The notes under the pieces are model-generated. The model made no database searches. It was given only the letters and a program-made list of their open reading frames with translations, and was not told where the DNA came from. Made by a program: the position numbers and the translations under genes. 64,000 nucleotides of DNA from Aphelenchoides besseyi (lineage: Eukaryota; Nematoda; Chromadorea; Rhabditida; Aphelenchoididae), in NCBI GenBank assembly GCA_024699855.1, contig JAMPIQ010000007.1, positions 1-64,000 of the forward strand, in the 5' to 3' direction. Of this stretch, positions 1 to 64,000 are shown one piece after another (within the stretch, counting starts at the first letter, position 1; each line of letters begins with the position of its first letter).

Positions 1-207
1 AGAACGCCGCGCAGGTTCGACAGGGCGAATTGCCCTATCGACAGCGCGCTGCGGTCCACGCCGATTTCGGCGATGCCCCACGGGTAGGGCGAGAGGTTGC
101 GCGTGGTGTTGCGCACCAGCCGTTCGGTCCAGCGGTCGGATTGCTGAAAATGCTGAACGCGAAGAAAACATGCCCTCGCTCCAGGCAACGCGGTTCTCAT
201 GTCTCAT
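1..207 (-). CDS. tssK: T6SS baseplate protein TssK (ImpJ), N-terminal part, runs off the window
   Basis: TssK is the trimeric baseplate adaptor that links the T6SS baseplate to the membrane complex. Only the first ~68 codons are present. The start is an ATG at 207 that overlaps the end of fha by 11 bases. The N-terminus carries the family signature: a W-x-E-G-M-F stretch, then QHFQQ and DRW a few residues later. A run of four A at 165-168 (T on the coding strand) puts the QHFQQ part in a different frame from the start; three bases there would restore the family reading. This is the usual imp operon position, after fha. Identity is clear from the motif despite the short length; the frame break is probably a sequence error. 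Confidence 0.85.
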   Translation of the reverse strand, partial: MRHENRVAWSEGMFSSRSAFSAIRPLDRTAGAQHHAQPLALPVGHRRNRRGPQRAVDRAIRPVEPARRS

Positions 208-1403
208 CGTGGTTGTTTACCCCCTTTGCATCGGCCGTTATCGCGTCAGGTTCCTGCGTGGGCGCGGCTTCACCGCGCGCTGCCCGCTGCAGGAACTGCC
301 TGACAGGCAATGGACGGCCGTTTTCCTCAAATTGCTTTTTGTAAGTCGACCAGTAATCGGTTTTCATGATCAGCCCCTGCCAGTCGCGGCGCTCGATTTT
401 GGCACGAAGATCGTTACCGGCATCGACGGAGGCTTCGAGAAGCCTCGGCTCGAGTTTTTGCGTGCAGCCGTGGATTAGGGTTTCAAGAGAGGCGGCGAGC
501 CGCCGTTGCTGGCGGATGAGCGTTTCCACCCGCTCGCTCAGGGAGGCTGACGAACCGTGGGCCGGTGCGCTCGCCTTCAATGTCGAGAATGGCCAGACAA
601 TCGGCGCTTTCCTGCTCCAGCGCGGTCAGAAGATCGCCGATCTCCTGCGCGGTCGAAGCGTCCGCAGCCGAGGCGCCCTCTGGGGTCAGCTCTTCGTCTG
701 CTTCCGGGAAAACGCTGTCGAAATCCTCGTTACCTGAGGCCGAAACCGGACGAGAGATCATCACCGGCGTGTTCAGCGCGTCGGTATGTTCGTGTTCGCT
801 GCTCGCAACCGGCTCCTCGTCCCAGTTATCAGGCAGAACCGCGCCAATTCCGCGCGCCGCGGGCGGTTCGCTCCACCCGATCTCGACATTTCGCGAAATG
901 GATTTCGCCTTCCGCTTCGCGCCCTCGCGCCATGTTTCGGACCAGTCGTCGGCGGAGGCGGTGTTGCCCATCACGCCGCCGGCCGAACGGCCATTCGGGG
1001 CGATGTCGGCAAGGATCGCCGAAATGGTCAGCGGCTCGTCACTCATGCGCAGGGAAGTGTCGGGATCGGAAAAATCCAGCTCGGCATCGCCGCTGATGGC
1101 GACCTGGAAAACCTGCCCGCCAATGTTGATTTGCGAACCGTCGCGCAGACGCGCGCTTTCGCCTTCCAGCAGCAGGCGGCCATCGACCAGCGTGCCGTTC
1201 GCGCTCTGGTCAAGGATCGTAAAACCTTCGCCATCGCGGCTGAGCGTGCAGTGCAGCTTGGAAACGCGCCGCTCATTGTCATCGATCTGCCAGTCGCAAT
1301 CGCGAGACCGGCCGATGACGCGGCGGCCGCGCTCGAAGCTCCACTGACTGGCTCTTGCGGCTCCGATATTTCGTGTGTCCTTGAGTGCAAGCTTCATATC
1401 CAT
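197..1403 (-). CDS. fha: T6SS FHA-domain protein (Fha/TagH, ImpI), apparent frameshift
   Basis: Forkhead-associated protein of the T6SS operon. In Agrobacterium, Fha binds phosphothreonine on TssL and promotes secretion (family knowledge). The FHA domain occupies about residues 15-95: GRSRDCDW at 31-38, SKLHC at 48-52 and NGT at 69-71, which are the canonical phosphopeptide-binding loops. A long acidic, low-complexity linker follows, then a C-terminal region that changes reading frame at roughly 540-585. Full span is about 400 residues. The start ATG lies 4 bases after the tssG stop, and the last bases overlap tssK, so this is one tightly packed operon. Confidence 0.88.
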
Positions 1404-1407
1404 GCCC

Positions 1408-2416
1408 TCACGCGGAAACCGCCGAGCCTTCGCGCTCGGTCACCACAGCATCGGCGCTGTCTTTTTCTGCGGGCGCCACGCGAGCCCAGCTATTCCAGCC
1501 GAGGCGGGCGGGGGCATCGGACTGGCCGAGGCGGCAAAAGGGAATGTCCTCCTTTTTCAGGATCACCTGCACATCGAAATGCAAGGCGCTTCCGACGAAA
1601 CAGGCGTGTCAGCGAAAATATCTCCGCAAGCCGTTTCGATCCGGGCGTCAGAGCCAGATAATCCGCGTAGGCGACGGGACCGATCACGATCCGGAAACCG
1701 CCGCTCATATCTTCGACAGCGCTTCCCGCCGTCGTGTTCTGTCCGAGCCTCAGCCCGGATGGCTGTCCGAGCTGGCTTTGTTCGTGAAGCGGCAAAGCCA
1801 CCCATCGCCGGCGAAACTGTTCGACATTCACCGGAAGTCCCGTGAATTCACAAAGCATGGAGGTCAGGGCCGAGACATGCGGTTGCGGGCCGGCCAGAAG
1901 GCCGCTGAACCTAAGGAGCGCATCTTCGCTCACGCCTGCCTTTTTCCACCAGACCGGCCGTGCGGAACCCGGTGAGTGCAAGCAGGGTTTTTGCGAAAAC
2001 CGTTCTCCCTCTGATCGGCCGACCAGCGCAATCCCCTTGCAAGGCGGTATTTTTCCGTCGCGGATACGAACAGTTCGCTGAACCTTGCGGCGAACAGATT
2101 GAAGAAGCTCGCCAGCGCGCCGGAGCGATTGCGCTCTTCCCGCTGCAGCAATTCGCCATAGGCCGGCGGCAGCGAACCGAGCGGCCCGACAATGGGCGCG
2201 AAGGCGGATTTCAGTTCGGCCTGGCCGCGTTTTGTGGTTGAAACCGCTGATCGCCAGCGGGGTCGGCTGTGTTCCGCCATGAGCGCCGACGACAATCCCG
2301 TCATCCGCCGAAACCAGCTGGGCGACGCGAAACGCGGTGGCGGGCTCAAAACGGCCGGGATCGTCGCTGAGAAGCGCCGCCTGCCGGTCTTTCATGGTTG
2401 GCGTCTGCTGTTCCAT
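1408..2416 (-). CDS. tssG: T6SS baseplate protein TssG (ImpH), several apparent frameshifts
   Basis: TssG joins TssE, TssF and TssK in the baseplate wedge. The recognisable order is an N-terminal segment ending in PLAISGFN, a middle segment containing GPLPxxYGELL-like residues (here GSLPPAYGELL) and FFNLFAARF, then SGLLAGPQPHVSALTSML and a C-terminal ARLGW(N)SW ending. These pieces lie in different frames, with breaks near 2250, 1960-2000 and 1610. The span of ~335 residues equals the usual family length, so little or nothing is missing. A GGAG lies just upstream of the ATG at 2416, and the stop at 1408 is 4 bases before fha. Confidence 0.85.
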
Positions 2417-2425
2417 CCCGGTCTC

Positions 2426-4215
2426 CTAGAGCAGCGGCCGGTCGGCCGCCGCGGCGGGCCGGCCAGCGGGCAATCGGTTTGGAGTGGCCGCGCATCGTTG
2501 CCGTCAGCCGCGTGAAACTGTTGATCGACGTGTAGAGCCCGAAGAAATGATTGAGGACATTGGCGAAAACAAATGCGGCGGGGCCGGGCTATCAGCGCGG
2601 GGTCGAACTCCACGGTGATATCCGTTCCCGGCACCATGGCCGAGCCGATCCGGGCGGTGGGAATTCTGCGCCTCGACATTGCTGATCGCCTCCACCAGCT
2701 GCCGGGTCTCCGGGCTGTCCCTGAAGGAATAGAGCGAAAGAATGTCCTTCAGCGGCGCGCCGCCGCTGTCGGTGAGGGAGAGATGGTTGAGGAGGAGATG
2801 CGAGATCAGCCGCCATTCACGCGCCGAGCGCTCGTTGACGCGGATCGCCGCCGTCGGCGGCATCAGCGCATGGATGGATTTTATAGCCTCATTGCCGGAC
2901 GAAAGCAGCAGGAAGGGGTGGCCGCCCCCAAAGGGAAGCTGGCTCGGCAGTTCACGATTGATGCACAGCGTATCGATGCTCGCCACCATGTCGAGCGGTC
3001 CAAGCGGTCCGCGCTTATGATCCACGAAAGCGATGTCCGTATCGGAAGAACCGTCGTCATCGAAACGGCGCTGTATCTGCCAGAAAACGTTCGCGCCGTT
3101 ATTGCGCTGGGTGCGGCCGAAAAAACGGGGAGGTCTTTTCCGTCTGTCCGGAACGGCTGGTCAGTTGAACATTCTCGACGGCATAGATTTCGCGGGTCCG
3201 CTGCCGCCGTGCATCCGGCAGCAGCCGATATTCCGTGCGCGTACCATCGAGGCTGAGCGGTTCGCAGCTTTGTTTGAACAGGTTGATGACCGGCGAGGCG
3301 TTCAATACGAAATCCCGGACCGACACCATGCGCTCAAGCTGCGTGTCCGCCGCATCCAGATAGATGTAAAGTTCGCAATCGCCGCCGCTCCATTTTTGTA
3401 GCCCGTCGATATCGAGAAAGAGAAATTTCTGCGGCAGCGCGAAGAATTCCGTGAGAAGCCGGTATCCGTCAAAACTGTTGGCCGGATAGGGCAACATGGC
3501 CTGATCGCGCGTATAACCCGATGGCGTGAGATTGCCGGCGGGCAGGAAAACGGCTTCCTTGTCCTCGGCGTGCCGCGCAAGCGCCATGCCCACGCAATGA
3601 TTGGTCAAAAGCTCGTAAAGCGCCGTGGCCTGCTGCCATGCGGCAGCCAGGAAAATCTGAAGCTTCGTCAGGCCCATTTCCGGGAAAGTGCCGCCGCGCG
3701 GCGCCGTGCTGCGCAGCGAAAGCCGCAGGCAGCTGGCGGCGCCGGCAAACGAGGCCGAAAAAGGCGCGTCGATCGGCTGGCCGGACAGCGTTTGCGGCTG
3801 CGATTTGCAGCGGCGCGATTTCCACCGCCTGCGTGGTGCGAAAACGGCAGCTTTCACCACCCACAGGCTCGGCAAGGATTTCACTGTGCCGGGGAAGTGT
3901 CTGCACGGTTGCGAGCGCCGTGCTTGGGGTGAACTGAACCACGCTCATGGACGGGATCGGCGCAAGATAATGCGGGTAGAGCGTCTCCAGGAGGCTGTCC
4001 GACAGTTCCGGAAACTCGTCGTCCAGCTTCTGGCGCACACGGGCGGCGGAATAGGCGAAACTCTGGATCAGCCGCTCGACATGCGGATCGTCGGCGACAT
4101 CGCCCGTCATGCGCAGCCGGCCGGCGATCTTCGGAAACGCCGCCGCAAAACGCGATGCGCGTTTTCGGAGCGCGAAGAGTTCATCATTGTATTTTTCGAG
4201 AAAGCCGTCAGCCAT
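2426..4215 (-). CDS. tssF: T6SS baseplate protein TssF (ImpG), several apparent frameshifts
   Basis: TssF is the large wedge subunit of the T6SS baseplate, two copies per wedge. The start ATG at 4215 gives a typical TssF N-terminus (YNDELFALRKRASRFA, then HVERLIQSFAYSAARV and LLETLYPHYLAPIPSM). Further family segments follow: LPYPANSFDGYRLLTEFFALPQKF in the middle and FFGLYTSINSFTRL near the end. At least four breaks separate them (near 3770, 3110, 2690 and 2590), with one more near 2450 needed to reach the stop at 2426. The total span of ~596 residues is normal for TssF. It overlaps tssE by 8 bases. The number of breaks in one gene of a conserved machine argues for base-calling error. Confidence 0.87.
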
Positions 4216-4735
4216 TCGTCGCCTCCACCAGGAAACGCTGCGTGGACGGATCGATCCGGGATTCGAAGCTGATCGGCGGCATGCCTTCCTGAAGGCGGAA
4301 ACTTGCCTGTATGCGCATGCGAAGCGCCCGGTCGCCATCCGTGCGGTTTTTCAGGATCGTCACATGCACATCGTCAAGGCGGGTTTCGAACAGGGAAATC
4401 CGCCGCTCGATGCTGCGTGCAAGCCGCGCCTTGGAGGCATCCGTCACCAGATTGGCCGAAAGAATGCCGTCCACGCCATAGCTCACCAGCGCATCGGACA
4501 GTTCCTTCAGCGCCGCCGGCGGACCGGCGGGGTTACGACGGGTATTGAGCAATGCCTCGAGATCGCGGCGGATCACCTCGCGCATCTCGCGCGCCTGATC
4601 CTTCAGGCTGACGAGCATATCCGTTTCCGCATCCGGCGCGTCATCCAGCAGCCGGTCCAGAACGGAGCGTGACAGCGTTCTCTGCCGCGCGCGATATTGC
4701 TCGAGCGGATCAACCACGGGCGATCTGCCTTTCAT
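4208..4735 (-). CDS. tssE: T6SS baseplate gp25-like protein TssE (ImpF)
   Basis: TssE is the homologue of phage T4 gp25 and nucleates sheath assembly on the baseplate. The frame is intact, 175 residues from the ATG at 4735. The alternative upstream in-frame start at 4792 would add a proline-rich leader lying inside tagJ and is unlikely. The start reads SVLDRLLDD after a short basic leader, then REVIRRDLEALLNTRR, which is the conserved gp25 core motif (RDLExLLNTR), and YGVDGILSANL. The gene overlaps tagJ by 26 bases and tssF by 8 bases. Confidence 0.92.
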   Translation of the reverse strand: MKGRSPVVDPLEQYRARQRTLSRSVLDRLLDDAPDAETDMLVSLKDQAREMREVIRRDLEALLNTRRNPAGPPAALKELSDALVSYGVDGILSANLVTDASKARLARSIERRISLFETRLDDVHVTILKNRTDGDRALRMRIQASFRLQEGMPPISFESRIDPSTQRFLVEATNG

Positions 4736-5537
4736 CGTCGGAGGCGGCGGAAAGGGAGCCGATCTCGTGGAACGGCACCACATCGTCGCCAATCAGCAGG
4801 CAGCGCTGGCCTTGCCCGGTTGCCAAAGGCTGGTCTTCCTCGCTCCATCGGGTTTCCCGGCCGAGGAGGAGGCCGACATCGTCCTTCGCACCGTGATAGA
4901 TGGCCGGAAGCAGCACGGAGGCGACCGCGCCGTCGCGCAACGTCAGCTCAGCCCCGCGGAAAGCGAGTGGGTCGCGCGGGCGGCTCATCGGGTCGATGGC
5001 GAGGCTTTCTACGCGGCCGTAGTCGATCCACAGGTAGCGGCCGCCATTGGTCAGCACCTCCAGCGCATGCGGAATCCGGTCGTCCAGATCGCGAATATCG
5101 CCGGCGCTTTTGCCGTTGCGGCCGATTGGTACATTGCCGCGTTTTTCATCGAGTTCAGCCAGTGCGGTTCTGGCGGCATCCGCATCGCCGCTGCGTGCAG
5201 CGATATTAGCCCGGATGGCCAGTTGATCGAGTTCGGACGGACCGCCGGGGAAATCCGGCACCGCGCCGGTTTCGAACCACGCATTGCGTGCGGCCATGGC
5301 GCGGAGCTGATGGCGAAAGAGAGAAAAGCCGACGCTTTCCTGCGGCGAGAATGTTGCGGCCAGATTGCATTGCGCATCGGCCTTCTCGTAGTCGCCGGCA
5401 AGGACTAGCAGGTCAATGTAGAAATGGCGGCCATCCTTGTCGGTGGGCTTCGTCTTGACGTGTTCGCGCGCAAGCCCGATTGCCTCTTGCAGCCGGTCAT
5501 CGTCGAGAAGGCGGGAAATATCGTCGCGCAGCGTCAT
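4710..5537 (-). CDS. tagJ: T6SS accessory protein TagJ (ImpE/SciE family)
   Basis: TagJ/HsiE proteins accompany T6SS clusters and in some systems bind the TssB N-terminus to help ClpV act on the sheath. The frame is intact, 275 residues. It starts with a TPR-like helical part (RLLDDDRLQEAIGLAREHVKTKP, so the first ~120 residues are repeat helices), followed by the ImpE-type C-terminal domain with GGRYLWIDYGRVESL and the PRDPLAFRGAEL stretch typical of the family. Position between tssC and tssE matches the Agrobacterium imp operon. It overlaps the upstream tssC gene by 4 bases (ATGA). Confidence 0.88.
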   Translation of the reverse strand: MTLRDDISRLLDDDRLQEAIGLAREHVKTKPTDKDGRHFYIDLLVLAGDYEKADAQCNLAATFSPQESVGFSLFRHQLRAMAARNAWFETGAVPDFPGGPSELDQLAIRANIAARSGDADAARTALAELDEKRGNVPIGRNGKSAGDIRDLDDRIPHALEVLTNGGRYLWIDYGRVESLAIDPMSRPRDPLAFRGAELTLRDGAVASVLLPAIYHGAKDDVGLLLGRETRWSEEDQPLATGQGQRCLLIGDDVVPFHEIGSLSAASDDERQIARG

Positions 5538-6929
5538 GCGGGTATCCTTTGCGGCTCGGCCGGAGACCGGGATGCGGCGGCGGGCGGCATCATGGTTTCG
5601 GCAATGAGATGGAAGCTCGTGGAGACGTCATCGAGCTGGAAATGCGGCTGAAGGCGCACGGTGCAGGAGAATGTTCCGGGCTTGCCGGGAACCTCGAAGA
5701 CGTTGATGCCGGCAGAACGCAGCGGGTAGCGCGTGCGCAGCGCCGCTTCCGCATCGTCATTGCCGAGCGTGTAAGAGGAAAGCCAGCCTTCCAGCTTGCG
5801 CTCTATCGTCGAGGCATCGCTCAGCTGGCCGATATCGTCGCGCATGATGACCTTGAGGTAATGCGAGAACCGGGAGGCGCACAGCACATATTGCAGCATG
5901 GCCGCGAGGCGGGCGTTCTGTCTTGCCGCTTCGCTGGAATAATGGCCGGGCGCATGCAGGGACTGGTTGGCGTTGAAGATCGCCATGCCGGAGAGATAGG
6001 TGGTGGAGACGGGTACGATGCCGAGATCGGAAAATTGCTGTTCCTGTCCGGTCGTCAGCTGCACTTCGACGGGCGGCTGTGCGGAAAGGCCGTTGCTTTC
6101 GATGCCGAGATCGAGCGGCGGCAATTGCCGGGAAGAGAGCATGCCGCCATCCACGGCGTCCTGCGTCACACCGCGCAAATCCGCAAACCAGCCGGAGTCG
6201 ACGAAATTGCGCACCACTACCGTTGCAAAAGCGAAGGCGGCATTGCCCCACAGCAGGGTCTCGCCGCTTTCCGCCACATGCTCGCGGAATGGGAAATCCG
6301 TCATCCCGCCCCCGCGCATAGGGCCTGTAGGGCGAGCGCAGCAAAACGCGCGGCGCGACAAGGCCGACAAAGCGGGAATCGTCGCGTGCGCGAAGCGCAT
6401 TCCACCGCAGCCGCGATTTATCCTGCTTCAGAGAGGAAAAGTCGTGAACCCGGCTGAGTTCGGCGAAGTCCTGCAGGCCGACGGCGGAAGGTGCTGCCGC
6501 CGCGACGAAGGGGCAGAAGGCGGCCGCAGCCACCATGCCGATCTGCGACAGCGTCGTGATGGAATCGGCGCCCTGAAGATCGTCGGGGGAAAAGGCGTAG
6601 TCGCCGATCAACAGGCCGACCGGCTCGCCGCCCGGCATGCCGAATTCGCGATTATAGACGACCTCGAAAAGATGGCTCTGGTCGAAGTCGGTGGCGCGTT
6701 CCGTGTTGCGGGCAAGATCGCGCCAGCTGGCGTTCAGCAGCTTCACCTTGACGTCTGCGCCGCGGCCAGCCTCACGCACGACCATGGCCAGACCGCGCCA
6801 TCTCGCTTCCATCGCCTGAAAATCAGGGTGGTGCAGAATGGCGTTCACCTGGCCGGTCAGCGCATCGTCGATGAGAGCGATGAGCTGGTCGGCGAAAATG
6901 CGGGCATCCGGAAAGGACTGATGCGCCAT
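5534..6929 (-). CDS. tssC40: second T6SS sheath large subunit, TssC40-type (ImpD), one apparent frameshift
   Basis: A TssC paralogue. TssC forms the contractile sheath with TssB. The first ~205 residues carry the TssC features MEARWRGL, FGMPGGEPVGLLIGDY and the DDSRFVGLVAPRVLLRSPY stretch. After a break near 6310 the other frame gives the C-terminal domain: SHYLKVIMRDDIG, LEGWLSSYT and RYPLRSAGINVFEVPGKPG. Total span is ~464 residues, slightly shorter than the first copy. Two adjacent tssC genes (called TssC41 and TssC40) are known in Agrobacterium; the second is generally divergent and its role is less clear. Confidence 0.88.
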
Positions 6930-6984
6930 GAGCGGGCTCCGGGTGACGAACGGGGCCGGGGTGGCGGACCACCCCGGTCCGGGC

Positions 6985-8465
6985 TCAGTTCTTGGACGGA
7001 ATACGGGCGACCATGCGCAGCGAGGTCGTCAGTTCTTCCATCTGCAACCAGGGCCGCATCCATGCGACCGCATTGTAGGCGCCGGGTTTGCCCGGCACTT
7101 CCTGCACGGTCACCTTGGCGTCGCGCAGCGGATATTTCGCCCGGCTTTCTTCGCCCGCTTCGTCATTGGCGTTGACGTAGTTGGCGATCCAGCGATTGAG
7201 CCACACTTCGCAATCGGACGCCTCCATGAAGGAGCCGATCTTATCGCGGCCCATAACCTTGAGGTAATGCGCGAAGCGCGACGTGGCCATGATATAGGGC
7301 AGGCGGGCTGAAACGGCGGCGTTGGCCGTGGCTTCCGGCTTGTCGTAGAGCTTCGGCTTATGTGCGGTCTGGGCGCCGAAGAATACCGCATAATCGGTGT
7401 TCTTGTAGTGGCAGAGCGGCAGGAAGCCGAGCTTGCCCAGTTCCGCGTCGCGGCGGTCGGTGATGCCCACTTCGGTCGGGCATTCAGATCGAGATCGCCG
7501 TCATCGCTGGAGAAGACGTGCATGGGCAGATTTTCCACCCGGCCGCCATTTTCCGCACCGCGGATAGCCGTGCACCAGCCGCTTTTTGCAAAAGCGTCGG
7601 TCAGCTTCGTGCCCATGACATAGGCGGCGTTCATCCAGCAATATTCGTCATGTTGCAGATCGCCATTCACCGCACCCCTGGTTTCGTCATAGGCGAAATC
7701 GTCAATCGGGTTGGTTTTCGGGCCATAGGGCATGCGCGCCAGAACACGCGGCAAAGCGAGCGTGACGAAACGGGAATCGTCGCTTTCGCGGAAGCTGCGC
7801 CACTTGGCATATTCCACCGTATCGAAAATCTTCTCCAGATCGCGCGGACGGGCGAGATCGCGATAATCCTCGAAACCGAACATGTGCGGGCTTGCCGCCG
7901 AGATGAAAGGTGCGAAAGCGGCCGCCGCAATCGATGAAACCCCCTGAAGCAGCTGTACGTCATCGAAGGAATTGTCGAATTCGTAATCACCGATGATCGC
8001 GCCGAGCGGTTCGCCGCCGGGGGTGCCGAATTCGTCTTCGTAGATCGCCTTGAAGAGGCGGGACTGATCGAATTCCACGGCCTTTTCCAGATCGCGCGCC
8101 AGTTCCCGCTTGCCGGCGTTCATGACGCGGATCTTCAGGTTGACGCTCGTTTCGGAATTCTTGACGAGATAGTTGAGCCCGCGCCAGGTCCCTTCGAGCT
8201 TGGCGAATTCCGGCGCCTGCATGATGGCGGCGAGCTGTTCGGAAATCGTCCGGTCCAGTTCGGCAATGGCATGGTTGAGGGTGACGGTGAGGTTGCGGTC
8301 GTATTTGACCGTTCCTTTCAGCGCCTGGTCTGTCAGCGTGCGCAGAAGATTTTGCGCGCGGTCCGGTTCGGTCTGGCGGGTTGCGGCAACCACCTTGGAC
8401 AGCAGTCCCTGATCTTCGGCGGTCGTTGCCTGTGCTTCGTTTTTCAGCAGGCTTTCAGCGCTCAT
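6985..8465 (-). CDS. tssC41: T6SS sheath large subunit TssC41 (ImpC), one apparent frameshift
   Basis: Main TssC (VipB) protein, partner of TssB in the contractile sheath. From the ATG at 8465: KLEGTWRGLNYLVKN, EDEFGTPGGEPLGAIIGDYEF, DDSRFVTLALPRVLARMPYG and EYCWMNAAYVMG, all standard TssC blocks. The reading frame changes near 7475 at a CCC run, and the remaining 160 codons give LGFLPLCHYKNTDYAVFFGAQ, SRFAHYLKVMGRDKIGSF and VPGKPGAYNAVAWMRPW, ending at 6985. Span ~493 residues, the normal size. It is separated from tssC40 by 55 bases and from tssB by 100 bases containing a hairpin. Confidence 0.92.
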
Positions 8466-8517
8466 GTTTCAGTCCTTCCACATGCGGCTTTGAAAAAATG
8501 CCGCTTGAACAGTTGAA

Positions 8518-8533
8518 GCCCCGCAGTCGGGGC
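8518..8533 (-). promoter_or_regulatory. intercistronic hairpin between tssB and tssC41
   Basis: A GCCCCG / CGGGGC inverted repeat with a CAGT loop lies in the 100-base gap between two sheath genes. No T-tract follows in the direction of transcription, so it is more likely an mRNA-stabilising or attenuating stem than a full terminator. Confidence 0.45.
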
Positions 8534-8565
8534 CGTTCGGGGAGGTTTTTCCTCCGCACAGGCGA

Positions 8566-9075
8566 TTATTTGCTCGCGCCGTTCTTTTCCTTGAGTTCGG
8601 AAACCAGCGTTGCGAGATCGGTCTTGTTCTGCAGAATATCTTCCAGCATCCGCTCCAGATCTTCCGAACGGTCGGCCTTGGAAAGCAGGTCGCGCAGCTC
8701 GTTGCGGGCGTCCAGAAGCGCCTTGAGGGCGGGAACCTGCTGCACCACGGCGCCGGGTTCGAAATCGTCCATGCTTTCGAACTTCAGGTTGACCTGCATG
8801 TCCGTGCCGTCTTTCTGCAGCGTGTTGGCAACGGCAATGTTGAGGCCAGGCGTCATGCGGCGCATCACCTCATCGAAATTGTCGCGGTCGATCTGAACGA
8901 ATTTACGTTCGCCGAACGGCTTCAGCGGCTGGGTCGGATTGCCCGAGAAATCGCCGAGAACGCCGACGACGAAGGGCAATTCCTTGACCACCATCGCGCC
9001 TTCGGTTTCGACTTCGTATTTGATGTGGACGCGGGGCTTGCGAACCCGTTCCAGCTTTTCGTGTACACTTGCCAT
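8566..9075 (-). CDS. tssB: T6SS sheath small subunit TssB (ImpB)
   Basis: TssB (VipA) pairs with TssC to build the contractile sheath. The frame is intact, 169 residues. The start at 9075 is chosen because AAGGAGGTTGAAATG gives a near-perfect ribosome binding site; the upstream in-frame start at 9102 would read through it. Motifs: [13 protein letters not shown] near the start, [14 protein letters not shown], then the [18 protein letters not shown] segment. The C-terminal half is a helical coiled region, as expected. Confidence 0.95.
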
Positions 9076-9142
9076 TTCAACCTCCTTGATGCCCCTTGGC
9101 ATGGCTGACTGTTACGGGACGGTGTCTCCGTCCCTTGCCTCG

Positions 9143-10199
9143 TTATTTTCCGTTGTTGTCTCCGCCGGGCTTGATGCCTGCGGCCGTCAGAACTGCATTG
9201 CGGGCCTGTGCCTCGGGCAAAAGCTCCGCCAGCAGTTCGGAAAAATCCATGCGTCCCCTGCGAACCAGCGTTTCGATGGAGAGCGAGATCGGCGAATGCG
9301 GTTCGGTCCGGCGAAAGTAACGCGCAACCGAAAGAAGAGTTTCAAACGCTTCATCGCGTGAAGATATGCCTTCCGGTGACGTCGCTGCTGTTCGTATCGC
9401 CGGGTTGTCCGTTGTCGTTGGTTCCAGGAACCGCGGCTGCCGCCTGCTCGACCGGTGCCGGCTCCTGCTCGCGCCCGCCCAGCGTGCGAATGGCCGCAGC
9501 AGCTTCGATGAGCGTGTTGCGGATGTTGGAGCTGGGGGGTGCGGACTGGCCGCAGCGTTCGGAAAGAACCGCCATGATGGCGTCGAAGCTCGAGAGACAG
9601 GCGTTGACCTCGGCCAGATGGGAAGACATGGCGGCAACGCCTGCTTCCGACGCCAGCCGATACAGTTCTTCGCGCCGTTTGCTCTCGTTGGGTCGCTGCG
9701 CCAGCTGGAAATCCCAGAGGCTGTGCTCTCCAAATTTCCCTCCGGGGATCAGCGGCGCAAGCCGGAGCGGCTGCACAAGCGTTCCCTCGGTGCCGATGCC
9801 GTTCAATCCCGCAAAAGGTGCAAATTTTTCCTCATCATTATCGTCGCTGATGGAGCGCAATGAGTCCCAGTGGTTGTAAAAAAGATCGCCACAAAGCTCA
9901 TAGATTTCTCGCAATCCAGGAAAGCCGCGCAGCCGCAGGCTTGCTTCGGCAAGCCACGCCAATATTTCTATGTCCTTGCTTTCGGAATATATAATCTGCA
10001 ATCCAAGATTGCTGACACTGTCCCAGCTACTGGAAATCTTTAAGTTATCCTGTGGGGACGCGGCGCGCTCTTCTGTGCGTGCCTGGTTTCTTTCATCCTT
10101 AATTCTGTAGTATATTTCACGCGTTCTTGAATCTATGCGGATGTTTTCTCCGCAATCTCCAAAAAACTCTATATCTCTTTTAACATGCGGCGCGTTCAA
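9143..10199 (-). CDS. tssA: T6SS TssA (ImpA), one apparent frameshift
   Basis: TssA caps and primes sheath/tube assembly. The N-terminal ImpA_N domain is visible: a SWDSV helix start, then YSESKDIEILAWLAEASLR, GFPGLREIYELC and FYNHWDSL. After a variable linker rich in Ala/Pro/Glu, the frame changes near 9370 (GGAAGG run) and the last 75 codons contain RRTEPHSPI and LVRRGRMDFSELLAELL, the signature C-terminal block of short TssA proteins. Span ~351 residues. It is the first gene of the leftward operon and begins at the divergent promoter region. Confidence 0.88.
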
Positions 10200-10419
10200 G
10201 AGCAGTCTATCCCCAGAAAATAGTAATGGATTTTTCGTAGTTACTTCCCTTACGTAAGGCTATTCCTCAGACAGACTTATTCAAAATGTGTCTAAATTGT
10301 GGCGTCTACTGCCTAATCTAACCCGATAAAAAATAAACTTCGGGGTGGACAACCCGGTTTCATCATCATAGTTATTCCACGTCACGTTGTGGAATGAACC
10401 CGGGCAGGAGGCTCATTGC
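10200..10419. promoter_or_regulatory. divergent T6SS promoter region with an inverted repeat
   Basis: The 220 bases between tssA and clpV must hold the promoters of both T6SS operons. The stretch 10200-10380 is AT-rich. ATTCCAC (10374-10380) and GTGGAAT (10389-10395) form a 7+8+7 inverted repeat 25 bases before the clpV start, either an operator or a 5' UTR hairpin. A CAGGAGG at 10405-10411 is the clpV ribosome binding site. In Agrobacterium this region responds to the acid-activated ChvG/ChvI system (known), but I cannot assign a ChvI box here. Confidence 0.6.
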
Positions 10420-13044
10420 ATGTCGCATATCGATCTCAATCGCCTCGTTGAAGCGCTTGAGCCTGACCTGCGCGTCACGCTTGAAGCTGCGGCTTCCGTT
10501 GCGGTGCGTATGGGGCACAGGTACGTGGATATCCCGCATTGGCTGCTGGCGGTTGTAGATGCCGGTATCTATGCGAAAACATTCGAGGAATTAAAAAATT
10601 CCACTTCCGGTATTGCAGGCGGAAATCGGCCGCAGCCTGGAAGAGGCCGTGATCGGCGATGGCGAGGCTTTGTCGCTCTCACAGAACATTCTGACGGCGG
10701 GCCGTGAGGCATGGGTTCTCGCGTCGCTGGAGGCCGGGCGCGACCGCGTGACGCTTTGCGATCTGCTTCTGGCGATGGACGAGGAAACCTCGCTTCGCTC
10801 TTTCGTCCGCTCGGCATTTCCGTCGCTGAAGGCGATGGATCGCGCGGCTCTCGAACGCCTTCGCAGTTCGGTTGAAGACAGCAGCGGAAGAGAAGTTCCT
10901 GCCGCGGCGGCGGGTGCCGCGACGGCCGCCGCCGGCCAGAACGATTTTCTGCGCCTTTACACCCAGGACATGACAGCCGACGCCCGGCGGCAAGGTCGAT
11001 CCGGTGATCGGGCGCGATGATGAATTGCGCCAACTCGTTGATATTCTTACGCGCCGTCGTCAGAACAATCCCATTCTGGTGGGTGAGGCCGGCGTTGGCA
11101 AAACGGCGGTCGCCGAAGCGCTGGCGCTCGAAATCGCTTCCGGAAATGTGCCGGAAAAAAATTGCGCAACGTCCGCCTGTTGAACCTCGATATTTCGCTG
11201 CTGCAGGCCGGTGCCGGCGTGAAGGGCGAGTTCGAGCGCCGTCTTCATGGCGTGATCGATGCGGTAAAACGCTCGGCCGAGCCGGTCATCCTGTTCATCG
11301 ACGAGGCGCATGGCCTTGTCGGCGCCGGCGGTGCAGCCGGACAGGGCGATGCGGCCAATATTCTCAAGCCCGCTCTGGCGCGCGGCGAAGTGCGCACCGT
11401 CGCGGCCACGACCTGGAGCGAATACAAGAAATATTTCGAAAAGGATGCGGCGCTGACGCGTCGTTTCCAGCCCGTGCATGTGCGCGAGCCGGATGAGACG
11501 ACAGCGATCCGCATGTTGCGTGGTGTCGCCGACAGCTTCGTCAGCCATCATAACGTTGTGGTTCGTGACGAGGCGATTGTGGCGGCGGTGCAATTATCGG
11601 CGCGTTACATGCCGGCGCGGCAATTGCCGGACAAGGCCGTCAGCCTTCTCGATACGGCCGCGGCTGCCGTTTCGCTGGCGCGGCAGACCCTGCCGGAACG
11701 GCTGCGCGCCATGGAAAGCGAGCGGCGTCTTCTGACCGATGAGTTGAACTGGCTTCTGCGTGAACCGCAGGATGACGAGGTGCAGAGCCGTATCCAGTCG
11801 ATACGCGACGAAGTCGAGAAGCTCGAGAGCGGGATCGACGATCTGCGCGGCCGTTACGATGCGGAAATGGCTGAACTCAGCGAAGATCAGCCCGTTGAAA
11901 ACGGCGCATCGAATGTGTCGCGCCTGCGGCCTGCGGCTGAGACCAAACCGGCAAATGCCGAAAGACTCGTGCCGACGGTGGTCGACCGACTGTGAAGCGA
12001 TTGCATCCGTCGTATCGCGCTGGACCGGTATTCCGCTCGGTAAGCTTCTGGCCGACCAGATCGAAAGCGCGCGCACATTGGATGCGCGCATGCGCCAGCG
12101 GGTTGTGGGGCAGGATGCTGCAATTACCCGCATTGCCGATGCCATGCGCACCGCCCGTGCCGGATTGTCCGATCCGCGCCGCCCGCCCGCCGTGTTCTTC
12201 CTCGTCGGTATGTCCGGAACGGGAAAGACCGAGACGGCGCTGTCGCTGGCCGATCTGCTTTATGGCGGCAACAGCCATCTGACGACGATCAACATGTCGG
12301 AGTTCAAGGAGGAGCACAAGGTTTCGCTGCTTCTCGGTTCGCCGCCCGGTTATGTCGGTTTCGGCGAAGGCGGCGTGTTGACGGAGGCGGTGCGCCGCCG
12401 GCCGTTCGGCGTTCTCCTTCTCGATGAGATCGACAAGGCCCATCCCGGCGTCCAGGATATTTTCTATCAGGTGTTCGACAAGGGCGTGCTTCGCGACGGC
12501 GAAGGCCGCGATGTCGATTTCAAGAAACACCACGATCTTCATGACGGCCAATACCGGATCAGAGCTGCTGGCCGCGCTTTCCGCCGATCCGGATACGATG
12601 CCGGAAGGCGAGGCGCTGGAAGCGCTGCTGATGCCGGAACTGACCAGACAGTTCAAGCCCGCATTCCTCGGGCGCACGATCATCCTGCCCTTCATGCCGC
12701 TCGGTGCGGAAGAGCTCGCAAGGATCGTGGATATGCAGATCGGCAAGATCAGGGAACGCGTTCTCGCAACATACGGCGCCGACCTGACCCTTTCCGATAC
12801 CGCGCGCGACGCGTTGGTGGCGCGCGCCGGTGCAAGTGAAATTGGCGCACGCGCCATTGAAATCATGATCGGCAAGGATCTCCTGCCGCCTCTTTCCAGC
12901 TTTTTCCTCGAAAAAGTCATCGCGGGAGAACGCGTGGGCAAGATCGTCGTCGATTTTGGTGAAAACAGGTTCGGCATTCGTGCCGAAGAAGCGGCTGGGG
13001 AAACAGATGAATTCGCCGCGCCCGAAGAGGGTGGGGGTGGATGA
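10420..13044 (+). CDS. clpV: T6SS sheath-recycling AAA+ ATPase ClpV (TssH), several apparent frameshifts
   Basis: ClpV disassembles contracted TssB/TssC sheaths. The order is complete: Clp N-domain ([30 protein letters not shown]), first AAA+ domain with Walker A GEAGVGKT and Walker B LFIDEAH, a coiled middle domain ([19 protein letters not shown]), second AAA+ domain with [10 protein letters not shown], Walker [17 protein letters not shown] and Walker B LLLDEIDK, and a C-terminal small domain (ARPAFLGR-like [17 protein letters not shown]). Five frame changes lie near 10600, 10985, 11158 (seven A), 11985 and 12530 (AAGAAACACC where AAGAACACC is expected). Total 875 codons is normal. Start chosen from the CAGGAGG site. 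Confidence 0.92.
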
Positions 13045-13144
13045 AGTTGCCGCGTCGGAAGGGGCTACCCGACGCATGCGGCATTAAACGAAGGGTAACG
13101 CGGCCTCGAAGCAAGAGGTCATTTCAGCTACAGGAGCTTACAGC

Positions 13145-13621
13145 ATGCCAATTTATCTGCAGATTGACGGTATCCAGGGCGACGCCACGCATGAGGAACA
13201 CCGCAAGTGGATGGACATCGAAGCCATTCACTGGAACGTAGCGCGCAACATGAACACTTCTGCCGGTTCTGCTGCAAACCGCGAAGCATCCGAACCGACC
13301 ATTTCGGAAGTCATTCTGACCAAGGTTAGCGATTCTTCTTCCACCAAGCTTTTCCAGGAAGCCTGCGCCGGCCGCACTGGCAAGCTCGCAACCATCCATC
13401 TGGTGACTACGGGCAATCCGGGCAACACCTATATCGAGTATCTGCTGACGAACACGCTCATCGCCAGCTACTCGGTGGATTCCAGCGGTGACCGTCCGGT
13501 GGAAACGATCAAGCTCAACTTCACCAAGATGGAAGTGAAGTACACACCGTTCGACGACAACAACTCGCCGCAGTCTCCGATGATCGCCTCTTACGATCTG
13601 GCGACGACGAAGGCCGCTTGA
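13145..13621 (+). CDS. hcp: T6SS tube protein Hcp (TssD)
   Basis: Hcp forms the hexameric inner tube and is the main secreted T6SS product. Intact, 158 residues, preceded by CAGGAG. Typical Hcp features: MPIYLQIDGIQGDATHEEH at the start (shortened here: IDGIQGDAT), TISEVILTKVSDSSSTKLFQ, the ETIKLNFTKMEVKYTP block near the end and a short C-terminal tail. It lies 100 bases after clpV and is followed by a strong hairpin, fitting the high expression needed for a tube protein. Confidence 0.96.
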   Translation: MPIYLQIDGIQGDATHEEHRKWMDIEAIHWNVARNMNTSAGSAANREASEPTISEVILTKVSDSSSTKLFQEACAGRTGKLATIHLVTTGNPGNTYIEYLLTNTLIASYSVDSSGDRPVETIKLNFTKMEVKYTPFDDNNSPQSPMIASYDLATTKAA

Positions 13622-13633
13622 TAGCGACGCGAC

Positions 13634-13659
13634 CCGGTGCCGGTATTTGCCGGCACCGG
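13634..13659 (+). terminator. strong stem-loop directly after hcp
   Basis: CCGGTGCCGG and CCGGCACCGG form a perfect 10-bp stem with the loop TATTTG, 12 bases after the hcp stop, followed by AACGTTTTC. It is probably a partial terminator or 3' stabilising hairpin that raises Hcp output relative to the effector genes downstream. The T-tract is short, so read-through is likely. Confidence 0.7.
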
Positions 13660-13730
13660 AACGTTTTCATTGCAATTTTGCGGCTCACGTCGTGATGTTT
13701 CTCATCCACGTTGGACGAGGCGGATTTTTC

Positions 13731-14124
13731 ATGCGCTCCCTATATGCGTTTTTTGTTTCCGTGCCGGTTGTTCTGGCTCTGTCCGGTCTTTCGCCGGCGG
13801 CTGCCGAGGAACGGACTTGGATATTCTCCGGTGTTGAACTCAAGCAGGCCATCGAGGGCAAAACTTGCCCCGGAAGTGTCTGATCCGGAAAATGCGGCGG
13901 CTGGTTTCCGTCGCAAAATCGAGCGCCTATATCGCCGGCGTGGCCGATCTGACAAGCGGATCGGACTGGTGCGGTGCGGGCGCCGTGGCGCCCCATGAAC
14001 TCACCGACCGGATCTACACCTATCTCGGCGATCTTTCTGCGGAAAAAAACTGGATGAACAGGCAGCCACTCTCGTGCGGGAGGCGCTCAAGGTCTCCTTT
14101 CCCTGTGAGCAGAAAAGTAACTAG
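13731..14124 (+). CDS. tai: Tai4/Rap1a-type periplasmic immunity protein, apparent frameshifts
   Basis: Immunity protein paired with the amidase gene that follows. The start at 13731 gives a signal peptide (MRSLYAFFVSVPVVLALSG, cleavage after the PAAAE region). The mature part has the Tai4/Rap1a pattern: a Cys-Pro near residue 45, YIAGVADL, a DWCG pair of conserved Trp-Cys, HELTDRIYTYLGDL and the FPC ending. Three frame changes are needed (near 13873, 13930 and 14047, at C and A runs). The order tai before tae is as in Agrobacterium. An in-frame start at 13647 would place a charged leader before the signal peptide and was rejected. Confidence 0.82.
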
Positions 14125-14135
14125 TGGGACGAACG

Positions 14136-14636
14136 ATGCGCGTTAACTTTGACACTCTCTATAAGAATTATCCGAGCAGCGACCCGTCGCATCCGAACTA
14201 TCTCAGCCAGCGTGATCTGTTCACGGAAATCGGCTGGGACGATTTCATCGGCAATCCGAACTATCACAATACCTGCGCCATCCGCGTCAGCATCGCTTTC
14301 GTGAAGTCGGGCATTAACATCGTGCCCGCCTCGCACCGCATCCAGAAGGGCCCCTATGCCGGAAAGGGCATAGAGGTGAACATGCGCCGCCTTGCCAGCC
14401 TGATGAAGCGGACGAGCTATCTTGGCGAACCCGAGCCTTTCACCCCCGCGACGGCGCGTAACGGTATCGGCGCGCGCAACGGTGTCGTGGCGTTCAACAA
14501 TATCCCCGGCTACACGGGCGGCGGTCATATCGATCTTGTGCGGGGTGGCTCCGAAGCCACCCAATGCGCTTCGGCCTGCTACTACAATTCGGAAACGATC
14601 TGGTTCTGGCCCCTGCAGTCCAGCCGCGGGTCCTGA
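14136..14636 (+). CDS. tae: T6SS effector amidase, Tae4 family
   Basis: Secreted peptidoglycan amidase (NlpC/P60-like papain fold) of the Tae4 family, which cuts the peptide stem between D-Glu and meso-DAP of competing bacteria (family knowledge). Intact, 166 residues. The catalytic Cys is C47 in a TCAIR context and the catalytic His is H131 in GGGHIDLV, with D133 next to it. A GTG 12 bases upstream that overlaps the tai stop is the alternative start. No signal peptide, as expected for a T6SS cargo loaded on Hcp or VgrG. Its neutralising partner is the gene immediately upstream. Confidence 0.93.
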   Translation: MRVNFDTLYKNYPSSDPSHPNYLSQRDLFTEIGWDDFIGNPNYHNTCAIRVSIAFVKSGINIVPASHRIQKGPYAGKGIEVNMRRLASLMKRTSYLGEPEPFTPATARNGIGARNGVVAFNNIPGYTGGGHIDLVRGGSEATQCASACYYNSETIWFWPLQSSRGS

Positions 14637-14649
14637 TTAGGAGTATCCC

Positions 14650-16918
14650 ATGAACGACCAGCCGTCTTTTTCCGATTTCGTTCAGGCGAGCCGCGTTCTG
14701 AAGGTGTCTTCGCCACTCGGCGAAGACCAGCTTCTGCCGGAGCGCCTGTCCGTCGAGGAGGGCGTATCGCAGCTCTTCGACATTCGTCTGACGGTGCGTG
14801 CCAAGAGGGAAGCGGTCAAGCCCGAAGAGCTGATCGGACGGCTGGTCGATATCTCCATTGAGATCAGCCAGGGCGACGGCGATGGCGGCGGTGTTCGCCG
14901 CCCCTTCAACGGCCTGGTGACGGAGCTGCATGAAGGCCCGCCGATCACCCGCGGCATGCGCTCCTATGCGCTGACGATCCGCCCGCAAATGTGGCTTCTG
15001 TCGCGCCGGTCGGATTGCCGTATCTGGATGGACAAGACGGCGGTGGAGGTCGTCGAGACGCTGTTTTCGGAACACGGCATTCCCGCTCCCGATACATCGG
15101 GCATCATCTCGCCGCCGCCCGCACAGCATTACAGCGTGCAATGGAACGAGACGGATCTCGATTATCTCACCCGCCGTTTTGAAGAGGACGGCCTGTTCTA
15201 CTGGTTCAGCCATGAGGATGGTTCCCACAAGCTGCATGTGGCCGATAGCGCCAGTGGCTGGCTTGGGCCGTCGCCGGCCGCCCAGGGGGAGGGGACGGTG
15301 CGACTGGCGCAGGGGTCTTCGGACCGTAACCACATCAACGACTGGGCGCGGCGTTTTTCCTATGTTTCGGGCCAGCGTGCGGGTGCGGACTGGAATTTCG
15401 AGACGCCGGGCATGGTGCCGGGCACGATGACACCGTCGCTGGTGCAGATGCCGGATGCGACGAAGCGCGAGCTTTACGAATATCCGGCCCGCATCAAGAC
15501 GGTGGAAGAGGCCGAGCGCGCGCAAAAACTGCGCACCCAGTCCATCGAAGCCGATCACGACCGGGTTTTCGGTTCGTCGACCTCGCGCATTCTGGAGGCC
15601 GGCCGCCGTTTCACGCCTTACGAGGTCGCCCACCCCGAACACGCCTATGAAGAACATGTCATCATCAGGGCAAGCCACAATATCGTCGATCTCTCTTATG
15701 AGACCAATGGCAACGAGCCGGAATATCGCAATCACTTCGAGGCGATCCCCGCCCGTGTGCCGCTGACGCCGCACCGGTCAACAAAACGCCCGCGCATCGA
15801 AGGTACGCAGGTGGCGATCGTCGCCGGACCTGAAGGCGAGGAAATCCATCCTGACCAATATGGCCGCATCAAGCTGTGGTTCCCGTGGGACCGCAAGGCG
15901 AAGAAGGATGGCACGGATACGTGCTGGGTTCGTGTCAGCCAGGCATGGGGCGGCGGCACATGGGGTGCGCAGGTCATTCCGCGCATCGGCATGGCATGGG
16001 TGATGGTCGCCTTTGTCGATGGAGACCCGGATAAGCCGCTGGTCATCGGCGTGGTCAACAATCCGGCCAATTCCGTGCCTTACGACCTGCCGGCCAACAA
16101 GACGCGCATGGTGCTGCGCTCCAACAGCCACAAGGGCGACGGTTTCAACGAAATCACCTTCGAGGATGAAGCCGGCAAGGAGAACCAGTTCTTCCACGCC
16201 CAGAAGGACCAGACGACGCGGGTTCTGAATGACCGGACCAAGCGCATCGACCGGCATGAGGTCGCCTCGGTCGGCGGCAACCGCGCGGTAGAAGTTTCCG
16301 GCAACCAGAAAACACGAGATCGGCGGCTCGGTAAACACCGTCGTCGGCGGAACGGGGCCGATGGCGATGATGGCCATGGCCGGCGTGCAGGCGCTCTCCG
16401 GGCAGACGGCGGGGCTGCTTTCGCAGGCCGCCCAGATCGCCGGCGGCGGTGGCCCGGGTGTCGCGGCCTTCGCCACCACACTCGCCTCATCCGCACTCGG
16501 CTTCCTCGGCGCAGGCGGTCTTTCCTCGCGTGAGGGGGTCGTTTCCGGCCCGAGCCCGCGCGCGGATGCGGGTACGGCGCTAGCCGGCTCCGGCTCGGGC
16601 GTCGGTTCCGATGCTTCGGGATTGTTTCCGCTGCCGGGCATCATGAACACGATCGTCAGCACGTTCAAATCCGACAGCGTCGGGGTGGCGCGGGCAGAAC
16701 AGATCGGGGTCAGCAAGGTTACGAATGTAGGCCAGACGTCGCTGGAGAGCGTCGGAAAGTTCAAGAAGATTGCAGTCGGTGAAGAGTTCGTCATCGAATG
16801 CGGCGATTCCAAATTCATCATGAAGGCGAATGGCGAGGTCATCATTCTTGGCAAGACCTTCAACTTCGTGGCGACGGATCATTTTCAGCTTCGCGGCAAG
16901 CCGATCGATCTGAACTGA
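14650..16918 (+). CDS. vgrG: T6SS spike protein VgrG, one apparent frameshift
   Basis: VgrG trimers cap the Hcp tube and carry effectors. The gp27-like part comes first (LRVSSPLGEDQLLPERLSVEEGVSQLFDI region, then NETDLDYLTRRFEEDGLFYWF), followed by the gp5-like OB domain (HPDQYGRIKLWFPWDR, CWVRVSQAWGGGTWGAQVIPRIGMAWVMVAFVDGDPD split over the domain) and the repeat-rich spike. A break near 16311 (CAGAAAACACG, one A more than the family reading) leads into a Gly/Ala-rich region and a C-terminal extension of ~180 residues ending FQLRGKPIDLN. Span ~755 residues. A TAGGAG lies before the ATG. Confidence 0.94.
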
Positions 16919-16931
16919 CGGAGGCCGGGTC

Positions 16932-18049
16932 TTGGAACTTCAGAACCGCCTGCCGTTTCCCGCCATGGCTTTCCGTCAGTTCGATGCCGAAGGAGGGCTC
17001 GATTGTATCGTCTCCGTGCGTGCAACATTCATGCATGCTCAGGGCGGTTCGCTGGATGTCGCAGCCGAGCAGGAAAGTTTCCAGTGGGAGGATGCCTATG
17101 AGGGCGATCCGCACCAGACCGTCCTCCTGCGCCAGAGCGACCTTACCCCGGACAAGCCCGGCACGGATATAACCTTTCTCGGGAATGCGTGGTCTGCGAG
17201 TGGCGAGCCGGAGAAATCCTGGCGTGCCTCCATCCGTGTTGGTGGAATTTTCAAGGAAATCGAGGTTTTCGGCAAACGCTTCTGGCAACCTGTCGTTAAG
17301 GAGAAATGGGCAGGTTTTTCTGCCAGGGAAGCCAAACGTGTCATAGCGGATTGGAAACTGAGCGATCCTGAACCGACTAGAAACGTGGCCATATGCTGGC
17401 GCAACGCTTATGGCGGCGCGATCCCTGGCACAGGTGATGCGGGGACGGAAACACCGATTGACGTGGAGCGCCGAAACCCGCTTGGGTGCGGCATCGTCAA
17501 TCTTGAGATGCCTGCCGACGCCGGGCCTGTTCCAGCTCCGCAGATCGCTGCCGTTGGTGAGCATTCCGATTGGCGGAGCACGCCGGAACCGCAGGGATTT
17601 GGACTCGTTTCGCCTTGGTGGCAGTTCCGTCAGCAATATTCCGGAACTTATGACGACGGTTGGCGGGAGGGAGAGGCACCCCCTCTTGCCGCGTGATTTT
17701 GATGCACGCTTCTGGCAGGCGGCCCATCCTGATCTCATCGCGACGCCTCACCTCAAGGGTGACGAGAACTACGAGCTCGTTAATCTGAGTTCTCAGCATC
17801 CGGTCGCGAAAGGCTCGTTGCCTGGCCTTACCCTCGGTGTCCATTGCTCTCGCGAAGATCGCGACGAATGGCATGTGCTGAAGCTCGATGGCGTGCAATT
17901 CGACTGGCGCAATGACGGACGGGTGCTTCTGACCTGGCGCATCAGGTTTCCTCTTCCCGATGCCGGTGAAAACAAAACTCACCCTGACGCGCGTTCGTCT
18001 GAAGTCGCCCGAAACCGAAGCGGCTTTAACCGAGAGGGAGACAGCATGA
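16932..18049 (+). CDS. DUF2169 T6SS effector-loading adaptor, two apparent frameshifts
   Basis: DUF2169 proteins lie between vgrG and PAAR-like effectors and are thought to act as adaptors/chaperones that load the effector on VgrG. The start is a TTG at 16932, seven bases after a CGGAGG. Family features: NRLPFPAMAFRQFD at the start, DAYEGDPHQTVLLRQSDL, WRNAYGG, NPLGCGI and, after a frame change near 17672 (CCCCC, one extra), PLLPRDFDARFWQAAHPDL and WRIRFPLPDAGE. A second break near 17975 (AAAA, one extra) leads to a short tail and a stop at 18049 overlapping the next start (ATGA). Full span ~371 residues fits the family. Confidence 0.82.
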
Positions 18050-19488
18050 GCATCCCCCGCGACAATTATATCGGAGAGCCCCAATATCCCGGCACATGGA
18101 CCACGGCGACACCGCGTGAGGGACTGCGTGACATCGATGAGGCGCGTATCGTCTCTTTGGCGCCTGATGTATGCCTGACACCGGTTGGCTCGTCGGTGGT
18201 GCCTATTCCCTATCCGGTCGTGGATTTTTGCGGCCATGATAAAAACTACACGCCGTCTGTTCGGTTCACCGGCAAAAAGGCAATGGTGATGCGTTCGTTT
18301 ACGACACATGTGCACGGCGACGCGCCCGGTAACCGTAAGGGGGTAAAATCCGGCACGGTGGAAAGCATCTGCGAACCCATCGGGCACGCTGATCAGGTGC
18401 GTGCCGAAGGCTCGCATGTCATTCGCCACCTCGATCGTTTTTATATGAACAGCAGGAATACCCAGGGTGAGGCGATCTTCGTCCGCAGCACGCAGACCTA
18501 TGATCCTCCCAAGGACGATGATCCGGTGCGGGGATCGCTCCGATGGCAGGACGGGTCGGACGAAGGCCGGGTTATGAGCGATGCGTCGCCCGAGCCGTTG
18601 ATCATGGGTGCGCAGTATGCGCAGGCTCAGACCGCTACCATTCCTCAAAGCGGTGGTGTTGCAAGGCGTGGAACATATGGTCGGCCAACAACTACGGTTG
18701 ACCCACGGCTGTTAAAAGGTCTTCGCTTCTGGTCGTCTGCCAGAGGAGCCGCCGAGATCATGGATATGGTCCAGCAAATCAGCGAGGATCGTGCGGTTCA
18801 GGATTCGGCGGGGCAACTCGGATTAAATCTGAGCGATCCGACCGACGTTCTGGTTGCAAGAGCCCACGCTTGGTCAAAATATCATATTGATGCTTCCCCG
18901 TTTTACTGGGACTTCCCCAATTCGCAGGTTGGTCGAGACGCAGCAACCAAGGCCATAACGTCCATGGAGGCTGCCGCGCCTGGAACCTTGGGCGAAGCGC
19001 TGCAAGGAGATAGAACGCAACTTGAAAAATTGCGCACAGCAATAAAAAACGCGGTCAGCGCGGCAACAGCAGCGGCATCAGTTCGTGTGTCCGGACAGCC
19101 CTGTGCCCGCGAGGCGCTAGGAGCTCCTGGCAAATATAGAGGGGGCGCTCATTTTGCGACGGCCCTCCCACTTGGCGACAATTTAGATAGCCATCATACT
19201 CCTGCTAACTCTGCCTCCTACTTGCCCACGTGGGCAGGTCCAGCCATTCAAATGCTTCCAGAAGACCATCGAGCTACACTCTCATATGGAAGAAAGGTAA
19301 CAAGCCCCTATATTTCCACACAAGCTCGTTTGATAAACTCCGGTCAATTTATGAAAGCCATTAATATGGATATTCTCGATATCAAGCGTATCGCTATGTT
19401 ACGTGGTGATCCGACACGCTACGACGCTGCCATAGCTCAGATGATGGCATATGCAGAGTGCCTTAAACGCGAAGGAATCATAAAGTGA
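18046..19488 (+). CDS. T6SS effector: DUF4150 PAAR-like domain with C-terminal SHH-type (HNH/Endo VII) nuclease-like toxin domain
   Basis: 480 residues, intact. Residues ~1-140 form a DUF4150 (PAAR-like) spike-tip domain (PDVCLTPVGSSVVPIPYPVV, then TTHVHGDAPG and HVIRHLDRFYMN). A helical linker follows to about residue 330. The last ~120 residues hold a Ser-His-His triplet at 382-384, HTPANSASYLP directly after it, and an EDHR at 406-409, the arrangement of the HNH/Endo VII toxin class with an SHH signature. I infer a DNA-targeting antibacterial toxin; substrate is not shown by the sequence. Its start overlaps the DUF2169 stop and its stop overlaps the next gene (GTGA), as in effector-immunity modules. 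The toxin part looks more AT-rich than the T6SS genes, suggesting module exchange. Confidence 0.8.
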   Translation: MSIPRDNYIGEPQYPGTWTTATPREGLRDIDEARIVSLAPDVCLTPVGSSVVPIPYPVVDFCGHDKNYTPSVRFTGKKAMVMRSFTTHVHGDAPGNRKGVKSGTVESICEPIGHADQVRAEGSHVIRHLDRFYMNSRNTQGEAIFVRSTQTYDPPKDDDPVRGSLRWQDGSDEGRVMSDASPEPLIMGAQYAQAQTATIPQSGGVARRGTYGRPTTTVDPRLLKGLRFWSSARGAAEIMDMVQQISEDRAVQDSAGQLGLNLSDPTDVLVARAHAWSKYHIDASPFYWDFPNSQVGRDAATKAITSMEAAAPGTLGEALQGDRTQLEKLRTAIKNAVSAATAAASVRVSGQPCAREALGAPGKYRGGAHFATALPLGDNLDSHHTPANSASYLPTWAGPAIQMLPEDHRATLSYGRKVTSPYISTQARLINSGQFMKAINMDILDIKRIAMLRGDPTRYDAAIAQMMAYAECLKREGIIK

Positions 19489-20063
19489 CAGACAAGTCGG
19501 GAGCGTGGGAAGTTTTACTGGGAGAAGGCATCGGTCCGCTGAGGCTTGGTACATCTAAAGAAGTGATTTCGAAAATGGAGGGATTTGCTGAACCCGAACT
19601 CGTGCAGGATGAGTCAGTGGCAATTTCGGACTTTGAGAAACTGCTAAACTCGATGGGGCCTGAGATGGGTCTCGATCCCGAGGAATTTAAAGAGATGATT
19701 GCGGCGATGCAGTCTGAAGCTGCGGCAGAGGTTCGGTGGATTCCCCAAACCAAAAGCCTGCCAGTTGTTTTTTTTCACGGAGATATCCTTATTCGTATCG
19801 TTTTGTCAGCTGAGTGCCGTCCAAAACTTGAAGGGCGAAATATTTTCGAGATGCCTGCCAAAGAATTTTATGAACTGGTGATTGCCAGGTCGCAATCCGT
19901 CTTCAGGAAACGTAATGAAATAGTCGCGCCCGACATCTCCATGCGCTTCACACTTCCCAAGAAGTCCGATTTCGAGGACGGAAGACCTATTGAACTGCTC
20001 GTTTTAGAGAAAAATAGGACGGAGGAGTTGATCGCTGACGGATATAAGCAATTGCCGATCTGA
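19485..20063 (+). CDS. probable cognate immunity protein of the PAAR-like effector
   Basis: 192 residues from a GTG that overlaps the effector stop. No signal peptide, so cytoplasmic, which fits a partner of a nuclease-type toxin. It begins with WEVLLGEGIGPLRLGTSKEV, reminiscent of small immunity-type proteins, and is acidic overall. I do not recognise a named family. The assignment rests on position, translational coupling and size. It is more AT-rich than the upstream structural genes. Confidence 0.65.
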   Translation: MTDKSGAWEVLLGEGIGPLRLGTSKEVISKMEGFAEPELVQDESVAISDFEKLLNSMGPEMGLDPEEFKEMIAAMQSEAAAEVRWIPQTKSLPVVFFHGDILIRIVLSAECRPKLEGRNIFEMPAKEFYELVIARSQSVFRKRNEIVAPDISMRFTLPKKSDFEDGRPIELLVLEKNRTEELIADGYKQLPI

Positions 20064-20333
20064 GGCACGAACTCTCCAGTGTCTTGGTCTTTGGACATCT
20101 AAAGGGCGGGCTGCTGGAACGAAACTTCGAGGGCTTGAGGCAGTAAGCGATGGATCTAGGTATCTGATCCGGGGACATAGAAAGTGTTAACGGGGGATGT
20201 ATCAAAACAGAATGCGCAATACGCTAAAAGGGTGCATATAAAAAATTAAATGGACGACGACGATTTCGAAGAGTTGCACGGCAAATGGGAGCCGACACTC
20301 TGTCACGCCGCCATGGCCGACAACGACAGCCAG
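20064..20333. other. gap between effector module and IS copy 1, with a short reading frame cut at the IS junction
   Basis: No full gene. A 28-codon frame (20250-20336, MDDDDFEELHGKWEP at its start, acidic) ends at a TGA formed at the left end of the insertion sequence, so it may be the 5' stub of a gene cut by the IS. No ribosome binding site of quality precedes it. The rest holds nothing I recognise. Confidence 0.35.
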
Positions 20334-20414
20334 TGATCTGAACCCTTCAAACTGGACCGTTTTTGGTTAGAGTTTTCCGGTGCATTTTCCTGGCTGGGAA
20401 AGGAACGGAAGACG

Positions 20415-20681
20415 ATGAAAGCATCACAGTTTTCGGACGCACAGAAGGCGTTCATTCTGAAGCAGGGTGATGAAGGAGTGTCGGTTGCGGAGATCTGCCG
20501 GAAGGCGGGGATCAGCCAGGCGACCTATTTCAACTGGAAGAAAAAATACGCGGGCATGCTGCCGCCGGAGATGAAGAAGCTGAAGCAGCTCGAGGACGAG
20601 AATGCGCGGTTGAAGAAGATCGTCGCGGACCTGACGCTGGACCGTGAGATGTTGCAGGATGTCATTCGGCGAAAGCTCTAA
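20415..20681 (+). CDS. IS3-family transposase OrfA, copy 1
   Basis: 88 residues, helix-turn-helix of the IS3 OrfA type ([21 protein letters not shown] then [11 protein letters not shown]) followed by a leucine-zipper-like coiled region ([18 protein letters not shown]). It binds the element ends and is normally fused to OrfB by programmed frameshifting (family knowledge). Identical in protein sequence to the copy at 62305-62571. Confidence 0.93.
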   Translation: MKASQFSDAQKAFILKQGDEGVSVAEICRKAGISQATYFNWKKKYAGMLPPEMKKLKQLEDENARLKKIVADLTLDREMLQDVIRRKL

Positions 20682-20701
20682 GGCCTGCTCGGAAACGCGA
20701 G

Positions 20702-21521
20702 ATGGTGAAAGGCATGTGCCGGGATTGGATGATCTCGATCCGGCGTGCCTGTGGGGCACTGAACTTCGATCGATCGGTCGACCTACCATTACACCTCTCG
20801 CCGTGCCGATCAGGCCGGTCTGGAACGTCGTATTCGTGAGATCTGCGAGATACGTGTTCGCTACGGCTATCGTCGCGTGCATGTATTGTTGGAGCGCGAG
20901 GGTTGGGGGACCAACATCAAGCGAACCTATCGCATTTACAGAGACTTGGGCCTGCAACTGCGTAACAAGACGCCGAAGCGACGGGTCAAAGCCAAGCTGC
21001 GGGAAGATCGGCAAATGGCCGTTGGACCGAACGATGTCTGGGCGATGGACTTCGTTCACGACCAACTCGCGACCGGCAAGAAACTGCGGGTGCTCACGGT
21101 GGTCGACACCTTCTCGCGCTATGTGCCGGTGCTTGATCCACGTCACAGCTATCGAGGTGAAGATGTCGTGCAAACCTTGGAACGGGTATGCCGGAAAGTT
21201 GGCTACCCGAAGACGATCCGTGTCGATCAGGGGACTGAGTTCGTGTCTCGCGATCTTGACCTTTGGGCCTACGCCAAAGGCGTCACCTTGGACTTCTCAC
21301 GCCCGGGCAAGCCGACCGACAATGCGTTCATTGAAGCGTTCAATGGCCGCTTCCGCGCCGAATGTCTGAATCAGCACTGGTTCCTGACCCTTGCGGATGC
21401 CCGCGAAAAGATGGAGGATTGGCGTATAGACTATAATGAGTTTCGGCCGCATGGTGCGATCGGCAATAAGGTACCGATCTCGCTGATGAAATCAGGAGGC
21501 TCAACCAGCCCGCCTCCCTGA
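20702..21521 (+). pseudogene. IS3-family transposase OrfB, copy 1, broken by a 4-bp duplication
   Basis: Integrase-fold (rve) transposase. From the ATG at 20702 the frame is lost near 20768-20775, where ATCG is repeated compared with copy 2. The remaining open frame from ~20780 still carries the DDE core: [15 protein letters not shown] and [18 protein letters not shown] complete, unbroken OrfB of 271 residues is present in copy 2, so copy 1 is probably immobile alone but could be mobilised in trans. Confidence 0.85.
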
Positions 21522-21624
21522 ATGAAGCCGGAAAACTCTAGCCTCAGATGGTCCAGAAACCTGGGGCGGTTCAAAAAAAGCCGAGGCTCTAATCGCAGCC
21601 GGATGAAACTTCAGTGGCAGGTCA

Positions 21625-21769
21625 ATTCCGCACCAAATTTCAGGGCAAAGTCCTCCATGCTCACATAGCCCTCGGACGAGGTGCCCTCAAGATGGCCAAG
21701 ACTGATCCACTCAGAGCCACCACGGTCGCGACGCGAGTTTTTTTAAAGGAGGCTGGCGAGGCGCAGCGT
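21625..21769 (-). pseudogene. unrecognised gene fragment between IS copy 1 and the LacI gene
   Basis: On the minus strand a short open stretch reads RDRGGSEWISLGHLEG and SMEDFALKFGAE before running into the IS end, as if the 3' part of the gene had been lost to the insertion. On the plus strand another open stretch is present (HAHIALGRGALKMAKTDP). I recognise neither. It shows that copy 1 sits in, or at the edge of, a disrupted gene. Confidence 0.3.
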
Positions 21770-22766
21770 TTATGTTGAACTTCTAACGACCAGCCTTCCC
21801 CGGAGAGTTACGGTCTTCAAATCCGAGCTCCCTCTGATCATGCTGAGAATGGCATCAATCATTTCGTCGCGCGGTTGCTCATAGGTGGTGATGCCGTATC
21901 CGAACGAGCCGGATAGCTCGTAATTGTCGAAGCCCACTATCGCGATATCGCCTGGTACCTCAAGGTGAAAGTTTCCCCTGATCTCATCCAAAGCGCCCAT
22001 CGCCAGAATGTCATTTTCGCACATCAGGACATCCACGCGATCTTGCGGCGACGTTTCGCTTAAGTACTTCCTCGCCGAGGTAGCGCCGGCGTCCAGGCTA
22101 TATTTTTCGGCACTCATGTGGACGATGTTTTGCACGCCTCTTTCCTTCCAAAACTCCGTGAAGTAGTGGGCCTCTCTTTAAAGCGGTGGACAAAGCGGCA
22201 GCACCGCTCATGAAGCCCGGGCGTTTGTATCCCTGTTCGTGAAGGTGAGCGACAATCTCCCTGAGAGCGTGTTCCGCGTCGCAAACAACTGCTGGAACGC
22301 CGTCGATCTGACTGTCGCGTGCAAGCACGAACATGGGAGGCATGCCGTGGCCGTGCCGCAGATCCGCCAGTGTCTCGTCTCTGAATGCGGTTCCAAATAG
22401 AATTATGGCGTCGACCTGGCGCTGGTCAGCGTGGAGGAGGGCGTTAACATGGTCAAAATGATTATTGATGTTGATCAGCATCACCACCAGACCCGCGGCT
22501 TGCAGCTTCTCGGTCAGAGCTTCAAGAAATGGAAGTTTTTGGGGATTTGAGAAGTCGTCTACAAAAACGGCAACCTGTCCCGTTGAGCTTGTGGCAAGGC
22601 TTCGTGCAAGCAGGTTTGGCGTGTAGTTCAAAGCTGCAGCAGTCTCAAGAACCTTCCGCTTGCTCTCCTCGGTGATTGAAGCGCCGGGCGTGAAAGCTCT
22701 GATGACGGTCCACTTGGAGACGCCAGCAGCCTCCGCTACCTGTTTTGCCGTTGATCTCTTGCGCAT
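21770..22766 (-). CDS. LacI-family transcriptional regulator of the sugar importer, one apparent frameshift
   Basis: N-terminal LacI HTH (STAKQVAEAAGVSKWTVIRAF) with the hinge NYTPNLLARSLAT, then a periplasmic-binding-like effector domain (GQVAVFVDDFSNP, DAIILFGTAF). A frame change near 22175 leads to the C-terminal part (LMCENDILAMGALDEIRG, IAIVGFDNYE). Start at 22766 from a GTAGGAG site; the in-frame start at 22793 adds residues before the HTH and is less likely. Span ~331 residues. Divergent from the importer it should control, with two operator-like sites between them. Confidence 0.88.
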
Positions 22767-22859
22767 GACTTCTCCTACAAATGGAATATTCATTCCAATC
22801 TGCGATTACAATGAAATGAACGCTTGCTTTTATCGCATTCTGACATAACATGCACCTGC

Positions 22860-22875
22860 TTGCACCCGGTAGCAA
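22860..22875. promoter_or_regulatory. LacI-type operator 1
   Basis: TTGCACCCGGTAGCAA: a 16-bp imperfect palindrome of the form TTGC-N2-CCGG-N2-GCAA with the central CG typical of LacI-family sites. It lies between the divergent lacI-type gene and the importer operon. Confidence 0.7.
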
Positions 22876-22882
22876 AACTAAT

Positions 22883-22898
22883 TTGCACCCGGTAGCAT
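22883..22898. promoter_or_regulatory. LacI-type operator 2
   Basis: TTGCACCCGGTAGCAT repeats 15 of 16 bases of operator 1, 23 bp further on, about two helical turns. The direct repetition of a palindromic site suggests cooperative binding by two dimers. Confidence 0.7.
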
Positions 22899-22943
22899 TC
22901 GAATTTGTCATCCAGAGGAGTGGGTGACATTGAGGAGGAAAAA

Positions 22944-23897
22944 ATGAAATCCATTTGGAAGAATGTCGCTTCTGCGGCGCTTGCTGTGTCACTGGCTGCA
23001 GCGGGCTCGGTGGGCGTCAAAGCCGACGAACAGCCCAGCATCATTGCTGTCACTCATGGGCAAGCGTCTGACCCCTTCTGGTCGATCGTGAAAAACGGCA
23101 TGATGCAGGCCGGCAAGGACATCAATGCCAAGGTTGACTATCGTGCACCGGAAACCTTTGACATGGTCGCAATGGCGCAGCTCATTGAAGCCGCAGTCAA
23201 TCAGAACCCGGCGGGTATTGTAATTTCCAATCCCGATCCGGATGCGCTGGGCCCGGCGATTGCCAAGGCCGTCGCGGCCGGTATCCCCGTTATCTCCATG
23301 AACTCCGGCATTGCCGCAACGGAAAAGCTGGGCATCAGGCTCCATGTTGGCCAAGACGAACTTACCGCAGGCGTGAAGGTCGGCGAAAAACTCAAGTCGC
23401 TCGGCAAGACGCACGTGCTTTGCGTAAACCAGGAGGTCGGAAATGCCGCCCTTGACCAGCGCTGCGCGGGTACCGAGAAGGGTTTCGAAGGTGGAAAGGT
23501 GACGATCCTGCCGACGACCGCCGACCCTGCGGAAATTGAATCGAAGATTCAGGCTGCTTTAACCTCAGATCCTTCCGTCGATGTCGTACTTGGCCTGTCG
23601 GCACCCCTCGTTGGTGAGCGGGCGGTTGCTGTTGTCGAGAAGATGGGCAATGGCGACAAGGTCAAGGTCGCTTCTTTCGATCTTTCGGCGAATTTCCTGA
23701 AGGCTGTTTCGGAAGGCAAGGCATTGTTTGCCGTGGACCAGCAACCCTACCTTCAGGGGTATCTTCCGGTCACATTCCTCGCGCTGAATGCCAAGTATGG
23801 CACTATTCCTGCTGGAAACGTCGCCTCGGGTCCGAGCTTCGTCGAGAAGGATGCGGCAGCCTCGGTGATTGAGAAATCCTCCCAGGGAATCCGCTGA
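22944..23897 (+). CDS. sugar ABC transporter substrate-binding protein
   Basis: 317 residues, intact, with a GAGGAGG ribosome site before the ATG at 22944. Signal peptide of ~27 residues (SAALAVSLAAAGSVGVKA). The mature part is a type I periplasmic binding protein of the ribose/inositol kind (Peripla_BP_4): DPFWSIVKNGMMQAGKD, GIVISNPDPDALGPAI, GIPVISMNSG, VGQDELTAGVKVGEKL and the C-terminal ALFAVDQQPYLQGYLPV. It brings the substrate to the permease/ATPase encoded next. The substrate is probably a sugar or cyclitol judged from the enzymes downstream. Confidence 0.92.
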   Translation: MKSIWKNVASAALAVSLAAAGSVGVKADEQPSIIAVTHGQASDPFWSIVKNGMMQAGKDINAKVDYRAPETFDMVAMAQLIEAAVNQNPAGIVISNPDPDALGPAIAKAVAAGIPVISMNSGIAATEKLGIRLHVGQDELTAGVKVGEKLKSLGKTHVLCVNQEVGNAALDQRCAGTEKGFEGGKVTILPTTADPAEIESKIQAALTSDPSVDVVLGLSAPLVGERAVAVVEKMGNGDKVKVASFDLSANFLKAVSEGKALFAVDQQPYLQGYLPVTFLALNAKYGTIPAGNVASGPSFVEKDAAASVIEKSSQGIR

Positions 23898-24024
23898 GCG
23901 GTACCCATCCAGCAGCTTCCGCACCTCCAGCGGGGGCTGCCCTCATCGCCAGACATCCGATCCGCAGGGCGCGTGAACGGCAGCCGATGGCGCACGTAAA
24001 ACAACTTACATCTGAGGTACGACC

Positions 24025-25148
24025 ATGACGCTGGCAAACGAACAGAACGGGTCTCCGACTCGATCCGACGAGCGCCTGAAAAAGGTTTCGACTTTGACCG
24101 CGCTCGCGCGACGTCCGGAACTCGGCGCCGTCGCAGGATTGGTGCTCGTTACGATATTCTTCATGCTCACCCGCAAACCCATCCATGTTCACACTTGCCG
24201 GTATTGTAAACTTCATGGCGCCAGCAGCCCAGCTCGGAATTCTTGCGGTTGGCGCGGCACTTCTAATGATTGGCGGCGAGTTCGATCTGTCCATCGGCTC
24301 GATGGTCGCATTCGCGGGGCTGGTTTTCGGCACGGCCCTTGTCGTCCTTAATCTCCCGCTCAGTGTCGCGATCCTGATCGCGCTTGCTTTCGCCGTGGTC
24401 ATCGGTGTCACCAATGCCCAGCTCACCATGCGCACCGGGCTTCCATCGTTCATAGTGACGCTTGCGTTTTCTCTTCATTCTTCGCGGCTTAACGCTCGTC
24501 GGCCTGAAGTGGGCGAGCGGCGGTTCAACCCAGCTTCGCGGGATGAGAGAGGCTGTTGCGGACAGTCCCCTTGCGCCGCTCTTTTCAGGCGACGCCTTCC
24601 CGGGTCTCTTCACATGGCTTGGCAATGCAGGCATTATCGAGACCTTCCCGAACGGAACGCCGAAAGTCCCGGGTATCCCCGTAGAAATCCTCTGGTTTGT
24701 GCTCATTGCACTCGTCGCCACATGGGTTCTGCTTCGCACACGATTTGGAAACTGGATCTTTGCATCGGGCGGTGACCCGAAGGCTGCCCGCAAGTCGGGT
24801 GTTCCTGTCGCCCGTGTAAAGACTACTCTATTTATCGTCACCGCGATGTGCGCCACTCTTGTCGCCATTCTAACGGTCCTCGACGCCGGTTCGACTGATG
24901 CCCGACGCGGTTTTCAGAAAGAATTCGAAGCCATCATTGCGGCCGTTATCGGCGGGTGTCTTCTGACTGGCGGATATGGTTCGGCGATCGGTGCGTTCTT
25001 CGGTTCTATCGTCTTTGGCATGGTTTTGATCGGCCTCACCTACACGTCGATCGACCAGGATTGGTACCTCGTCTTCCTCGGCGGGATGCTGCTGACTGCA
25101 GTTATTTTCAACAACATCATTCGTAAACGTGTGACGGGAGAACGCTGA
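24025..25148 (+). CDS. sugar ABC transporter permease (RbsC family), two apparent frameshifts
   Basis: Inner-membrane permease of the ribose/inositol class (BPD_transp_2). A charged N-terminus leads into helices, then [18 protein letters not shown], the diagnostic EFDLSIGS motif of RbsC-type permeases, and later [12 protein letters not shown] with VARVKTTLF (the EAA-like loop) and [20 protein letters not shown]. Frame changes lie near 24175 and 24465 (a run in the TTTTC region). Span ~374 residues. The stop overlaps the ATPase start (ATGA-type overlap at 25148). Confidence 0.88.
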
Positions 25149-25937
25149 TGAGCACGACCCAGACACCACTGGTCGAGGTCAAGAACCTCGTCAAGCACTT
25201 CGGCTCGATTATCGCACTCAACGGCGTTTCGCTGAGTGTCCACGCAGGAGAGGTTCTGTGCCTTCTCGGAGATAACGGAGCCGGCAAATCGACTCTGATC
25301 AATACTCTGTCCGGCGTTCACAGACCGACATCCGGCGATTTCCTGGTCGAGGGGAAACAACATCTCTTTTCCGGGCCAAGAGATGCGCTCGATGCCGGGA
25401 TTGCTACCGTCTACCAGGATCTGGCGATGATCCCGCTGATGTCTGTCACAAGAAACTTCTTCATGGGTCGCGAGCCGTTGAAGGGCTTCGGTCCTTTCAA
25501 ACACATGGACATGGAATTCGCGGATCGCGTGACCAGCGAAGAATGAAGAGAGAATCGGCATCGATGTTCGTGAACCCGGGCAGGCCGTCGGCACGCTCTC
25601 CGGTGGCGAACGTCAATGCGTGGCGATCGCACGCGCCGTGTATTTCGGGGCGAAAGTCCTCATTCTCGATGAACCGACATCTGCACTCGGTGTTGCGCAA
25701 ACCTCGATGGTCCTGAAGTACATCGATCAGGTTCGTCGCAAAGGTCTGGGCGTGATTTTCATTACCCACAACGTCCGACACGCTTTTGCCGTCGGCAACC
25801 GTTTTACAGCTCTGAACAGGGGAAAGACGCTTGGCACATTTGCCAAACATGAAATCAGCCTCGATGGCCTGCAGAACCTGATGGCCGGCGGCAAGGAACT
25901 CCAGTCGATCTCCGTGGAGCTGGGCGGCACCATTTGA
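25148..25937 (+). CDS. sugar ABC transporter ATP-binding protein, single cassette, one apparent frameshift
   Basis: ATPase for the importer. Walker [11 protein letters not shown]-loop VYQDLAMIP, and after a frame change near 25545 the signature LSGGERQ, Walker [13 protein letters not shown] and H-loop FITHN. At ~263 residues it is a single-domain cassette, unlike the double RbsA. Single-cassette relatives occur with inositol/fructose-type importers (FrcA-like). Confidence 0.88.
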
Positions 25938-25960
25938 AGACACTTGGAAACATGAATTTT

Positions 25961-25982
25961 GGCCCGGCGCATTCGCCGGGCC
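25961..25982 (+). terminator. hairpin after the importer ATPase gene
   Basis: GGCCCGGCG and CGCCGGGCC form a perfect 9-bp stem with a CATT loop in the 84-base gap before the isomerase gene. It has no T-tract, so it probably lowers rather than stops transcription into the enzyme genes. Confidence 0.55.
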
Positions 25983-26021
25983 TTGGGACAGTCATATCCA
26001 AAATCCAGGGAACCACCCCAA

Positions 26022-26821
26022 ATGAGCAGTACGAATAACACCCCGTTTCCGTTAGCCGCCTGCGCGGAGATGCTTTGTGGCGGGACAAGCCTATCGAATG
26101 GCGCGCTTCCCGATTGAAGGAGCAGGGATTTGGCGTGGGCCTCTGGAATTGGCCAGAGCACGACATCGCCAAGCTCGAAGCCACAGGTGCGACCTTCACA
26201 ATTATGAACGGTTACCTGACCGGGCGCCTTACGGATGAAGAAGGTGCAGCTGAACTTTTGAGAACCGCGCGCGAAACAGCTCAGATCGGTAAACGTCTTG
26301 GCGTGCAGCGCCTCAACCTTCACGGCACTGGCCTCGGGGATCGTGGACTACCGATTCAGCCTGTCGAGGTCGTCACGGGAGCCATGTGGCTGAAGGCTCA
26401 GGATACGCTACGCCGAATCGTCGACCTCGCGGAAGAAGAAAACGTGGTTTTCACGCTGGAAAAAACCTCAACCTTCCCCTCGATCACCCCGGCGTTCCGT
26501 TCGGGCGCGCCGAAGACACGTTGGCACTCGTATCGAGCATCGACCACCCGCGCCTGCGTTTGAACCTGGACCTCTACCATGCGCAGATCGGTGAGGGGAA
26601 CCTGATCGAACTTTTGCCGCAGGAGCCTGCCGTGGATCGGTGAGATTCAGGTGGCCGATGTACCCGGGCGATTTGAGCCGGGCACCGGCGAAGTGAACTG
26701 GAAGGGGATCGCAAGAGCCCTGCGCGATATGGGCTACTGCGGCCCGATCGGGATGGAAGCATGGGCATCCGGAGATGCCGACGCGGCGCTCGCTGCCTTC
26801 CGTGAAGCCTTCACTCTCTGA
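26022..26821 (+). CDS. TIM-barrel sugar isomerase/epimerase (hydroxypyruvate-isomerase-like), apparent frameshifts
   Basis: AP-endonuclease-2/xylose-isomerase-like TIM barrel of ~266 residues. The N-terminal LAACAEML is followed, after a break near 26075, by KEQGFGVGLWNWPEHD and LNLHGTG, then (breaks near 26470 and 26625) HPRLRLNLDLYHAQIGEGNL, which carries metal-binding-type Asp and His, and GEIQVADVPGRFEPGTGEVNW near the end. This resembles hydroxypyruvate isomerase and inosose isomerase-type enzymes. With the Gfo/Idh enzyme it may form an oxidation-isomerisation route for the imported sugar; the actual reaction cannot be read from the sequence. Confidence 0.78.
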
Positions 26822-26844
26822 TTTCAGAAACAGGACTAAAAATC

Positions 26845-27863
26845 ATGACCAAAGTAAAAAAAGTCAACGTCGGACTTATCGGGGCAGGGCGCATCGGTTC
26901 GTTCCATGGGGAGAGTGTAACAAGAAGGCTCGTAGACGCAGAGCTTGTGGCCGTCGCTGATCCTGCTCCCGGGGCCGCCGCAAAACTTGCAGAGGCGCTG
27001 GGCGCCGCCGCTTCTCATACCGACGTCGCAGAAATGCTTTCTCACCCCGGTCTGGATGCGGTCATCATTGCCACACCCGCACGTTTTCACACCAATATCC
27101 TGGTGCAGGCCGCAGAAGCCGGTAAAGCGATCTTCTGCGAAAAACCGATGGCGCTCACGCTTGAAGATGCGGACCGCGGCATTGCAGCCGCCAAGGCCGC
27201 TGGCGTCCCCCTGCAGGTCGGTTTTAATCGCCGCTGGGACCAGGCATTTTTTGAAAGCCGCGCAGCGATCGATGCTGGAAAAGTCGGCGCGGTTCAACTC
27301 ATCCGGTCATTGACACGCGATCCCGGTCCGTTCGGCGGTGATCCAGAGAGGATTCCTTTGTGGACCATCTTCTACGAAACGTTGATACACGACTTCGACA
27401 CCTTACTTTGGTTAAACCCCGGCGCAAAGCCTGTCGAAGTGTTTGCCATGGCAGATGCATTAGTTCGCTCGGATGCACGCGACAAAGGCTTCCTGGACAC
27501 GGCGGTCGTCAATATCCGCTTTGACAATGGATCTATCGCGGTTGCGGAAGCAAACTTCTCTGCAATGTACGGCTACGATATTCGCGGCGAAGTGTTCGGC
27601 TCCGGCGGAATGGTCACGATGGGGGACGTACGACGTTCGAGCATGACGCTGTTCGACAAGACTGGCGTATCCAACGACACATGGCGGGAGCGATACGGAC
27701 CACTTCGTCCAGGCCTACACGGCGCAACTTGCTTCTTTTGTCGAGGCGGCTCGTAACGGTGCCGTTCAGAATGAACCAACGGGGAGCTGATGCTCGCAAC
27801 GCTCTGGCGATTGCACTTGCTGCGATTGAATCCGTGTCGAAAAAAACAGGCCGGTTCCTGTGA
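26845..27863 (+). CDS. Gfo/Idh/MocA-family NAD(P)-dependent dehydrogenase (inositol 2-dehydrogenase-like), apparent frameshifts
   Basis: Rossmann fold with GLIGAGRIGSFHGES (dinucleotide-binding GxGxxG), the EKPMALTLEDAD motif with its catalytic Lys, GFNRRWD, and an ETLIHDFDTLLWL block carrying the conserved Asp-His-type residues. This is close to the IolG/MocA pattern. Frame changes near 27690 and 27780 precede a C-terminal ARNALAIALAAIESV ending. Span ~340 residues. It follows the isomerase by 23 bases and ends just before a strong terminator, closing the operon. Confidence 0.85.
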
Positions 27864-27875
27864 GTTGAAGGCACA

Positions 27876-27906
27876 GCTGACAGGGGCCGACAGTGCCCCT
27901 GTCAGC
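27876..27906 (+). terminator. stem-loop terminator of the sugar operon
   Basis: GCTGACAGGGGC and GCCCCTGTCAGC form a perfect 12-bp stem with a 7-base loop, 12 bases after the dehydrogenase stop. The following bases (ATATAGTTGTTGG) are AT-rich but lack a long T run. It is a good end for the operon that starts at 22944. Confidence 0.75.
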
Positions 27907-27969
27907 ATATAGTTGTTGGAAAAAAATCAGCCACTCAGAGCCTCATCGGCGGGGCGAAAGACAATCGTC

Positions 27970-28254
27970 ATGGCAACTAAATCAACAGTTCAGAAGCCCA
28001 AAACAGTATTTGATTTGAGAAACATGCTTGCGGTCAAAAGTTTGAGGCTATCCAGTCATCAAGAGCGAGTAGCGCGAACTGCTGTCGCCTGCCCGGAAAG
28101 GGTCGCCTTCGGTACAGCAAATTCCCTTGCTGTTTGTTGTTCCGTCACCCAGTCGACGGTGGTTCGGTTGGCGATCTCTCTTGGGTTCGAGAGTTATCGC
28201 GAATTCAGACGCGTTTTCCGGCAGCATTTTAAATTAAACGCAACCTACAGATAG
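27970..28254 (+). pseudogene. RpiR-family regulator, N-terminal domain only
   Basis: 94 residues. HTH_6 pattern of RpiR proteins: RLSSHQERVARTAVACPERVAF, ANSLAVCCSVTQSTVVRLA and SLGFESYREFRR. The normal protein is ~280 residues with a C-terminal SIS sugar-phosphate-binding domain. Here it stops after the HTH, and I see no SIS domain downstream. It could be a remnant or a short DNA-binding protein; remnant is more likely beside the next fragment. RpiR regulators often control inositol genes, which fits the neighbours. Confidence 0.65.
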
Positions 28255-28389
28255 GGTATCAATTCCTGATTCTCGCCGTACACCTACCGCGAGGGAAAGC
28301 TGCTATTGCCAAGTTTGTTAGCTCGTGTCTCGCCGCTCGGATAGGAGCACACATTCTCGCCAATCAACATCGTTGGCCAAAGTATTGAC

Positions 28390-28767
28390 CTCTTCGCGGC
28401 ATTTTTAACATTGACGGCAGCCAATGCGCGAATTGCTGCATATCAACATGGAACCGAACCTCCTTGCACTGAAGCGTATCACCTTCAGTGAAGCGCGGTC
28501 GTGTTCGAAAATAAAAGACCGATCCCGCCGCAGCCCGATCCGATCATGAACCGGCTCGTCGATGCTGTACAGACGGCGCAAGATGCGGGCATGGTTGCGA
28601 CCGGGGATGTGAGCCTGATCGCCAGCCATCTCATCCACTGTCTCGTCGCAATGCCCACCTCATACGCGATGATGGGCAGCGCCGAATTTGATACAAGACA
28701 GTCTGTCGATCTCCATTTCGACAGGACCTGGAAGTGGCTCTATAGAGGAATATCGGCAGACAGCTAA
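28390..28767 (+). pseudogene. TetR-family regulator, C-terminal remnant
   Basis: No HTH is present. A segment INMEPNLLALKRITFSEA is followed, after a frame change near 28500, by DAVQTAQDAGMVATGD, HLIHCLVAMPTSYAMMG and RTWKWLYRGI, which resembles the ligand-binding C-terminal domain of TetR regulators. The N-terminal half is missing and the preceding bases are the truncated RpiR region, so a deletion junction probably lies around 28255-28390. Confidence 0.55.
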
Positions 28768-29159
28768 CGGCAGGGCGACCATTTTTGGGGAGGGTTCTGT
28801 AGATCGAGCGCGCTGTCGCAAATCTTCCTAAGCCTAGTACGCGCCTCGTCTGGCGCTCCGTGCCTCTTTGTGATGCCACGATCCAGCTGCGAATGACTTG
28901 GATGTTCCGAGCTGGCTCTTTCAGAACTGTCGATAAATGAACGCTATCTCAGTTTGGATATTGGAACGGGTCATTTGGTCCCAGACCCCAATCAGTCGTG
29001 CGGTGAAGCCAAGATCTTGGTTAGCACATACGAATCTCGTACTGAGGGACATTCGTAATACGGGGGTCGCTGGTTCGTGTCCGTTCAAGGCGACTAGAAC
29101 AGTCTAGCCGCCGTATCTTTGGGTTTGCGTTTCGGCCTGGAAACTAACAGTTTTCTCGT
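28768..29159. other. non-coding gap before the nic cluster, with a tRNA-like fragment and a palindrome
   Basis: No gene. The bases 29050-29083 resemble the 3' half of a tRNA-Thr(CGT): an anticodon loop TTCGTAA, a GGGTC variable segment and a GGTTCGTGTCC T-arm, but the arms do not pair well. GGCGACTAG (29089-29097) and CTAGCCGCC (29104-29112) form an imperfect 9-bp hairpin. Both could be scars of an integration junction between the sugar operon and the nic cluster. Confidence 0.35.
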
Positions 29160-32100
29160 TCAGTGAATGTTTGCCGAACGCACACGGGAGATGGCTGCCG
29201 CTGTGTTCTCCCATCTAGGTTTTTCGGGCGCGAACCGTGCGCGTAGGTAAGCTGAGAGATCTTCCAGCTGCGACTCGTTCAATGTTTCGTTGAAAGCTGG
29301 CATGGACATGACTTCAGGAGCGTCCCGTCCTGTCGTTGCCGCCAAGATGGCCGGTGCGTGAAGACCTCCAAGAATGGCCCTGAAGGACGTTATCGGGCGT
29401 ATCGGCGTGCAGATTGGTATTCAACGACAGGGATGACAGCAAGGTATTGCTTTCGTGGCAGGATGCGCAGGCACCGTTAAAGATGCGCGCACCTCTAGGA
29501 GTGAAGGTGGCTGCACGGGTCTGTGCCGCATCACCTGCCGCGATTGCTGCAGCCTTCTGGGACTCAACATCGGCTCCCGGGGCTGCCTCGTTCAGGCTTG
29601 CCAGATAGGTGGCCATTGCGCGAATGTCGTTGTCAGGTAAGGGTTTCATGACTTCAACCACATGCGACATTGGACCGGAAGCACTGCCATGATCCTTCGA
29701 GTGGCCGGTCCGGAGATAGTCGTAGAATGCGTCTGCGGTCCAGGTAACCGGCCCTTTGGCGAAACTGTTAAGAGCAGGTGCGTCCCAGCCATCGGCAAAG
29801 CCGCCGGAGAGGCGGGCATTCCCGCCCTTCTCCGCACCCAGAACATTTCGCTCGGTGTGACACGCCGAACAGTGCCCAAGCGTTTCTACAAGGTAGGCGC
29901 CCCTGTTCAACTGCGCATCCCGACTCTGCACGTATTTGAACGGCTCGTTTTGCAGGAAAAGGGCGTTCCACCCGGCCATCATGGCACGAATGTTGTAGGG
30001 GAATTTGAGTTTCGTTTCCGGCGCTTTTTTGGCAACCGGCGCCTGCGTCATCATATAGGCATAGAGCGCCTGAAGATCCGCATCTTCCGCGCCTGCAAAC
30101 GAGGTGTGTAGGGGTGAGCAGGATAGAGGTGATGGCCGGCGCGACTCACGCCCTCGCGCATGGCACGTTCAAAGGCTGAAAAGGACCATGCACCGATACC
30201 GTTTTTTCTGCATCCGGGGTGATATTCGTGGCATAGACCGCCCCGAAAGGCGTATCGAAGCGACGCCCTCCAGCAAAGGGTGTGCCATCATTTCCAACGT
30301 GACAGACATTGCAGGCACCAGCGGCGGCGGCAAGTCGCCCGCGCTCTATCGTGGCTGCACTATAGACATTGGCATCGGGGCGCGGGATGGGCGCAATAGC
30401 CGGTCGCCAGGGTGAAGCCATGGTCACCACACCAGAGACGGCAGCGACCGCACCAGCCACAGACAGGCCGATATTCCACCAATTGCGCTTTTTTCCCGGG
30501 TGGCCGGAGGCTGTGGCGGCGATCCGCCATTGAGAGCTGCCAGAACCATCTCCGGCGTCAGCGGCAATTCACGAAAGCGAATGCCGGTTGCATCGTATAC
30601 GGCATTGGCAATGGCAGATGCGCTGGGCACCGACGCCGATTCACCGACGCCGAGTGGCGGTTCATCCGGTCTGGGGCACCATCAGCACATCGATATCCGG
30701 CACCTCCGGGAAGGTGATCAGCGGATAGCCGCCCCATTCTTTCGATGTCACTGCCGTTGATGAAAACTCGACCTTTTCCTTCAGCACCCGGCTGGTGGAC
30801 TGAATGACGTTTCCGTGGATCTGATGGCGTACCCCGTCGGGATTGATCATCATGCCGGAGTCCTGCCCGCAGGTCACTTTTGTGACTGCGATCTCGCCCG
30901 TTTTGATGTTGACGGCGACATCGGCAACCCACGCGGCCCAGGCGGCAGCCTTGCCCGGAAACGGCCCGTGGATATAGACAGCATAAGCAAACCCGCGACC
31001 GTAAAGAAGATCACCTTCTCCACCCAGCGTTCCCCATGTTGTGTGCGGAACCCATTTTGGCCCGCTCTGCCACGGCGTTTACGAGGTCAACAGCGCGGGG
31101 ATCGTGCAGGTAGCGCAAACGATATTCGATGGGGTCAACACCGGCTGCGGCTGCAAGCTCGTCCACGTAGCACTCATGCGCAAAGGTGTTCGGCATGGCG
31201 GAGACGCCACGAAACCATGAGGCCCGGGCAATCGGCGGCATGTCATGCACCGTGACGCGCAGATTGCCATAGTCATAGGGTGGGATTGCAGTGCGGTCCC
31301 CCATCTGCACCACCGCGGCCATCGGCGAGATCTTGCCCGTCAGAGCGAGCGAAAGCGTTGGCGCGAGGTTGGAAGGATAGCGTGTCTCGAAATCATAGGC
31401 AGCAGGCCCGCCTTCGAGATCGAGGCCACCGCGCACATCCATGATCTGTGCAGCACCCTTCGGCTCCCATGCATGCTCCTGCTCACGGGTCAACTGAACG
31501 CGCACCGGCGCGTTGACGGCGCGGGAGAGAAGCGCTGCATCCGCCGTGACATCGTCGGCGCAATTGCGTCCGTAACAGCCCGCAGCCTCCAGCCGCTCCA
31601 CGACAATAAGGTCTTCCGGCATGTCCAGAAGCAATGCCAGATCGCGACGCATCGGAAACGGATTTTGTGTACCCGACCACACGGTCAATCCGTCATCGCG
31701 GTAGTCTGCGACAGCACAGGACGGGCCAATAGAGGCGTGCATCTGGTATGGCCAGACATAGGTACGGTTCATCGGGCTGCGCGCTACCGGCCAGAGCCAG
31801 ATCGACATTACCGCGATCGGCAAGTTTGCGCGGTGTCGAGGGATTGGCACGCAATGCCTGTTCGGGGAAGTTCAGGTCAGGCTGCTCCGGCGGTGTGTCC
31901 GCCATTCCACATGCAGACATCTGGCAGCCTCGACGGCATTTTCCTCGCGGCTGGCAACCACGCCGACGAAATCACCCACCACGACTACGGCAACAAGACC
32001 CTCTATGTGGGATACGGAACTTTCATCGATGGAAATCAGGCTTGTGCCGACATGCGCACCGTGATCGAAACCGGCATAGGGCGGGCGCACCACACGACCG

Positions 32101-32721
32101 TGCAGCATGCCGGGAAGGCGCACGTCATGCACATAGGTCCAGCGCCCTGTTGCTTTGGCCGGTATATCCACACGAGGGCGCGAGATCCCTACGAGACGAT
32201 AGAGAGAGGAGGGTTTTAACGGGGCGGCGGGATCGACGGACAGGCGAACATGCTCTCCGGCGACGAGATCCGCAAAGGTCAGGTTCCAGTTCTCTCCACC
32301 GGCTGAATGAATGACACCATCTCCTATTATCAGGCGATCCACGGCAACACCGGTGCGTATCGCAGCCTTCTGCAAAAGAAACCGGCGCGCCGTCGCGCAA
32401 GCCTGCCGAAGCGGAATCGCGGTGATCTGGATCGTTTCGCTGGCAATGGTAGCGCCCTGATCCGGTGCAACTGTGGTGGTGCCCAGCACCATACGCACCT
32501 GCTCGAAAGGCACGCACAGTTCTTCGGCAACGATCTGCGCCAATGACGTGCGGATACCCGTTCCAAGGTCTACATGGCCGTTAAAGGCCACGACCTGCCC
32601 GTCGCTGCCGATGGCCACAAAAAAGCTCTGCCTCGTCGCCGGCTGCGGTGTCGGAAACGACAGCAAGCATATCTGCCTGAGCGAAATATTGATGTTTCGG
32701 CGCTTCGCGGTGTTCACTCAT
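29160..32721 (-). CDS. nicB: nicotinate dehydrogenase large subunit NicB: molybdopterin domains plus three c-type haem domains, several apparent frameshifts
   Basis: Catalytic and electron-transfer subunit that hydroxylates nicotinate to 6-hydroxynicotinate and passes electrons through haems to the respiratory chain (known for NicAB). The start at 32721 gives EAPKHQYFAQADMLAVVS; a six-A run at 32619-32624 then shifts the frame. Molybdenum-hydroxylase blocks follow: GHVDLGTGIRTSLAQIVAEEL, ATGRWTYVHDVRLPGMLHG, EAAGCYGRNCADDV, MPNTFAHECYVDELA. The tail carries a membrane-spanning segment near 30470 and three CxxCH sites: CNVCH, CSACH and CASCH. Breaks lie near 31880, 31020, 30660, 30480, 30150 and 29345. 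The span is 1187 codons, the size of the Pseudomonas enzyme, so the gene is probably whole. Confidence 0.9.
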
Positions 32722-33309
32722 TGCGCTGGTCCTGTTGTTTGTACCGGTTCGCGTTCATCTTGCGCCTTCTTGCAAGCGACAGCGCGTCGTGCTGCGGCCA
32801 GAATTTCCATGTGCGTGCCACAGCGACACAGATGATGGCGCAATGCCGTACGGATAGCCTCTTCATCCGGCTGCGCATTACGCTCGAGCAGGGCAACGAT
32901 TGCGATAATCATGCCATTGAGGCAGTAACCGCACTGCGCGGCGGCCTCATCGATAAACGCCTGCTGCACCGGATGCAGCACGTCGCCATGCGCAAAGCCC
33001 TTCAAGCGTGACGACCTCACGAGTACCGACAGCGCCAAGCGGGATGGTGCAGGAACGTACGGCGCGGCCTTCGACCAGAACCGCACATGCGCCGCATTCG
33101 CCCAGTCCACATCCATATTTGGGGCCGTTCAGGCCAATGTCGTTGCGCAATATATAAAGCAGAGGCGTCTTCTTCGGGCTGGCGTCAACCCGATATATTT
33201 CCCCGTTGACTGAAAGCGAAACCGCAACCACCCGCGTTACTCCCACATCAGTGGGCGCGCGCCGGTTCGCGCCCGTTCGCGTTATTTTATACAGCCTGGC
33301 AACAATCAT
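32718..33309 (-). CDS. nicA: nicotinate dehydrogenase small iron-sulfur subunit NicA, one apparent frameshift
   Basis: 2Fe-2S subunit of nicotinate dehydrogenase. N-terminal plant-type ferredoxin domain with the Cys pattern YGCGLGECGAC and a later Cys in RSCTIPLG, then (break near 33005) the second cluster domain with QCGYCLNGM and CRCGTHMEIL. These are the four-Cys pairs of the xanthine-oxidase-family small subunit. The start is uncertain: ATG 33309 has a GGGGG upstream, but GTG at 33246 or 33231 would give a length closer to the ~157 residues of relatives. The stop overlaps the nicB start by 4 bases (ATGA). Confidence 0.9.
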
Positions 33310-33427
33310 AGGCACCCCCGTTTTTGGCCGCACACAAACGATGCCTTCGCCTGCTTTCATATTGCCACCCACCCGTCACAACCCGTTCGCGCACGCATAT
33401 CCGGACTGTCGGCTTTCCGTTATATAT

Positions 33428-33441
33428 AAGTGTATACACTT
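33428..33441. promoter_or_regulatory. candidate NicR operator, left site
   Basis: AAGTGTATACACTT is a perfect 14-bp palindrome in the nicA-nicC intergenic region. MarR-type nic regulators repress divergent nic promoters until 6-hydroxynicotinate binds (known in Pseudomonas and Bordetella), and a MarR gene lies at the end of this cluster. Confidence 0.75.
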
Positions 33442-33559
33442 TTTATTGCTCCAAATCAAGCATTGTTGACAATACGTAAATTGCTTAATTTTCAGGACAA
33501 AGCCTATTATTTTAGCGATCTTTAACGCCATTTGCTCGGTTTTTGGTCTTGCATATTAG

Positions 33560-33571
33560 AGCGTATACACT
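33560..33571. promoter_or_regulatory. candidate NicR operator, right site
   Basis: AGCGTATACACT differs by one base from the core AGTGTATACACT of the left site and lies 132 bp from it, nearer nicC. Two like sites, one for each divergent promoter, fit separate control of nicAB and nicCDEFX by the same MarR protein. Confidence 0.7.
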
Positions 33572-33635
33572 ATTGTTGACTCACTGAAACGATGACGAGC
33601 CGGAAAGCGCTGTCGCTCTTCCGCGAGGGGATTGA

Positions 33636-35578
<1,943 letters not shown>

Positions 35579-35652
35579 AAATGAAGACTGCGGCGGGCGC
35601 CCGGCTCGCCGTTTTCGTTTGATGTCAAGCTATCTTGTAGAGGATTACACCA

Positions 35653-36405
35653 GTGCAAAAACTCTATCGTATCGGTCAGATCGTGCCGAGTTCCAATACC
35701 ACGATGGAAACCGAAATTCCGGCGATGCTGACGGCACGCCAGTCCATTCGCCCGGAACGTTTTACCTTCCATTCCAGCCGTATGCGCATGAAGAAGGTCG
35801 TCAAGGAAGAGTTGGCGGCCATGGACGCCGAATCCGACCGTTGCGCCATCGAGCTTTCCGATGCCCGCGTGGACGTTCTGGGTTATGCCTGCCTCGTCGC
35901 CATCATGGCCATGGGTCTGGGTTATCACCGTGAATCCGAAAAGCGCCTGATGGGGCGTACAAAAGAGGAAGGCACCAACATCCCTGTCGTTACCAGCGCG
36001 GGCGCCTTGATCGAAGGACTGAAGGTGATGAAGGCGAAGAAGATCGCCGTCGTCGCACCCTATATGAAGCCGCTGACCGAACTAGTGGTGAATTACATCC
36101 GCGAGGAAGGCTTCGAGGTGATGGATTGGCGGGCGCTTGAAATTCCCGACAATCTGGATGTTGCCCGCCACGACCCGGAAAATCTTCCTGCCATCGTGCA
36201 GACGCTGGACCTGACCGATGTGGACGTCATCGTCCTGTCGGCCTGTGTGCAGATGCCGTCGCTTGCAGCCATCGCAAAGGTAGAAGCCATGACTGGAAAG
36301 CCGGTCGTCACCGCCGCCGTTGCCACGACCTATTGCATGCTGAAATCGCTGGGCCTTGAACCTGTCGTACCGGGAGCGGGTGCGCTTCTGTCCGGCGCTT
36401 ATTGA
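35653..36405 (+). CDS. nicE: maleate isomerase NicE
   Basis: Asp/Glu-racemase-fold maleate cis-trans isomerase giving fumarate, the last step. 250 residues, intact, exactly the usual length. The two catalytic cysteines are visible: C80 in GYACLVAIM and C198 in LSACVQMPS. The start YRIGQIVPSSNTTMETEIP is typical of the family. It lies 75 bases after nicD with no strong hairpin between. Confidence 0.95.
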   Translation: MQKLYRIGQIVPSSNTTMETEIPAMLTARQSIRPERFTFHSSRMRMKKVVKEELAAMDAESDRCAIELSDARVDVLGYACLVAIMAMGLGYHRESEKRLMGRTKEEGTNIPVVTSAGALIEGLKVMKAKKIAVVAPYMKPLTELVVNYIREEGFEVMDWRALEIPDNLDVARHDPENLPAIVQTLDLTDVDVIVLSACVQMPSLAAIAKVEAMTGKPVVTAAVATTYCMLKSLGLEPVVPGAGALLSGAY

Positions 36406-36416
36406 GGAAGGGTGCC

Positions 36417-37058
36417 ATGCAAACCGCAGAAGCCAATTATCAGGGTGTCTGGGGCAACCGCATTGGCTTCGGCCAGCGCCCCGCCCTTCTCGTCATAGAC
36501 TTTCTGAAAGCCTACACAATCGAAGGCGCCCCGCTATACGCCCCCGGCGTCGTCGAAGCCGTGGCGAAGACGCCTGAACTGATCGAGGCCGCGCGACAGG
36601 CCGGCATTCCTGTCATTCACACGCGCATCCTCTATCTGGCGGAAAATTGCGCCGATGGCGGCATGTGGGTGAAAAAATCCCCGGTCATGAAGGCGATGGT
36701 CGAAGGCAATGTGCTTGCGGAGTTTTGCGACGAGGTACAACCCGCCAAGAACGAGCTTATCATCGTCAAGCAATATGCCAGTGCCTTTTTCGGCACCAGC
36801 CTCTCCTCGCAACTGCATGCGCAGGGCATCGATACCGTGGTGATGGCAGGTTGCTCGACGAGCGGCTGCATCCGCGCCACGGCTGTCGATGCCGTCCAAT
36901 ATGGCTTCCGCGGCATCGTCGTGCGCGACTGTGTGGGCGACCGGCATCCCGATCCGCACAATGCCAACCTCTTCGACATCGACAACAAATATGGCGATGT
37001 CATTTCGCGGGAAGAGGCGATCGCAGAAATCGCCAAGGTCAAGTCCGACTGTCCGTAA
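36417..37058 (+). CDS. nicF: maleamate amidohydrolase NicF
   Basis: Isochorismatase-family amidase hydrolysing maleamate to maleate and ammonia. 213 residues from ATG 36417 (AGGAAGG upstream); a TTG at 36402 would add five residues. The cysteine-hydrolase triad is D28 (VIDFLKAY), K118 (IIVKQYAS) and C151 (CSTSGCIRAT). A cis-peptide-type V-M-A-G precedes the Cys loop. Release of ammonia makes nicotinate a nitrogen as well as carbon source. Confidence 0.95.
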   Translation: MQTAEANYQGVWGNRIGFGQRPALLVIDFLKAYTIEGAPLYAPGVVEAVAKTPELIEAARQAGIPVIHTRILYLAENCADGGMWVKKSPVMKAMVEGNVLAEFCDEVQPAKNELIIVKQYASAFFGTSLSSQLHAQGIDTVVMAGCSTSGCIRATAVDAVQYGFRGIVVRDCVGDRHPDPHNANLFDIDNKYGDVISREEAIAEIAKVKSDCP

Positions 37059-37101
37059 CTGTACGAAGCATTCAAGCCTTCAAACAATAAAGGGAACGAA
37101 C

Positions 37102-38135
37102 ATGGATCAATTCAGCTTCACAGAAATCTGCCTGCATCAGTTGAAGATGTCGGGCGTTCACGAGGGCGAAAAACTCATCGTCCTGACGCAGGGTAACGAG
37201 CGCCTCGACTACGCTGATGCCTTCATGGCAGCGGGCATGCGTCTCGGCGCCAGCATGTATCACATGCGTTTTGCCGCCGGTGCCGCCGGCAGGTGCATGG
37301 GCAGTTGGCCAGACGGGTCTGGCAGCCATGCCGGACGCGGTAGAAGCCCTGAAGGCCGCCGACATGCTCATCGATTGCATCTTCCTGCTCTTCAGTCCGG
37401 AACAAATGGCGATCCAGGCTGCTGGTACGCGTATCTTGACCGCCGTTGAACCGCCGGAAGTTCTCGCGCGCATGCTGCCCGACGAAGGAACTGCGCGAAC
37501 GCGTCGAATTTGCCGGAGACTTACTGTCCAAGGCGAAGGTGATGCGGATCACCTCTCCGCATGGCACAGATGTTACCTACAAGCTCAACACCTATCCCGC
37601 TGTGACAGAATATGCGTGCACAGACGAGCCGGGCCGCTGGGACCATTGGCCGTCCGGCTTCGTGTTCACCGGCGGTGACGACGACGGCGTCGATGGCACG
37701 ATCGTTGTTGCGCCGGGCGATATCCTGCTGCCGCAGAACATCTACGTACGCGACCCGATCATCTATACGATCGAAAACGGCTGGATCACCGACATTCGCG
37801 GCGGCCTCGATGCCGAACTGGTCAAGTCCTACATGGCAGGTTTCAACGATCCTCGTGGTATGGGCATGAGCCATGTCGGCTGGGGTCTTAACCAGAACGC
37901 CAAGTGGCATCGCATGGTCCCTGGCGAATTCCCGGGCGGCATGGGCATGGAAGCACGCTCCTTCTACGGCAACGTGATGTTCTCCACCGGTCCCAACAAC
38001 GAACTCGGCGGCCCCAACGATACCGCCTGCCATCTGGATATCCCGATGCGCGGTTGCTCGCTGTTCCTCGACGACGAACCGATGGTTCTCAATGGAGACA
38101 TCGCCGTGAAGGAAATGCAGCACAATTTCGGCTGA
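37102..38135 (+). CDS. nicX: 2,5-dihydroxypyridine 5,6-dioxygenase NicX, two apparent frameshifts
   Basis: Fe(II)-dependent extradiol-type dioxygenase that opens 2,5-dihydroxypyridine to N-formylmaleamate. The first ~60 codons (FSFTEICLHQLKMSGVHEGE, DYADAFMAAGMRLGA) are followed by breaks near 37280 and 37485, then the main C-terminal part. The segments SHVGWGLNQNAKWH and TACHLDIPMRGCSLF carry the His/Asp residues expected to hold iron. Span ~344 residues, the family size. Last of the catabolic genes in the operon. Confidence 0.93.
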
Positions 38136-38182
38136 CCTCCGGCTTCAAATGACATTCCGAGCATATAGCGCTTAGCGCTTTC

Positions 38183-38204
38183 TGATCGCCAGTTCTGGCG
38201 GTCA
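38183..38204 (+). terminator. hairpin between nicX and nicT
   Basis: TGATCGCCAG and CTGGCGGTCA form a near-perfect 10-bp inverted repeat (one wobble) with a tight centre, 48 bases after the nicX stop. An AGCGCTTAGCGCT repeat precedes it. There is no T-tract, so attenuation between the enzyme genes and the transporter is likelier than full termination. Confidence 0.5.
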
Positions 38205-38281
38205 GCAACGTGACGACAGATCACGACCTGGATTTATACGCAAAGATAAAACATCAATTATTAGAAGAATGAGGGGTACGT

Positions 38282-39597
38282 ATGCAATCTCCAATCACAA
38301 TAGAACAAGGGATAAAGGCGGCCGGTGTCGGCACGTTCCAGAAACGTTTGTTCGTTATATTCGGCCTCGTCTGGGCAGCCGACGCCATGCAGGTTCTGGC
38401 CATAGGTTTCAGCGCGCCGTCCATAGCGAAAAGTTTCGGGGTTACGGTGCCAGAAGCGCTTCAGACTGGCACCTTCTTCTTTATGGGAATGCTCATTGGA
38501 GCGTTTGTTTTCGGCCGGCTTGCCGATCGCATAGGGCGCCGCCCCGTTCTTTTCGCGGCAATCATTCTGGACGCGGTGTTCGGCGTCGCATCGGCATTCG
38601 CACCGGATCTCCAATGGCTCTATGTCGCGCGTTTCCTGACCGGCCTTGGCGTGGGTGGAACCTTGCCCGTCGACTATGCAATGATGGCTGAGTTCCTGCC
38701 TGCCGACCGTCGCGGTCGCTGGTTGGTACTGCTCGAGGGTTTCTGGGCTGTCGGAACGGTCGCGCTTGCGATGCTGGCGCTCGTTGCAGGAAGCGACGGG
38801 GGCGAAGCCTGGAGAACGATTTTCTTTGTAACCGGCTTACCCGCTCTCATCGGCGTTGCACTTCGCTTCTATGTGCCTGAATCGCCACTTTACCTCAATC
38901 GCCAAGGCCGCCCGGAGGAAGCACGAAACATTCTCCAACGAATGGCCAAGGCTAATGGTGTTACCGCGGAAATTCCGCCTATCGTGCCACAAAAGCCGGA
39001 ACGCAAGTCGCTTACCGCCCTGCTGTCGCCGGGAACTGCGCCGCCCGCACCATCTTTCTCATGCTCGCATGGATGATGATTTCGATCTCCTATTATGGCG
39101 TCTTCGTCTATCTTCCCGTGAGGCTTGCGAGTGAAGGCTTCGGCTTCATGCGCGGACAGCTTTTTCTGGTCGTTCTCGCAATCGCGCAGCTTCCCGGCTA
39201 CGCCTTGGCTGCTTATGGCGTCGAACGCTGGGGCCGCAAGCCGACCCTCATCGGGTTTCTGCTTCTCAGCGCTATCGGTACTTTCCTCTACGGTTTGGGT
39301 CAAAGCGTTGAAATAGTTGTCGCAGCGTCCATGCTGATGAGCTTTGCATTGCTCGGTACATGGGGCGCGATCTATGCTTTCACGCCGGAAATCTATCCAA
39401 CAACCTTACGGGCCAGCGGTATGGGAACGGCTGGTTCTGTTGCGCGCTTCGGTGGGCTTCTGGCGCCATCCATCGTCGCACCGATTATGGCTTCCAGCTT
39501 CGGACTGGCGCTGGGTGTGATTTCGGGACTGCTCGTGCTTGCAGCAATCAGCGTGTGTTTGATCAATGCCGAAAGCAAAAGCATGGCGCTCGAATAG
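38282..39597 (+). CDS. MFS transporter, probable nicotinate importer (NicT/NiaP-like), one apparent frameshift
   Basis: 12-helix major facilitator of ~438 residues. The helix 2-3 loop motif GRLADRIGRRPVLF is intact, and a second GVERWGRKPTLI lies between helices 8 and 9, both typical of the sugar-porter/aromatic-acid branch. A break near 39045 in the cytoplasmic loop separates the two halves. The acidic residue in helix 1 (WAADAMQV) and the layout resemble NiaP-type niacin transporters more than the phthalate-type NicT of Pseudomonas. The substrate is inferred from its place between nicX and the regulator. Confidence 0.8.
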
Positions 39598-39604
39598 TGC
39601 CTTC

Positions 39605-39640
39605 ATTTGTCCCTGCGGCAAGCTTGGCGCAGGGACAAAT
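39605..39640. terminator. strong stem-loop after nicT
   Basis: ATTTGTCCCTGCG and CGCAGGGACAAAT form a perfect 13-bp stem with a 10-base loop, 7 bases after the nicT stop. A/T at both outer ends means it could stop transcription in either direction. It separates the catabolic/transport operon from the regulator gene. Confidence 0.8.
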
Positions 39641-39754
39641 TGCAATTGCAGCAAGGTTAGCCTTTCACTTGCATGCTCTCACCCTTAATTACTATCCTCT
39701 CGAATCGTCGTTTTCAGAAAAAGACGACTTGAAAACCGGGCGGATGAAAGATTG

Positions 39755-40243
39755 ATGGCACCAGGCGAAGACATTAAAGGACATGGAGACGCAGAGGGTT
39801 ACCGCGTCACCGAACAGGTCGGCCACCTGTTGCGAAAGGCCTATCAGCGTCACCTGTCCATTTTTCAGGAAAATGCCGTCGATCCCAACCTGACGTCGGT
39901 ACAGTTCGTTACGCTATGTGCGCTGCATGATTTCGGTCCCGTCTCCCAAACGGAACTGGTAAAGGCAACGGCGGTCGATCAGGCCACCATTCGCGGCATC
40001 ATCGACCGTCTTAGGGCACGCGGCTTGATCAAAGTCTCGCGTGATGCCAGCGATGGTCGCAAGGTGATCATGTCGCTGCTGCCAGCGGGCGTGGATGTAC
40101 TGCAAGAGATGTATCCAAGAGCCAGGACCATTACCGAACAGACCATGGGCCGCCTGAATGCCGCTGAACAGGTTGCATTGCTTTATCTGCTTCGAAAAAT
40201 CGGCGGAGATGACGCTGTGGGTGAAAACGAACACCTGACCTAG
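39755..40243 (+). CDS. nicR: MarR-family regulator, probable NicR
   Basis: 162 residues, intact. Winged helix with SQTELVKATAVDQATIRGIIDRLRARGLI (recognition helix region) and wing residues DASDGRKVIMSLL. The pattern is that of the nic repressor of pseudomonads and BpsR of Bordetella, which bind 6-hydroxynicotinate. It should act on the GTATACAC-type palindromes between nicA and nicC. TTG 39752 directly precedes the chosen ATG. Convergent with the cofactor gene, 21 bases apart. Confidence 0.85.
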   Translation: MAPGEDIKGHGDAEGYRVTEQVGHLLRKAYQRHLSIFQENAVDPNLTSVQFVTLCALHDFGPVSQTELVKATAVDQATIRGIIDRLRARGLIKVSRDASDGRKVIMSLLPAGVDVLQEMYPRARTITEQTMGRLNAAEQVALLYLLRKIGGDDAVGENEHLT

Positions 40244-40264
40244 TTGCTTTTCGGGCGTAGTCAC

Positions 40265-41936
40265 CTAACGACCTTGATTGCCCGTACCGTCCGCAGGGGA
40301 TACATCGACGATAACGCCGCCCGCATCTGCGATATCTTCCGGCGTGTCGAGGTCGATATGCGCAGCCGGACCTATTTCGACGTTAATCACTTGAAGACCC
40401 GATTTTTCGATGAGGTGGCGAGCACCGGTATCTCCTTCCAGTCTTAACACGGCGTCCTGCAAGGCTTTTGGCAAGATAACCGGATTTCCCGGTTTGCCTT
40501 GCGAGGACGCGCGGACGATGGCTGTGCCGCCCGACCGCCGGAACTCCGCAATCAGACGGTCGAGATCGGCAGTGGTGATGCCCGGCATATCGGCCAGCAT
40601 GATCAGCACGCCTTGTGCTTTGCGCACCTGGCCAGTCACGAAGCCGCTTGCAAGTGAGCTAGACATTCCCGAAGCCGGGTCGGCATTTACAACAATACTG
40701 ACGTCCATGCCCGAAATGGCATTTCGCAACTCCTGTTCACGATGCCCCAGAACAACCGTGACCGACGATGCAACGCTACCGGTGGCAACGAGGGCCGTGC
40801 GACGGACAAGCGGTATACCGTCGAACTGTGCGAGAAGTTTGTGAGCGCCGCTCTGGCCCATGCGGCTTGACATTCCGGCTGCCAGGATCACGATTGCCAC
40901 CGATATCTGCTTCTCCCGTTCCCCCGATATGTCCCTGGGCATTGGGCGGGTCCGGATCTCTGTCAGCAGTCCGCCCACACCCATGCGGCCAATATCCTGC
41001 CCATCCACGTTCTCACCCGTCAGAATACGTTCCATGATCAGGTCGAAGCCGTTCTCCTTCGGGCTACGCACACATCCTGGTGCGCCGATAACGTAGACTG
41101 GACCGATGCAGCCAAGAACCATGAGATTGCCGGGATCGACCGGCATGCCCACCCGCAAAACCTTGCCGCCAGCCTCGCGAATGGCCTGCGGAACAACATC
41201 GGCCTCATCGATGACGGCGGAAGCGCCAAAGATGACAATGAGCTTTGGCGCCTCATCCGGCAGGGCGACGACCTGTCTGAGCGAACGGGCGAGAGCCGCA
41301 ACATCATGCGCTGTGCGAAGCTCCCGCCGCAATTGATTGCCGCAGATCGCCAGCCGCCGATCCAGGATACGTGCCGTCTTGTCCATGACGGAGAATTTCA
41401 TCTGTGGCAGGACGGTGGCGATGAGGCTCACGGCATGTTGACGGAAAATCCTGATATCGAAAGGTCTTTTCCTAGCCAGCAACGCGCAGCCTGCCTCGAC
41501 CTTCGACCGGCAAACCGCCAGAGGAATGATCTTGAACGTCGCGACCATATCGCCGTTATTGACCCTGCTATGATCGGCAAGGCAGGCGAAGGTGATTGCC
41601 GGATCGATAGCGTTGAACCGATCGACAATGGCCCTTTCGACGGTAAAGACACCCTGTACCGTCGAGTAAACATTGACCCCGCCCGGTCGCCGCTCGAGAA
41701 AATCGCACGCCATCTGCCGCAATCGATTGCGACAGCATCCACGCCGCCTCGTTTTCTCCCACATCGTCCGCCTCGATGCGTGCACCGGTAATCTGCACTA
41801 CCCCTGCGGCCTTTATCCGGCAGAGATCGTCGTCTTGCAGGACATGTCCCTTGGAAAACTCCGCTTCAGGCAGTTTCATGGCGTGTGCGAGAAGAATTCC
41901 TCCTGCCTCATCGATAGAGAATTGACCGAACTTCAT
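40265..41936 (-). CDS. molybdopterin-binding/NTP-transferase fusion, probable molybdopterin cytidylyltransferase (MocA-like), one apparent frameshift
   Basis: ~557 residues. The N-terminal ~330 residues form a MoeA/MogA-like molybdopterin-binding part (MKFGQFSIDEAGGILLAHAM at the start, LIVIFGASAVIDEADVVP and GVGGLLTEI later). The C-terminal ~200 residues form a MobA/MocA nucleotidyltransferase domain with ILAAGMSSRMG, HKLLAQFDGIPLVRR, MLADMPGIT and KPGNPVILP. The LAAG (not LAGG) motif points to CTP use, i.e. making the cytosine dinucleotide cofactor that NicB-type enzymes need. Frame change near 41680 (GGGG). It abuts xdhC, so it is a maturation gene set next to its client. Confidence 0.82.
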
Positions 41937-42638
41937 CTATCCGCGCCCTGATGGCCGTAGGTTTCGTACGCGAAGCGCCTGAACGATCTCGGCAAGGATC
42001 GCCACGGCGATCTCGGCCGGATTACTGGCGCCTATATCAAGCCCTATCGGCGCATGAATCGCCAGAAGCGCATCCGCATCAACCCCCTCCCCGGACAAGC
42101 GCTCGAGGCGCGATGCGTGGGTAGCGCGACTGCCGAGAGCGCCGATATAAAAGCAACCCGCCCGCAGGGCGTCTGCCAATGGAAAATCATCGATTTTCGG
42201 GTCGTGCGTGAGTGCTACGACAGCAGTGTAGCGATCGAGCGGATCGGCAAGGAAAGCGTCTGCGGGCCAATCTGCCGACAGGTTTACGCCGGGAAACCGC
42301 TCCACCGTGGCGAAGGCCGTGCGTGGATCGACAATGCGCACCTCGAAACCGGCAACCATGGCCATCTGCGCCAGAAACTGGCTGATATGCACGGCACCGA
42401 TGATGACAATGCGCGGCGATGGCAGATAGACATTCAGAAACTTGCCGCCCTGCCGCTCACCAAGCAACCTAGAGCGGCCATCGAGAAACGCGCTTTCGAC
42501 GCCCTCACGGAGTCCCGTCGGATAAAATGTGCCTTCGAGAAGCAAAGTTTCGTCGCCGGTAGCAAGATCGGTCAGCAAGACCACGGCGACGCGCTGTTCG
42601 CGAGCAATATTCAGCCGTTTGAGAGTGTCCAGCCGCAT
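41937..42638 (-). CDS. XdhC/CoxI-family maturation factor, Rossmann half
   Basis: XdhC proteins bind the molybdenum cofactor, promote its sulfuration and insert it into xanthine-dehydrogenase-type enzymes. This 233-residue gene carries the C-terminal XdhC Rossmann domain: SPRIVIIGAVHISQFLAQMA with the nucleotide-loop motif, EVRIVDPRTAFATVERFPG, VALTHDPKIDDFPL, YIGALGSRATHASR and IGLDIGASNPAEIAVAILAEI. The start at 42638 (TGATG overlap with the upstream half) is chosen over 42698. The family's usual single chain is split in two here. Confidence 0.88.
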   Translation of the reverse strand: MRLDTLKRLNIAREQRVAVVLLTDLATGDETLLLEGTFYPTGLREGVESAFLDGRSRLLGERQGGKFLNVYLPSPRIVIIGAVHISQFLAQMAMVAGFEVRIVDPRTAFATVERFPGVNLSADWPADAFLADPLDRYTAVVALTHDPKIDDFPLADALRAGCFYIGALGSRATHASRLERLSGEGVDADALLAIHAPIGLDIGASNPAEIAVAILAEIVQALRVRNLRPSGRG

Positions 42639-42973
42639 CAGTCGAGCCTCTCGACATAGACCCGGATGCGCCCGCCGCAGGACAATCCGACACGCCATGC
42701 CGTTTCATCCGCGACGCCGAACTCCAGCATCACGGCTTTTCCATCTGCAATGACATCAAGGCAGGTCGTGATAACCGATGCCTCGACACAGCCGCCGGAA
42801 ACAGAACCTTCGAAGTTGCCTTCACGATCCACCACCAGATGACTTCCCGCCCGGCGCGGTGCCGAACCCCAGGTTTCAACGACTGTTGCAATCGCCACCT
42901 GCCGCCCGCCCAGCTTCCACGCTTGCGCAATGGTCAGCGGATCCTTGTCTTTCAGGTCTTGTTCCAGAACCAT
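42638..42973 (-). CDS. XdhC/CoxI-family maturation factor, N-terminal half
   Basis: 111 residues from ATG 42973: IAQAWKLGGRQVAIATVVETWGSAPR, then GSHLVVDREGNFEGSVSGGCVEASVI and LSCGGRIRVYVE, the XdhC_CoxI N-terminal domain with its conserved SGGC and SCGG cysteines. Its TGA overlaps the start of the Rossmann half by one base, so the two halves are co-translated. Split XdhC genes occur in several proteobacteria. An earlier in-frame start at 43069 would give an atypical N-terminal extension. Confidence 0.88.
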   Translation of the reverse strand: MVLEQDLKDKDPLTIAQAWKLGGRQVAIATVVETWGSAPRRAGSHLVVDREGNFEGSVSGGCVEASVITTCLDVIADGKAVMLEFGVADETAWRVGLSCGGRIRVYVERLD

Positions 42974-43172
42974 CCGGTGAAACTTCCACGTCTGCGTTGC
43001 GATAATCGGTACCGGCGCCGGCGATCCGATGTGGGCATGCACATCTCGCCTTGCCGCTACCTTGCACATGCTGCCGGGCAGAATAGCAGGAGATCAGGAC
43101 CGCCGACATCAGACGGACTCTGCTTTCCGGAAGAATATTTTCATGGCCAAGCTTCCACCTCGCCAGTTTGCG

Positions 43173-44069
43173 TCAGAAGCGCGTATGCCTTTCTTCGGGC
43201 TGCGGCGATTTGAGGTCATGGCATTCGCAGTGAGCCTCATCAGGAAGTGCAGCGGCCGTTTCCAGGGCAATGCGTGAGGTGAGCATGGAAAGGCTGGGCA
43301 ATACGCTTTCCTGCAACAAGGTTCCCCTGTTGCGATCCATGTAGTCGTTGAATCCTGCCGTTACGAAAGCGCACGGCACGAAGCATGCTCCGATCTCGCG
43401 TGAAAGCGTGGCTTCCGGCGCTATTGAATGGTTGATCACATCGGCTCCGAGGAAATGAAAGGCCATCGCCTCGGCAGGGCTGGTCAAACGGGGTCCATAG
43501 ACATGTCCTGCGACAAGTCCCTGTTCGATACCATGCACCCGGCAAGACGATGGCCATTGGCGGCGCGCTGTTGACGCGAGCGTTTCGGCGCAATGCGGGC
43601 AGACGATGCGCTTGCCGGAGCAATCGAAGCGCTGACGGCCAGGAAGAAGGGAATAGGGTGTCTGAGTGAGTTCGATGATATCGGCATTGATAACCATGTC
43701 GCCAGGCTGGATCGCCTTATTAACCGCTCCGATAGTCGAGCAGGCAAGAACCCGCCGCACACCGGCATTCATCAGGACCCAGAAGGCACGCCGGTGGCAG
43801 GAATGGTCAATCTCGTCTCGCGGATTGCCGTGGGAATACATGCACAGCGCAGCCTTGCTACGGCCTTCGGCGGTAATTGAGGCATCGAATTCGAGCAGCT
43901 TCCAGTTTTCTGAAATGCCGTAGGGGGTTTCGAATGCCAGGTCACGCGCAAGAACACGGACACCATCGACGCCCACGTCTTCGGGAAAGGCCAGTCCCCA
44001 GTTAGCAGAACCTGTGATGATCGCCAGTCCGGCTTTTGGAATGGCAGATGTAGCAGGAGTATCGGTCAT
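43173..44069 (-). CDS. purine nucleoside phosphorylase of the MTAP/MTIP family
   Basis: Phosphorylase of the 5'-methylthioadenosine/methylthioinosine type, which splits a purine-ribose N-glycosidic bond with phosphate. 298 residues, intact from ATG 44069. AIITGSANWG is the phosphate-binding start, HGNPRDEIDHSCHRRAFW the substrate loop, and YGPRLTSPAEAMAFHFLGADVI followed by NHSIAPEATLSREIG the diagnostic block. It is the fifth gene of the ABC importer operon, so the importer probably brings in a nucleoside-like compound that it cleaves. Confidence 0.82.
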   Translation of the reverse strand: MTDTPATSAIPKAGLAIITGSANWGLAFPEDVGVDGVRVLARDLAFETPYGISENWKLLEFDASITAEGRSKAALCMYSHGNPRDEIDHSCHRRAFWVLMNAGVRRVLACSTIGAVNKAIQPGDMVINADIIELTQTPYSLLPGRQRFDCSGKRIVCPHCAETLASTARRQWPSSCRVHGIEQGLVAGHVYGPRLTSPAEAMAFHFLGADVINHSIAPEATLSREIGACFVPCAFVTAGFNDYMDRNRGTLLQESVLPSLSMLTSRIALETAAALPDEAHCECHDLKSPQPEERHTRF

Positions 44070-44079
44070 GATGAGTCTT

Positions 44080-44881
44080 TCAGAGAGTATCGCTACGCTG
44101 GCGCAAGTTGAAAAATAGTGCGACGCCGGTGATGAGAACCGTCCACAATGTCGAGATGGCGGCAATGGTCGGGTCGATCTGGTCGCGCAGCGATATGAAC
44201 ATCAGCTTGGGGAGGGTGCTGTTCTGGCCGCTGGCGACAAAGATGGAAATCACCGCTTCATCCAGCGACGTAAGAAAGGCCATCAGCGCGGCCGTCGTCA
44301 GACTGAGGCCAAGCTGGGGCAGGATGATGCCACCCATGGTGCGAAACCAGCCCGCGCCAAGGCTTCTGGCCGCCTGGGCCTGAGCCCAGTCGAAACGATT
44401 GATAGCAGGGCAACAATACGATGACGGCAACCGGAATGGCCAGAACCACATGGCCGGCCAGTACACCGGTCAGCGTGCCGACAAGGCCGAGCTTCGCGAG
44501 AATGAAAAACAGGCCTATTGCCAGAAGAATGCCTGGCGTTACGGATGGTGACAGAAGCATCATATAGATTGCGGCAGCCCTTCGGCCCGTCAGCCGGTTG
44601 ATGGCAAAGCAGGCAAGAAAACTGATCGGCACCGCGATCACGGCTGTAAGAACACCGAGCAGAAGGCTCGTTCTCAGCGCCGCCATCCATGACGCGGACG
44701 AGAAGAACGCACCATACCAGCGCAATGACCATTCGCGCGGAGGAAACTCCAGAAGGTCCGATGCCGAAAAAGACAAGGGAATGACGATGAGCGTCGGCAG
44801 CATCATGAACACCAGCACGATGCACGAAAAGATCCAGAGGCACGTCCTGGAAAGCCGGTTGTCCTGATAGGCATCAAGCAT
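44080..44881 (-). CDS. ABC transporter permease, PotC-like, one apparent frameshift
   Basis: Second inner-membrane permease of a spermidine/putrescine-type importer. About six helices; LWIFSCIVLVFMMLPTLIVIPLSFSAS starts the protein. The EAA-type loop AQAARSLGAGWFRTMGGIILPQL is in the second frame; the break is near 44405. Final segment ISLRDQIDPTIAAISTLW is typical of PotC-type permeases. Overlaps permease 1 by 8 bases, and its stop is 10 bases before the phosphorylase. Confidence 0.88.
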
Positions 44882-45743
44882 TGCGAACCCTCACGGCTGT
44901 GAGCTGGCGCAAGCCGAAGACCATGGCGCCTGTCGTAAGAACAAGAACGAGCAAGACAACGCCAAGCGCGCTCGCCGAACCCCAGTCCTGAAATGTGGAG
45001 AGTGTGCGTTCGATACGAATGGCGACCGGGTTGACCTTGCCGCCGCCCAGAACAGCGGGCGTGACGAAGAAACCGAGCGTGTAGATAAAGACGATGGTGG
45101 ACCCCGAAAGGATACCGCCAACCGAGAGCGGCAGGATGACGGTGCGCACGCAATGCCACATGCTGGCCCCCATGCTGGCGGAGGCACGGATGATATTGGA
45201 GTCTATGTCTCGCATTGCGGCATAAACAGGCAGAATAAAAAGCGGCAGCATGTAGTGAACCATGCCGACGAGGGTTCCGGAGAAATTATAGACCAGTGGC
45301 AACGGCGTGTCGGTTATGCCGAGGGCGCCCAGCGTGGGATTTACAAGCCCGTCACGGCGCAACAACACAAGCCAGCCATAAGTCCGAACCAGAATGGAGG
45401 TCCACAGCGGCAACATAATGAAAATCAGCATCCGATTAGCGATTCTCGGCCGTGCGCTTGCCAGCGTTAATGCCACTGGGATGCCGAGAACGATACAAAT
45501 GGCAAGAGTGGCCCCGGACAACATGATCGTAGTCCAGAGCGCGGACCAGGTGAGGCCGCTGAAGAGGATTTTCTCATAGTTTGCCAGCGTTGCCTGGCCG
45601 CCAATGTTGAGGAAGGACTGCCGCAGGATCCAGACCATCGGCACAATCGCGCCCATCCCGACCAGAACAAGGGCTGGCAAGGACAGCGACAGAAAGAATC
45701 GCCTTTCCTTGCGAGTATCTTTTACAAGGTCTGATGCGCTCAT
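44874..45743 (-). CDS. ABC transporter permease, PotB-like
   Basis: First permease of the importer, 289 residues, intact. Helices are clear, starting with SLSLPALVLVGMGAIVPMVWIL. The EAA loop reads IIRASASMGASMWHCVRTVILPLS, and PLWTSILVRTYGWLVLL is a conserved PotB-family block. Overlaps the ATPase gene by 4 bases. Confidence 0.92.
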   Translation of the reverse strand: MSASDLVKDTRKERRFFLSLSLPALVLVGMGAIVPMVWILRQSFLNIGGQATLANYEKILFSGLTWSALWTTIMLSGATLAICIVLGIPVALTLASARPRIANRMLIFIMLPLWTSILVRTYGWLVLLRRDGLVNPTLGALGITDTPLPLVYNFSGTLVGMVHYMLPLFILPVYAAMRDIDSNIIRASASMGASMWHCVRTVILPLSVGGILSGSTIVFIYTLGFFVTPAVLGGGKVNPVAIRIERTLSTFQDWGSASALGVVLLVLVLTTGAMVFGLRQLTAVRVRNA

Positions 45744-46771
45744 GCGGACGCCCCCTCGTCCAGAATGTGAACATGTCGCGCAGCCGCATAGGCTGTAACC
45801 GGTTCACCGGGCTGCAATTGCGGACATGCACCCGAATGTGTAGCCGGAATACTCAACATGACCTCTTCACCATTGCCGAGATGGAGATTGAGGAGCCAGT
45901 TTTCACCGCGAAATGCCTTAGCCTTGAGATGGCCAGCGATGGAAACACGATCGCTACCGGCCGCATCGGCCTCAAGATGGAAACTTTCCGCACGGATCAT
46001 TGCGAACCCCTTGCTACCAGCGTTGAGCGCCGGAGCCGGAAGAACGTTCGCTTCACCCATGAATTCAGCGACGAAACGTGTGCGGGGACGATGGTAAATG
46101 TCCTGCGGTGCACCGATCTGCTGGATGACACCGGCATCCATCACCGCGATGCGATCCGACATGGTCAGAGCCTCGCGCTGGTCGTGGGTCACGTAAATCG
46201 TGGTGATGCCCAGATCATCATGCAACTTGCGGATTTCGAACTGCATATGTTCGCGCAGGTTCTTGTCGAGCGCAGAAAGCGGCTCGTCCATGAGCATGAC
46301 ACGCGGTTCGAACACAATTGCGCGGGCAAGGGCCACGCGCTGGCGCTGGCCACCTGAAAGGGCCGCGATGTTTCTGTCGCCGAACCCGTCCAGCTTGACG
46401 CGGGCAAGGGCGGCGAGAGCACGCTCGCGGGCTTGTGCTTTCGGCACACGCCGCAGGGCGAGCGGATATTCCACATTCGCCAGAACGCTCATATGCGGGA
46501 AGAGGGCATAGTTCTGGAAAACGATGCCGATCTCGCGTTTTTCGGGCGGAAGCCGGGTGAAGTCCCGGCCTCCAATGATGAGAGAACCGCTATCCGGGCG
46601 AACAAACCCCGCCAGCGCCATCAAAAGCGTTGTCTTTCCTGACCCCGAAGGACCAAGGAGCGTCAGAAATTCGCCAGCGGCGATATCAAGCGAAACATCG
46701 TTCAGCGCAACATAAGTCCCATAGGTCTTCTGCACATTGCTGATCGTGATTGGTAGCGAGGTCGTTGCCAT
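45740..46771 (-). CDS. ABC transporter ATP-binding protein, PotA-like
   Basis: 343 residues, intact. Walker A GPSGSGKTT, Q-loop VFQNYALFPHM, signature LSGGQRQRVALARA, Walker B RVMLMDEPLSALD and H-loop YVTHDQREAL, followed by a C-terminal TOBE-type regulatory domain (~residues 260-340). This is the MalK/PotA class used by polyamine-type importers. It powers the two permeases that follow. Confidence 0.94.
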   Translation of the reverse strand: MATTSLPITISNVQKTYGTYVALNDVSLDIAAGEFLTLLGPSGSGKTTLLMALAGFVRPDSGSLIIGGRDFTRLPPEKREIGIVFQNYALFPHMSVLANVEYPLALRRVPKAQARERALAALARVKLDGFGDRNIAALSGGQRQRVALARAIVFEPRVMLMDEPLSALDKNLREHMQFEIRKLHDDLGITTIYVTHDQREALTMSDRIAVMDAGVIQQIGAPQDIYHRPRTRFVAEFMGEANVLPAPALNAGSKGFAMIRAESFHLEADAAGSDRVSIAGHLKAKAFRGENWLLNLHLGNGEEVMLSIPATHSGACPQLQPGEPVTAYAAARHVHILDEGASA

Positions 46772-46797
46772 GGTGATCGTGGTTCTCTGCGCAAATG

Positions 46798-47845
46798 TTA
46801 GCGGTTCATCATCTCGTCAAATGCGAGTTGAGCGGCTTCACCGTTCTTGAGCCACCAGTCGGCCTTTGAGAAAAACGGAAGTTTCCACATTGCCGGGGGC
46901 CGTAGCGAGAAACGCCATTTTTTCTGGCGGGATGAGTCCACCCTCATACGCTGCCGGATTGACCGGACCATAGGCGATGAAGTCCGTAAGCTTTGCGCCG
47001 CGCGCAGGCTGGGTCATCGCAGAGATGAGCTTCATGGCCGCTTCGCGGTTTGCCGAACCCTTGGGAACAGCGAGGCAGTCAGTGCCAATCACAGATCCTT
47101 TGAACGTGTAGTCGGCAGGACCACCATCGGCCTTGACGCTCTGGGCGCGACCGTTCCAGGTCACTACAAGATCGGCCTCTCCGTCCTTGAGGATTTGCGC
47201 GGATTGGGCGCCCGATGTCCACCACACAGCAACATCCGGCTTGAGCTCCTCAAGCCTTGCGATAGCGCGTTTAATGCCTTCGGGGGCGTGTCGAGTATCT
47301 TGTATATGTCGCCAGGCGCAACGCCTTCGGAGAGAAGCGCGATCTCGATCAGATCCTGAGCGTTGGCGCGCAAAGCCCGCTTGCCCGGAAACGCCTTGAC
47401 ATCCCAGAACTCGGCCCAGTTCTTCGGTGCATTCGCGCCGAAGGTCTTGGTGTTCCAGGCCATTACCGTGCCGTAGGAACTGAAGGGGTAGCAATATTCG
47501 GATTCGGCACCGGCAGGCAGCGTCTTAGGATCGATGATGTTGTAGTCCAGCTTCTCCAGCAGCCCCTGTGCCGCAGCCTGAGCGCCTTCAGGCGAGCCGA
47601 GGTGAATAATATCCGTCGTCACCGCCCCGGAAGTAACCTGCATCTTGAGAGCCGCGAAACCGTCACTCTGGGTTTCCTCACGAACGTCCAGGCCGAGTTC
47701 GGCGGCAGCGGGGTCCCCACATAACCTCCTTCATCGCCTTGCCGTAGTCGCCTCCGGCGGTGGTGATGGTGAGGGATTGGGCTGCCAGCGGGCTTGCGGC
47801 TACGAGCGCGACCATGGCCGCGGAAAAGTACATCATGCGGGACAT
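46798..47845 (-). CDS. periplasmic substrate-binding protein of the Pot-type importer, apparent frameshifts
   Basis: Extracellular solute-binding protein (type II, PotD/AfuA-like) of ~349 residues. The start ATG at 47845 follows AAGGAGA and gives a signal peptide (FSAAMVALVAASPLAAQS). The mature part begins TITTAGGDYGKAM, with later QVTSGAVTTDIIHLGSPE, YCYPFSSYGTVMAWNTKTFG, NWAEFWDVKAFPGKRALRA, VAVWWTSGAQSAQILKDGEA and LAFDEMMNR at the end. Frame changes lie near 47720 (GGGG/CCCC), 47290 and 46870. First gene of the leftward operon, divergent from LacI. Confidence 0.86.
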
Positions 47846-47907
47846 CAACAGTCTCCTTTGTTCACCTCTGAAACACGATTTCTTTCGGATCTAAGCCATT
47901 TTTTAAA

Positions 47908-47925
47908 AATCGTAACGTTACGATT
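47908..47925. promoter_or_regulatory. perfect 18-bp LacI-type operator
   Basis: AATCGTAACGTTACGATT is a perfect palindrome with the central CG of LacI-family operators, midway between the importer operon and the divergent LacI gene. It is the obvious binding site of that regulator and probably represses the importer, phosphorylase and perhaps the cofactor genes. Confidence 0.85.
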
Positions 47926-48028
47926 GATAAAAAAGTGCATTTCGTCAAGTTCGTTTTTAATAGATGTCATCCGCGCTTCCCTTATTCCGATGGAACGGGC
48001 AGTGTACGCCAACGATGAAAAAGGAGCT

Positions 48029-49062
48029 ATGAGTCTGTCGATGGAAGGAAACGGACGGGCAAATCTGAAGCAAATCGCGTCCGAACTCGGCTTGTCAGTC
48101 ACGACAGTTTCCCGTGCGCTGAAGGATGGTCCCGAGGTGCATCCCAGCACGATTGCTAGGGTGAAGAAGGCCGCGAATGCTGCGGGCTATGTTCCCAATC
48201 TTCATGGGACGGCATTACGAACGGGACGAACGCGGACTTTGTCTGCCATTCTTCCAATGGAGACGAGGGACTATCTTTCCGACCTTGCCAAGCTGCCGCT
48301 GATGGAAGGAATGACACTTGCGGCGCAGGAAAACGGTTACAGCCTGTCGATTTCATCGACAACACCGGATGACGATCCCCAGGAGAACCTGAAGCGTGTC
48401 GTTCAGGCAGGAAGTGCTGACGGGATTATCATTACCAGAATGGTCGCCGATGATGCACGAGTGCCATATTTGCTAAAGCAGCAAATTCCGTTCGTTGCCT
48501 TCGGACGCAGCGGTTCTGATCTCGATTACGCTTATGTCGATATCGACAACGAGCAAATTGCCTATGAAGGCGTACAGATGCTGGTGAAGGAGGGATGCCG
48601 GTCTATTGCCCTGCAACTTCTGACGCTCGAAGATCAGTATAGCACCACGCGCATGGCCGGGTATTCGAGGGCAATGGTCGAGGCCGGGCTGGAAATCGAT
48701 CCGCGACTGATCGGCTATCAGGAATTTACCATCGCCGCGAGTGAGCGGTGGGTCGACAGATTGCTCGATTTGCCAGATTCGATCTCGGGGTTGATCTGTG
48801 CCAGTGAACTCGGCCTGCTTGGCGCGCTAAGTGCCATGCGGCAGCGCAATCTCGTTCCGGGGCAGGATGTCCGTATCGTCGTACGCGACAATACGCAGAT
48901 GTGCCGTTACCCCCCCTTTCCATACCCCTGATCGCGCATTCGGTGGATATGGTTGCGGTCGGTCGTAATCTGGTCGAAGGCCTCATTCGTCAGATCGAAA
49001 AGCCTGAAATGCCACTGCAACGACTGGTAATGTCCGGCGAACTCCAAAGATTCGGTATCTGA
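48029..49062 (+). CDS. LacI-family regulator of the Pot-type importer/phosphorylase operon, one apparent frameshift
   Basis: HTH NLKQIASELGLSVTTVSRALKDG, hinge AAGYVPNLHGTALRTGRT, then a ligand-binding domain (DGIIITRMVADDARVPYLL, PFVAFGRSGSDLDYAYVDIDN, LICASELGLLGAL). A C7 run at 48911-48917 breaks the frame; the other frame gives IPLIAHSVDMVAVGRNLVEGL to the stop at 49062. Span ~344 residues. Start uncertain: ATG 48029 has AAGGAG only two bases away, ATG 48041 or 47990 are alternatives. Confidence 0.88.
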
Positions 49063-49491
49063 CCGTGCCCTCGAGCTTAGCGTCTTCGGACGCCTCGATG
49101 CGCCACGGCGGGGTCGCTCGCCAGCCGGGTACGCTGATTTTAGAACATGGATTTTTGACGGGCAGGATTCTAATTATAAATCCATGCTTGCGATCCGCTA
49201 TACTATTCGTCGACAGTTTGAATTGGTTCAAGAGCAAACCGCAACACTGGATTGCGTTCCTTCTTCGTTGATTTCTGAAACTGGGCGTTCACTCTGCTTC
49301 TAGAAAAAACTGCAAGGGATCGTCACAGAGTTGCGACTGAAATAATTTCTTGACCTTTGCAGAGGAAAGAAGCTCTAAGGCGAATGATATGGAATGGCGA
49401 ATTTTTGCACGTCATTCAGGGAAAGCAGTGGGCATTGTAGGTCGCAGCGATAAGCGCAATAGGGACCAGTAGACTAGAAGGCGGCCATAAG
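49063..49491. other. gap between the LacI and TetR genes
   Basis: 429 bases with no convincing gene. AT-rich around 49140-49240 with a possible -10 (TATACT near 49199) and further AT-rich stretches before the TetR start, so it probably holds the tetR promoter. No palindrome comparable to the other operators was seen. Confidence 0.4.
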
Positions 49492-50107
49492 ATGCGTCGA
49501 ACCCAGGCCGAGCGATCTGAGGAGGAAACACGTAAAAAGCTCTGCCAAGCGGCACTCGACGCGATGAATGAGGTGGGCTACGGACGGTTTTCAACTGAAG
49601 ATGTTGCGCTTAGAGCGAATGTTTCCCGCGGAGCGCTTACCCATCAGTTTCCAAGCCGTAACGCACTGATTATCGCCGCGTTTGATTATCTCATTTTTTC
49701 CTGGGAGACCGACTGGCTTGAGTTCATCGGAAAGAATGAGCGCCGCCTCTCTCCAGATGAAGTGACGGATTTTCTTTGGGACAGGTTGTTTCAGGCCGGA
49801 AACTACATTGCATCTCTGGAGATAATGCTGGCGTCCCGCAATGATGACGAATTAGGCAATGGTATCCGTGAGATATGGGTCAAATGGGGCATCAAGCCGC
49901 GACAAGGCTATCGCAAAGTTGCTCGGCGTCTCGCTCGATCGGCCGGAAACGGACGAGTTCATACAACTTAGCCTGTGTGTCCTGCGTGGCATAGCGCTTC
50001 ACAGCAGTTTCAGTTCCAATTCGACCAAAGAGCTTCAGAGAAGCCTGCTGGGAAAATGGAAGGAAATGTTGGTTTCCGCATATGGAGATGATTGGAGAAC
50101 GCCGTAG
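49492..50107 (+). CDS. TetR-family regulator of the amidohydrolase cluster, one apparent frameshift
   Basis: N-terminal TetR HTH: RKKLCQAALDAMNEVGYGRFSTEDVALRANVSRGALTHQFPSR is spread over residues ~14-56, with the typical tyrosine-like loop replaced by HQF. The ligand domain includes YLIFSWETDWLEFIGKNERR. A frame change near 49905 leads to LLGVSLDRPETDEFIQLSLC and the end DDWRTP. Span ~205 residues. It precedes a 26-bp inverted repeat just before the amidohydrolase gene. Confidence 0.82.
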
Positions 50108-50646
50108 TCACATTTGGTGCGGTGATGTGAAGTTGTGAACGTCCTAAATTGGGCTTCTTCTGCTTCGAATGGGTTAGCTTCAATTTTTATCACGTCTCAC
50201 CACTCAGCTATGGCGCATTGCGGTGTTTTTGGCCAATAAAATCCGTCAAGTAAGCGGCGGATGCGCGGCTTTTGCTCTGCATTTGATTTTTGTGTGGCTG
50301 ACACTGATCTGTCCAAACTCTCCGGGTGACTTCTCCGGTTCGCGTATCCGGTTCCGGGACGATTGAACGTTGCAGGTATGCTGCGCCCGCCGGGTAGGCG
50401 AATGTTTGAAACATGCTTTCCGGTCGTGAAGCAACAGTAGGTATCGCGTTGAGTGCAGTGCGAATATCGCGCCGGTATTTTGTCGACATACATATATTAT
50501 ATTAAAAATATAGAAATCTCAAAAAGATAGCAACTTTATTGGGTTGACTGGGATAGCGCGCCATTGTGCAGATGCACTCAGTTTGCCCTGAAAATGTGCA
50601 TGTGCAGCAAATGCATCGTGTAGGGCACTTTTTAGATTTTCTCTAT
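50108..50646. other. gap upstream of the amidohydrolase operon
   Basis: About 540 bases without a convincing gene. A minus-strand open frame (50197-50493) has no ribosome site, no recognisable motif and an unusual composition, so I leave it out. AT-rich around 50480-50560, probably part of the operon promoter. Confidence 0.4.
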
Positions 50647-50672
50647 TTACAAACAGACGTGCCCGTTTGTAA
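50647..50672. promoter_or_regulatory. 26-bp inverted repeat, candidate TetR operator
   Basis: TTACAAAC and GTTTGTAA are separated by 10 bases whose inner positions continue the symmetry partly (GACG/TGCC). It lies 30 bases before the amidohydrolase start. Long, wide palindromes of this kind suit TetR dimers, and the TetR gene is the nearest regulator upstream. Confidence 0.7.
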
Positions 50673-50702
50673 TGTTAAGAAAATACGAAAGCAGGGGTTC
50701 CT

Positions 50703-51936
50703 ATGAACAGTTATATTTTCCACGGTGGCATGGTTCTCGACGTCGATACAGGCGTGCTTCTCGACGGTATAGAGGTGCATGTTGAGGGGGATCGAATTGT
50801 TCGTGTTTCCTCTGAACCAATCGTGGCAGCCGGAGTTGCACGCATCGATCTTAAAGGCCGCACTCTGATGCCTGGCCTTGTCGATGCCCACGTTCACGTC
50901 ATCGCGACGCTTGTTGATCTGGCTAAGAACGCAGAACTGCCGTCTTCTCTAATTGCCTTGCGGTCGCGCAAGATCATGCGTGACATGCTGATGCGCGGCT
51001 TCACGACAGTTCGAGATCTCGCCGGAGCGGACCTCGGGATGAAAATGGCGGTAGAAGAAGGCATGATTGACGGGCCAAGGCTGGTGATCTGCGGCAAGGC
51101 TCTCAGCCAGACCGTGGGCCATTGCGATTACCGAAGCCGTCATGACAAACGCGAATTGCACGCGGGCTCCCTTGGTGCACTTGGCCGAATTGCAGACGGT
51201 GTCGATGAAGTTCGACGCGCCACGCGTGAAGAAATAAAAGGCGGCGCGGACTTCATCAAGATCATGGCGAACGGCGGAGTCTCCTCGCCAAACGACCCGA
51301 TCCACGTACTTCAGTACTCCCGCGAAGAAATTGTAGCGATTGTCGAAGAAGCCGAAAACTACGGTATGTATGTGGCCGCTCACACCTATTCGGATGCCTC
51401 GATCCGTCGAGCGGTGGAATGTGGTGTCAAATCGCTCGAACACTGCAATCTGATCACGTCCGGCACGGCGAAAACTGGCCGCTGAAGCCGGTGCAATCGC
51501 TTGCCCGACCCTTGTTGCCTATGAAGGGCTCGCTCTCGAAGGTGCAGCGTTCGGATTAAGCCCAGACTCTCAGGCAAAAATCGATACCGTGCGTGTCGCA
51601 GGTCTCGAATCCTTGCGGATAATGCGCGATGCCGGCCTCGAAATGGCCTTCGGATCTGACCTGCTCGGTCAGCTTCACAAGTATCAGTCGATGGAATTCT
51701 CGATCCGTGGAAAAGTCTTGTCGGCGCATGAGATCATTCGTTCTGCAAGCCGCGTTGCTGCGAAGCTTTGCATGATGGAAAATCAGATTGGTGTCATCGC
51801 AGAAGGCGCTTATGCCGATTTTATCGTTGTCGATGGCGATCCGCTCCAGGACATCGACCTTCTGTCGCGACCCGATGAGAGCCTCGCCATGATTGTTCGT
51901 GGTGGCCAGTTCTACAAAAACACTCTCGGAAACTGA
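50703..51936 (+). CDS. metal-dependent amidohydrolase (imidazolonepropionase/prolidase-like), one apparent frameshift
   Basis: Amidohydrolase-superfamily enzyme of ~411 residues. The small beta-domain at the start (IFHGGMVLDVDTGVLLDGIEV) leads to the metal motif H63-V-H65 in GLVDAHVHV. Then FTTVRDLAGA, KGGADFIKIMANGG with the candidate carboxylated Lys, AAHTYSD and EHCN with metal-ligand His, and after a break near 51472 GSDLL with the catalytic Asp and ADFIVVDGDPL closing the beta-domain. This is the dipeptidase/Xaa-Pro branch; the substrate is probably an amide or peptide-like compound. A relative of it is truncated at 61075. Confidence 0.85.
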
Positions 51937-51941
51937 CTCCC

Positions 51942-52769
51942 ATGATCAAAGGAAGCACTCTTCCTGAAAAAGCGGGGCGCTGGTTCGTCAGCAGCGTCAA
52001 TCTCATGGCGTTGGGACTGATGCTGTTACCCCTGATCCTGGTATGTTGGCTCTCGGTAATTTCAAACGAAATCCTTTCACTTCCGGTGGAGGGTTTATTC
52101 GCTTCACTGGTATCAAGAGGCGTTCCGCCAACCGCAGTTTCTCGACGGATTCATTCTCAGTCTGGTGGTTGCTGCATTCGCAGCCGCAGCCGGCCTTTCC
52201 GTTTCCATCCCCGCCGCAATCATCATAGTCCGGCGGGCGTTTTCGCGGCCGCTCAGCGATCCTTCAACTGCTGATGTCACCGCTGACTGTACCGGCCATT
52301 GTAATCGGAGCATCGCTCTACATCACAGTCGTCGAGATCGAAATCGCGACAGGGACTACCACTCTCGGGCTCTGTCGGCGTGTTCGTCATGGGACATGTT
52401 CTTCTGACTATACCCTGGTGCATTCGCCTTCTGGTCGCGTCATTGGAGGGCGCCAATCTTTCTGTCGAGGAAGCGGCTGCAAGCCTAGGGGACACCCCGG
52501 CCGGGATTATTTGGCGGATCACGCTCCCCCTTATCCGCCCGGGAATTTTTGCAGCGGCCGTGTTCTCTTTGGTCGTAAGTTTCGGAAACCTCGAGGTTTC
52601 GATCTTTCTGGCAAGTCCAGGTCAGGTCACTCTTCCTGTGGCGATGATGCAATATCTCGAGTGGAAAATCGATCCGACGATTGCCTCTGTCTCCGTGCTT
52701 CAGGTCGCTTTCGTGGCAACCGCCCTGATTGTTTCCAACCGTTTCGTCAATATTTCCAGGATTGTGTGA
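51942..52769 (+). CDS. ABC transporter permease, PotC-like, apparent frameshifts
   Basis: Permease of a second spermidine/putrescine-type importer. It starts MIKGSTLPEKAG and has helices MALGLMLLPLILVCWLSV and GFILSLVVAAFAAAAGLS, then LTVPAIVIGASLYI and the EAA loop VEEAAASLGDTPAGIIWRITLPLI. Frame changes lie near 52100, 52245 and 52375, but their net effect is zero over the 276-codon span. Six bases after the amidohydrolase and coupled to the ATPase by a TGATG overlap. Confidence 0.8.
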
Positions 52770-53826
52770 TGGCTAACGTCGAGATTACCGGCCTGAGGAA
52801 ACAATATGGCACGTTCCGCGCCGTATCCGATATTTCCCTGAAGATAGAACAAGGCGAGTTCCTGATTTTCCTTGGCCCTTCCGGCTGCGGGAAGACCACG
52901 ACGCTGCGCATGATGGCAGGCTTTATCGAGCCAGACGCAGGGCGGATTGCGATCGGGGGGCGAGACGTTACCCACGAGCCTCCGCATCGGCGCAATATCG
53001 GGCTAGTGTTCCAAAACTATGCCCTTTTCCCTCATCTCTCGATCTTCGAGAACGTTGCGTTTGGTTTGCGACGTCGAAAGGTATCTGAAGAGGAAATTCG
53101 CAAAAGAGTGGGTGACGCACTGGACCTTGTGAAGCTCTCCCATCTGACGGGACGCTTTCCCAAGCAACTTTCCGGCGGTCAGCAGCAACGCGTGGCCATC
53201 GCAAGGGCGCTTGCGATCCGCCCTGATATACTTCTTCTCGACGAACCATTGTCCAATCTTGACGCCAAGCTACGCCTTCAGGTTCGCGACGAGTTGCGAA
53301 ATCTGCAGAAATCCCTCGGCATCACCACGATCATGGTGACACATGATCAGGAAGAGGCGATGTCTGTCGGCGACCGCCTCGTTCTTATGCAGGGCGGAGT
53401 GATCGAGCAGGTGGGCTCGGCCAGCGACCTTTACAAACGCGCCCTCCAACCGTTTCGTGGCCGACTTCATCGGGCGCCACCAATTTCCTCAAAGGGGCCG
53501 CCATGGAAGCCGGCGCGTTCAGGACGGAGAATGGTCTGCTTTTGCAGGCCGCTATCCATCGGGCCGGGTCTGAGGAAATCCTTATCAGACCTGAAGCCAT
53601 TCGGTTGACGAGGAATGCGACGACGCAGGAGCCTAATTGTTTTCGTGGCCGCCTCGAGCGCTGCGTCTTCCTAGGCGGGATGGTCGAAGCAGATATCGAA
53701 CTTGAAAGCGGAACCCGACTGAAGGCGGTTACATCGCCGCGTGAACTGGACTTTGAAGGCCTCTCGACTGCGGCCAACAGTCCTCTTTTCGTCAGCATCG
53801 CAAAGAAAGACGTCATTCCGCTTTGA
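52769..53826 (+). CDS. ABC transporter ATP-binding protein, PotA-like, one apparent frameshift
   Basis: Walker A GPSGCGKTT, Q-loop VFQNYALFPHL, signature LSGGQQQRVAIARA, Walker B ILLLDEPLSNLDA and H-loop MVTHDQEEAM, followed by the TOBE domain after a frame change near 53445 (FVADFIGRTNFL is the next family block). Span ~352 residues. It energises the PotC-like permease before it and the PotB-like permease at 55002. Confidence 0.9.
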
Positions 53827-53892
53827 CCAGGAGCCGGCGCGTCGTCGGTCACATCGTGCATCAGATTTCAATTCAATAAGGGGAACTCAAAA

Positions 53893-54921
53893 ATGCCGAA
53901 CATTACTCGTCGCACCTTTGGAATACTGTCTGCAACAGCCCTCGTATCGTCCGCTCTACCGAGCTTCGCTCAAGCTCGCGGCCGTGTCATAGTTGGCACA
54001 TGGGGAGGCGATTACCAGAGTTTGCAGCAGGCGAACATCGTCGATACCGTTTTGAAGGATAGCGGCCTGCAGGTCGTGTTTGATCCGGCGGCGGAGACGG
54101 TTCGCAAATCAAAGATCTTGGCGGAGCGCCGTCTGCCCCGTGGGACGATGGACGTTGCCTGCCTGACGCGTCAGGGCACGTACGAGATGTACGCCAACGG
54201 CGCCCTCGAGGAGCTCGACGAGACGAAAATTCCCAATCTCGCGAAGGTCCACCCCTTCCTTCGTACGAAGTATTCCGTGCCTCACATGTATACAGGGCGT
54301 GTCATTCTCTACAATCCGAACGAGGTCAATCCTGCACCGACTTCCTACGCCGATCTCTGGGATCCGAAGTATGCCGGCCGCGTCGGTGTCATCGATATTC
54401 AGTATCAGAACACCATTGAATCGGCAGCAATGATTGCGGGCGGTGGGCCATCGAATGTCGAACCCGGCAAGGAAAAGCTGCTTGAGCTAAAGAAGCAGGG
54501 TGTAAAAATTTACCCCACGAATGAAGCCATGGCGCAGGCCCTGAAATCCGGCGAAGTTGTCATGTGCATCATGTGGAATGCGCGTGGCTTTATGTGGAAG
54601 AATGCCGGGATTGACGTGAATGTTGCTATTCCGAAGGAAGGGTTGGCACTTTACATTTCCGACGTCGGTGTCCCAAAGAACGCCCCGAACAAGGAAGCGG
54701 CATTCGCCTACCTCAACGCGATGCTCGACGAGCGTCCGCAGGCGGCATTCGCTGAAAAAATGGGATACGCGCCGCCAAACTCGACGGTAAAGCTGGATCC
54801 CGCTCTCGAAGCGGTCATCGATTACAAGCCTGATCAGCAGTTCGTACAGCCTGACCTCGATTACATGGCGAAAGTCGATGCAAGTCTGCAAAGTTGGTGG
54901 GAAAAGGACTTCAAGTCCTGA
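53893..54921 (+). CDS. periplasmic substrate-binding protein of the second Pot-type importer
   Basis: 342 residues, intact. Twin-arginine-like signal (ITRRTFGILSATALVSSALP, cleaved near AQA). Mature part VIVGTWGGDYQSLQQAN, DVACLTRQGTYEMYANGALEEL, PTSYADLWDPKYAGRVGV and WNARGFMWKNAGIDV are PotD/AfuA-type blocks. The two arginines suggest Tat export, i.e. folding before export, which is frequent for this group in rhizobia. Followed by a hairpin before the next permease. Confidence 0.92.
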   Translation: MPNITRRTFGILSATALVSSALPSFAQARGRVIVGTWGGDYQSLQQANIVDTVLKDSGLQVVFDPAAETVRKSKILAERRLPRGTMDVACLTRQGTYEMYANGALEELDETKIPNLAKVHPFLRTKYSVPHMYTGRVILYNPNEVNPAPTSYADLWDPKYAGRVGVIDIQYQNTIESAAMIAGGGPSNVEPGKEKLLELKKQGVKIYPTNEAMAQALKSGEVVMCIMWNARGFMWKNAGIDVNVAIPKEGLALYISDVGVPKNAPNKEAAFAYLNAMLDERPQAAFAEKMGYAPPNSTVKLDPALEAVIDYKPDQQFVQPDLDYMAKVDASLQSWWEKDFKS

Positions 54922-54940
54922 TGACCGCTAACTGATTTGC

Positions 54941-54968
54941 GCTACTCGCGCTCGAGAACGCGGGTAGC
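54941..54968 (+). promoter_or_regulatory. intercistronic hairpin after the substrate-binding gene
   Basis: GCTACTCGCG and CGCGGGTAGC form a 10-bp stem (one G-U pair) with an 8-base loop between the binding-protein gene and the permease. Such stems often protect the highly expressed binding-protein message. Confidence 0.55.
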
Positions 54969-55001
54969 TGTCGCCAGGAACACTCATCCGGATAGCGGGT
55001 A

Positions 55002-55844
55002 ATGCAGAAAAACAATCTTTCCGCAGCGGGAATGCTTATGCCCGCGACGACCATAGTATTGGTCTTCATGGCACTGCCACTGTTGTACCTTTTACGATAC
55101 AGCCTGAACAGCTATGTGCCAGGTCAGTTCATGGTAAGCGATTTCACGCTTGCAAACTTCTCGGCGTTCTTCTCGGATAGTTATTATCTAAACGGAATGC
55201 GGACAACGATCCTGATGTCCTTTGGTGTGACGGTCGTATGCCTGGTTGTTGGCTTGCCGTTGGCGAACTGGATATCGCGCAAACATGGAGGCATGAAAAC
55301 CTTCCTGCTCATGCTCATTATCCTGCCGCTGTTCATTTCAAACGCAGTCAGAGCAGCAGGCTGGATGGTTGCTTTCGGAAAGAGCGGGGTTTTGAACTAT
55401 GGGCTGCTTTCGCTGGGACTGATCTCAACGCCGCTTGAAATAATGTATACGCCCTTCGCGGTCTTTGTGGGCATCGTCGCAGTCAATCTTCCTTATGTGG
55501 TGTTGACGCTACAGAGCGTACTGGAGGGGCTGGACGAGAATGTGGAGTTCGCGGCCTCAAGCCTGGGGGCTACGCCGTTGCAAAGCTTTCTGCTTGTGAA
55601 GCTCCCGCAAATCATACCGGGGCTTCTCGCTGCCTTCGTCCTGTCTTTCATTCTGACAATGAATGCCTATGCAACGCCAGTCCTGCTCGGTGGTCCGTCA
55701 TTTCGCATGATGTCACCAATGATCGTGGGTGAAATTCTCAACAAGGCGAACTGGCCATTCGGCGCTGCACTGTCATTTATCCTCCTCTCCGTCACGATCG
55801 CGATTACCGTCGTGGCCGGATATTACGTCAAACGGAAATACTGA
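55002..55844 (+). CDS. ABC transporter permease, PotB-like
   Basis: 280 residues, intact. Helices begin with AAGMLMPATTIVLVFMALPLLYLLRY. The EAA loop is VEFAASSLGATPLQSFLLVKLPQI; NAYATPVLLGGPSFRMMSPMI is a conserved PotB-type block. It completes the importer started at 51942 with the order permease, ATPase, binding protein, permease. Confidence 0.9.
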   Translation: MQKNNLSAAGMLMPATTIVLVFMALPLLYLLRYSLNSYVPGQFMVSDFTLANFSAFFSDSYYLNGMRTTILMSFGVTVVCLVVGLPLANWISRKHGGMKTFLLMLIILPLFISNAVRAAGWMVAFGKSGVLNYGLLSLGLISTPLEIMYTPFAVFVGIVAVNLPYVVLTLQSVLEGLDENVEFAASSLGATPLQSFLLVKLPQIIPGLLAAFVLSFILTMNAYATPVLLGGPSFRMMSPMIVGEILNKANWPFGAALSFILLSVTIAITVVAGYYVKRKY

Positions 55845-55882
55845 ACTTCCCGTCGTGCGCAGTTGTTTTCATTGAGGTTGGT

Positions 55883-56638
55883 ATGCTCGAAATTAGCGGA
55901 GTGACACGACATTTTGGCGGGGTGCATGCCCTTTCAGGAGTCGATTTAGAAATCGCCGAAGGCGGGATCGTTGGAATGATCGGACCCAATGGGGCTGGAA
56001 AGACGACGCTCTTCAACTGTATCTCAGGTGTTTTGCCCGTCTCAAGCGGAGAGATCAGATTTAAGGGCGAGCGTATCGAGAGGATGCGGCCCGACCAGAT
56101 TTCAAGCCTTGGGCTCGTGCGTACGTTTCAGATTGCACGCGGGTTTCCGCGTTTGACCGTGCTGGAAAGCTTGTTGCTTTACGGGACCGACCAGCCGGGC
56201 GAGGGCCTGTTACAGGCGCTAACGCGCAGCAGTGCCAGCATTCGCCGCGAAGAGGAATTGCTCGCCAAGGCATTGGAAATCGCTGAGCGATTAAAGCTCT
56301 CGCACGTTCTCGACAACAAAGCATCCGATCTCTCTGGCGGTCAGAAAAAGCTGCTCGAAATCGGTCGCGCCATGATGCGTGATCCTAGCATGCTTCTTCT
56401 TGATGAACCGATGGCTGGGGTCAATCCCTCGCTTGTCAGAGAGATCGGCGAACGTCTCGTGGCGATTGCCAGGGAGGGTGTGACGATCGTGTTGATCGAG
56501 CATCAGATGGACCTGATTTCCAGGCTTTGCGACCACGTGATCGTCATGGCGGATGGCAGGAAGATGATTGAAGGGACATTCGAGTTCGTGGCTGCAAACA
56601 AGGACGTCCAGAGTGCTTATATGGGAAGCCGCCGATGA
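55883..56638 (+). CDS. livG: branched-chain-type ABC transporter ATPase LivG-like
   Basis: 251 residues, intact. Walker A GPNGAGKTT, Q-loop TFQIARGFPRLTVLE, signature LSGGQKKLLEIGRA, Walker B LLLDEPMAGV and H-loop LIEHQMDLI are exactly the LivG pattern. Overlaps livF by 4 bases. First gene of a complete Liv (HAAT) importer, though the true substrate is unknown. Confidence 0.92.
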   Translation: MLEISGVTRHFGGVHALSGVDLEIAEGGIVGMIGPNGAGKTTLFNCISGVLPVSSGEIRFKGERIERMRPDQISSLGLVRTFQIARGFPRLTVLESLLLYGTDQPGEGLLQALTRSSASIRREEELLAKALEIAERLKLSHVLDNKASDLSGGQKKLLEIGRAMMRDPSMLLLDEPMAGVNPSLVREIGERLVAIAREGVTIVLIEHQMDLISRLCDHVIVMADGRKMIEGTFEFVAANKDVQSAYMGSRR

Positions 56639-57344
56639 GTGATCTGACGGTCGAAAACATAGTCGCTGGCTACTCCGCAGGTGATCAAATCCTCAAGGGC
56701 GTCAATTTTCATGTTTCGCCAAGAGAGATCGTCTGCATCGTTGGTCCGAACGGAGCAGGCAAGTCCACTCTTCTGAAAACGATCGCTGGCCTACTGCGTC
56801 CCTCGCAGGGGCGTATCGTCTACGACAAAAACACCCATAAGCGGTTTGAAACCCCACGACGTATCCCGTCATGGCATAGCCTTCGTCCCGCAGGAACATA
56901 ATGTCTTCGGCAACATGACCGTTTACGAGAACCTGGAGATGGGTGGCTACATTGCCTCAAAACATTTTCGGGCTCGTGCTGACGATGTCATGAGCCATTT
57001 TCCAGTTCTTGCCAAGAAGAAGGGTCAATTGGCACGCACCCTGTCTGGAGGGCAGCGTCAGTTGCTTGCCGTAGGCATGGCGCTCATGGTGGATCCGGGC
57101 CTGATCCTGCTTGATGAGCCGACCGCCGGTCTGTCTCCGGCCGCTGCAGACGAACTCTTCCGCGAAATTCGCAAACTCCGAGATTCCGGCAAGGCTATCG
57201 CTTTGGTCGAGCAAAAATGCGCGTGAAGCCATGGAGATTTCCGACCGCACCTACATCCTTGTCGACGGAAGGAACAGCATCGAGGGGCCATCCGAAGACC
57301 TGCTCGCGAACGAGGACATCAACAGGATGTTCCTCGGAGGTTGA
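56635..57344 (+). CDS. livF: branched-chain-type ABC transporter ATPase LivF-like, apparent frameshifts
   Basis: Walker A GPNGAGKST, then (break near 56830) FVPQEHNVFGNMTVYENLEMGG, signature LSGGQRQLLAVGMA, Walker B LILLDEPTAGLSP and, after a second break near 57222, a tail SDRTYILVDGRN with LANEDINRMFLGG. The YILVDGRNSIEG ending is typical of LivF. Span ~236 residues. Second ATPase of the Liv-type importer. Confidence 0.88.
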
Positions 57345-57382
57345 TAGATACTACTGCCATTCAAACAAAAAAGGGGAATGCC

Positions 57383-58571
57383 ATGAACAGACGAGAATTC
57401 CTTTCCGCCTCCGCCATCGTTGCCAGCAGCGTATTTGCTCCGGCAATCATCCGCGCTGAAACGCCAATAAAACTTGGCGTGCTGACGCCTCTCACGGGGG
57501 CAGGTGCCCAAGATGGTCCACGCATGCTCAAGGCGATGCAGGCTGTGGTTGACGAGGTCAATGGAGCCGGTGGCGTGTTGAACCGAACGATCGAACTGAT
57601 CGTTGAAGACGACCAGACCAATCCCGAGGCCGCCGTTCGCGCCGCACAGAAGCTCGTCGGTGTGGACCGCGTTCCAGTTGTCATGGGAACCTGGGCATCT
57701 GCCGTAACCTCAGCTGTCGCACCGGTCTGCTGGGAGAGCAAGACATGCCTGATGACCGTATCGGGTGCGGATTCGATCACGCAGCTGCCGCATCAGGGCT
57801 ATATTTTCCGAACACAACCCAAACACGGCCCTTCAGGCAACCAAGCATGCCGAATATCTTGTGTCTACCGGTGCGAAGAAGGTGTTCTACGTGGCGGTGC
57901 AGACGCCGTTCGCCGCGACAATGAAGGACCAGATCGCTTCCGTTCTGGCGTCTAACGGAGCCGAGCTTGTTGGCGGGCTGATTTACGAGCCATCGAAGTC
58001 GAGCTACCGCTCGGAAATCGATAGCGCTATCGCCGCCAAACCCGATTTTATCTACCTCAACAGTTACGGACCAGACCTGACTGTGCTCCTGAAAGACCTT
58101 TATCGTGCCGGCTATGAGGGAGGACGCATCACCCAGTCATACGCCTATACCACAAAGGTGGCAGAAGGTATTCCATCCGAAGTAACCGATGGTCTTGTGA
58201 CGGCTCAGCCGTCGAGTGACGTCGACAGCGAAGCTTACGCGCTGGCGCAGAAACGCCTGAACAATCAATCCGCAGATTCCTATGAAGCCCAGGCAACAGA
58301 TTGGATCTCGCTTGCCCTGCTTGCGATCCAAAAGGCTCGCAAAGCGGAGGGGACGGACATTCGCGACGCCGTCCGTCTGATCTCTCAGGGCAATGGAGAA
58401 AAAACGTATTCGGCTGTTGAGGGACTGAAGCTTCTCCGCGACGGGAAGGATGTCAATTACGATGGTGCGAGTGGCACCTGCGACTTCAATGAAAAAGGCG
58501 ATATCGTCGATTGCCGGTTCCGTTACAGCGAAGCCAAGAATGGCGCGATCCAGTTGATCAAGATCGTCTGA
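57383..58571 (+). CDS. branched-chain-type substrate-binding protein (LivJ-like), one apparent frameshift
   Basis: Periplasmic binding protein of ~396 residues, start at 57383 behind AAAAGGGGAATGCC. Signal peptide with two arginines (NRREFLSASAIVASSVFAPAI). Mature part: KLGVLTPLTGAGAQDG (LivJ start), GGVLNRTIELIVEDDQTNP, RVPVVMGTWASAVTSAVAP and, after a break near 57815, HAEYLVSTGAKKVFYVAVQTPF and DFIYLNSYGPDLTVLLKDL. Relatives bind amides, aromatic acids or amino acids, so the substrate cannot be set. Confidence 0.88.
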
Positions 58572-58584
58572 TCGGGGACCCGGA

Positions 58585-59445
58585 ATGAATGTTCTCCAGT
58601 TAATCGCAAACGGAATCATGGCGGGAAGTGTTCTCGCCATACCGGCCATCGGTCTGACGGCCATGTATTCCGTGCTCAGGTTTCCCAATTTCGCAATTGC
58701 GTCCCACGCCACAGTGGGTGCTTTTGCCGGCTGGGTTGCGAATGTTGAATTTGGTCTGTCGGTGGTCCCTGCGCTTGTTGTCGCGCTGCTGGTCAGCGGA
58801 ATGGTCGGCCTGTTGACCGATGAATACATTCTGAAGCCGTTTCGCACTGCAGGCGTGATTACCACGGCCATTGGCTCACTAGCTCTGACGATCGGGCTGG
58901 AGAACGTCGTTCGCCTTTTTTATGGCAGCGATCTTCGTGGATACGATCTTCCTCTGGCCCGCGACATCACCCTTCTCGGCATTCATCTTGGGCCCCAGCA
59001 GCTCAAGAACCTGATGGTATCTGTGGTCACGATGGCAATTGTCTTCGGGTTCCTGTCCTTTACCCGCATGGGCAAGGCAATGAGGGCTGTTGCCGATAAT
59101 CCGAAACTCGCCGACATCAAAGGGATCGATTCCCGCATCGTGGCCCGCATCGCATCATTCATGGGAATGGGTCTTGCGGGGCTGGGTGGCATGCTGCTTG
59201 GTCTTGATGCCTCCATCGACCCGATGACAGGCTCGCGTGCAATGCTGCCCATTTTTGCGGCGGCTGTCGTCGGGGGGTTAGGGAGCATTCCAGGCGCCGT
59301 GGCAGGTGCCTTGTTTGTCGGGATTGCAGAGGAACTCTCATTGCTGGTCCTGCCGGCCAGCTACAAGTCGGCAATCGCTTTCGTCGCGATTATCTTGATC
59401 CTGACGCTACGCCCGCAAGGGCTTCTCGGTCGCGAGGCTCGTTAG
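58585..59445 (+). CDS. livH: branched-chain-type ABC permease LivH-like
   Basis: 286 residues, intact. NVLQLIANGIMAGSVLAIPAIGLT is the LivH start, RFPNFAIASHATVGAFAG and KAMRAVADNPKLADIKGID (EAA-type loop) follow, ending TLRPQGLLGREA, which is typical. Three bases before livM. Confidence 0.93.
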   Translation: MNVLQLIANGIMAGSVLAIPAIGLTAMYSVLRFPNFAIASHATVGAFAGWVANVEFGLSVVPALVVALLVSGMVGLLTDEYILKPFRTAGVITTAIGSLALTIGLENVVRLFYGSDLRGYDLPLARDITLLGIHLGPQQLKNLMVSVVTMAIVFGFLSFTRMGKAMRAVADNPKLADIKGIDSRIVARIASFMGMGLAGLGGMLLGLDASIDPMTGSRAMLPIFAAAVVGGLGSIPGAVAGALFVGIAEELSLLVLPASYKSAIAFVAIILILTLRPQGLLGREAR

Positions 59446-59447
59446 TC

Positions 59448-60506
59448 ATGGAAGTCTACATCATCAGCATTTCGGTCGTGGCGGGTATCTATGCCGTTAT
59501 GGCCCTCGGTCTCAACGTCATGTGGGGCATGGCGGGCCTCGTCAATCTCGGCCTCGTCGGTTCAGCCGCGGTCGGTGCCTATACCAGTGCCATCCTGACC
59601 AAGACGCTTGGACTGCCCATATGGGCAGGCATCATCTTCGGCACGATCGCTGCCGCAATAGTCGGCGCGGGACTTGCCATGGTGACCCGACGCCTGAAGG
59701 ATCACTATCTTGCCATCGTGACCCTCGGTTTTGCGGAAACGATCCGCATTGTCGCGTCCAACGAAATATGGCTGACCAACGGCACAGACGGAATTTCGGG
59801 CATCCCAGGTCCTTTTCGGGCAGATCTCAGCCTGCTTCAATTCAATCTGGTCTATCTTGGCATAGTAGTACTGGTTTTGGCGGCGCTTTATTTTTGCTGC
59901 CAGCGCATCCTCTACTCCCCGTTCGGAAGAGTGCTGCGCGCGGTGCGTGACGATGATGTAGTCGTCAGCGTGGCTGGTAAGAATATGCAGGCCTTCAAGG
60001 TGCAGGCTTTTGCTCTGGGCAGCGGCATCATCGGTCTGGCGGGTGGCCTTTATGCCCACTACACCTCGTTCATCTCGCCGGAGTTGTTTGTTCCACTGCT
60101 CACGCTGTACATCAAGCTTTCTCTTCTCGTCGGCGGCGTCGGTAACAATCGAGGTGCGGTCCTAGGAGCCGCCATCATCATTGTCATTCTTGAGGGTTCG
60201 CGCTTCGTGATTCCCTTCATTCCCTATATCACGCCGCCCCAGGGCGCAGCGATGCGAGAACTCTTTCTCAGTGCGACACTTCTGATTGTCTTAAGGTTCA
60301 GGGTAACCGGCCTTATTCCAGAAGCGCGAGATCATCCCGTCGTGTCCCGCTTCCGTGCTGGGTGTGTTAAATCCCCAGAACCCTACACCCTGAAAGGAAT
60401 AGATCGCCATGAAAACCAAGACCCCGGTCCTGGAGGATGTTGCACGCCTGGTCGCTGCTACCACGGCCCGCAGCGATTTTACCGAAAATGCCAAGGTTCT
60501 CGATGA
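59448..60506 (+). CDS. livM: branched-chain-type ABC permease LivM-like
   Basis: Permease whose core ends with the LivM-typical RFRVTGLIPE near residue 290. YIISISVVAGIYAVMALGLN starts it, and RRLKDHYLAIVTLGFAETIRI and GRVLRAVRDDDVV (EAA-type loop) are present. The reading frame then runs on ~60 codons and overlaps the next gene by 98 bases, with a basic low-complexity tail that looks unlike a LivM end. A break near 60320 in the C-terminal coding region would give a normal-length protein, so the true stop may be a little earlier. Confidence 0.88.
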   Translation: MEVYIISISVVAGIYAVMALGLNVMWGMAGLVNLGLVGSAAVGAYTSAILTKTLGLPIWAGIIFGTIAAAIVGAGLAMVTRRLKDHYLAIVTLGFAETIRIVASNEIWLTNGTDGISGIPGPFRADLSLLQFNLVYLGIVVLVLAALYFCCQRILYSPFGRVLRAVRDDDVVVSVAGKNMQAFKVQAFALGSGIIGLAGGLYAHYTSFISPELFVPLLTLYIKLSLLVGGVGNNRGAVLGAAIIIVILEGSRFVIPFIPYITPPQGAAMRELFLSATLLIVLRFRVTGLIPEARDHPVVSRFRAGCVKSPEPYTLKGIDRHENQDPGPGGCCTPGRCYHGPQRFYRKCQGSR

Positions 60507-60911
60507 CATTATCCAGGACCGTTTCGGCCACAAGCTTTTCACCGTCCTGAGGATTGTGGACGGTGGAAGCGCTGTAGAACGTCTCTATTCAAGTGATAAT
60601 CTGACCTATCCTCCAGGGGGGAGAAAGAAGAGGGAAGATACTGTCTGGGGTCGTGTTGTCTACGGAGACGGTAACGTTCTGATCTCAAAGGATGCAGAAG
60701 ATATCCGGCTAAATTTCCCCCCGACCATGAGGTAATCTTCGGTTTGGGTATCGGTAGCATGATCAACATTCCTGTCGTTTGGCAGGGTAAGGTAATCGGA
60801 TCGGCCAATGTCTCACATCAGGACGAGGGGTTCTATGATGAGCGAGACGGAAACTATCTGAAGACGCTGGTTGGAATTTTGGCTCCTGCCGTTGCTGAGA
60901 CATTCGTCTGA
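60409..60911 (+). CDS. GAF-domain protein, one apparent frameshift
   Basis: ~167 residues. The start MKTKTPVLEDVARLVAATTA is followed by GHKLFTVLRIVDG and, after a frame change near 60718 (CCCCCC run), GLGIGSMINIPVVWQGKVIGSANVSHQDEGFYDERD, the GAF ligand-domain core. Small GAF proteins with this layout occur next to amidohydrolase and Liv-type importer genes in proteobacteria; they may bind the substrate or an intermediate. No output domain, so it is not a conventional regulator. Confidence 0.72.
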
Positions 60912-61074
60912 CGCGCTTCATATCGTAGCGTGATACTGGTTCACGCTCTCGCGCAGTGCATGCCACCTGGCGCGTGGGACCGACGAATTTCCTATCCAAA
61001 GTCTTCACAGCTGTTGTCGGGAGTAAGCCCCGGCAACGCCGATCCTTACATGCCACCGGAGAAACTGGACCGAA

Positions 61075-61366
61075 ATGGCCACACTATTCAAAAAACGTTC
61101 GCATATTTGATGGTTTCCAGAGGACTTTGATCGACGGCCTCTCCGTTCTGGAGGTCGATGGGACTATTCGCGAAGTCTCTTCGTCACCAAGTATGCCCGA
61201 CGGAACGATAGTTATTGATTGTCAGGGAAAGACACTCACGCCTGGTCTCATCGACGCCCACGTTCATGTCATTGCCAACAGCGTTGATCTGAGCGCAGGC
61301 AAATTCTGGCCATCCTTCGTCTTCACGCATGCGCGTTACATCATGGAAGGGATGCTGCAACGCGGT
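61075..61366 (+). pseudogene. second amidohydrolase, N-terminal part cut by IS copy 2
   Basis: The ATG at 61075 gives MATLF; an A6 run at 61089 shifts the frame, after which FDGFQRTLIDGLSVLEVDG, GKTLTPGLIDAHVHVIANSVDL and ARYIMEGMLQRG follow. This matches the first ~97 residues of the amidohydrolase at 50703, including the HVH metal motif. The IS begins immediately after, and the rest of the gene is not found on the other side. It was probably the second enzyme of the same pathway and is now inactive. Confidence 0.8.
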
Positions 61367-61468
61367 TGACCTGCCACTGAAGTTTCATCCGGCTGCGATT
61401 AGAGCCTCGGCTTTTTTGAACCGCCCCAGGTTTCTGGACCATCTGAGGCTAGAGTTTTCCGGCTTCAT

Positions 61469-62284
61469 TCAGGGAGGCGGGCTGGTTGAGCCTCCTGATT
61501 TCATCAGCGAGATCGGTACCTTATTGCCGATCGCACCATGCGGCCGAAACTCATTATAGTCTATACGCCAATCCTCCATCTTTTCGCGGGCATCCGCAAG
61601 GGTCAGGAACCAGTGCTGATTCAGACATTCGGCGCGGAAGCGGCCATTGAACGCTTCAATGAACGCATTGTCGGTCGGCTTGCCCGGGCGTGAGAAGTCC
61701 AAGGTGACGCCTTTGGCGTAGGCCCAAAGGTCAAGATCGCGAGACACGAACTCAGTCCCCTGATCGACACGGATCGTCTTCGGGTAGCCAACTTTCCGGC
61801 ATACCCGTTCCAAGGTTTGCACGACATCTTCACCTCGATAGCTGTGACGTGGATCAAGCACCGGCACATAGCGCGAGAAGGTGTCGACCACCGTGAGCAC
61901 CCGCAGTTTCTTGCCGGTCGCGAGTTGGTCGTGAACGAAGTCCATCGCCCAGACATCGTTCGGTCCAACGGCCATTTGCCGATCTTCCCGCAGCTTGGCT
62001 TTGACCCGTCGCTTCGGCGTCTTGTTACGCAGTTGCAGGCCCAAGTCTCTGTAAATGCGATAGGTTCGCTTGATGTTGGTCCCCCAACCCTCGCGCTCCA
62101 ACAATACATGCACACGACGATAGCCGTAGCGAACACGTATCTCGCAGATCTCACGAATACGACGTTCCAGACCGGCCTGATCGGCACGGCGAGAGGTGTA
62201 ATGGTAGGTCGACCGATCGAAGTTCAGTGCCCCACAGGCACGCCGGATCGAGATCATCCAATCCCGGCACATGCCTTTCACCAT
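61469..62284 (-). CDS. IS3-family transposase OrfB, copy 2, intact
   Basis: 271 residues. HTH_21-type start ([25 protein letters not shown]) then the rve integrase core with D in [10 protein letters not shown] in RVDQGTEF and E in [17 protein letters not shown], followed by [15 protein letters not shown]. Catalyses transposition together with OrfA as a frameshift fusion. Confidence 0.94.
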
Positions 62285-62304
62285 CTCGCGTTTCCGAGCA
62301 GGCC

Positions 62305-62571
62305 TTAGAGCTTTCGCCGAATGACATCCTGCAACATCTCACGGTCCAGCGTCAGGTCCGCGACGATCTTCTTCAACCGCGCATTCTCGTCCTCGAGCTG
62401 CTTCAGCTTCTTCATCTCCGGCGGCAGCATGCCCGCGTATTTTTTCTTCCAGTTGAAATAGGTCGCCTGGCTGATCCCCGCCTTCCGGCAGATCTCCGCA
62501 ACCGACACTCCTTCATCACCCTGCTTCAGAATGAACGCCTTCTGTGCGTCCGAAAACTGTGATGCTTTCAT
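62305..62571 (-). CDS. IS3-family transposase OrfA, copy 2
   Basis: 88 residues, identical to OrfA of copy 1. HTH of IS3 type followed by a leucine-rich coiled region. It lies 20 bases upstream of orfB in the element. Confidence 0.93.
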
Positions 62572-62715
62572 CGTCTTCCGTTCCTTTCCCAGCCAGGAAA
62601 ATGCACCGGAAAACTCTAACCAAAAACGGTCCAGTTTGAAGGGTTCAGATCACTTAAAAGGCTGGCAGCCACGCGGTGCCAGAAAGGGATTGCGCGACTA
62701 AAATGAAAGCCTTAT

Positions 62716-62735
62716 ATGTAGATACGTTTCTACAT
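62716..62735. promoter_or_regulatory. inverted repeat before the antitoxin gene, candidate autoregulatory operator
   Basis: ATGTAGA and TCTACAT separated by six bases form a perfect 7-bp inverted repeat 10 bases before the antitoxin start. Phd-type antitoxins and their toxin complexes usually bind such a site and repress their own operon. Confidence 0.7.
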
Positions 62736-62745
62736 GGAGGCGACT

Positions 62746-63000
62746 ATGGCTACGACTAACTTGACCAGCCGCGAACTGAATCACGATGTTGGCAGAGCGA
62801 AAAAAGCTGCTGAGGCAGGGCCTGTCGTTATCACCGATCGAGGCAGACCTTCGCATGTGTTGATGACGTACCGTGAGTTTGAGCGTCTGACAGGTAAGCG
62901 TCACAATCTTGTCGAGGCGCTTTCAATGCCAGGATTGTCGAATATCGATTTCGATCCGTCTCGGTCGGCCATTGCAACTCGCGAAGTTGATCTCTCTTGA
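62746..63000 (+). CDS. Phd/YefM-type antitoxin
   Basis: 84 residues. The start at 62746 is preferred over 62734 because GGAGG lies at the right spacing. The N-terminal SRELNHDVGRAKKAAEAGPVVITDRGRPSHVLMTY block is the Phd_YefM DNA-binding fold, and the C-terminal NIDFDPSR region would fold on the toxin. The TGA overlaps the TTG start of the toxin gene, so the pair is translationally coupled. Confidence 0.9.
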   Translation: MATTNLTSRELNHDVGRAKKAAEAGPVVITDRGRPSHVLMTYREFERLTGKRHNLVEALSMPGLSNIDFDPSRSAIATREVDLS

Positions 63001-63419
63001 AATACTTGCTCGACACAAACGTTGTCTCCGAGCTGCGTAAAGTGGGTGACGGTAAGGCTGATCTGAACGTGACGACTTGGTTAGGTGCCAAGGATTCTCG
63101 TGATCTGTATATTTCTGCCATAACAATTTTAGAGCTTGAGCGCGGGATACTCAGCATCCAGCGACGCGACATCGAGCAGGGCTCTCGCTTACGAGCCTGG
63201 ATGGATAGCCGAGTTCGCCCGGAGTTCGCTGAGCGCATCCTCTCTATCAATGAAGCAATTGCGACGCGATGTGCTCACTTGCATATTCCGGATCGCCGCA
63301 ATGAAGCAGATGCACTCATTGCTGCGACAGCGATCGTGCATGGACTAGTGGTTGTCACACGCAACATTCATGATTTCCAAGGTACAGGCGTTGTTCTCGT
63401 AGACCCATGGCGTGCCTAA
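62997..63419 (+). CDS. vapC: VapC-type PIN-domain toxin
   Basis: 140 residues, start TTG overlapping the antitoxin stop. PIN-domain ribonuclease: acidic residues at D6 (YLLDTNVVSELRK), in the SAITILELERG region, in RRNEADALIAATA and near TRNIHDF. Family members cut tRNA or rRNA and are neutralised by the antitoxin; the target here is unknown. No break is seen, so the pair looks functional. Confidence 0.92.
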   Translation: MKYLLDTNVVSELRKVGDGKADLNVTTWLGAKDSRDLYISAITILELERGILSIQRRDIEQGSRLRAWMDSRVRPEFAERILSINEAIATRCAHLHIPDRRNEADALIAATAIVHGLVVVTRNIHDFQGTGVVLVDPWRA

Positions 63420-63591
63420 AGACCGGCATGCGGGGTGCCTTGAAATTGTTTCTGCGAGCTCGGCAGGAATCTCATTGAGTTTTCGAAATGCAGAGGTCGG
63501 CCGTTCAGATTATATCAAGGCGAAATGGCTTCGAGAAACAAGCCCGATACCTCAAAAGATATGTATTTTAACCTGTTGCCGGAGATGAAGG

Positions 63592-64000
63592 TCATAACGA
63601 AATGTGCCCAAGGGTAACGATGTTGCGTACTTCCGGCAGCAAAGGATTGCGGTTGTCGGGACTCCAAATGGCGTGAAGCTCTGCAACACATTCTTCTCGC
63701 AAATCCAAAGATCGAAAGATCACATCATCGAAGCAGGCGTTTTGGGTGCCGGCCGGAACTAGCGCCAGGCCGATGCCGGCGCTGACCAGTGAGAGGATGG
63801 CCTGAGAATGGGTCATGCTTTGAACGACGCGGGGGGCAATACCGTTCTGCTCTATCAGTCTGGTCAGCTTGTCGTGCAGATAGCGTGCGGGCTGGGAAAA
63901 CATGATGAAGGGCTCACCATTGAGCGCATCCAGCGCAGGTCGGCGTTTTGCGGCAAGAGGATGCGCGCGAGGGATGGCGAGCATCATGGGTTCGCGCGCA
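63592..64000 (-). CDS. LysR-family regulator, C-terminal part, runs off the window
   Basis: About 136 codons, the second half of the substrate-binding domain: AIPRAHPLAAKRRPALDAL, MTHSQAILSLVSAGIGLALVP and a C-terminal WSPDNRNPLLPEVRNI. The last two match the ligand-domain switch region and the usual end of LysR proteins. The DNA-binding part would lie beyond 64000. The 170 bases between this gene and vapC hold nothing recognisable. Confidence 0.85.
   Translation of the reverse strand, partial: AREPMMLAIPRAHPLAAKRRPALDALNGEPFIMFSQPARYLHDKLTRLIEQNGIAPRVVQSMTHSQAILSLVSAGIGLALVPAGTQNACFDDVIFRSLDLREECVAELHAIWSPDNRNPLLPEVRNIVTLGHISL

Follow-up and report, generated by a model that had tools for sequence, protein, structure and literature searches.

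Possible vgrG × vgrG integration of pAt-type plasmid DNA with IS-joined catabolic modules at a chromosomal Agrobacterium T6SS locus

RESULTS

Gene content and chromosomal context

The window, i.e. the whole stretch of DNA that was analyzed, comprises 64,000 bases and corresponds to positions 1–64,000 of contig JAMPIQ010000007.1 (C7; 104,914 bases); positions below are those of C7. The contig is bacterial DNA inside an apparently eukaryotic assembly. It probably comes from an Agrobacterium near A. leguminum and represents its T6SS region on the chromosome, an assignment that we judge jointly with the integration proposed below. Along C7 we found chromosomal T6SS genes, a first vgrG gene (vgrG1), plasmid effectors, an IS copy, a catabolic segment, a second IS copy, a plasmid toxin–antitoxin block, a second vgrG gene (vgrG2) and again chromosome:

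3123–13660, imp operon on the minus and hcp operon on the plus strand: main T6SS locus, with Hcp at 13145–13621
14648–20333, plus strand: pAt-type block of vgrG, DUF2169 adaptor, PAAR-like toxin and hypothetical gene, 96.6% identical to pAt SJ003 65924–71579
14650–16915, plus strand: vgrG1, located by tblastn of SJ003 TssI; upstream homology joint of the putatively inserted stretch
20250–20333, plus strand: first 84 bases of the hypothetical gene (pAt SJ003 CDS 71495–72550), cut at the left IS
20334–21624, plus strand: left IS3-family copy, ISRel21-like, 1291 bp, IRL outward and IRR toward the segment
21625–21769, unstranded: fragment matching a single plasmid record, pAtFPH-AT4a (78.7%)
21764–28387, unstranded: module 1, LacI regulator, sugar ABC importer, TIM-barrel protein and Gfo/Idh/MocA dehydrogenase, 90–91% to several Agrobacterium plasmids
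28424–29093, unstranded: linker with homology to a TetR-type regulator, 84–86% to Shinella oryzae, S7/73 and AB2/73 plasmids
29175–49065, unstranded: module 2, nicotinate-type catabolism, MFS, XdhC, phosphorylase, ABC importer and LacI regulator, 91.6–92.7% to pAtCFBP5877a
49255–61366, plus strand: module 3, TetR, amidohydrolase, ABC importers, GAF protein and a cut amidohydrolase (last ~240 bp), 88% to pAt15955
61367–62652, minus strand: right IS3-family copy, 1286 bp, IRR toward the segment and IRL outward
62653–64000, unstranded: start of a pAt toxin–antitoxin/LysR block, 97.1–97.3% to four pAt/pTi plasmids, running on to 71298
from 78177 (outside the window), in direct orientation relative to vgrG1: vgrG2

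GC content is 0.57–0.62 before 20 kb and 0.52–0.59 beyond, a compositional difference that is not decisive. Nothing scored above the Rfam gathering score within the window. As no tRNA gene was detected in the window or in C7 62653–102652, a tRNA-targeted island was rejected.

The main T6SS locus is chromosomal in relatives. It is 93% identical to A. tumefaciens B6 and 97% to A. leguminum MOPV5, with homology extending left to at least position 1000; of four further genomes, two carry it on contigs measuring 2.14 and 2.17 Mb and two lack a match. In B6 the equivalent of C7 3123–18599 is followed ~2.5 kb later by the equivalent of 84310–90865, and in ST15.13.057 the equivalent of 84310–86374 also follows the T6SS. 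The chromosome is thus continuous without an insert in these two of the 18 loci compared (18 out of 80); two others, L028 and L030 (A. leguminum MOPV5), end inside vgrG, and 14 had no match >300 bp from 84310 onward. The drafts of A. leguminum MOPV5 and A. salinitolerans YIC 5082 are both interrupted in vgrG. C7 78824–81799 is 94.7% identical to an A. leguminum contig. The chromosomes of B6 (93%) and of a further genome, G036 (89%), match C7 up to ~18.6 kb, so that a DUF2169 module after hcp is by itself no plasmid mark.

Two inverted IS3-family copies mark the block joints

A preliminary description of this DNA had reported two nearly identical, inverted IS3 copies around 39.7 kb of catabolic genes, differing by a 4-bp duplication, an A7/A6 run and at least one base change and lacking target duplications. 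All of this was borne out. The copies form inverted repeats far beyond chance, with arm pairs of 809 nt (100% complementary) and 452 nt (99%), and they differ by a CGAT duplication in the left copy, a single C/T change and the A7/A6 run. The last of these may reflect an error in the consensus, since the indel rate of C7 is high: in comparisons with named relatives we counted 0.8–3.5 indels per kb that break the frame, compared with 0.04–0.8 between named plasmids. An IS3-type DDE transposase (second frame, right copy; NCBIfam NF033516, 229 bits versus a cut-off of 160), a two-frame layout and TG..CA ends (TGATCTG/AGGTCA) place the element in the IS3 family, and it is ~88.7% identical to records annotated ISRel21. 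It is multicopy in this assembly (twice on C7, also on contigs C17 and C20, the C20 copy being partly tandem-duplicated) and common in Rhizobiaceae plasmids (241 matching records). In this assembly the C7 copies may have been mislinked to those on C17 or C20.

In element orientation the flanks read CCAG/ATTC at the left and TAAG/ACCG at the right copy. Flank comparison revealed no target duplication at either copy, nor one outside the pair, where CCAG and CTTA do not match. The absence carries little weight, because among seven outside insertion sites of this IS type (distinct sites with both IS ends present, one match being a base short) just one had a 4-bp duplication, CTGA on plasmid pLN1. 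Target duplications re-paired after an inversion or among the C7, C17 and C20 copies were also rejected, as no pairing of the flanks, compared by eye, agreed over 3 or 4 bp. The geometry of the two copies would permit the segment between them to invert.

Homology to other replicons stops at 20334, 21610–21625, 61367 and 62653, i.e. at all four IS ends. The copies thus sit exactly on all four joints at which plasmid-type blocks differing in kinship meet, which ties them to the assembly of the segment during its history.

Plasmid-type modules form a mosaic between the IS copies

The segment combines three modules that occur on different Agrobacterium plasmids, and the whole occurs nowhere among the records compared: none of the 142 and none of the 16 matching records covered at least 80% of either queried part, and modules 2 and 3 were not seen joined in 39 genomes of the genus (seven candidates scored in each). 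Module 2 is colinear with pAtCFBP5877a apart from ~0.9 kb extra at 40910–41802, which repeats no other C7 sequence. Module 3 is matched about as well by four more Agrobacterium records as by pAt15955. Each IS copy had been described as abutting a cut gene. At the right copy this holds, as pAt15955 homology stops at 61366, ~80 codons into the pAt15955 amidohydrolase CDS; at the left copy, the pAtFPH-AT4a match of 21625–21769 has no annotated CDS, and a degenerate IS-end-like sequence adjoins the same point. A search of the assembly for the missing halves of the IS-cut genes returned only the known pieces. The left outer flank, which had not been listed as cut, is interrupted as well: its match to the pAt SJ003 CDS ends at 20333, and the remainder of the 71495–72550 counterpart was not found in the assembly.

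Outer flanks and vgrG copies follow a plasmid order

Although the outer flanks had been regarded as unrelated, both match one pAt-type plasmid locus. Relatives lacking the segment might have shown these flanks rejoined; in the four plasmids that hold both, they are instead apart and reversed in order, the toxin–antitoxin block lying 16.4–16.5 kb upstream of vgrG (three further right-flank records, 91.7–91.8%, fall outside this comparison). Pfam DUF2169 and Tox-PAAR-like domains lie within 17410–19488 of the left flank. Its part 16920–18542 is 99.5–99.6% identical to two plasmids, 93.9% to the B6 chromosome and 85.8% to G036, and 18543–20333 matches only the four plasmids among eight sequences compared. 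On the pAt SJ003 map, C7 14648–20334 corresponds to 65924–71579, 62653–71298 to 49497–58131 and 77122–80294 to 64877–68041, all in the same orientation and in circular order; the layout of C7 is that of the plasmid circle opened at vgrG. The piece just before vgrG2 (77122–78176) is only 83.8–84.2% identical to the four plasmids, and 71.3–76.6 kb has no match >200 bp to them. A transporter/LysR module is also found on a 2.3 Mb contig of another genome, G029 (96%). An insertion shared with that genome was rejected, as only this module matches there and the T6SS query is unmatched.

The two vgrG genes are ~98.8% alike in their core, where 17 substitutions and 5 gaps (22 listed positions) separate them between 14790 and 16700, and their ends are largely reciprocal. 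Sliding identity against vgrG genes of plasmids and chromosomes showed a chromosome-like 5′ end and a plasmid-like 3′ end of vgrG1. Identity to the A. leguminum T6SS contig over the first 150 columns is 98.6% for vgrG1 and 80.3% for vgrG2; over the last 54 columns vgrG1 is 100% identical to three plasmids and vgrG2 97.5% to an A. leguminum contig. The start of vgrG2 is 89.2% identical to the best plasmid, that of vgrG1 also 91.9% to two plasmids.

DISCUSSION

Integration of plasmid-type DNA and its alternatives

We propose, with a probability of roughly 0.57, that pAt-type plasmid DNA integrated at the chromosomal T6SS locus by vgrG × vgrG recombination, with the IS-joined catabolic modules inside. 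A plasmid vgrG would have crossed over in the cell with the homologous chromosomal vgrG at the end of the hcp operon, and ~63.5 kb of pAt-type DNA (14.65–78.2 kb), presumably from a single circular plasmid, would thereby have entered the chromosome; this larger event reaches beyond the coordinates of the preliminary description. The inserted stretch would have retained the plasmid vgrG–effector and toxin–antitoxin blocks, with most of the known backbone missing and replaced by the three catabolic modules, linked to both ends via the inverted ISRel21-like copies. The simplest route to this joining would be recombination between IS copies and/or IS-adjacent deletion. A single crossover is consistent with the direct vgrG duplication at both ends, with the plasmid gene order circularly permuted and opened at the repeat (the piece before vgrG2 at only ~84%), and with the uninterrupted chromosomes of B6 and ST15.13.057; vgrG has, moreover, been described in agrobacteria as a hot spot of recombination (PMC8546570). 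However, SJ003 RepA, RepB, RepC, TrbB, TrbC and TrbE had no match in 102,652 of the 104,914 bases of C7, so that the DNA is at most a reduced plasmid or part of one rather than a complete plasmid. As a control, the RepC query matched 2453 plasmid records; across the whole assembly RepC gave no match in a search run without its own control. Among the titles and abstract openings listed from the open-licence literature, none described a plasmid integrated at an agrobacterial vgrG.

The arrangement of C7 was seen in no other strain, and every replicon-switching joint falls in a repeat, either one of the vgrG or one of the IS copies. This counts against integration, because a mis-resolved assembly would give the same: where a free pAt-like plasmid and the chromosome share a near-identical vgrG, the assembler could have run from chromosome through the plasmid circle and back into chromosome, and the IS-bracketed segment would then lie on the free plasmid. 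Such an artefact also fits the partly tandem-duplicated IS on C20, and the frequent frameshifts of C7 together with the 16S gene on the sister contig C17, which alternates between Agrobacterium-like and E. coli-like blocks, mean that the vgrG joints could have arisen in this way. Yet the would-be circle has no repABC match, vgrG1 and vgrG2 remain distinct with clustered substitutions, and any reads that spanned the 1.3–2 kb repeats would have prevented the error. With both IRR ends inward and both IRL ends outward, a mislink within the IS pair could only yield the inverted isomer. We consider an assembly artefact less likely than integration but a real possibility. The preliminary description had also suggested a composite-transposon-like unit; the IS copies would then have moved the 39.7 kb together into a pAt-type target. 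The near-identical inverted copies at the homology breaks agree with this, and their position exactly on the block joints stands; a simple composite transposon was rejected on flank order, missing duplication and mosaic content. The outer flanks, apart and reversed in the four plasmids, offer no empty target, the same unit was not found at another site in the 142 and 16 records, and modules 2 and 3 were never joined in the 39 genomes, which leaves any such transposition very improbable.

Alternatively, the region may already have been contiguous when the IS inserted into it twice, late and independently, without any part in the origin of the segment; this would suit an element so abundant in this assembly and in Rhizobiaceae plasmids. 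In that case the same gene should continue on both sides of each copy, but homology to different replicons ends at all four IS ends, and searches for the missing gene halves found neither; we give this explanation little credence. Two vgrG loci on one contig of ST15.13.057 match vgrG2 together with the area before it at 86–87%, a little higher than the ~84% that the four plasmids reach directly ahead of vgrG2, so that the donor on the vgrG2 side may have been another vgrG locus. Combined with the transporter/LysR module on the G029 contig, this could speak for stepwise accretion, in which the partner recombining at vgrG was an accessory vgrG locus of another replicon or chromosome rather than one circular pAt plasmid, with plasmid-type blocks joining afterwards. 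Against it, circular order and orientation match the plasmids overall, and 62653–71298 and 16920–20333 are 96–99.6% plasmid-like; accretion in steps thus appears hardly probable.

If integration took place as proposed, the vgrG hybrids that still flank the plasmid DNA would capture directly one way in which effector sets are exchanged, and antibacterial weaponry would be linked to the capture of catabolic genes. Tentatively, vgrG genes might serve as ready-made homology sites that admit pAt plasmids to the chromosomal T6SS locus: the hcp operon would gain a plasmid effector module, the other module would be moved ~64 kb downstream but retained, and catabolic cargo would be fixed in the same event.

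Comparison with known systems

A composite transposon consists of two nearly identical IS copies bracketing cargo genes. C7 shares the paired, near-identical IS around cargo but shows no target duplication, no empty target, mosaic cargo and a displaced backbone; the idea that the block between the IS copies is a self-contained transposon needs correcting. The T6SS auxiliary cluster element of Vibrio cholerae reportedly involves site-specific recombination, unlike the homologous recombination at vgrG proposed for C7. As proposed for C7, an auxiliary T6SS cluster was there reportedly acquired in the chromosome by recombination (PMC7721734). For pAt15955, an IS66-mediated 270-kb deletion is described after which the flanking duplications differ (PMC6778807); in both cases IS copies on a pAt plasmid remodel, or would remodel, its content by serving as recombination sites. 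The IS66 copies are direct and led to deletion, whereas the IS3-family copies of C7 are inverted and would be expected to give inversion. Closest are the vgrG hot spots of agrobacteria, where recombination with displacement of the 3′ end of the hcp operon was inferred from trees and gene networks and plasmid-borne vgrG loci were noted (PMC8546570). There a crossover in the conserved vgrG core swaps everything downstream, at loci with tap2 (DUF2169) and tap1 (DUF4123), and the event proposed for C7 resembles this; unlike the swapped or displaced loci described there, C7 keeps both vgrG loci, with ~63.5 kb of plasmid-type DNA between them.

Outer flanks of the catabolic segment match pAt-type plasmids

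The assembly (47.4 Mb, 31 contigs) looks like a eukaryote assembly that contains small bacterial contigs, among them the Agrobacterium contig C7 (104,914 bases), and the window looks like bacterial DNA: SSU genes on three contigs of 18.1, 17.8 and 10.0 Mb score 525–531 bits against the bacterial model versus 1472 for the gene on contig C17. Since C7 is 96.9% identical to A. leguminum MOPV5 across 11.8 kb of the T6SS locus, and 3.1 kb of contig C20 are 97% identical to the same strain, the source bacterium is probably A. leguminum or a close relative. Compared with relatives, C7 carries 0.8–3.5 frame-breaking indels per kb, often in homopolymers (0.04–0.8 between named plasmids); disrupted reading frames in it, like small differences between its repeats, call for cautious interpretation. 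The features discussed here are as follows.

Features of contig C7
3123–13660, main T6SS locus
14650–16915 (+), vgrG1, after the hcp operon
20334–21624 (+), IS3-family copy
21764–28387, module 1, sugar importer; 90–91% to several pAt plasmids
29175–49065, module 2, nicotinate-type pathway, XdhC, phosphorylase, importer; 91.6–92.7% to pAtCFBP5877a, colinear except 40910–41802
49255–61366, module 3, amidohydrolase cluster; 88% to pAt15955
61367–62652 (−), IS3-family copy
from 78177, vgrG2, outside the window

The preliminary description regarded the outer flanks of the segment as unrelated. However, both match the same four plasmids (pAt SJ003, pTiCFBP4996, pLN1 and HAMBI 105), to which the comparison was confined; three further records carry the right flank at 91.7–91.8%. 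The right flank (62653–71298) is 97.1–97.3% identical in all four. The left flank matches SJ003 at 96.6% over its entire 5.7 kb and the other three at 95.7–98.6% over 14648–18542 and 97.0% over 19458–20159. The toxin-antitoxin block starts 16.4–16.5 kb upstream of vgrG in all four plasmids, a distance similar to the 15.5 kb from 62653 to vgrG2 in C7. Homology to SJ003 stops at C7 20334, within the SJ003 CDS 71495–72550, and restarts at 62653, ∼28 bases into the block that the plasmids share. In place of SJ003 71579 via the record origin to 49497, ∼118 kb in which repB, repC and trb genes lie, C7 carries IS, catabolic segment and IS.

Left-block DNA up to ∼18.6 kb also occurs in the chromosomes of A. 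tumefaciens B6 (93%) and genome G036 (89%), so the DUF2169 module after hcp is by itself no plasmid mark. Positions 16920–18542 are 99.5–99.6% identical to pLN1 and HAMBI 105 versus 93.9% to B6 and 85.8% to G036. Among eight sequences compared, 18543–20333 is matched in the four plasmids only, and the stretch from hcp to vgrG1 is 96.7% identical to B6 with no plasmid match. The transporter/LysR module beside the toxin-antitoxin block has a 96% match on a 2.3 Mb contig of another Agrobacterium, G029 (L169, G029:C2:1231959-1238470); this module seems to move between replicons on its own, since the T6SS query found no match in G029 (nor in genome G024).

The IS copies mark joints between blocks of different plasmid kinship

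Both IS copies lie where they had been placed; one pair of inverted arms is 100% complementary, another 99%. Apart from a 4-bp duplication, a single base of a homopolymer run and a C/T substitution, the two copies agree. Neither is flanked by a target duplication, as had been stated, which says little: among seven separate insertion sites elsewhere at which both ends are present, one (pLN1) has a 4-bp repeat, CTGA. The element is ∼88.7% identical to records annotated ISRel21; 241 plasmid records match it, and near-identical copies (99.4%) occur in Agrobacterium S7/73 and Rhizobium AB2/73, on plasmids in both cases. Two copies elsewhere (L149, L165) are directly adjoined on their left by a further occurrence of the IS-end-like sequence TGATCTGAACC, which suggests that end-like sequences are targeted or that insertion was in tandem.

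Further copies are present on C17 and C20. The C17 copy (G000:C17:12063-13349) has 88% identity to A. leguminum on its left and no match in five genomes searched on its right. DNA ending 1.5 kb before the C20 copy is 94% identical to B6, and DNA 0.1 kb after it 97% to A. leguminum; both copies may also border accessory DNA. The C20 copy (L004/L005, G000:C20:24785-26781) is partly tandem-duplicated (1–1242, then ∼586–1244 again) with a divergent terminus, which is either real or an assembly error.

The IS-bracketed catabolic segment is confirmed as an observation, but its reading as a composite transposon found no support. Assembly of the segment in connection with the IS is supported. None of the 142 and none of the 16 plasmid records matching the two queried parts of the segment covered at least 80% of its part. 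Modules 2 and 3 were joined in none of 39 genus genomes (seven candidates scored per genome), 23 of which had some match to 44200–64000. Positions 40910–41802 (∼0.9 kb) are missing from pAtCFBP5877a and have no repeat within C7. The fragment 21625–21769 is present in a single plasmid record, pAtFPH-AT4a. In that record a degenerate stretch similar to the right end of the IS adjoins the same position, agreeing with it at 11 of 15 aligned bases, the first nine in a row; an ISRel21-like IS may have stood there earlier. Judging by geometry alone, the 39.7 kb segment could flip by homologous recombination between the inverted pair.

vgrG as the probable joint with the chromosome

Between 14790 and 16700, vgrG1 and vgrG2 show 22 listed differences (∼98.8% identity), whereas their two ends are sharply divergent. 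Against the A. leguminum T6SS contig, the first 150 alignment columns give 98.6% identity for vgrG1 and 80.3% for vgrG2; over the last 54, vgrG1 matches three plasmids at 100%, and vgrG2 matches an A. leguminum contig at 97.5%. The ends are thus largely reciprocal, as a single crossover of a plasmid with a chromosomal vgrG would leave them. However, the start of vgrG2 is 89.2% identical to the best plasmid, that of vgrG1 also 91.9% to two plasmids, and the 1 kb before vgrG2 just 83.8–84.2% to the four. This area together with vgrG2 is 86–87% identical to two vgrG loci on an ST15.13.057 contig of unassigned replicon type; on this side the actual donor may have been another plasmid or another locus.

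Of 80 loci retrieved, 18 were compared, and a chromosomal continuation was found in two: B6 carries the counterpart of C7 3123–18599 and, ∼2.5 kb later, of 84310–90865, and in ST15.13.057 84310–86374 and 88067–89451 follow the T6SS. Fourteen of the 18 have no match >300 bp from 84310 onward. The other two come from drafts, one of A. salinitolerans and one of A. leguminum, whose contigs break off within the hcp-linked vgrG; such breaks would be expected were vgrG a near-identical repeat there too. G035 carries the T6SS on a contig of 2.14 Mb, and G036 on one of 2.17 Mb.

The effector modules also differ. The vgrG1 module (17410–19488) encodes DUF2169 and a PAAR-like toxin, whereas that of vgrG2 (C7:80552-82551; locus L013 7900–9899) combines a DUF4123 adaptor, on a stretch 94.7% identical to an A. 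leguminum contig (78824–81799), with the WHH nuclease-type gene next to it (81625–82551). For C58, PMC8546570 pairs hcp-linked vgrG1 with tap1 (DUF4123) and accessory vgrG2 with tap2 (DUF2169). Given this pairing, the modules and the chromosomal matches on the outer sides, C7 reads as chromosome, vgrG1, plasmid-type DNA, vgrG2, chromosome.

Integration or assembly artefact

On the directly observed joints, kinships, vgrG duplication and absence of searched genes, we give somewhat better than even odds to plasmid-type DNA having integrated at vgrG. A pAt-like plasmid that carried a vgrG locus would have recombined with the chromosomal vgrG; before or after this, the IS copies would have joined catabolic modules from other pAt plasmids into the stretch and removed backbone, one IS being left at each joint.

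That the order of C7 is instead an assembly artefact seems to us unlikely, though it deserves weight, as every replicon switch in C7 coincides with a repeat. The assembly also fused sequence from two bacteria in the 16S gene of C17 (L023 1501–3018, G000:C17:35985-37502): it is 91.4% identical to A. salinitolerans, alternates between Agrobacterium and E. coli blocks at 371 positions where those genes differ, and is apparently a consensus of at least two bacteria. Against an artefact, the differences between the vgrG copies are clustered, and the would-be circle has no repABC match. In tblastn searches with E up to 1e-3, SJ003 RepA, RepB and RepC as well as TrbB, TrbC and TrbE matched nowhere in 102,652 bases, all of C7 except its last 2,262; since the RepC query matches 2453 plasmid records (2000 below 60% identity), the 63.5 kb from vgrG1 to vgrG2 probably do not form a free repABC plasmid. 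At the IS, a wrong link within the C7 pair would yield the inverted isomer only, because left ends point outward and right ends inward in both copies; a false join with a copy on C17 or C20 could also have arisen.

The proposed integration at vgrG, followed or preceded by IS-driven joining, has parallels in earlier reports: vgrG is a documented recombination hot spot (PMC8546570), near-identical vgrG paralogs are described in strain 1D1609 (PMC6971182), and IS66 has been documented to remodel pAt plasmids (PMC6778807).
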